Origin: Clostridia bacterium
GTDB taxonomy: Bacteria; Bacillota; Clostridia; Lachnospirales; WQUN01
Length of the DNA: 19,628 bases
Direction of reading: 5' to 3'
NCBI GenBank assembly: GCA_025997155.1
Contig: BNUF01000034.1
Coordinates: 1 to 19,628, forward strand
Shown piece by piece: positions 1 through 19,628 of the stretch. The stretch's first letter is position 1. Each line of letters opens with the position of its first letter. A model generated the notes under the pieces. That model saw nothing but the letters and a program-made list of their open reading frames with translations. It ran no database searches and had not been told where the DNA came from. A program made the translations under genes and the position numbers.

Positions 1-890
1 CCAGATGTCGAATCAATGTTGCCGCCAGTTTGATACATAGCTTCCAGCGTATCAAACTCATACTGAGGTTCTGTGCTAACGCGAACCCCATGTTTTGCTA
101 ACAGTTCTATGTATTTATGTTGAAATGCCGCTAAGTAGGCGGTTTTGCCCGCGCTGCTTCCACCGATAATCTGTATAGAAAATTGCCCAGCATTGCCGGA
201 TACGAGAGATGTGTCACAATTAGGGCAATAGGCATCAAGTTTCGTTCTGCCGACAAGAGAATGAACTGGCAAACATTTTCCGCATTGGCATATACTGAAC
301 AAGATTCCTAATCGGCCAGAGGTTAAAGAGGTGTGGATTTGTCCGCATGAAGGGCAGTGATATGCCGGAACTTGAAATTGTGTTAGGCAATTGGGACAAT
401 GCAAGGATTTCTGTATAGAGAAATCTATCCTCCGCAAAGGAAACAACGCGATAAGGCTTGCCAATAACCCTACCGTGATTAGCAACAAGTGCGCGAGAGT
501 AAGTGATACGATAACGACAAATCCGAATACAGCACGAAGAATCATTTCAACAGTACCGAGGAATGCTAACGGCACGTACAATAACGATACGAAAAACCTT
601 ATTAACGCGGAAGTGTGTCTGATGTTCCCGAGTTTATGCGCTATAGCCGCAATTCCAAACCATTTCCTGTCGATAAGCGATTTGAGAGAAGCGACGAATA
701 TTTTGATTGACTGATAGTAACCGCTGCCCATAAAATAACCGATAAATCGATTGCGTTTTGAATCTAGTAATCGCGCGTTTTTGTTGCTTATAATCGCGTT
801 TATGAATCCTATAACTATCCCGGCACAAACAGTTATTACCACAATAAATAAACAAACGGTCAAGGTCACATATATATTTTGTTGTGACAT
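1..890 (-). CDS. Membrane-anchored zinc-ribbon GTPase-like protein, C-terminal part outside the window
   Basis: The first 296 residues are visible and the frame is open to the window edge. The start is the ATG at 890, preceded by GGAGGG. The protein has an N-terminal membrane segment (about residues 8-32), a second hydrophobic block (about 98-152), then four cysteine pairs of zinc-ribbon type (CPNC 165-168, CPSC 179-182, CQC 201-203 plus C206, CPNC 222-225) and a P-loop GGSSAGKT at 243-250. The order and spacing match the complete 526-aa protein at 2292-3872, so the two are paralogues. The missing part should contain the DxxGE switch and the [NST]KxD specificity motif. It follows the nuclease gene by 24 bases in the same operon. 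It is probably a membrane-bound sensor or switch GTPase of the DO-GTPase type (inference). ATPase activity instead of GTPase activity cannot be excluded from this half. Confidence 0.85.
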   Translation of the reverse strand, partial: MSQQNIYVTLTVCLFIVVITVCAGIVIGFINAIISNKNARLLDSKRNRFIGYFMGSGYYQSIKIFVASLKSLIDRKWFGIAAIAHKLGNIRHTSALIRFFVSLLYVPLAFLGTVEMILRAVFGFVVIVSLTLAHLLLITVGLLASLIALFPLRRIDFSIQKSLHCPNCLTQFQVPAYHCPSCGQIHTSLTSGRLGILFSICQCGKCLPVHSLVGRTKLDAYCPNCDTSLVSGNAGQFSIQIIGGSSAGKTAYLAAFQHKYIELLAKHGVRVSTEPQYEFDTLEAMYQTGGNIDSTS

Positions 891-914
891 GTTGCCCTCC
901 CTCTGAGGATAAAG

Positions 915-1229
915 CTACATTTCCTGCCCCACGTCCTCGGATTCTTCAGGCATTTCGTGGGCATGCGAGCGGTTTTCGTGCGGGTCCTCTATTTGGTACA
1001 AATCGGGGTCGTTCATTCGTTCGTTAAATTCCTCTTGCGAAAGCCCTTCCTGTTCCGCTTTCTCCGCTTCTCGCCAATGTTCATTACCCGCCTTGTGTCC
1101 CAAATCGTACTTGCCTTCAATAGGCTTACCAGTGTTGGCATCAAGAAATTTGCCTTCTTCATTTTTTTGCGCGCGACGCTCGACTTCCTCACGCACTTCG
1201 GCTCGGATATAAGGTCTGTTGAGGGGCAT
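915..1229 (-). CDS. GH-E family HNH/Endo VII superfamily nuclease toxin, stand-alone
   Basis: This 104-aa protein is essentially only the toxin domain. It shows the family's signature blocks: an RPYIR start (5-9), a GKFLDANTGKPIEGKYDLGH stretch with the Gly-His pair at 44-45 and E50 close behind, FNERMNDPDLYQ (68-79), and NRSHxxE at 86-92. In known members the Gly-His-Glu residues and later histidines form a metal-dependent nuclease site. These domains usually sit at the C terminus of very large secreted polymorphic toxins. Here there is no signal peptide, export domain or repeat region. The gene starts 2 bases after the DUF2185 gene, and its GGAGGG lies inside that gene's end, so translation is probably coupled to the immunity protein. 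The acidic tail (93-104) is short. It is most likely the DNA- or RNA-cleaving effector of this operon. Confidence 0.85.
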   Translation of the reverse strand: MPLNRPYIRAEVREEVERRAQKNEEGKFLDANTGKPIEGKYDLGHKAGNEHWREAEKAEQEGLSQEEFNERMNDPDLYQIEDPHENRSHAHEMPEESEDVGQEM

Positions 1230-1231
1230 AA

Positions 1232-1540
1232 TTACATTCCCTCCGCGTCAAAGTCATAGTCCGCGGACATTTTGAACGCGCCGTTGTCATTCCCACGTTC
1301 GTATGCTGCGCCGATAGCTGACTGCAAATACGGCAAGACACTCTTGTCGATATCAAGAATCGTCTGTATGTCATAAAGAGCTATGTTGTCGGGGTTATCC
1401 GCGTAATCCTGGTTTTCATCTCCGCAGAAAAACCTCCAACCACTGTCACCTGATTTCCCTTTTTCGCGATACATAAAACGCACCTTGCGTTTGCCTTCTA
1501 TGAGCATTTTGCTTGCAAACACATAACCGAAATCCTTCAT
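1232..1540 (-). CDS. DUF2185 (Imm33-like) immunity protein
   Basis: This 102-aa cytoplasmic protein carries hallmarks of DUF2185: SGWRFFCGDE (33-42), YADNPDNIALYD (46-57), and a conserved C-terminal region with a PYLQSAIGAAYER-like segment (70-82). DUF2185 proteins are commonly found beside polymorphic toxins and are classed among immunity proteins; a smaller set serve other roles. The start is the ATG at 1540 after AAGGGG. Its immediate downstream neighbour is the GH-E nuclease, so the likely job is to bind and neutralise that enzyme. The order is immunity first, toxin second, which is opposite to the usual polymorphic-toxin layout and resembles antitoxin-toxin operons in which the protector is made first. 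The pairing is inferred from adjacency. Confidence 0.83.
   Translation of the reverse strand: MKDFGYVFASKMLIEGKRKVRFMYREKGKSGDSGWRFFCGDENQDYADNPDNIALYDIQTILDIDKSVLPYLQSAIGAAYERGNDNGAFKMSADYDFDAEGM
1239..1244 (-). promoter_or_regulatory. Ribosome binding site of the nuclease gene, inside the immunity gene
   Basis: GGAGGG read on the minus strand overlaps the last codons of the DUF2185 gene and lies 9 bases before the nuclease ATG at 1229. It supports that start and suggests coupled translation of the protector and the nuclease. Confidence 0.7.
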
Positions 1541-1571
1541 AAAAATCCCCTTTCAAAAATAAGTTACATAA

Positions 1572-2279
1572 TCATTTGTGGAAAAATAAGAACGCAAAAA
1601 CGCCAATATAAATAGGTACGGTTACAGCTGAAAAGCTGCGGACAGTTTCTAATTTACGCAACAAACTTGCAAATCGCGATAAAACGCGGCTCAATGTCCC
1701 GTCGCTTAGTAATCCAAAGACGATAGTACAACTGACAATGCTCGCGGCTATAATCCAATTTTCAATCCACGATTCAGTCCGTAAGTACCCAATCTGTAAG
1801 TTATTGATGTTAAGTATGTTATTAGCTGTGACAAGCCTAAACACGTCCGCAAGGTGAAAGTATAATATATAAACCGACAAACCGATACCGATGAGTGTAC
1901 CAAGACTAAGTCCAACCGCGACTTTTTTGTTTTCTGCGAAACCTATCGCGAAAGCAAATGTGATTACCGCATAAACCACTATGCATATAATGATTGACGT
2001 GGTGTCATCAGCTGTGAGGAATAGACTTGCTATTCCAATAACAATGCCGCCTACAATTACGCCCGCCATTAAACCACAAGAATATGACCAGAAATTATCC
2101 CTGAATTCTTCATACGCAATTGTTATTATAATCCCGATAACGCACCCAACAACAAACCCCACCCAGCTTAGCGCAGAACCCCACAATACGCCGCAAACAA
2201 AGGCGACAATTGTTCCGCATACACCCACAACAAAAAGCCCTAATGCAACTGCTAATAAAACCACAATAGCTTTAAGCAA
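1572..2279 (-). CDS. Polytopic membrane protein of unknown function
   Basis: This 235-aa protein is very hydrophobic, with about six to seven membrane helices: roughly residues 2-30, 36-55, 66-88, 94-114, 120-142, 172-191 and 217-233. Small residues (Gly, Ala, Val) are abundant in the first half. A polar stretch at 143-171 and a basic segment at 198-214 separate the last helices. The start is a TTG at 2279, supported by AAGGAGG seven bases upstream; there is no better ATG. It lies 12 bases after the membrane GTPase gene and before the immunity/nuclease pair, so it is part of the operon. I recognise no family. Possible roles are a pore or scaffold for the membrane-bound GTPases, or a membrane-damaging or containment effector. 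None of these can be decided from sequence alone. Confidence 0.8.
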   Translation of the reverse strand: MLKAIVVLLAVALGLFVVGVCGTIVAFVCGVLWGSALSWVGFVVGCVIGIIITIAYEEFRDNFWSYSCGLMAGVIVGGIVIGIASLFLTADDTTSIIICIVVYAVITFAFAIGFAENKKVAVGLSLGTLIGIGLSVYILYFHLADVFRLVTANNILNINNLQIGYLRTESWIENWIIAASIVSCTIVFGLLSDGTLSRVLSRFASLLRKLETVRSFSAVTVPIYIGVFAFLFFHK

Positions 2280-2291
2280 TGAAAAACCTCC

Positions 2292-3872
2292 TTACTCTGT
2301 CGCTATTATATTCGGGAATGGCGCTTTCGCGGTTGTAAGTAACCATGACACTGGTTCTGTAACGCCCCAAGGAGTGTACGTCCGTGTAGAATCCGCGCCG
2401 TGTCCCATTGCGCTAACTGGGAAAACTCCGATATTATTAAACGTCCCCTCGATTTCGTTTATCACGTTACCAAAGCCGTGGTTTTTCAAAAATTCTTTGC
2501 ATATCACATCACGCGCAACATAAATGTCACTTTGTCCGTCAGCTCCGATATATTGCGCGCTATTTTTGGAATAAGCGAACTTAATCTTTGGCAGACCTAT
2601 TTCAGTTTTGTACAAATCCGCTTTTGAAATGATTACGGCAACAGGAATATCGGACAGTTTTTTCGCCGACAACCCCTTAACCCCTTTAAACGCGTTTATG
2701 AATGTCGCGATGGCGATGCTTTCTTCACCAGGATTTCCCGACGGGTCAATTACGACAATAATACCTTCGCAGTATTCGAATTGCAATTGTTGATTTTCAA
2801 AGCCGCGAAGGGTAAACGCCTCGCCCGCAATATCGTATATCGTAAATTGTACAGGTATTTCGCCTTGCGTTTTGTGAACTATGCTGTACATATTAGCGTT
2901 AGTCTCATTTGTTGCCACGCTAATTCCACTCTGAAACCAGTCTTCCAAATCAGTGAAGGCCGTTTCGGGCGAGACCGAGTAAGACAGTGAATTTGCTTTA
3001 TCTAAATATTCGCGATAAATGTGCAAAAATGCGGCAAGAAAGGTTGTCTTCCCCGCGCTTGGGCTTCCCACCAGTTGCAGTCCGAATTGACGCGCATCGC
3101 TTGCCGCCAACTCCGAAGCGCAAAATGGACACACTGCTTCAAGTTCTGACCGTCCGTTAAATACCGTAACAGGAAGTATTTTGCCGCATGCACACTTCCT
3201 GTTAAAAACGCCATAAGGACTCGGCGTTAATTTTTCATGTTTCCTTCCGCACTGCGGGCAGGAAAAAACAGGCACTACAGACGTCCTTTTGCAATTAGGG
3301 CAACGGCTTTGTATCGATTTTAAGAACAAGGTAAATCTGTCGATACCCCACAAGGTCGTAAAAAAGATATAAAAGCCACACATCATGGTGAAATCAACAA
3401 CCAACAGCGCAACGCTAAAAACAGTTATCCACATAAAGCCAAATGTAAACGATAACCCATAAGCGACACCGAAGAAGATGTATGCCCAAACAGCGAAATA
3501 CCATTCCTCATATTTTAACCCTTGGATAAAATCCATTACAACATTTTTGCCGCCGCAAATAAACCAGTCGGACAAGCTCCGGAGTCGCTGATTCTGCATA
3601 TTGTAGGCTTCTTTTACAATCTCAAGGACCTGATGATAACCTGGTCCGAAAAAATAGTTCCGCTTAACGCCCGAAGGAGCATTGGGGTTTTTATCCGTAT
3701 AAGTGGCATACGGGTCAGAGTGGCTTTTTGTCGCACTGATATAGTTTATTAGCGACACGACAAGCGCGTACAAGCTACTTATTGATACCACAATGATTAA
3801 CACTATTGTCGCCAAAGGTATGACTACATAAACTATAAAGAGTATTGCCAAAATTAGGATTAGTACTGGCAT
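2292..3872 (-). CDS. Membrane-anchored zinc-ribbon GTPase (DO-GTPase-like)
   Basis: This 526-aa protein has two close N-terminal membrane helices (about 2-45) and a second hydrophobic pair (about 125-175). These are followed by four zinc-ribbon cysteine pairs (CPNC 191-194, CPQC 205-208, CAC 227-229, CPFC 248-251) and a P-loop NTPase domain. The G1 motif is GSPSAGKT at 269-276, G3 is DIAGE at 347-351, G4 is SKAD at 416-419 (a variant of NKxD), and G5 is an SAMG at 487-490. The C-terminal motif PVSWLL (507-512) resembles the RVLDPILWLF end of the soluble GTPase encoded upstream. This favours a TRAFAC-type GTPase of the DO-GTPase group. The GTPase domain should face the cytoplasm. It begins 22 bases after the GAP1-like gene and is a paralogue of the truncated gene at the left edge. 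Likely role: a membrane-localised switch regulated by the GAP1-like protein (inference). Confidence 0.88.
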   Translation of the reverse strand: MPVLILILAILFIVYVVIPLATIVLIIVVSISSLYALVVSLINYISATKSHSDPYATYTDKNPNAPSGVKRNYFFGPGYHQVLEIVKEAYNMQNQRLRSLSDWFICGGKNVVMDFIQGLKYEEWYFAVWAYIFFGVAYGLSFTFGFMWITVFSVALLVVDFTMMCGFYIFFTTLWGIDRFTLFLKSIQSRCPNCKRTSVVPVFSCPQCGRKHEKLTPSPYGVFNRKCACGKILPVTVFNGRSELEAVCPFCASELAASDARQFGLQLVGSPSAGKTTFLAAFLHIYREYLDKANSLSYSVSPETAFTDLEDWFQSGISVATNETNANMYSIVHKTQGEIPVQFTIYDIAGEAFTLRGFENQQLQFEYCEGIIVVIDPSGNPGEESIAIATFINAFKGVKGLSAKKLSDIPVAVIISKADLYKTEIGLPKIKFAYSKNSAQYIGADGQSDIYVARDVICKEFLKNHGFGNVINEIEGTFNNIGVFPVSAMGHGADSTRTYTPWGVTEPVSWLLTTAKAPFPNIIATE

Positions 3873-3894
3873 TTCTGAGCCTCGCTTTCAGTCT

Positions 3895-6459
3895 TCACTT
3901 GTCTGACTCATTTTTATCACGCTTAAATAAGCCGCCCAATATGTTGCCTGCACGACCTAAAATCGATTTGGCGTATGCTTCTTCTTGCATTTTGCGAACG
4001 CACTCAAGCGCGTCGCCTAAATACGCTTTGCTTGCCTTATCTCTCAATAAATCCAGCAACAAAGTTTCGGTTTTTGCCGAGCATTTGCTTGCCACAAGAC
4101 CGCTAATAATCGTCCTGTACGCGATAGTTGCTTCTTCGCCTTTCGGTAACCCTACAACATATTTGAAGAATTCACACCACTTATCACTATATTTATTCGC
4201 ACTTGCCAGTAGTCCCGAAAAATACGGAACAAAATACGTTTTTGGATTTTGAAGGAACATAGTAAGCATTTCCTGATACCACTTTCCCTTTAGCGAAGCG
4301 GATTGATTTATTCCTTTCACTAAGGCGTTAACGTATGTCGAATCGGCAATGGATACAAAGCCCTGTTCCTGTAACTTGGGCAGTAAAGAATAGTTCATGT
4401 TGGCGGAGTATAGCATCGATACCGCATAGTTATGCGCGGATTTAGTGCATATAGCGTTTCTCGGTCTGTTTGAGGATTGCAGGAAATCCGTGAGCTTTTT
4501 TGCGCTTTTGGCGAGTATCTCAATATTTTTATCCGCCTCTTCAAAGAAACATTTCAATTCATCCTCCGCAAGACATTCTGCAGAAGTGAGCAATTGAAGC
4601 ATATTAGCAATCTCGTCACAAGACTTTATCAATTCAAACCTTCTTTGCGACACAAAGACCACGCAAGGGTTCAAACTAGATGACTTCAATTTTTTGCAGA
4701 ATTCACAAGTAGCTTCATTAGACGCGATAATCGAAGCATCGCTGTCAAGAATACACTCGACAATGAATCTTGCAAAACGGGTATCTTTTGCGTTGGATTT
4801 TGCCAAGTCAAACAAATGCGAATTAGCGTTTCTTTTGTGGTTTGAAAATACGCCGATTATTGTCTTTGCAGTTTCTTTGTCGCTGTTTTTGTAGCACGAT
4901 TTTATTCCTGTAAGAACAACCTCTCTCGTCACATCTTCCTGATGTCGGTCAGCAATTTTGACGCTCTCTAAATAAATTTGCGTGAATATTAATGCCTCGG
5001 ATGGCAAGAAACTATTTGAAATCTCCAGATTTGAGCTTATCGTGTGCTTGTCTGTAATGTATGCAGCTACATCAGCACCGAATTTGCTGCTTTTTATATA
5101 TCCCCATGCCTCAAGTACAGTCTTGGAACTGCGTTTCTTATACAAAACATTCGTAAACCCGGAACAAATATCGCCAACAACGCTTCTGTAAACATCTCCT
5201 TCGCCAACAACGGTTGAGACGGAAATAACCCAGTCAACGATTTGCAAAGCGGCGTTTATGTCGTCCGCTAAAAAATCCGAAATATCACATTTTACATTAG
5301 AGTAGATTTTTTGAAGCATATCGCAATTTGCTAGTTTGAATCCAACTATTTTTAAAGCTTCGGCTAGTGACTTTGTCTCAAACTTTCCGATAGCCGACAA
5401 GACGCTGTATGCGCCATATAACGCCACTATATCAACGCAAGGTCTATCCAAGTTGACCATCCGCAAAAACTTCATGCAGAAATTTTCACGCTCCGAGTCA
5501 AACCGCGTTATCAACTTATAGTAGTCGGCAGTTGTGTCAGAATCAAACATAGCTCTCTTTGATGTTCCGTCCAATAACACAAAAGGCGAATTAGCCAATG
5601 CTCGCGCCGCGTTTGAGTTGATGCCGTCCCTCGAATCAACGCCGATTATCATTGCGCGATATCGAATCTCTTGATTTGTATCCTGCAAGTTCATTTGTTG
5701 CTGATAAGTGCCCGTTGCCTTATTTATGGTATAGCGATTAGCGGTGGGAAATTTATCCATTCGCGTCGCAAAGGGTATCGTGGCGGCGATTTGCGGTGAG
5801 AACGCGTACTCAATAGCCGCTATCCATTTTTCGATATTTTCGGCGGAATCATCCTTAATGACAAGAAATTTCCGTTCCTTAGCGGGTTTTGGTTGTGCCA
5901 AACTTCCATACTGTGAAAGCAAGAAAGATACCGCCGCCCTAAGCGCTTCTTCGCGTCCTTCCTTGATGAAGTCGCGAATAGCCCCGACGGTGTATTTCCT
6001 TTCATCGTGTCTCAAACTTCGCGAACAAAATGGAGTAGGCGGATTTTCATAATAATACGCCTCGCCCCTATCTTTTGCGTCCCAGTCGGAGCTTCCAAAC
6101 ATTTCGCAGGGATAGCTAGCTGAAAAATCCCCGACAAAAACTTGATTTACAAAATTACCTGGCCGATGTGAATAATCGCCTTTTGCGTTGGAGTCGAAGT
6201 GGACAGGCGAAAACCGAACAAACATAGAATTGCCAACGTCCGGGGTATAGTAGAGGTACGCGTCGTCCATAAAATCTGGCTCTTTATATGTTTGCTTGGT
6301 TTGCGCCACATCAGCCAGCAGACGCAAATCCACAGTTCCATCAGCTAAAAGAGCCTTATCGCATGAATATACCTTATAGCCCTCATTGGGTATTTCACGG
6401 CAATTATTCAGAATATCGACGCCTTGTTTGCAACGGGTATAAATAAGTTCGTTAAACAT
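3895..6459 (-). CDS. GAP1-like GTPase-associated protein
   Basis: This 854-aa cytoplasmic protein has no membrane segments. Its N-terminal domain (about 1-200) begins FNELIYTRCKQGVD and continues with a glycine-rich block around RPGNFVNQVFVG (99-110). This is the pattern I associate with the N-terminal domain of GTPase-associated protein 1, found beside DO-GTPases in conflict systems. The rest (about 200-854) is helix-rich with many leucines and scattered cysteines, resembling an alpha-solenoid middle and C-terminal region. I chose the ATG at 6459, with AAGGAG nine bases upstream. The frame opens 24 bases earlier at a TTG that overlaps the preceding gene's stop region and has no ribosome site of its own. 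It lies between two zinc-ribbon GTPase genes, which supports a role as their partner, either activating hydrolysis or acting as a scaffold. The family name rests on motif memory and synteny. Confidence 0.82.
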   Translation of the reverse strand: MFNELIYTRCKQGVDILNNCREIPNEGYKVYSCDKALLADGTVDLRLLADVAQTKQTYKEPDFMDDAYLYYTPDVGNSMFVRFSPVHFDSNAKGDYSHRPGNFVNQVFVGDFSASYPCEMFGSSDWDAKDRGEAYYYENPPTPFCSRSLRHDERKYTVGAIRDFIKEGREEALRAAVSFLLSQYGSLAQPKPAKERKFLVIKDDSAENIEKWIAAIEYAFSPQIAATIPFATRMDKFPTANRYTINKATGTYQQQMNLQDTNQEIRYRAMIIGVDSRDGINSNAARALANSPFVLLDGTSKRAMFDSDTTADYYKLITRFDSERENFCMKFLRMVNLDRPCVDIVALYGAYSVLSAIGKFETKSLAEALKIVGFKLANCDMLQKIYSNVKCDISDFLADDINAALQIVDWVISVSTVVGEGDVYRSVVGDICSGFTNVLYKKRSSKTVLEAWGYIKSSKFGADVAAYITDKHTISSNLEISNSFLPSEALIFTQIYLESVKIADRHQEDVTREVVLTGIKSCYKNSDKETAKTIIGVFSNHKRNANSHLFDLAKSNAKDTRFARFIVECILDSDASIIASNEATCEFCKKLKSSSLNPCVVFVSQRRFELIKSCDEIANMLQLLTSAECLAEDELKCFFEEADKNIEILAKSAKKLTDFLQSSNRPRNAICTKSAHNYAVSMLYSANMNYSLLPKLQEQGFVSIADSTYVNALVKGINQSASLKGKWYQEMLTMFLQNPKTYFVPYFSGLLASANKYSDKWCEFFKYVVGLPKGEEATIAYRTIISGLVASKCSAKTETLLLDLLRDKASKAYLGDALECVRKMQEEAYAKSILGRAGNILGGLFKRDKNESDK

Positions 6460-6475
6460 CGTACATTTCTCCTTG

Positions 6476-7591
6476 TCAATCAATAAATTTCGCGCTGTGG
6501 AAAAGCCACAAGATTGGATCTAATACCCTGTTAGGGCTTATGTCACCCAGTTTACCCACCTCTTTCGGCGGATTTCCGTAGCTTGACACACCAAACAACA
6601 TAAATTTGTCGAAGTTTGCCTCTAACGCGGTAAGGAACTCGCTTTCCTTTACCGCTTGTAACCAAGCTCTGATTGCGTCGTCTCTTCCCTTAATCCTGTC
6701 AATATCCAATCCGCCGTTTAAGATGCTTGCTCCCGGGTTTTTAGCGGGAGGCTCGGACTGAAAGATGCTATGATGCCAAACCGTATCGAATTTGGTTAAT
6801 ACAACAGCAACGGGCATCTTAAGGATTGCTCCGGACTCAAGGTTGCGATACCCGCGCGCTTTATCCGCGATGTCGTTAACTATTTCTCTTGATTTAACGC
6901 TTTTGACATTGTCATCTCTACCAGATAACGAATTTTTAATTATTGTAGGGTTGACATTGCCATTCCGCCGAACGCCGTCCAAAACAAGGGGGTCAATTGT
7001 AATTATCATTGCCTTTGAAAGATTGATGTATCTTCCAACTGCCGGGGCGTCCGCCTTGTCTTCGTGAGTCTCTCCGGCACCGTCAAAGATAGTGAAAGTG
7101 TATGTCGGAACAACATTGCCGCGTCTTTTGGCAAGGTTTTTTACCCACCATATCTGCGGGAACACTTCGTCAGCCGTTGTCGAGTCCGGAATAGTATGGT
7201 TTTCATATATACTTTTGCGATTTTTCTCTTGGTGGTTACTTGTCTCCGTATTTTGGGCGTTCACCGCAAGTTTAAGCCCTGCCGCACTCCCCAACTCGTG
7301 CAGCATTACGGTTATATAATTCGTTTTGCCAGAATCCGACACACCCAATATGCTAAACGGGAGATTCGGCGTTTCCAACGCGGTCTTGGGGATTTCCTGA
7401 CCGCACTTAGGGCAGACGCGCCGAGTGGCAAGCCTACCGCATCCTCGTGACCCGCACTTAACAGCTCCGCGCCTCAATAGTGTTGGTGTAGTCGAGTTTC
7501 CGCAATCAGGACACACATACAATACCTTACCATGCGGATACTTTTGCATACAAAACGGACATATAAAATTAGCCCAAGGAAAATTAACCAT
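6476..7591 (-). CDS. Soluble zinc-ribbon GTPase (DO-GTPase-like)
   Basis: This 371-aa protein starts with paired zinc ribbons (CPFC 11-14, CPDC 27-30, CGSRGC 46-51, CPKC 60-63) followed by a GTPase domain. G1 is GVSDSGKT (83-90), G3 is DGAGE (170-174), G4 is TKFD (266-269), and a G5-like GVSSYG lies at 334-339. It ends with a conserved-looking RVLDPILWLF segment. It lacks the membrane helices of its two downstream relatives. The frame extends to a TTG at 7612 that overlaps the previous stop (TTGA). I prefer the ATG at 7591, which has AAGAGG six bases upstream; an ATG at 7597 sits directly on that site. Between G1 and G3 is a long insert with tryptophans (148-149). Together with the GAP1-like protein encoded 16 bases downstream it forms the probable regulatory core of the operon. 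Confidence 0.86.
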   Translation of the reverse strand: MVNFPWANFICPFCMQKYPHGKVLYVCPDCGNSTTPTLLRRGAVKCGSRGCGRLATRRVCPKCGQEIPKTALETPNLPFSILGVSDSGKTNYITVMLHELGSAAGLKLAVNAQNTETSNHQEKNRKSIYENHTIPDSTTADEVFPQIWWVKNLAKRRGNVVPTYTFTIFDGAGETHEDKADAPAVGRYINLSKAMIITIDPLVLDGVRRNGNVNPTIIKNSLSGRDDNVKSVKSREIVNDIADKARGYRNLESGAILKMPVAVVLTKFDTVWHHSIFQSEPPAKNPGASILNGGLDIDRIKGRDDAIRAWLQAVKESEFLTALEANFDKFMLFGVSSYGNPPKEVGKLGDISPNRVLDPILWLFHSAKFID

Positions 7592-7608
7592 TGCCATCCT
7601 CTTTCTTT

Positions 7609-10600
7609 TCAATTACGTTGCACAAATACATAGTTTTCATATGGTTCAGAATCCGCACAAAACATCTTTAACTTTAAGTCCTTCAAAGCGCGACCGCCAA
7701 CGGAAGTTGAAATCTCTGTTTGATATGTCATCGATTTTGACGGTGTAGCCAACGCTTCTTCGGGTATATCCTTTATGACTATGGCGTTGTTATCCGAAGG
7801 TGACGTCAAATAATGTCCTTTGTCGCAACCGCACAATATCAAATGAGCGTGCTTGTTCATCTGATAATTCGAGCTAATCTCAAAGTTCAGTTTTCTTGTC
7901 TTTGCAAACGGTAACGCGCCCGCGATAGACCAATCCACGTTAATATTCAAGACTCGCGGAACGCGCAATTTATACGGCGAAGAAATTATGTCTCTATCTT
8001 GAACCTTATATATAGTAAACAATGTTAAATAATACGCGTCTTCATTTTTACTTTCGCGGTCATGTTGAATACATCCATATTTTTTATAAGTATCTATCGA
8101 AAATACGGGGATATCCTTCACGTCAGATTCCGTACACCATGGTGCTTTGTCTGTAGGGAGCGTTTTGGTACGCACGAGATATTTAAAAGCGAACGCCGTA
8201 GAAGGTATTGGCTCTTTAATTTTTACCCGTACTGAAACGGAAAATCCCGTGCCAGTCGGTGTTTCGACAAGTTGCACACTATCGCGGTCAATCTCACACG
8301 GGCGAAACGTATTTATTGTTTCTATGTTTGTGCAACGTATCCAGCGTCCTGCCGATGACGCAAGAACTTCGACTTTATAATATCCGTTTTCAGAGAGTTC
8401 GAATTCGCAGCCGCCCTCGCCAGATTTCCGTTCGCTGACAACACTATCATCAACAACAACGCGTACAGGTACGCTTTTTTGAGGTATTTTCCATGTAACG
8501 CTATACCTGTTATCTTTAACGTTTTGAACTTCTATTGGAAACGGCTCAACGCGCTCCATGGGTGTTAAAACAAACCCGATTCCAGAACTCTGAGGCATAC
8601 CTTGGTAATTGGCGCGTAAGATATATGAATAAATATTTTCATATATAAGCCCCGTATCGTCAAAATATCCCTGTGCGTTGTTTGTCAAAATAGTTTCTTT
8701 GCCGTTACTTTTTTTTAATATTGAAACACCCGCGCAATTTTGCGGCATTGTCCACGAGATTCTAAGCGCGGTCTCTTTTTGCTCGTACCTCAAATCTGAA
8801 ATCTCCGCCAAAATAGCAACTGTTTTACCCGTTCCCGAAGAATAGACACCATTGCGTTCGGCAAATACGGCATAGCTATAATATGTTCCAGGCAACAATT
8901 TGTCATCAAGGAAACTGTTTTCAGTCAACTTGGACGCAATTATGTCACCATCTTTTTCGTTTCGCGGTATATCTGTTCCAAGTTTTCTGATAATACTATA
9001 AGAAATGCCCTGTTCTCTCAAACGCGTCCAACCAATGCTTGCGGAGCACCTGTTCGTGTTTTGCGCTATATTGAAATTTTGAGGAGCGGACGGCGGCGTG
9101 GCATGAAGAAAATCAAGTGCTGGTTTATAATCTCTGCACGCTTCTAAAATTTCTAGGCAAACATCGGCTCGCTCGACTGCTGATTTTGTTTTCGCGCCGT
9201 CAAATAACATTGTTGCGCGGCTTAATCCGGTACGTATCTGGACTTCAAACTCTTTCACGTTCAACTTTGGAAATGTCGCCATGATTTGGCTCAAACGCCC
9301 TGAAGCGGTATAGAATTCACGCCCAATCACCAATTGTCGCAGGTCAGATAAGGGTTTCTCGTACTGCTTTTCCTCGCTCGCTATTTTTCGGCGTATATTC
9401 GCGACAGCCTCTTTTTCACTATCTTCAACAGCAAGAACTTCAGCTTCAATGACATACTTTCGCGCTTCGGAAAAGTTGTAGGTGGATAACGCGTCGTCGG
9501 CTTGCGCTATATATTTCTTGAATAGCGGCGCACTCGCGAAGATAAAACCGCACTCGGGGCATTTTTCAAGCGACAATAGTATTGGTTTACCACACTTTTT
9601 GCAAGGCTGAAATAAAGCTTTTTGACAGCTTGAACACTTGTTGATTTTTTGGGCTTCGGTAATATCCTCAAATTCAAATGTACTATGACAATGCGCACAC
9701 TTAACGTAATATGAACTTTTTTCTGGTATATAGGGGTCTTCCTTGAGTTTGGCAACGTTATTGTAAATTGCCAACGCAACATCGGCACTTCCAAACACAT
9801 CAGCAATTTGTTTTATACACCCGTCAGCAATTCTCGGGGTATAGCGATCAGAGTTTGTCATGTTGCCGATATGCTCGAACAGTTTTGTCATTTGGGGGAG
9901 CTTGTACAGCAAATGGGCATCATAGGCACGTCGAGTTTCATCTGACTCAAATATGAAACTTCTACCTGCGGTTGTCAACCCTTTCAATAACGATACTAAC
10001 GTATTTCCTTCTATGTCGGCAATCTCTATTGCTTTGGCATTGCAAATTGAAGAAAGTTCTGGCGTAGACATTGCACGATAAAGCTTACCCTTACTTGGTT
10101 CTTTTTTTAAATACGCGACGAAATCATACATGTTGAAAACGATAGTCAAATCCGCTCCGTCAGGGTCTTTTGTCTCTCTCAAAAGTGCCAACTTATTATA
10201 AGTATCGTCTATATTAGCTGGAAATTTTGGCATAGCAGAGAGTGGGTCAATCTTTGTTATCGTAAAACCCGCCTCAATAAACGCCTTTTTAACATTGGCA
10301 TCTGAGAGTTTGGTTCTTTTTATTTGAGCTTTTATCGCAACCTCTGTAATAGCACTTTTCCCTGTGCTTTTCATTATCTCTGCAGTCGAACGCAGACTAC
10401 GAATCATACTCTCCGTATGCGCCAAAGCGAACTTTGTGTAGGAATCAGACAGCTTGCCGTCAGAAGTAAAAAATTCGGTCTTTTTGCTTTTGAGAAAATC
10501 TAACTTATTTTCATACTCAACACCCTGTAGTGTATTGAAAAGCCCTTCATTGACTTTAATCGCCTTGTCAATAGCATCTGAAACTTGCTTGCGATTTTTT

Positions 10601-10656
10601 TCGGGCGGATCAAACGGCAACGCGGTCAAGTCAAAAAAATTACAATCTTTCTTCAT
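7609..10656 (-). CDS. Large zinc-ribbon / fibronectin type III multidomain protein
   Basis: This 1015-aa protein starts at the ATG at 10656, one base after the stop of the Hsp70 gene, with GGGGAG upstream. The frame is open for 59 more codons, but that part lies inside the Hsp70 gene and reads as shadow. Residues 1-130 are helical and begin FFDLTALPFDPPEKN. Residues 150-310 hold a mixed domain. Two zinc ribbons follow (CAHC 320-323 with CSSC 341-344; CKKC 352-355 with CPEC 366-369). Residues 375-515 look like TPR-type helices. About 521-900 reads as repeated beta-sandwich modules, of which 521-615 and 618-705 fit fibronectin type III best. There is no signal peptide or membrane anchor, so the FN3 modules are cytoplasmic. 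No J-domain HPD motif is visible. It may be an adaptor linking Hsp70 clients to the GTPases (inference). Confidence 0.85.
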   Translation of the reverse strand: MKKDCNFFDLTALPFDPPEKNRKQVSDAIDKAIKVNEGLFNTLQGVEYENKLDFLKSKKTEFFTSDGKLSDSYTKFALAHTESMIRSLRSTAEIMKSTGKSAITEVAIKAQIKRTKLSDANVKKAFIEAGFTITKIDPLSAMPKFPANIDDTYNKLALLRETKDPDGADLTIVFNMYDFVAYLKKEPSKGKLYRAMSTPELSSICNAKAIEIADIEGNTLVSLLKGLTTAGRSFIFESDETRRAYDAHLLYKLPQMTKLFEHIGNMTNSDRYTPRIADGCIKQIADVFGSADVALAIYNNVAKLKEDPYIPEKSSYYVKCAHCHSTFEFEDITEAQKINKCSSCQKALFQPCKKCGKPILLSLEKCPECGFIFASAPLFKKYIAQADDALSTYNFSEARKYVIEAEVLAVEDSEKEAVANIRRKIASEEKQYEKPLSDLRQLVIGREFYTASGRLSQIMATFPKLNVKEFEVQIRTGLSRATMLFDGAKTKSAVERADVCLEILEACRDYKPALDFLHATPPSAPQNFNIAQNTNRCSASIGWTRLREQGISYSIIRKLGTDIPRNEKDGDIIASKLTENSFLDDKLLPGTYYSYAVFAERNGVYSSGTGKTVAILAEISDLRYEQKETALRISWTMPQNCAGVSILKKSNGKETILTNNAQGYFDDTGLIYENIYSYILRANYQGMPQSSGIGFVLTPMERVEPFPIEVQNVKDNRYSVTWKIPQKSVPVRVVVDDSVVSERKSGEGGCEFELSENGYYKVEVLASSAGRWIRCTNIETINTFRPCEIDRDSVQLVETPTGTGFSVSVRVKIKEPIPSTAFAFKYLVRTKTLPTDKAPWCTESDVKDIPVFSIDTYKKYGCIQHDRESKNEDAYYLTLFTIYKVQDRDIISSPYKLRVPRVLNINVDWSIAGALPFAKTRKLNFEISSNYQMNKHAHLILCGCDKGHYLTSPSDNNAIVIKDIPEEALATPSKSMTYQTEISTSVGGRALKDLKLKMFCADSEPYENYVFVQRN

Positions 10657-10657
10657 C

Positions 10658-12910
10658 TTATTCGTCTCCCCACGTTTCGGTTTCGGAGTTTTCGGAGTCC
10701 TCATTTGCACGTTGGCGCATATTAATATTAGAAATGTACGCGTGCGATAAAAGTTCACAATGATGACCGCCGTGTTCCAATCCAAAGCGCACGTCAACAT
10801 TTCTTTCATCGGGTTTGTCTTTGCTCCCCACAAGTTTATCGTCTATATAAATCTCGTAATGTCCGCCATGCGACAGCGACATTTTCAGTGTAAATCTCGA
10901 ACCGACAGTCGCAACGGGCGTACCGTCCAAAAACATATCTCCGCCATTTAGACTTAGACTAGCTCTGATTATCCCGAGAGTAATGTTGACATTTCCGCCA
11001 GGATGCGGCTTTATATCTGATGTATCAATGTCACATTCAATTTCGAAATCATCGTCGTTGCCAAGCGTATAGTAAACGCCTTCGTCCATCGCGCTGATAT
11101 TATAGCCGTGAAATTCTATGGCTTTTTCATTTGCCTTCACATGAACTTTTGGTTCGTTGTACTTCGCGCCGCTTGGATGACTTGAAATATTATCATAATT
11201 GCTCCATTCAACGTTACTAAACGTCACAGCCTTGAATTTGTGAACAACGTCTTGATTGGCGGAACGCCCCGTTTGCAATCCCAAAAACGACGCTGGCACG
11301 TCCCGCGTTTCTTTTTCAACAGATTTGCCGTACTTTGAAATATCCGTCGGCACGGCGTCCTTTCGTATCGTCAAGTCGGTTTTATCGTCTTCTTGACGTG
11401 CTTGTATATGGATAATTCCATTGTCATCATAGCTATACTGAATCCTAACCAACGTTCCGCGGGTGTCGCCGTTTTTCACATGACGTATTCCCGTGACTAC
11501 GTATTTGTACGGAATTTTGCAATCTACGGGGTTTTCGCTGCTTCCTTGCAGAACATATATTTCTATTTCGTTGCTTGAATGTTTAGAAGTATAGAACTTG
11601 AATTTCTTTGCTGAACGTACAGGGCGTGGGTGATTCGCTGGGATAATGATTTCATTGTAGTACATATTTGTATCGTCGTTGACAGCGATAATTCCCATAG
11701 CGTGAGCGACCGTTTCTTTTATGCTCAATAAACCCACATCAGACAGCTTTTTTTCACTTTTGACGGAACTTAAAAAATTGTCACTCAAATCTTTCCGATC
11801 AGTAACCTTTTTGCCATCTTCAACTTTGACTGATAAATCAAAATACGCGGTTGCGGTCTTCGTTGCCTGTATTGCCGCGCCAAGAGCGACCGCTTCATCA
11901 GGATTTACATGAGCGATTGGCTTTTTCCCGAATATGTTAGCGATAAATCTCGATACTTGCGGCATACGGGTTGAACCGCCTACGAGAAGGATATCGGTTA
12001 TGTTACTTGCGTCAAGCTTTGATTCGCCCAAAACCGCCCTGCATAGGTCTCCTGTCCTCTCTATTAAGTCCGCGGTACATTTCTCAAAATCTTCTCTCGT
12101 AATAGTTACACTACATCTGCCAAAATTAGGCAACGTCGCGTCGACCTTCACACTCTCGCGTGCGGATAAACTTTTCTTCACACCTTTCGCAAGCCCTTTT
12201 ACATAAGAAATAGTCGAAATATCGGCGCGTGTTTCCTCGTTGAGTTCTTCTTGAAATTTGGCATGTAAAATACTTTCGAGACGCCCGTCCCAATCGCGGC
12301 CGCCCAGTTCATGATTGCCCCGTGTCGTCACTGTGAATAATTCGCCGTCGTGTCCCATTTTCACCAATGTAACATCAAACGTCCCGCCACCTAAATCATA
12401 GACAAGTATATTCGCGTTTTCGCGCCAATGTGACAAACTGTAAGCCATTGCCGCCGCATTAGGTTCGTCAATGATTTTTTTGACGCTTAGCCCTGCCGAC
12501 TCGGCAGCCCTAAGCGTTGCTTCGCGTTCAAGAGAATAGAAATAGGCGGGTACGGTTATCACGGCATCCTTGATTTTGCCGCCAAGTTCCGCCTCCGCTT
12601 CTTCTTTCAGATGACGTAGTAGCATAGCCGATAATTCTTCAGAAGTGTAAGCCTTGCCGTCAATATAGCAATAGGGCTTGCCGCTACCCATTCCGCGCTT
12701 AAATGTCGCTACACATCCAAGTTCGCCGGCATTGAACGCGCTTTCGGCTTCAGTGCCAAAACGAGGTACGCCGTCAATAAATTGTATCACGGAAGGCGTA
12801 ATCTTAGCGCCTTCCCCATTATTCACAATGCGGGGCATACGAGTAGCTTCGTCTACAATGGCAACGGCCGAAAACGTTGTTCCTAAATCAATGCCAACCG
12901 AATAAGTCAT
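10658..12910 (-). CDS. Hsp70-family chaperone with C-terminal lectin-like beta-sandwich
   Basis: This 750-aa protein has a complete Hsp70 nucleotide-binding domain with GIDLGTTFS (6-14), DLGGGTFD (172-179) and LLVGGSTRMP (308-317). A substrate-binding beta domain follows (about 396-510, with ETVAHAMGI near its start). Canonical DnaK would next have the alpha-helical lid. Here residues about 555-733 instead form a predicted beta-sandwich with YEIYIDDKLVG (685-695) and paired GGH motifs. This looks like a concanavalin/LamG-type fold, and a short acidic tail follows (735-750). The start at 12910 has AGGAGGG upstream and lies 8 bases after the other Hsp70 gene. The protein has no export signal. 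The lid replacement suggests a dedicated client or ligand rather than general folding. It probably uses the GrpE-like factor encoded in the same operon. Confidence 0.93.
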   Translation of the reverse strand: MTYSVGIDLGTTFSAVAIVDEATRMPRIVNNGEGAKITPSVIQFIDGVPRFGTEAESAFNAGELGCVATFKRGMGSGKPYCYIDGKAYTSEELSAMLLRHLKEEAEAELGGKIKDAVITVPAYFYSLEREATLRAAESAGLSVKKIIDEPNAAAMAYSLSHWRENANILVYDLGGGTFDVTLVKMGHDGELFTVTTRGNHELGGRDWDGRLESILHAKFQEELNEETRADISTISYVKGLAKGVKKSLSARESVKVDATLPNFGRCSVTITREDFEKCTADLIERTGDLCRAVLGESKLDASNITDILLVGGSTRMPQVSRFIANIFGKKPIAHVNPDEAVALGAAIQATKTATAYFDLSVKVEDGKKVTDRKDLSDNFLSSVKSEKKLSDVGLLSIKETVAHAMGIIAVNDDTNMYYNEIIIPANHPRPVRSAKKFKFYTSKHSSNEIEIYVLQGSSENPVDCKIPYKYVVTGIRHVKNGDTRGTLVRIQYSYDDNGIIHIQARQEDDKTDLTIRKDAVPTDISKYGKSVEKETRDVPASFLGLQTGRSANQDVVHKFKAVTFSNVEWSNYDNISSHPSGAKYNEPKVHVKANEKAIEFHGYNISAMDEGVYYTLGNDDDFEIECDIDTSDIKPHPGGNVNITLGIIRASLSLNGGDMFLDGTPVATVGSRFTLKMSLSHGGHYEIYIDDKLVGSKDKPDERNVDVRFGLEHGGHHCELLSHAYISNINMRQRANEDSENSETETWGDE

Positions 12911-12918
12911 ATGCCCTC

Positions 12919-14637
12919 CTAAATTTGTCCGCTTGTTTTAAGTAAAGCAAACTGTTTAACCGCTTCGTCTAATTCTTCGGGGCTCTTTGTGTTTTCGGAT
13001 TCAATCACCGTTTCCGTCAATTCCCCTGTTGACACAACCTTTGCTTTTACCTCCAACCCTCTTGCGCTTGAACGGAATGTCACCTCTAACGGCGAACCTT
13101 TAGGCGTATTCGGGGGCAATGGTACTATCAACTCGCCGATACGCTTAACCTTCAAGGCGAGGTCGGTTTTTTGAGGGTTGCCGTTTTTGTCCTCGCATGG
13201 CGTTACAGCGGTATTTTCACGGTCGGTGGCGACATTTTCAAAAATTCTCGCACGGATAAATTCTTGATTTTCATAGACCGTGTAATATTCACGCGAAAGT
13301 TCTGACGGCGAAACATCTCCAACGAAAAGCAAGTTGTCAACAAAAAGGTTGCCGCTGGAGTTCAGAACGCCAAGCCCAAACGAACGCGCAAGTTTATCAA
13401 CGTAACCGCCACCACCGGAAAAGACTTGCGGAACGTTAATCATCAAATCTTCCGCTTGAGATTCGGTCAGAGGAGGTTGCGCGTCTTCAAACGCGCTCTC
13501 TTTAGTTTGCGCCGAATCGGAACTGCCTAACGAGTTGCTTTCAACACGTTCACGCAGTTTCTCATTGAATTCAACAGCCGCCGCTAACGCCGCTCCCTTT
13601 GCTACAGCTAAGTTTGGCTGCTCCACGCGAACCTTTCCAGGGAACAACTTTTCAACGACCGACTTAATCATCGGCATAAGCGTTGAACCGCCGACAAGCA
13701 ACACGACGTCTACCTCATTTTCTGAAACTCCTGTATCTGTCAGCAGTTTTCGCACAAAGTCCATTGTCCGCTCAACTAAATCTTGCGTAAGTTCCTCAAA
13801 CTTTTCGCGTGTAACTTCAATACGAGTCGCGTCACCCGCGTAGTTGACCGTGAAACTTTTGTTGGTCATGCTGGAGAGTCCGCGCTTTACTTCTTCCGCC
13901 AACGAACGGATTTTTTGCCTAAGTTCTCCCTCCATAGAATCTTTGTCAACGCCAGTTTCATCTTCATACACTTCGCTTATGTATCTGTACAAGCGTTCGT
14001 CCCAATCAACGCCGCCGAGTCTGTCATCTCCGCCAGATTTAATTACATCAATAGAAGCTTTGCCCGCGTCATCAACGCTAAAATCAAAAAGCGTAATGTC
14101 GAAAGTACCTCCGCCGAGGTCGTAAACCATCATCTTGCGGTTTTCTTTGAACTCACGGCAGCAATAATTCAAAGCGGCCGCGGTAGGTTCGTTGACAATA
14201 TTCAACACGTTAAGCCCCGCAATTATACCCGCTTGCCGCGTAGCGTTGCGTTCTTCAGTTCCAAAATACGCGGGGCAAGTAATAACGACATCTTCCACGT
14301 TGTAACCTTGCTCATCGGCGTATTCTTTCATTCGCTTAAGAATCAACGCGGATATTGTGATAGGGTCGTAAGCAACGCCATCGAAATCATACGTTTGCGC
14401 ATTGGATTTACCAATCTGACGCTTTACAAACTGTATGACCCTGTGACCCTCAACTTCCACCTGATTTTTGGCTTCCTTCCCAATGACGGGCATTCCACCC
14501 TCGGGGAAGAATACCGCGGAGGCGAGCAAATCCCCGCCGTCGTTATAGTTCTGAATAACCTCGGGCGTACCGTTATCGTCCAAAGTCGCGATGACAGAGT
14601 ATGTCGTTCCTAAATCAATTCCGTATACTTTAGCCAT
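12919..14637 (-). CDS. Short lidless Hsp70 (DnaK-like)
   Basis: This 572-aa protein is shorter than typical DnaK (about 610-640 aa). The nucleotide-binding domain is intact: GIDLGTTYS (6-14), DLGGGTFD (173-180), and LLVGGSTLMP (313-322). The region that normally carries the DDVLLLDVTP-type linker is replaced by a long Ser/Glu-rich tether (365-395) and a GGGG stretch at 408-411. A degenerate substrate-binding beta domain (about 415-545) follows, including a PLPPNTPKGSPLEV segment. Only a short C-terminal helix remains (551-566), so the lid is absent. The ATG at 14637 has GGAGGG upstream. The gene lies 48 bases after the GrpE-like gene and 8 bases before the second Hsp70. No dnaJ is seen in the window. 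It is probably a specialised operon-bound chaperone rather than the housekeeping DnaK. Confidence 0.94.
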   Translation of the reverse strand: MAKVYGIDLGTTYSVIATLDDNGTPEVIQNYNDGGDLLASAVFFPEGGMPVIGKEAKNQVEVEGHRVIQFVKRQIGKSNAQTYDFDGVAYDPITISALILKRMKEYADEQGYNVEDVVITCPAYFGTEERNATRQAGIIAGLNVLNIVNEPTAAALNYCCREFKENRKMMVYDLGGGTFDITLFDFSVDDAGKASIDVIKSGGDDRLGGVDWDERLYRYISEVYEDETGVDKDSMEGELRQKIRSLAEEVKRGLSSMTNKSFTVNYAGDATRIEVTREKFEELTQDLVERTMDFVRKLLTDTGVSENEVDVVLLVGGSTLMPMIKSVVEKLFPGKVRVEQPNLAVAKGAALAAAVEFNEKLRERVESNSLGSSDSAQTKESAFEDAQPPLTESQAEDLMINVPQVFSGGGGYVDKLARSFGLGVLNSSGNLFVDNLLFVGDVSPSELSREYYTVYENQEFIRARIFENVATDRENTAVTPCEDKNGNPQKTDLALKVKRIGELIVPLPPNTPKGSPLEVTFRSSARGLEVKAKVVSTGELTETVIESENTKSPEELDEAVKQFALLKTSGQI

Positions 14638-14669
14638 ATGTTACCCTCCTATTTTTTAGCGTCTTTGCC

Positions 14670-14686
14670 GCCACTTCAAGTGTGGC
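14670..14686 (-). other. Weak hairpin between grpE-like and Hsp70 genes
   Basis: GCCAC and GTGGC arms of 5 bp flank a 7-base loop directly at the grpE-like stop codon, in the longest gap inside the operon. No strong U-tract follows, so it is not a convincing terminator. It could tune the ratio of the two messages, or be chance. Confidence 0.25.
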
Positions 14687-15294
14687 TACTCAATCGTTGG
14701 TTTTTTTATATAGACATCAACCAATTCCTTAACCAGCGTCCTGTTCTCAACATAAAATCCCGCTTGTCGGCTTTTTATCACAGTATCGGCTTTTTCGGCA
14801 TCGTCGGTTTCCTCTCGTTCGACAACTTGGCAATGTTTTGTATTGCGCTTGCTACCTGGTTGACTTTCGAGCTTGGTAACACCATACCCCTCCAAAATTT
14901 GCAATATATCTTGAAACATATAGCCCAATCGCTTCTTTATTTTTTCGTTCTCAATGTCGGATAACACACCTACATTGTCGCTATATATTTTTGCGACATT
15001 AACCAGTACATCATCAAAAATTCGCCCTTTTTCGATTTCGCGGTAATGCTCAACTTCTGTCTGCATCGACTGTAGGCGATTCGCGAATTCGGTATGATAA
15101 AGCCTGTGCATTTCTCGAAGTTCGCGCGCAATCTTTTCAACATCGCCGTATAATTTCGAGGTTACGGAATCAGGAGCAACATTAGCATTCGCAGGGATTT
15201 CTTGTTCTGTTTTAGACTCTTGTTGCCCAGTGTCATTCGTTTCCGCCGAAACTTCATCAATCCCCACCTGATTGATAACATTCATGTCTTCCAT
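14686..15294 (-). CDS. grpE: GrpE-family nucleotide exchange factor
   Basis: This 202-aa protein has the GrpE layout: a disordered acidic N terminus (1-45), a long coiled-coil helix (about 46-95, with heptad-like charged residues), a helical dimer region (about 96-135), and a C-terminal beta domain (about 136-197). The beta domain contains GYGVTKLES (136-144), ADTVIKSRQAGFYVENR (169-185) and a final LVDVYI. In canonical GrpE the corresponding blocks are a glycine-Val segment and TV..VLQKGY....R.LRPA.V.V. It should release ADP from the two Hsp70s encoded immediately downstream. The start at 15294 has an excellent AGGAGGAG. Similarity outside the beta domain is low, so it is a divergent, operon-specific paralogue rather than the housekeeping gene. 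Confidence 0.82.
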   Translation of the reverse strand: MEDMNVINQVGIDEVSAETNDTGQQESKTEQEIPANANVAPDSVTSKLYGDVEKIARELREMHRLYHTEFANRLQSMQTEVEHYREIEKGRIFDDVLVNVAKIYSDNVGVLSDIENEKIKKRLGYMFQDILQILEGYGVTKLESQPGSKRNTKHCQVVEREETDDAEKADTVIKSRQAGFYVENRTLVKELVDVYIKKPTIE

Positions 15295-15314
15295 TTATTC
15301 TCCTCCTAATATTC

Positions 15315-16649
15315 TCATATACCTATAAAAACCGAGCCGTTCGAGTCGTGTACGCAAGTAACACCTTCGGGCAACATGGAGAGCGTTTCGGCACGCACAC
15401 GCGGTTCATCGGTTTCACTAACTTGTATGCCACGTTGGTTCGCGTTGTTTGCTGTGCCGCCAAAAATCAAACCGCCCCCTGTATGCCCTAAAGATTGTGA
15501 AATCGACATTGTCACTTTTATTTTGTGGTAAGTTCCAAGGTGTTCAGACCACTTTTTACACGACGTACCAGAAGAATGCCGCATCAGTACTAATTTCGTA
15601 ACATCGCCCATTAATTGCGTGAAAATGTCCTCGCCCTTTTCCTTGCCGCCAAACAGCGAAGAAATAAAATCGTTATGGCTGAGGGCAAACTTTCGTCCCC
15701 TTAACAAGGTACTTATTTTAGGGAATCGTGCGGTATCAACGCCGTCAATTACCAGCGCGAACTCTTTATTCAGCCCCTGTAAATATTTAATGTGACCAAG
15801 CGCAAGATTAATAAGCAAGTCATTGCCGTTTGCTCCAACGTCAACACAAGCAACTCCGTTTAAGTTGAGTAACTTCTTAATGTTGCATCCGTTTTTAGGC
15901 GTTGTTCCATAGACACCGCTTACTTGTCGGTTCAGTTTATTGATAAATGAACGCACAGTTGTGATTTCTGTTGAACCAGACATATAGTCTCGACTAATGT
16001 CAGCGTGTTCATTTGACGTTATGGCGTTTTGTTTAAGCAGCGCGTTAAGTTTATCCATAAGTTTATCAACGGGAAACACTGATAAATTCTGAAAAGTCAC
16101 CTTGCCTTCGCTGTGCAATAAAACTTCAACAACCGTGCGTATGAGCAATTCCGCCTTTGGATTCTTTTCATTTTCTAAAATTGTTTCAGACAAGATATAT
16201 TCAATGTCATTGCCCGGCAAAGCCCTAAACGCGTCATAAAACAACGACGCTTGCGATATTATTTCATACGCGCCGCTGTGAGCGTTTATCAAATTTTCCA
16301 AGTGCCGATTGCCGCAATGTATAGCAATTATAGGAACGTTATTCTGCTGCAGCATATGAATAAACGGCATTAAAGCTTTCGTTCGGTCTTCGATTTTTCC
16401 TCCAGACACAACAATGTTATCAGGCATATTAGTGTTACCTATTATGTAATCTATCGCCGTAACGTTACCTTGAGTCTGAATATCATAGATGTCATTATCG
16501 TCCCCCTGCGTTAAAAGCAACTGTTGCTTATTCATTCCCTTAACAACGGATACTTTGCGGTTCTCAAAATTGGCGTTTGACGCGTCTTGGTATACGCGTC
16601 TGATGTCGCCTCTTGTCCGCATATTGTCAATCGTACTCCAAACACTCAT
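15315..16649 (-). CDS. Probable ATPase-dead VirD4/TraG-like partner protein
   Basis: This 444-aa protein is about the size of the ATPase encoded 14 bases upstream and seems to follow the same plan. Where the P-loop is expected, IVVSGGKIEDRTKAL (79-93) lacks the GxGK[ST] signature. A Walker-B-like strand FALVIDGVD (297-305) has Asp but no catalytic Glu. A LALGHIKYL helix (282-290) and RHSSGTSCKKWSEHLG (357-372) resemble the VirD4/TraG C-terminal half. The start at 16649 has GGAG upstream. I see no membrane segments or zinc sites. If the alignment by eye is right, this is a pseudo-ATPase that could form mixed rings with, or regulate, its active neighbour. The alternative is an unrelated protein with an accidental similarity; no family is certain. 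Confidence 0.75.
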   Translation of the reverse strand: MSVWSTIDNMRTRGDIRRVYQDASNANFENRKVSVVKGMNKQQLLLTQGDDNDIYDIQTQGNVTAIDYIIGNTNMPDNIVVSGGKIEDRTKALMPFIHMLQQNNVPIIAIHCGNRHLENLINAHSGAYEIISQASLFYDAFRALPGNDIEYILSETILENEKNPKAELLIRTVVEVLLHSEGKVTFQNLSVFPVDKLMDKLNALLKQNAITSNEHADISRDYMSGSTEITTVRSFINKLNRQVSGVYGTTPKNGCNIKKLLNLNGVACVDVGANGNDLLINLALGHIKYLQGLNKEFALVIDGVDTARFPKISTLLRGRKFALSHNDFISSLFGGKEKGEDIFTQLMGDVTKLVLMRHSSGTSCKKWSEHLGTYHKIKVTMSISQSLGHTGGGLIFGGTANNANQRGIQVSETDEPRVRAETLSMLPEGVTCVHDSNGSVFIGI

Positions 16650-16663
16650 ATAACCCGCTCCGT

Positions 16664-17974
16664 TTAAGAATATAAATCAAACTTATATTTGAATGGCGAT
16701 GCTGACGGCAATCCTACAACCGCTTCACCAACGCCTAATGAAGTCAAGTCCCAATCTTCAACGATGAATCCCTCTTGGATATTGCTTGAATACGACCCGT
16801 CCCCATTCTGATAATTAAACAGCATCATATTTTTTCCAAATATGTCACTGACGTATTTTCTCGTATTAGGATCGTTTGAGCGAAAGGCGTAAATCGAAGA
16901 AAATCCCGCAATAATATTGCGAGCGCACGCTTCATTGTTATAGGTGGCGTTTAGCTGGTCAATATTTTGCAAGCCCGCCAGTATCTTCACGCCCAAACTA
17001 CGTCCAAAGTTAATTCCGTCTTCAAGATGACGCAAGTTAGGCAATAGTTTTAATTCGTCCGCAATCAAGTAAACATTGCCTCGTGAAGCCATCCGCCCCA
17101 AAGCCTCTTTGAGGGCTAAGTCAAACAGCAGAGAATACACTGGCGCAAGTATATCGCCAATCGCCAAATCGTATTCGAGAAAAACCGTTCTGCCGCCCTT
17201 GTTGCGGATAAAATTGCGAATTGAGAAATTGCCGATATCCGAAAAAACACCCGTAAATACGTCACGTGTTACCGAATACATTTCGGACAATACGCCTTGC
17301 GCCTGAGAGCCGGAGCCTTTACCTATATAGGAACCCACCGATGCTAAATCCTTATGCCCCGCAATTAATCCACGTATATCATCAATGGGAGCAGCGTCAA
17401 TATAATCCCGCAAATCCTTGTTGCACGGAACAGAACCATCGCGGATAAGCGCCGTAATAATTGCTGCCAAAAGGTCACGCGCCGCGTTTGGAAAAAACGG
17501 GTTATTGCTATTCCCTTCGACGCGTTCCGCAAACAACGCCTTGCACAATTCCTGCGTGTTTTGGGCAATTGAAATTCTATCCTTGCCATCAGCTACAATT
17601 TCTTCATATAAACTCCATTTTTCTGATAATTTACGGTATTGGACAGAGTTGCCAATGACTGCATCGCCTTGAGCCATAAATTTCTTATGAAAGTCGCCTT
17701 TACTGTCAAAAACGAGCATAACATCATCTTTTGTCATCTTTCGCTTAATTTGGTCAACGAAATGGTAGAAAAGGTTCGTTTTACCACTACCAGTTCCTCC
17801 AACAAAAAGCGCGTGTTTACTAAGTATATCTTCTGTTATGCCGAAGGCAGTTTTTAAGCCGTTGTATAAGCCTTTAACACTTACTACACTACCAAGAGGA
17901 TTAGCAGGTGGCTCGTTCTGCTCAATCGTTTCTCCATAGACTAGTACTTTTGCCAAAGCCAAGCAATCCACCAT
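16664..17974 (-). CDS. VirD4/TraG-type P-loop ATPase (coupling-protein-like)
   Basis: This 436-aa frame contains GGTGSGKT (Walker A, 59-66), VFDSKGD (88-94, the VirD4 DxKGE/D motif), VYLIADELKLLPNL (301-314, Walker B and TraM-recognition-like start), and ILAGLQNIDQL (331-341). This is the order seen in type IV coupling proteins and HerA/FtsK relatives. No membrane anchor is present and no relaxase or mating-pore gene is in the window. The ATG at 17974 has no ribosome site. A better start with CGGAG lies at 18068 in another frame, which would join this frame by skipping one base near 17948-17951 (see the separate entry). It is the first enzyme of the operon and probably an ATP-driven motor moving DNA or protein. 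The pairing with a dead relative argues for a dedicated role. Confidence 0.88.
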   Translation of the reverse strand: MVDCLALAKVLVYGETIEQNEPPANPLGSVVSVKGLYNGLKTAFGITEDILSKHALFVGGTGSGKTNLFYHFVDQIKRKMTKDDVMLVFDSKGDFHKKFMAQGDAVIGNSVQYRKLSEKWSLYEEIVADGKDRISIAQNTQELCKALFAERVEGNSNNPFFPNAARDLLAAIITALIRDGSVPCNKDLRDYIDAAPIDDIRGLIAGHKDLASVGSYIGKGSGSQAQGVLSEMYSVTRDVFTGVFSDIGNFSIRNFIRNKGGRTVFLEYDLAIGDILAPVYSLLFDLALKEALGRMASRGNVYLIADELKLLPNLRHLEDGINFGRSLGVKILAGLQNIDQLNATYNNEACARNIIAGFSSIYAFRSNDPNTRKYVSDIFGKNMMLFNYQNGDGSYSSNIQEGFIVEDWDLTSLGVGEAVVGLPSASPFKYKFDLYS

Positions 17975-18068
17975 CCCGTGAAAATGTGTACTTAAAACTA
18001 TTCAAGCCTATCGGCTTATCCGTACCGCAGCCGAAGACCTCTTTTGGCAAAGCAGAGTATCTTGCCAT
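17922..18068 (-). CDS. Out-of-frame 48-codon leader, probable true N terminus of the ATPase gene
   Basis: An ATG at 18068 follows CGGAGTGA, a good ribosome site, and opens a 48-codon frame that ends with TGA at 17922, overlapping the ATPase frame. The peptide (EVFGCGTDKPIGLNSFKYTF at 10-29, then DGGLLGFGK) reads like real protein, with glycines and aromatics. At an A4 run (plus-strand T4, 17948-17951), skipping one base joins LLGFGK to VLVYGETIEQ of the ATPase frame, giving about 467 aa. It could be a one-base insertion mutation, a sequencing error in the short homopolymer, a programmed +1 shift, or a separate leader peptide. The first two seem likeliest because no classic frameshift signal is evident. 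Confidence 0.55.
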   Translation of the reverse strand: MARYSALPKEVFGCGTDKPIGLNSFKYTFSRDGGLLGFGKSTSLWRND

Positions 18069-18083
18069 TCACTCCGTTATAAC

Positions 18084-18172
18084 CACAGTACTTTCGCCGT
18101 AACGAGACGATATCTCGGTATCACCCAAGTCGACAAAAACGAGACATGCCAAAAACTCGCACTTTTACTGTG
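18084..18172 (-). other. Untranslated leader with inverted repeats
   Basis: The leader between the predicted promoter and the ATG at 18068 contains a perfect 7-bp inverted pair (18084-18090 with 18166-18172, CACAGTA/TACTGTG in the transcript). Between these arms is a small hairpin (18103-18117, CGAGA/TCTCG with a 5-base loop). It may be an RNA structure or operator; chance is possible because the arms are short and far apart. There is no CIRCE element, although heat-shock-type genes follow. Confidence 0.25.
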
Positions 18173-18194
18173 ATAAAACCAATAACTGTACTTC

Positions 18195-18223
18195 AGTATA
18201 CTACAAATTTCCGTAAAATGCAA
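18195..18223 (-). promoter_or_regulatory. Predicted promoter of the operon
   Basis: On the minus strand a TATACT -10 (18195-18200) lies 17 bases from TTGCAT (18218-18223). The -10 matches 5 of 6 consensus bases, the -35 only 3 of 6, so an activator may be needed. The surroundings are A/T-rich. Transcription would begin near 18188, giving a leader of about 120 bases before the ATG at 18068. Confidence 0.45.
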
Positions 18224-18239
18224 ATAAAAATTTCAAATT

Positions 18240-18440
18240 TTACACGTCAACCGCGAAGAACATACCCATAATCAACAAATCGCTGTGAACACCGTACCGT
18301 TCTGGGAGTGGAGGTACTTCACACGGACACTAAATAATGTCTGTTTGAGCAAATTGCGGCAACAGTTCAAGCAAATTATTGTGTGATTTTAGGTAATACG
18401 GACAGGCGTAATCGAAGAACACTTTAAGTTTACGGTTCAT
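18240..18440 (-). pseudogene. DsbA-family oxidoreductase, N-terminal pseudogene fragment
   Basis: The ATG at 18440 opens MNRKLKVFFDYACPYYLKSH, typical of small DsbA-family (FrnE-like) thiol oxidoreductases with FDYxCPYCxxGH. The second active-site cysteine is Tyr (CPYY). Codon 37 is TAG where relatives have Trp before CPCE. The same frame then continues with recognisable family sequence (PERYGVHSDL, then MGMFFAVD) to a stop at 18240. A full protein is about 200 aa or more, so only the first third remains. The fragment ends within 20 bases of the operon's predicted -35, which marks a junction. Its ATG overlaps the TGA of the broken frame upstream (ATGA), so the two were once an operon. Confidence 0.7.
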
Positions 18441-18836
18441 TTCGCGTCACCGTCCACTTCAAAAATATCAAACACATTGCCATCTAAATCAAATAAGCCT
18501 TAGTCGAATATAGCCTTAGCATTGTCCGAAACGTTTTTCTCGACGACAAATCCTGATTCCGTGAAAATGGCTGTGAGTTCATATGTATTGAGCATAAGCT
18601 GATTCTCCATTGGGGTTCGGAGGTATGGATGGCGTTTGTATCTTATCTTAAGATCCTCGACTAACTGGGTAGCGACTGTGGTATAAACCGCTTCGGCAAA
18701 GATTATGATATTTTCGCATACGGTTTTTGTATGCCTCACGGTGATTCGCCTTTTCTGATTCGAGATTGAGTTTTGTTGAAAATATATCGCATATTGCGGC
18801 ATTATACTTGGCGGAGAGGCAGGATAAAGTAATCAA
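18437..18836 (-). pseudogene. Decayed gene coupled to the DsbA-like fragment, family unknown
   Basis: Two minus-strand frames together look like one broken gene. The first piece (from about 18836; AKYNAAICDIF and ESEKANHREAYKNR) appears to shift frame near 18690-18710 into the second (AEAVYTTVATQLVEDLKIRY, then TPMENQLMLNTYELTAIF). The second stops at a TAA (18500-18502). The same frame then continues with 20 more sensible codons (GLFDLDGNVFDIFEVDGDAK) to a TGA at 18437 that overlaps the DsbA-like start. So there is at least one nonsense mutation and one probable frameshift. I do not recognise the family. It is probably a soluble enzyme of the old chromosomal operon. Confidence 0.5.
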
Positions 18837-19057
18837 AATTTGCTTAAAACAAGCTACGAGCCCCTTGGTTGAGAACCCTCATGTAGGTTGAATATAGGAG
18901 TTCATTTGCACATTTTGAAAGTAACGTAGTGTACTCATTGTCTCACATTTCGATTACTTACGTATTACCTATTTTTTAAATTATTAAGCACTTTTTTAAC
19001 CAAAAAAGGCGAAAATAAACGGAATTAAACTTCTCGCATTCTATCTGAAAATACGAG
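18837..19057. other. Non-coding boundary sequence
   Basis: I see no gene, promoter or clear repeat here. Frames are short and A/T-rich. The stretch lies between the decayed genes and the tRNA-linked terminator. Confidence 0.5.
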
Positions 19058-19090
19058 GAACCCCGATAAACACTTAGTTTATCGGGGTTC
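19058..19090 (-). terminator. Strong hairpin downstream of the tRNA-Lys remnant
   Basis: A perfect 14-bp inverted repeat (19058-19071 and 19077-19090, GAACCCCGATAAAC and its complement) has a 5-base loop. It lies 9 bases beyond the tRNA 3' end on the same strand, as expected for a tRNA transcript terminator. The following T-run is weak (TATTTTC), so efficiency is uncertain. Confidence 0.65.
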
Positions 19091-19099
19091 AGTGGTTAC

Positions 19100-19150
19100 T
19101 GAGTCACTCGGGGATCGAACCCGAGACAACTAGATTAAAAGTCTGGTGCT
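19100..19150 (-). pseudogene. 3' half of tRNA-Lys (UUU), probable integration scar
   Basis: Read on the minus strand, this shows GCACC, an anticodon arm CCAGA-CTTTTAA-TCTAG with anticodon TTT, a 5-base variable loop, a perfect T arm (TCGGG-TTCGATC-CCCGA) and the 3' acceptor strand GTGACTC plus discriminator A (19100). The 5' acceptor strand (expected GAGTCAC) and D arm are missing: the upstream bases are unrelated A/T-rich sequence. One anticodon-stem pair is broken (C-A). CCA is not encoded. The 3' half of a tRNA with its terminator is what integrases of tRNA-targeting elements leave at the far end of an island, so this may be an att site. Confidence 0.75.
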
Positions 19151-19167
19151 TTACACGTATTTAACGG

Positions 19168-19187
19168 AATAAAAACCCATTTTTATT
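19168..19187. repeat. A/T-rich inverted repeat
   Basis: AATAAAAA and TTTTTATT arms of 8 bp flank the loop CCCA. It lies just inside the tRNA remnant on the island-distal side. It could be an integrase arm site or chance in A/T-rich DNA. Confidence 0.4.
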
Positions 19188-19217
19188 GTAATTTTATGAA
19201 TTTTGGCTTTATTTGAT

Positions 19218-19263
19218 AAATTTTGAGGAAAAACAGTTAATTTCCAATTACTTCCTCTAAAAT
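19218..19263. repeat. Imperfect inverted repeat, possible terminator
   Basis: An arm containing TTTTGAGGAA (19221-19230) and one containing TTCCTCTAAAAT (19252-19263) pair with one bulged base around a 21-base loop. Flanking A and T runs would suit a two-way terminator, but the loop is long. Confidence 0.35.
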
Positions 19264-19264
19264 A

Positions 19265-19314
19265 AGCAAACTGTTCCGTACTAGTAATACTGGGCAGTTT
19301 AGCAAACTGTTCCG
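19265..19314. repeat. 14-bp direct repeat with overlapping palindrome
   Basis: AGCAAACTGTTCCG occurs at 19265-19278 and again at 19301-19314, 36 bases apart. The second copy overlaps the palindrome CAGTTTAGCAAACTG (19295-19309). Spaced copies of this kind are typical of binding sites for a regulator or recombinase. Confidence 0.55.
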
Positions 19315-19383
19315 CAAAAGTTTATTATGTACAAAAATTAGCATACTAATTGAAATATCACTTGTCACAATTTTCATCGACAA

Positions 19384-19412
19384 TGGACAAGGGTGATTTT
19401 ATGTGATATAAT
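19384..19412 (+). promoter_or_regulatory. Strong plus-strand promoter without an intact gene
   Basis: TGGACA (19384-19389), a 17-base spacer and a perfect TATAAT (19407-19412). TTGTC and GDCAA-type half-sites (TTGTC near 19366, GACAA near 19378) overlap its upstream part and may form an operator. The next coding frame to the right is the putative insertion-sequence transposase, which has its own promoter. Confidence 0.5.
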
Positions 19413-19462
19413 AGTAATATAATAAATAAGTAATATATAGGTAATACAGTTGCATAGGTAAA

Positions 19463-19498
19463 ACTCTGAATACTCTGAATACTCTGAATACACTGAAT
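19463..19498. repeat. Four tandem 9-bp repeats
   Basis: ACTCTGAAT is repeated three times (19463-19489), followed by a one-base variant ACACTGAAT (19490-19498). It ends 4 bases before the presumed insertion-sequence end. Possible iteron-like sites, a replication-slippage tract, or an insertion target. Confidence 0.75.
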
Positions 19499-19520
19499 TT
19501 ATGGTAATGTCATAAATAAG

Positions 19521-19549
19521 TTGACAACATTACCAATATGTGTTATAAT
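19521..19549 (+). promoter_or_regulatory. Consensus promoter of the putative transposase
   Basis: TTGACA (19521-19526), a 17-base spacer and TATAAT (19544-19549): a perfect match to the sigma-70/sigma-A consensus. It lies 28 bases before the ATG at 19577. The 19502-19535 inverted repeat overlaps the -35 and could be an operator for self-repression. Confidence 0.75.
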
Positions 19550-19576
19550 TTATGTAACAAATAACGGAGGTAAGAT

Positions 19577-19628
19577 ATGGTTTACATAAATGCATTATGC
19601 CCACATTGCGGTAGCAATGATGTTGTTT
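19577..19628 (+). CDS. Putative IS1-family transposase, N-terminal 17 residues only
   Basis: The ATG at 19577 follows CGGAGG with suitable spacing. The visible start is MVYINALCPHCGSNDVV, with a CPHC zinc-finger knuckle at 8-11 like the N terminus of InsA-type proteins of IS1 elements, which bind the element's ends through a zinc finger. The gene runs off the window. Other zinc-ribbon transposases (IS1595-like) or small zinc-ribbon proteins could begin the same way, so the family is tentative. Confidence 0.6.
   Translation, partial: MVYINALCPHCGSNDVV

Follow-up and report, generated by a model that had tools for sequence, protein, structure and literature searches.

A GAP1-N2/Hsp70-type operon with a VirD4-like ATPase pair and a nuclease cassette bearing a candidate C-terminal signal

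The locus examined here raises the question of why GTPases, a GAP1-like protein, chaperones, VirD4-like ATPases and a nuclease with its immunity protein should stand in one operon, and whether they form an undescribed conflict or delivery system, as was originally predicted. The window, meaning the whole 19,628-nucleotide stretch analysed, holds 13 minus-strand genes in its ORF list, which run from 17974 to 3, the final one being cut at the window end. The intergenic gaps, in order along the operon, are 14, 20, 48, 8, -8, -4, -8, 22, 12, 31, 2, and 24 nt, taking the ATG at 10665 as the start of the sixth gene. The tightly spaced, same-strand operon of the original prediction was therefore recovered with its listed parts, although it begins at 17974 rather than 18068. 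The VirD4-like pair, GrpE, both Hsp70s, the GTPases, Imm33, and the GH-E nuclease were all found, while the GAP1 assignment comes through relatives, and the zinc-ribbon and FN3 matches are weak.

The first gene, G1 (16664..17974, minus strand, as are all genes below), encodes a soluble VirD4/TrwB-like ATPase of 436 aa. It has the TrwB-type ATPase domain of type IV coupling proteins (PF10412, 3.2e-42; sequence match to TrwB, 1.1e-18) and an intact Walker A motif, which was kept in 12 of 12 rows, the window included. Its top PADLOC match was the defense ATPase model mad8 (3.4e-12). The second gene, G2 (15315..16649, 444 aa), had no match in Pfam, NCBIfam, or PADLOC, and its predicted structure (pLDDT 85) resembles TrwB (E 1e-9, TM ~0.5, 12% identity). 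Walker A is missing in all 120 G2 proteins listed, the query included, with SGG....R present in 119, and G2 is thus a putative ATPase-dead partner. The N-terminal membrane anchor of type IV coupling proteins is absent from both, as neither has a hydrophobic segment. At locus L051 the window's genome has another G1, next to a diverged G2, beside kinase, vWA, and PP2C genes.

Behind the ATPases lies a chaperone set. GrpE, the nucleotide exchange factor (G3, 14686..15294; PF01025, 3.3e-9), is followed by Hsp70a (G4, 12919..14637, 572 aa), whose PF00012 match (5.7e-87, residues 4-356) covers the nucleotide-binding part only, and by Hsp70b (G5, 10658..12910, 750 aa), which has an extra C-terminal region and matches PF00012 in two stretches (2.4e-98). 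The Hsp70, GrpE, and second Hsp70 without a peptide-binding domain that define the Hsp70 theme are all present. The C-terminus of many Hsp70b proteins is itself an acidic stretch containing TW, which suggests that these systems make use of motifs at that end. G6 (7609..10665, 1018 aa from the ATG at 10665) is a zinc-ribbon/FN3 protein in which both matches are weak in the window, fn3 scoring 24.5 bits against a cut-off of 25. The fn3 domain was found in 5 of 10 members of the family (best 9.2e-10), and the family profile matched fibronectin at 2.4e-10. TPR_19 was seen in 2 of the 10 members, and no DnaJ or J-domain appeared among the 25 of 40 families listed.

G7 (6476..7612, 378 aa) is a DO-GTPase-type GTPase with a zinc-ribbon-like N-terminus (DO-GTPase2 0.002, below cut-off). 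G9 (2292..3872, 526 aa) is membrane-anchored, has a zinc-ribbon-like part, and scored 29.4 bits for DO-GTPase2 against a cut-off of 27, with hydrophobic segments at 1-45 and 139-167. The window end cuts a second membrane GTPase, G13 (3..890), with the Walker A motif GGSSAGKT and three hydrophobic segments. Zinc-ribbon matches on all three GTPases were weak and below cut-off, though CxxC pairs are visible. Walker A was kept in 14 of 14 G7 rows, the window included, and [YF]D.AGE in 13 of 14; for G9 the counts were 13 of 13 and just 7 of 13. GAP1-N2 DO-GTPase systems are marked by a zinc-ribbon GTPase whose D..GE motif has a conserved Glu; such a GTPase is present here, its zinc-ribbon part being weak. 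Between G7 and G9 lies the GAP1-like G8 (3895..6483, ~860 aa), which itself had no Pfam match. Within its aligned family, at E<=1, GAP1-N2 was matched in 22 of 27 members (best 2.7e-4) and GAP1-M in 11 of 27, which points to an N2-type GAP1 through relatives only. The G8 model (pLDDT 84, pTM 0.62) predicts a mixed N-terminal part and a helical solenoid; its PDB matches are helical-repeat proteins with TM-scores of at most 0.25 among the rows listed. G10 (1572..2279, 235 aa), a polytopic membrane protein in which a simple hydrophobicity scale marks seven segments, had no family match.

A chance junction of two gene sets, which the neighborhood comparison proposed with the original prediction would have exposed, was ruled out because the arrangement recurs in other genomes: GTPase/GAP1 and Hsp70/GrpE/ATPase genes are found together. 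G1 and G2 were neighbors in 12 of 12 loci (the window plus L009-L019), with GrpE next in 11; in the remaining one, L012, the contig stops there. Where the contig permits, the pair is accompanied by GrpE, Hsp70s, the FN3 protein, GTPase, GAP1, membrane GTPase, and the nuclease cassette. Two classes were compared on single contigs. Both the ATPase pair and a cassette protein ending in -QEM were found in 8 of 9 window-type loci, and neither in any of the 6 simple-type loci (29-40 kb read), which keep the Hsp70/GTPase/GAP1 core, GrpE, and the FN3 protein (Fisher 0.0014, kinship not corrected). Left out of this count were G753, whose upstream end is off the contig; G003 and G010, whose halves lie on different contigs; G001 and G004, whose contigs end; and L126 (G737), L124, L129, L055, L056, L054, and L057, in which one end or core genes are not visible or another theme is present. 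A branch supported at 100/100 for Hsp70b and 92/99 for GAP1 sets the window-type rows apart, and the co-occurrence therefore counts as one event. Judged from these sequences, the unit recurs, and both of its add-on parts occur and go missing together. In the six simple-type loci the predicted conservation applies to the Hsp70s and not to the ATPases, as they have the Hsp70/GTPase/GAP1 core with neither ATPase pair nor toxin.

In the cassette, the immunity gene stands upstream (G11, 1232..1540; Imm33, PF09951, 9.8e-29) and the toxin next (G12, 915..1229). G12 is a bare GH-E nuclease of 104 aa, with the catalytic domain first (PF14410, 1.2e-23, residues 25-92) and an acidic tail, PEESEDVGQEM (918..950), last. 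This layout has the adjacent cognate immunity gene of polymorphic toxins; their C-terminal toxin on a large protein with an N-terminal trafficking part was not seen in the cassette proteins, which are ~104-158 aa long. The cassette recurs in related loci, which bears out its predicted place in the unit. In all 11 genomes it is found on the downstream side of GAP1 with a membrane GTPase gene close by. Seven genomes have it flanked by two membrane GTPases, G005 and G011 have it after GAP1 and before one such gene, and in G002 and G753 it follows one. A second membrane GTPase stands behind the cassette in 7 of 11 window-type cases.

An acidic end closing in -[EG]QEM-COOH was found in all 11 genomes with a visible cassette, on proteins of three kinds: GH-E in 9, Tox-GHH in 1, and an unclassified 140-aa protein in 1. 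Imm33 accompanies all nine GH-E proteins and SUKH-1 the Tox-GHH protein, so that in one locus both toxin and immunity family were exchanged; no immunity protein was recognized beside the 140-aa protein. The expectation of a conserved core with a variable toxin was thus borne out in part, as the cassette was replaced in 2 of 11 genomes, whereas GH-E and Imm33 were kept in 9 and the tail was constant. Sequence comparison shows different cassette proteins in front of one retained acidic C-terminal tail. Across 63 loci, a QEM end was found on 9 of 1384 distinct ORFs of at least 90 aa, all 9 being cassette proteins; a similar tail was absent from all 822 ORFs of the simple-type stretches. Between the L122 GH-E gene and that of the L030 140-aa protein, 40 of 45 tail nucleotides are identical, while the heads have no significant similarity. 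Both GH-E and Tox-GHH fall within the HNH/Endo VII nucleases (BLASTP E 0.037; the GH-E profile search does not recover Tox-GHH), so these two could owe their common tail to shared descent and not to exchange. Among 120 of 252 small GH-E relatives listed, 55 end in QEM, 90 end in M, and ~15 carry a different, basic-ended tail. In 116 small GH-E proteins, the residues after the NRSH motif number 12-79 (median 25) and are acidic. G812 has the ATPase pair and lacks a -QEM protein; it encodes, flanked by an additional GTPase gene and the FN3 gene, a 123-aa protein that is 55% identical to the L030 protein and ends in EEMEISV. Effectors encoded in trans were sought in 12 genomes with one strict tail pattern, which misses other codons such as those of the G007 and G008 tails. 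Of its 13 matches, 8 were cassette protein ends and 5 were very short frames or lacked a stop, and the candidates outside cassettes were rejected.

We tentatively read the window type as a distinct clade of GAP1-N2/DO-GTPase Hsp70-theme systems with an add-on of ATPase pair and nuclease cassette, the tail serving as signal. Proposed with the same reserve is the idea that -QEM is a portable address ahead of which toxins are swapped, and that a channel-free VirD4/pseudo-VirD4 ring, gated by Hsp70, GTPase, and GAP1, reads it. Under this proposal, the -[EG]QEM tail would be a recognition signal for a mixed ring of G1 and G2, the immunity protein would hold the nuclease silent, and the Hsp70/GrpE/GTPase/GAP1 core at the membrane would set the timing of ring action. 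A trigger, for example phage entry, might strip the nuclease from its immunity protein or dock it on the ring, and the released nuclease would cut DNA within the cell, which would restrict the invader or kill the host. Whole-protein pI values (G1 5.5-6.5, G2 5.4-8.9) gave no hint of a basic ATPase surface to receive the acidic tail; this lack of overall basic charge counts against the pair as its reader, which could instead be Hsp70, GAP1, or the FN3 protein. Were the tail a handle by which Hsp70/GrpE or the FN3/zinc-ribbon protein holds or folds the toxin, the ATPase pair would do another step, such as sensing foreign DNA. The acidic TW ends of Hsp70b and the basic FN3 family (pI 7.7-9.0) fit this, yet simple-type loci have Hsp70, GrpE, and FN3 without a tagged protein in the stretches read, and we regard it as improbable. 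Still less probable, and disfavored, is that an orphan toxin/immunity cassette merely settled by a known GAP1-N2 system with a tail unrelated to the ATPases. Similar-sized GH-E proteins with a different tail do exist, and a single nuclease superfamily accounts for two of the three cassette families, but the cassette keeps to the region behind GAP1, close to a membrane GTPase gene, in 11 of 11 genomes, one tail is carried on differing heads, and the cassette is missing along with the ATPase pair.

A C-terminal signal and an upstream immunity gene are equally expected of an export system. On the model of bacteria-killing type IV secretion, the VirD4-like pair would read the tail as a secretion signal, and a route that brings the nuclease to neighbors would be formed or recruited by the membrane GTPases together with the polytopic proteins. 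GH-E, Tox-GHH, Imm33, and SUKH are characteristic families of toxins used between bacteria, and toxin and immunity family were jointly replaced in one locus. In the accounts of two secretion systems, the immunity gene is usually upstream of the toxin in X-Tfi/X-Tfe pairs (PMC6536674), and DotM, part of the Dot/Icm coupling complex, binds C-terminal signals that are acidic and Glu-rich (PMC5802825). Against export, the sole channel marker tried, VirB4 (PF03135), gave a match in one genome of 14, where it lay on a different contig; the same model, however, matched 1 of 14 control genomes, and the carrier genomes are mostly incomplete. G1 has no membrane segment, and the gene set spans genomes labeled as Gram-positive and others labeled as Gram-negative groups, two kinds of bacteria with different envelopes. 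Export seems to us the less likely of the two, and we provisionally favor toxin action inside the cell. For the latter speak the lack of a membrane segment in G1, the single VirB4 match, the place of the L051 pair beside kinase, vWA, and PP2C genes, and the best PADLOC match of G1, mad8.

A phage or plasmid system was also considered and rejected. G2 and GAP1 had no match among 72,556 plasmid records, pattern scans of viral contigs gave no match, and G1, the only one of these three searched there, had none in the phage collection. G12 had three plasmid matches (36-41% identical), and large plasmids carry distant relatives of G1 alone (at most 37% among the rows listed). In three such plasmid neighborhoods, two from bacteria and one from an archaeon, no Hsp70, GrpE, or GTPase is named among the listed genes, and an HNH protein near the Curtobacterium G1 relative is without the acidic tail.

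The tail offers a concrete handle, being a peptide some ten residues long that recurs in three protein families. Its partner would reveal what role the VirD4-like pair plays, connect the chaperone-GTPase core with an effector, and show whether a coupling-protein ATPase works without a secretion channel; the tail is also a search key for effectors encoded elsewhere. If the proposal is true, a VirD4-type machine would operate apart from type IV secretion and use a substrate code of its own. The description of the whole as undescribed applies at most to the ATPase pair and tailed toxin, since the core is described in the main text of Kaur et al. 2020 (PMC7159879). Co-occurrence of ATPase pair and cassette and a common tail on three families were not found in the literature searched and may be new. 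Literature searches also brought up no experimental study of GAP1/GTPase/Hsp70 systems, which are predicted from genomes.

That main text describes the GTPase/GAP1/Hsp70/GrpE/FN3 core as the GAP1-N2 Hsp70 theme. Features expected of GAP1-N2 DO-GTPase systems include an FNIII protein fused to DnaJ or TPR, which is common rather than universal, and a link with multicellular life. The window shares the theme's zinc-ribbon GTPases (one membrane-anchored), GAP1, FN3, GrpE, and two Hsp70s, and has the ATPase pair and toxin cassette beyond them; VirD4, TraG, TraD, T4SS, and GH-E are absent from the main text, and FtsK appears there for other systems. As in the X-T4SS described in PMC6536674, a VirD4-family ATPase accompanies a toxin domain ahead of a C-terminal signal with immunity upstream. 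The XVIPCD signal of that account is ~120 residues long with a Gln-rich end, whereas the operon's tail is short and acidic, no VirB4 was found alongside, and no domain was matched in the post-catalytic tail of the cassette proteins scanned. E-block effectors of Dot/Icm likewise carry a short acidic Glu-rich C-terminal signal tied to a coupling-protein complex in the account of PMC5802825, but that signal is read by another protein, DotM, and the system has a channel. HerA-DUF4297 defense complexes, as presented in PMC11291478, also place an FtsK/HerA-superfamily ATPase next to a nuclease; the window differs in its TrwB-like ATPase, ATPase-dead partner, separate immunity gene, and Hsp70/GTPase core. 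The L051 pair adjoins genes like those of the TerY-P triads (kinase, vWA, PP2C) outlined in PMC11090510, and unlike the window operon its neighborhood has no GTPase, GAP1, or toxin cassette in its profile matches.

The window carries a single 13-gene operon on the minus strand, running from 17974 to 3 with intergenic gaps of -8 to 48 nt. In transcription order, the genes encode a VirD4/TrwB-like ATPase (G1), a 444-aa protein with no family match (G2), GrpE (G3), two Hsp70s (G4 and G5), a zinc-ribbon/FN3 protein (G6), a GTPase (G7), a GAP1-like protein (G8), a membrane GTPase (G9), a polytopic membrane protein (G10), Imm33 (G11), a GH-E nuclease (G12), and a second membrane GTPase that is truncated by the window end (G13). 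The immunity gene precedes the toxin gene. Upstream of the operon, a tRNA-like remnant on the minus strand (19108-19165; 27 bits against a gathering score of 29, E 0.067) is possibly an integration scar. On the plus strand, 19521-19628 holds a full-consensus sigma-70-type promoter match ahead of an ATG, and the product begins MVYINALCPHCGSNDVV, which looks like an IS1-type transposase start.

A G2-family scan of GTDB genome contigs returned 11 loci, labeled Spirochaetaceae (2), Balneolaceae, Deltaproteobacteria, Oscillospiraceae (2), Eubacteriales, Ruminococcus, Bacillota, Lachnospiraceae 10-1, and one uncultured bacterium. G1 and G2 were adjacent in all 11, with GrpE next in 10; the Deltaproteobacteria contig (L012) stops before GrpE, so the longer gene order is known under three phylum labels only. 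Hsp70, Hsp70, FN3, GTPase, and GAP1 then follow in that order as far as contigs and flanks reach, with additions: G002 has a second Hsp70a, more FN3 proteins, and another GTPase, G006 has a second Hsp70b, and others have small extra proteins. GAP1 was found in 10 of the 11 genomes. All records except Lachnospiraceae 10-1 are MAGs or uncultured assemblies by title, and Balneolaceae is represented by two contigs of roughly 11 kb each, making mis-binning a possible source of the cross-phylum spread. In a DnaK tree, the window's genome was nearest the Bacillota MAG G010 (98/96), while the Balneolaceae genome G003 grouped with Spirochaetaceae and Deltaproteobacteria rows (100/99). The Hsp70b tree instead grouped G003 with copies from the window, Oscillospiraceae, Eubacteriales, and Ruminococcus (100/100), a difference that fits horizontal transfer or mis-binning. 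The G2 family was observed in 1/398 genomes of the window's phylum, 1/299 of the Lachnospiraceae 10-1 family, 1/37 of the G010 family, and 1/92 of the G003 family, in each case the starting genome only. GAP1 (alignment A2) was found in 6/398, 8/195, and 4/300 genomes, starting genomes counted. One high-scoring GAP1 gene (L054, G084 contig 50, 13324-16026) had no other system gene by profile in the 20 kb read, and additional Hsp70-like gene pairs on contigs 37 and 23 of the window's genome (L052 and L053) had no GTPase or GAP1 profile matches nearby.

Following GAP1 matches led to a simpler locus type, ordered membrane GTPase, GrpE, Hsp70, Hsp70, FN3, GTPase, GAP1, without the ATPase pair or the toxin cassette. 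It was observed in G843, G906, G1040, G819 (with two GTPase genes), and G283; a sixth, more divergent locus (G009 contig 65) has one Hsp70 and the membrane GTPase last. The narrow GAP1 profile missed the gene in G819, where alignment A2 recovered it, and in G009 contig 65, where it was assigned by position. The ATPase pair and a cassette protein ending -QEM occurred together in 8 of 9 same-contig window-type loci (G000, G002, G005, G006, G007, G008, G009, and G011; G812 is the exception), whereas none of the 6 simple-type loci had either one in the 29 to 40 kb examined (Fisher 0.0014, uncorrected for kinship and with G005 and G011 near-copies). G009 has both types, and the additions accompany its window-type locus only. 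In the Hsp70b (100/100) and GAP1 (92/99) trees, the window-type rows lie together to one side of a branch; the GAP1 tree has long branches, and two unclassed rows (G084 and G156) sit among them. Many Hsp70b proteins of both types (10658-12910 in the window, and relatives) have an acidic C-terminus containing TW, reminiscent of the motif that closes eukaryotic Hsp70.

Eleven genomes had a visible cassette (the window, G002, G003, G005 to G011, and G753), downstream of GAP1 in every case. Two membrane GTPase genes flank it in seven (the window, G003, and G006 to G010). In G005 and G011 it sits between GAP1 and a single membrane GTPase, and in G002 and G753 it follows a membrane GTPase, with no second one seen. 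The cassette is GH-E plus Imm33 in 9/11, Tox-GHH (PF15636, 3.5e-10) plus SUKH-1 (PF09346, 6.2e-10) in G003, and in G002 a 140-aa protein of no clear family with no recognized immunity gene. The GNHRIAAS stretch of this protein gives it a possible resemblance to ParB-like proteins. Two short broken frames resembling it adjoin the SUKH/Tox-GHH pair at L031:7167-7543; their end is not QEM, and they could be what is left of a former cassette or result from faulty assembly. Pfam describes GH-E and Tox-GHH alike as HNH/Endo VII nucleases.

All 11 cassette proteins end -QEM, as DVGQEM (the window), ENGQEM, DNGQEM, DMEQEM, EVEQEM, or EIEQEM, the last found on three heads: a GH-E, the Tox-GHH, and the 140-aa protein. 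The tails of the G753 GH-E and the G002 140-aa protein are identical at 40/45 nucleotides, and with the last 22 residues left off, BLASTP gave nothing significant; the simplest reading is that the head changed and the tail stayed. GH-E and Tox-GHH match at 30% over 59 residues (E 0.037), so their tails possibly share descent. Among 1384 distinct mechanical ORFs (at least 90 aa, 63 loci), nine end QEM, every one a cassette protein, and 13 have a terminal M and five or more acidic residues in the last 12. The four non-QEM members are small proteins (99-120 aa, ending MSM or ESM) inside window-type operons, between Hsp70 genes at L014:13965-14264, L015:5995-6294, and L016:14189-14509, and beside Imm33 at L032:13564-13926; these are possibly further tagged proteins. 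An acidic M-type end occurred in 0/822 ORFs of simple-type stretches. One exception to the tail is the relative of the 140-aa protein in G812, with the end EEMEISV. Of 252 small GH-E relatives, 120 were listed; 55 of these end QEM and 90 end M, and behind the NRSH motif the medians are 35% acidic and 2% basic residues over 25 residues (116 proteins). Another tail, with basic ends, was matched by pattern in 14 of the 120 listed, and P0259, classed 'other', looks alike. Small GH-E nucleases with a different tail, of the DEYGVDLSKAEKS...ENSKHR type (P0261, P0269, P0275, and others) may belong to another machine.

Of 129 G2-family proteins, 120 were listed, query included; those other than the query show 42 to 53% identity across 92 to 100% of G2. 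None of the 120 has a Walker A, and SGG....R is present in 119. The predicted G2 structure (pLDDT 85) matches TrwB and Cag-beta (E about 1e-9, TM-score about 0.5, 10-12% identity), with weaker matches to DndH, HerA, and TdpAB. The missing Walker A and these matches bear out, at model level, the original prediction of a dead VirD4-like partner. G1 kept its Walker A in 12/12 rows and has no membrane segment; its best PADLOC match is mad8 (3.4e-12). A second G1 with a divergent dead G2 partner occurs in the window's genome (L051, contig 27, 123-10191). Its neighbors are a Ser/Thr kinase, PP2C, at least one DUF6273 protein, and a vWA protein that ends DDDWD, as does a vWA-like one, and the setting is TerY-P-like. 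PMC11090510 describes TerY-P as a hypothesized signaling switch and cites related modules as stand-alone antiphage systems.

These data establish the composition and recurrence of the system, the joint presence of ATPase pair and cassette, and a constant tail on changing heads. We infer that the -QEM tail would be a signal, and its reader would most likely be the ATPase pair, since pair and tailed cassette occur together. The immunity protein would hold the nuclease silent, and the Hsp70/GrpE/GTPase/GAP1 core would act as the switch, in line with the switch role proposed for the GTPases by Kaur et al. 2020 (PMC7159879). We favor nuclease action inside the cell, since no channel gene turned up (the test covered VirB4 only), G1 is soluble, mad8 is its best PADLOC match, and the second G1 and divergent G2 lie beside kinase, vWA, PP2C, and DUF6273 genes. 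Export of the toxin is a serious rival to in-cell action: in X-T4SS, VirD4 recognizes a C-terminal domain, and the immunity gene is usually upstream (PMC6536674), and Dot/Icm employs Glu-rich C-termini read by DotM (PMC5802825).

In our literature search, 'GAP1-N2' appeared in Kaur et al. alone, and 'DO-GTPase' and 'double-GTPase' once each in two other papers. Pairing VirD4, HerA, type IV coupling protein, Imm33, or GH-E with Hsp70/GTPase returned, outside subscription journals, only Kaur et al., the CoCoNuT paper, and papers unrelated by title. Kaur et al. do not mention VirD4, TraG, TraD, T4SS, or GH-E in their main text. The core is already known, and the simple type corresponds to the Hsp70 theme of the GAP1-N2 systems in that study; the novel part, against the literature covered, is the tail together with its association with the ATPase pair.
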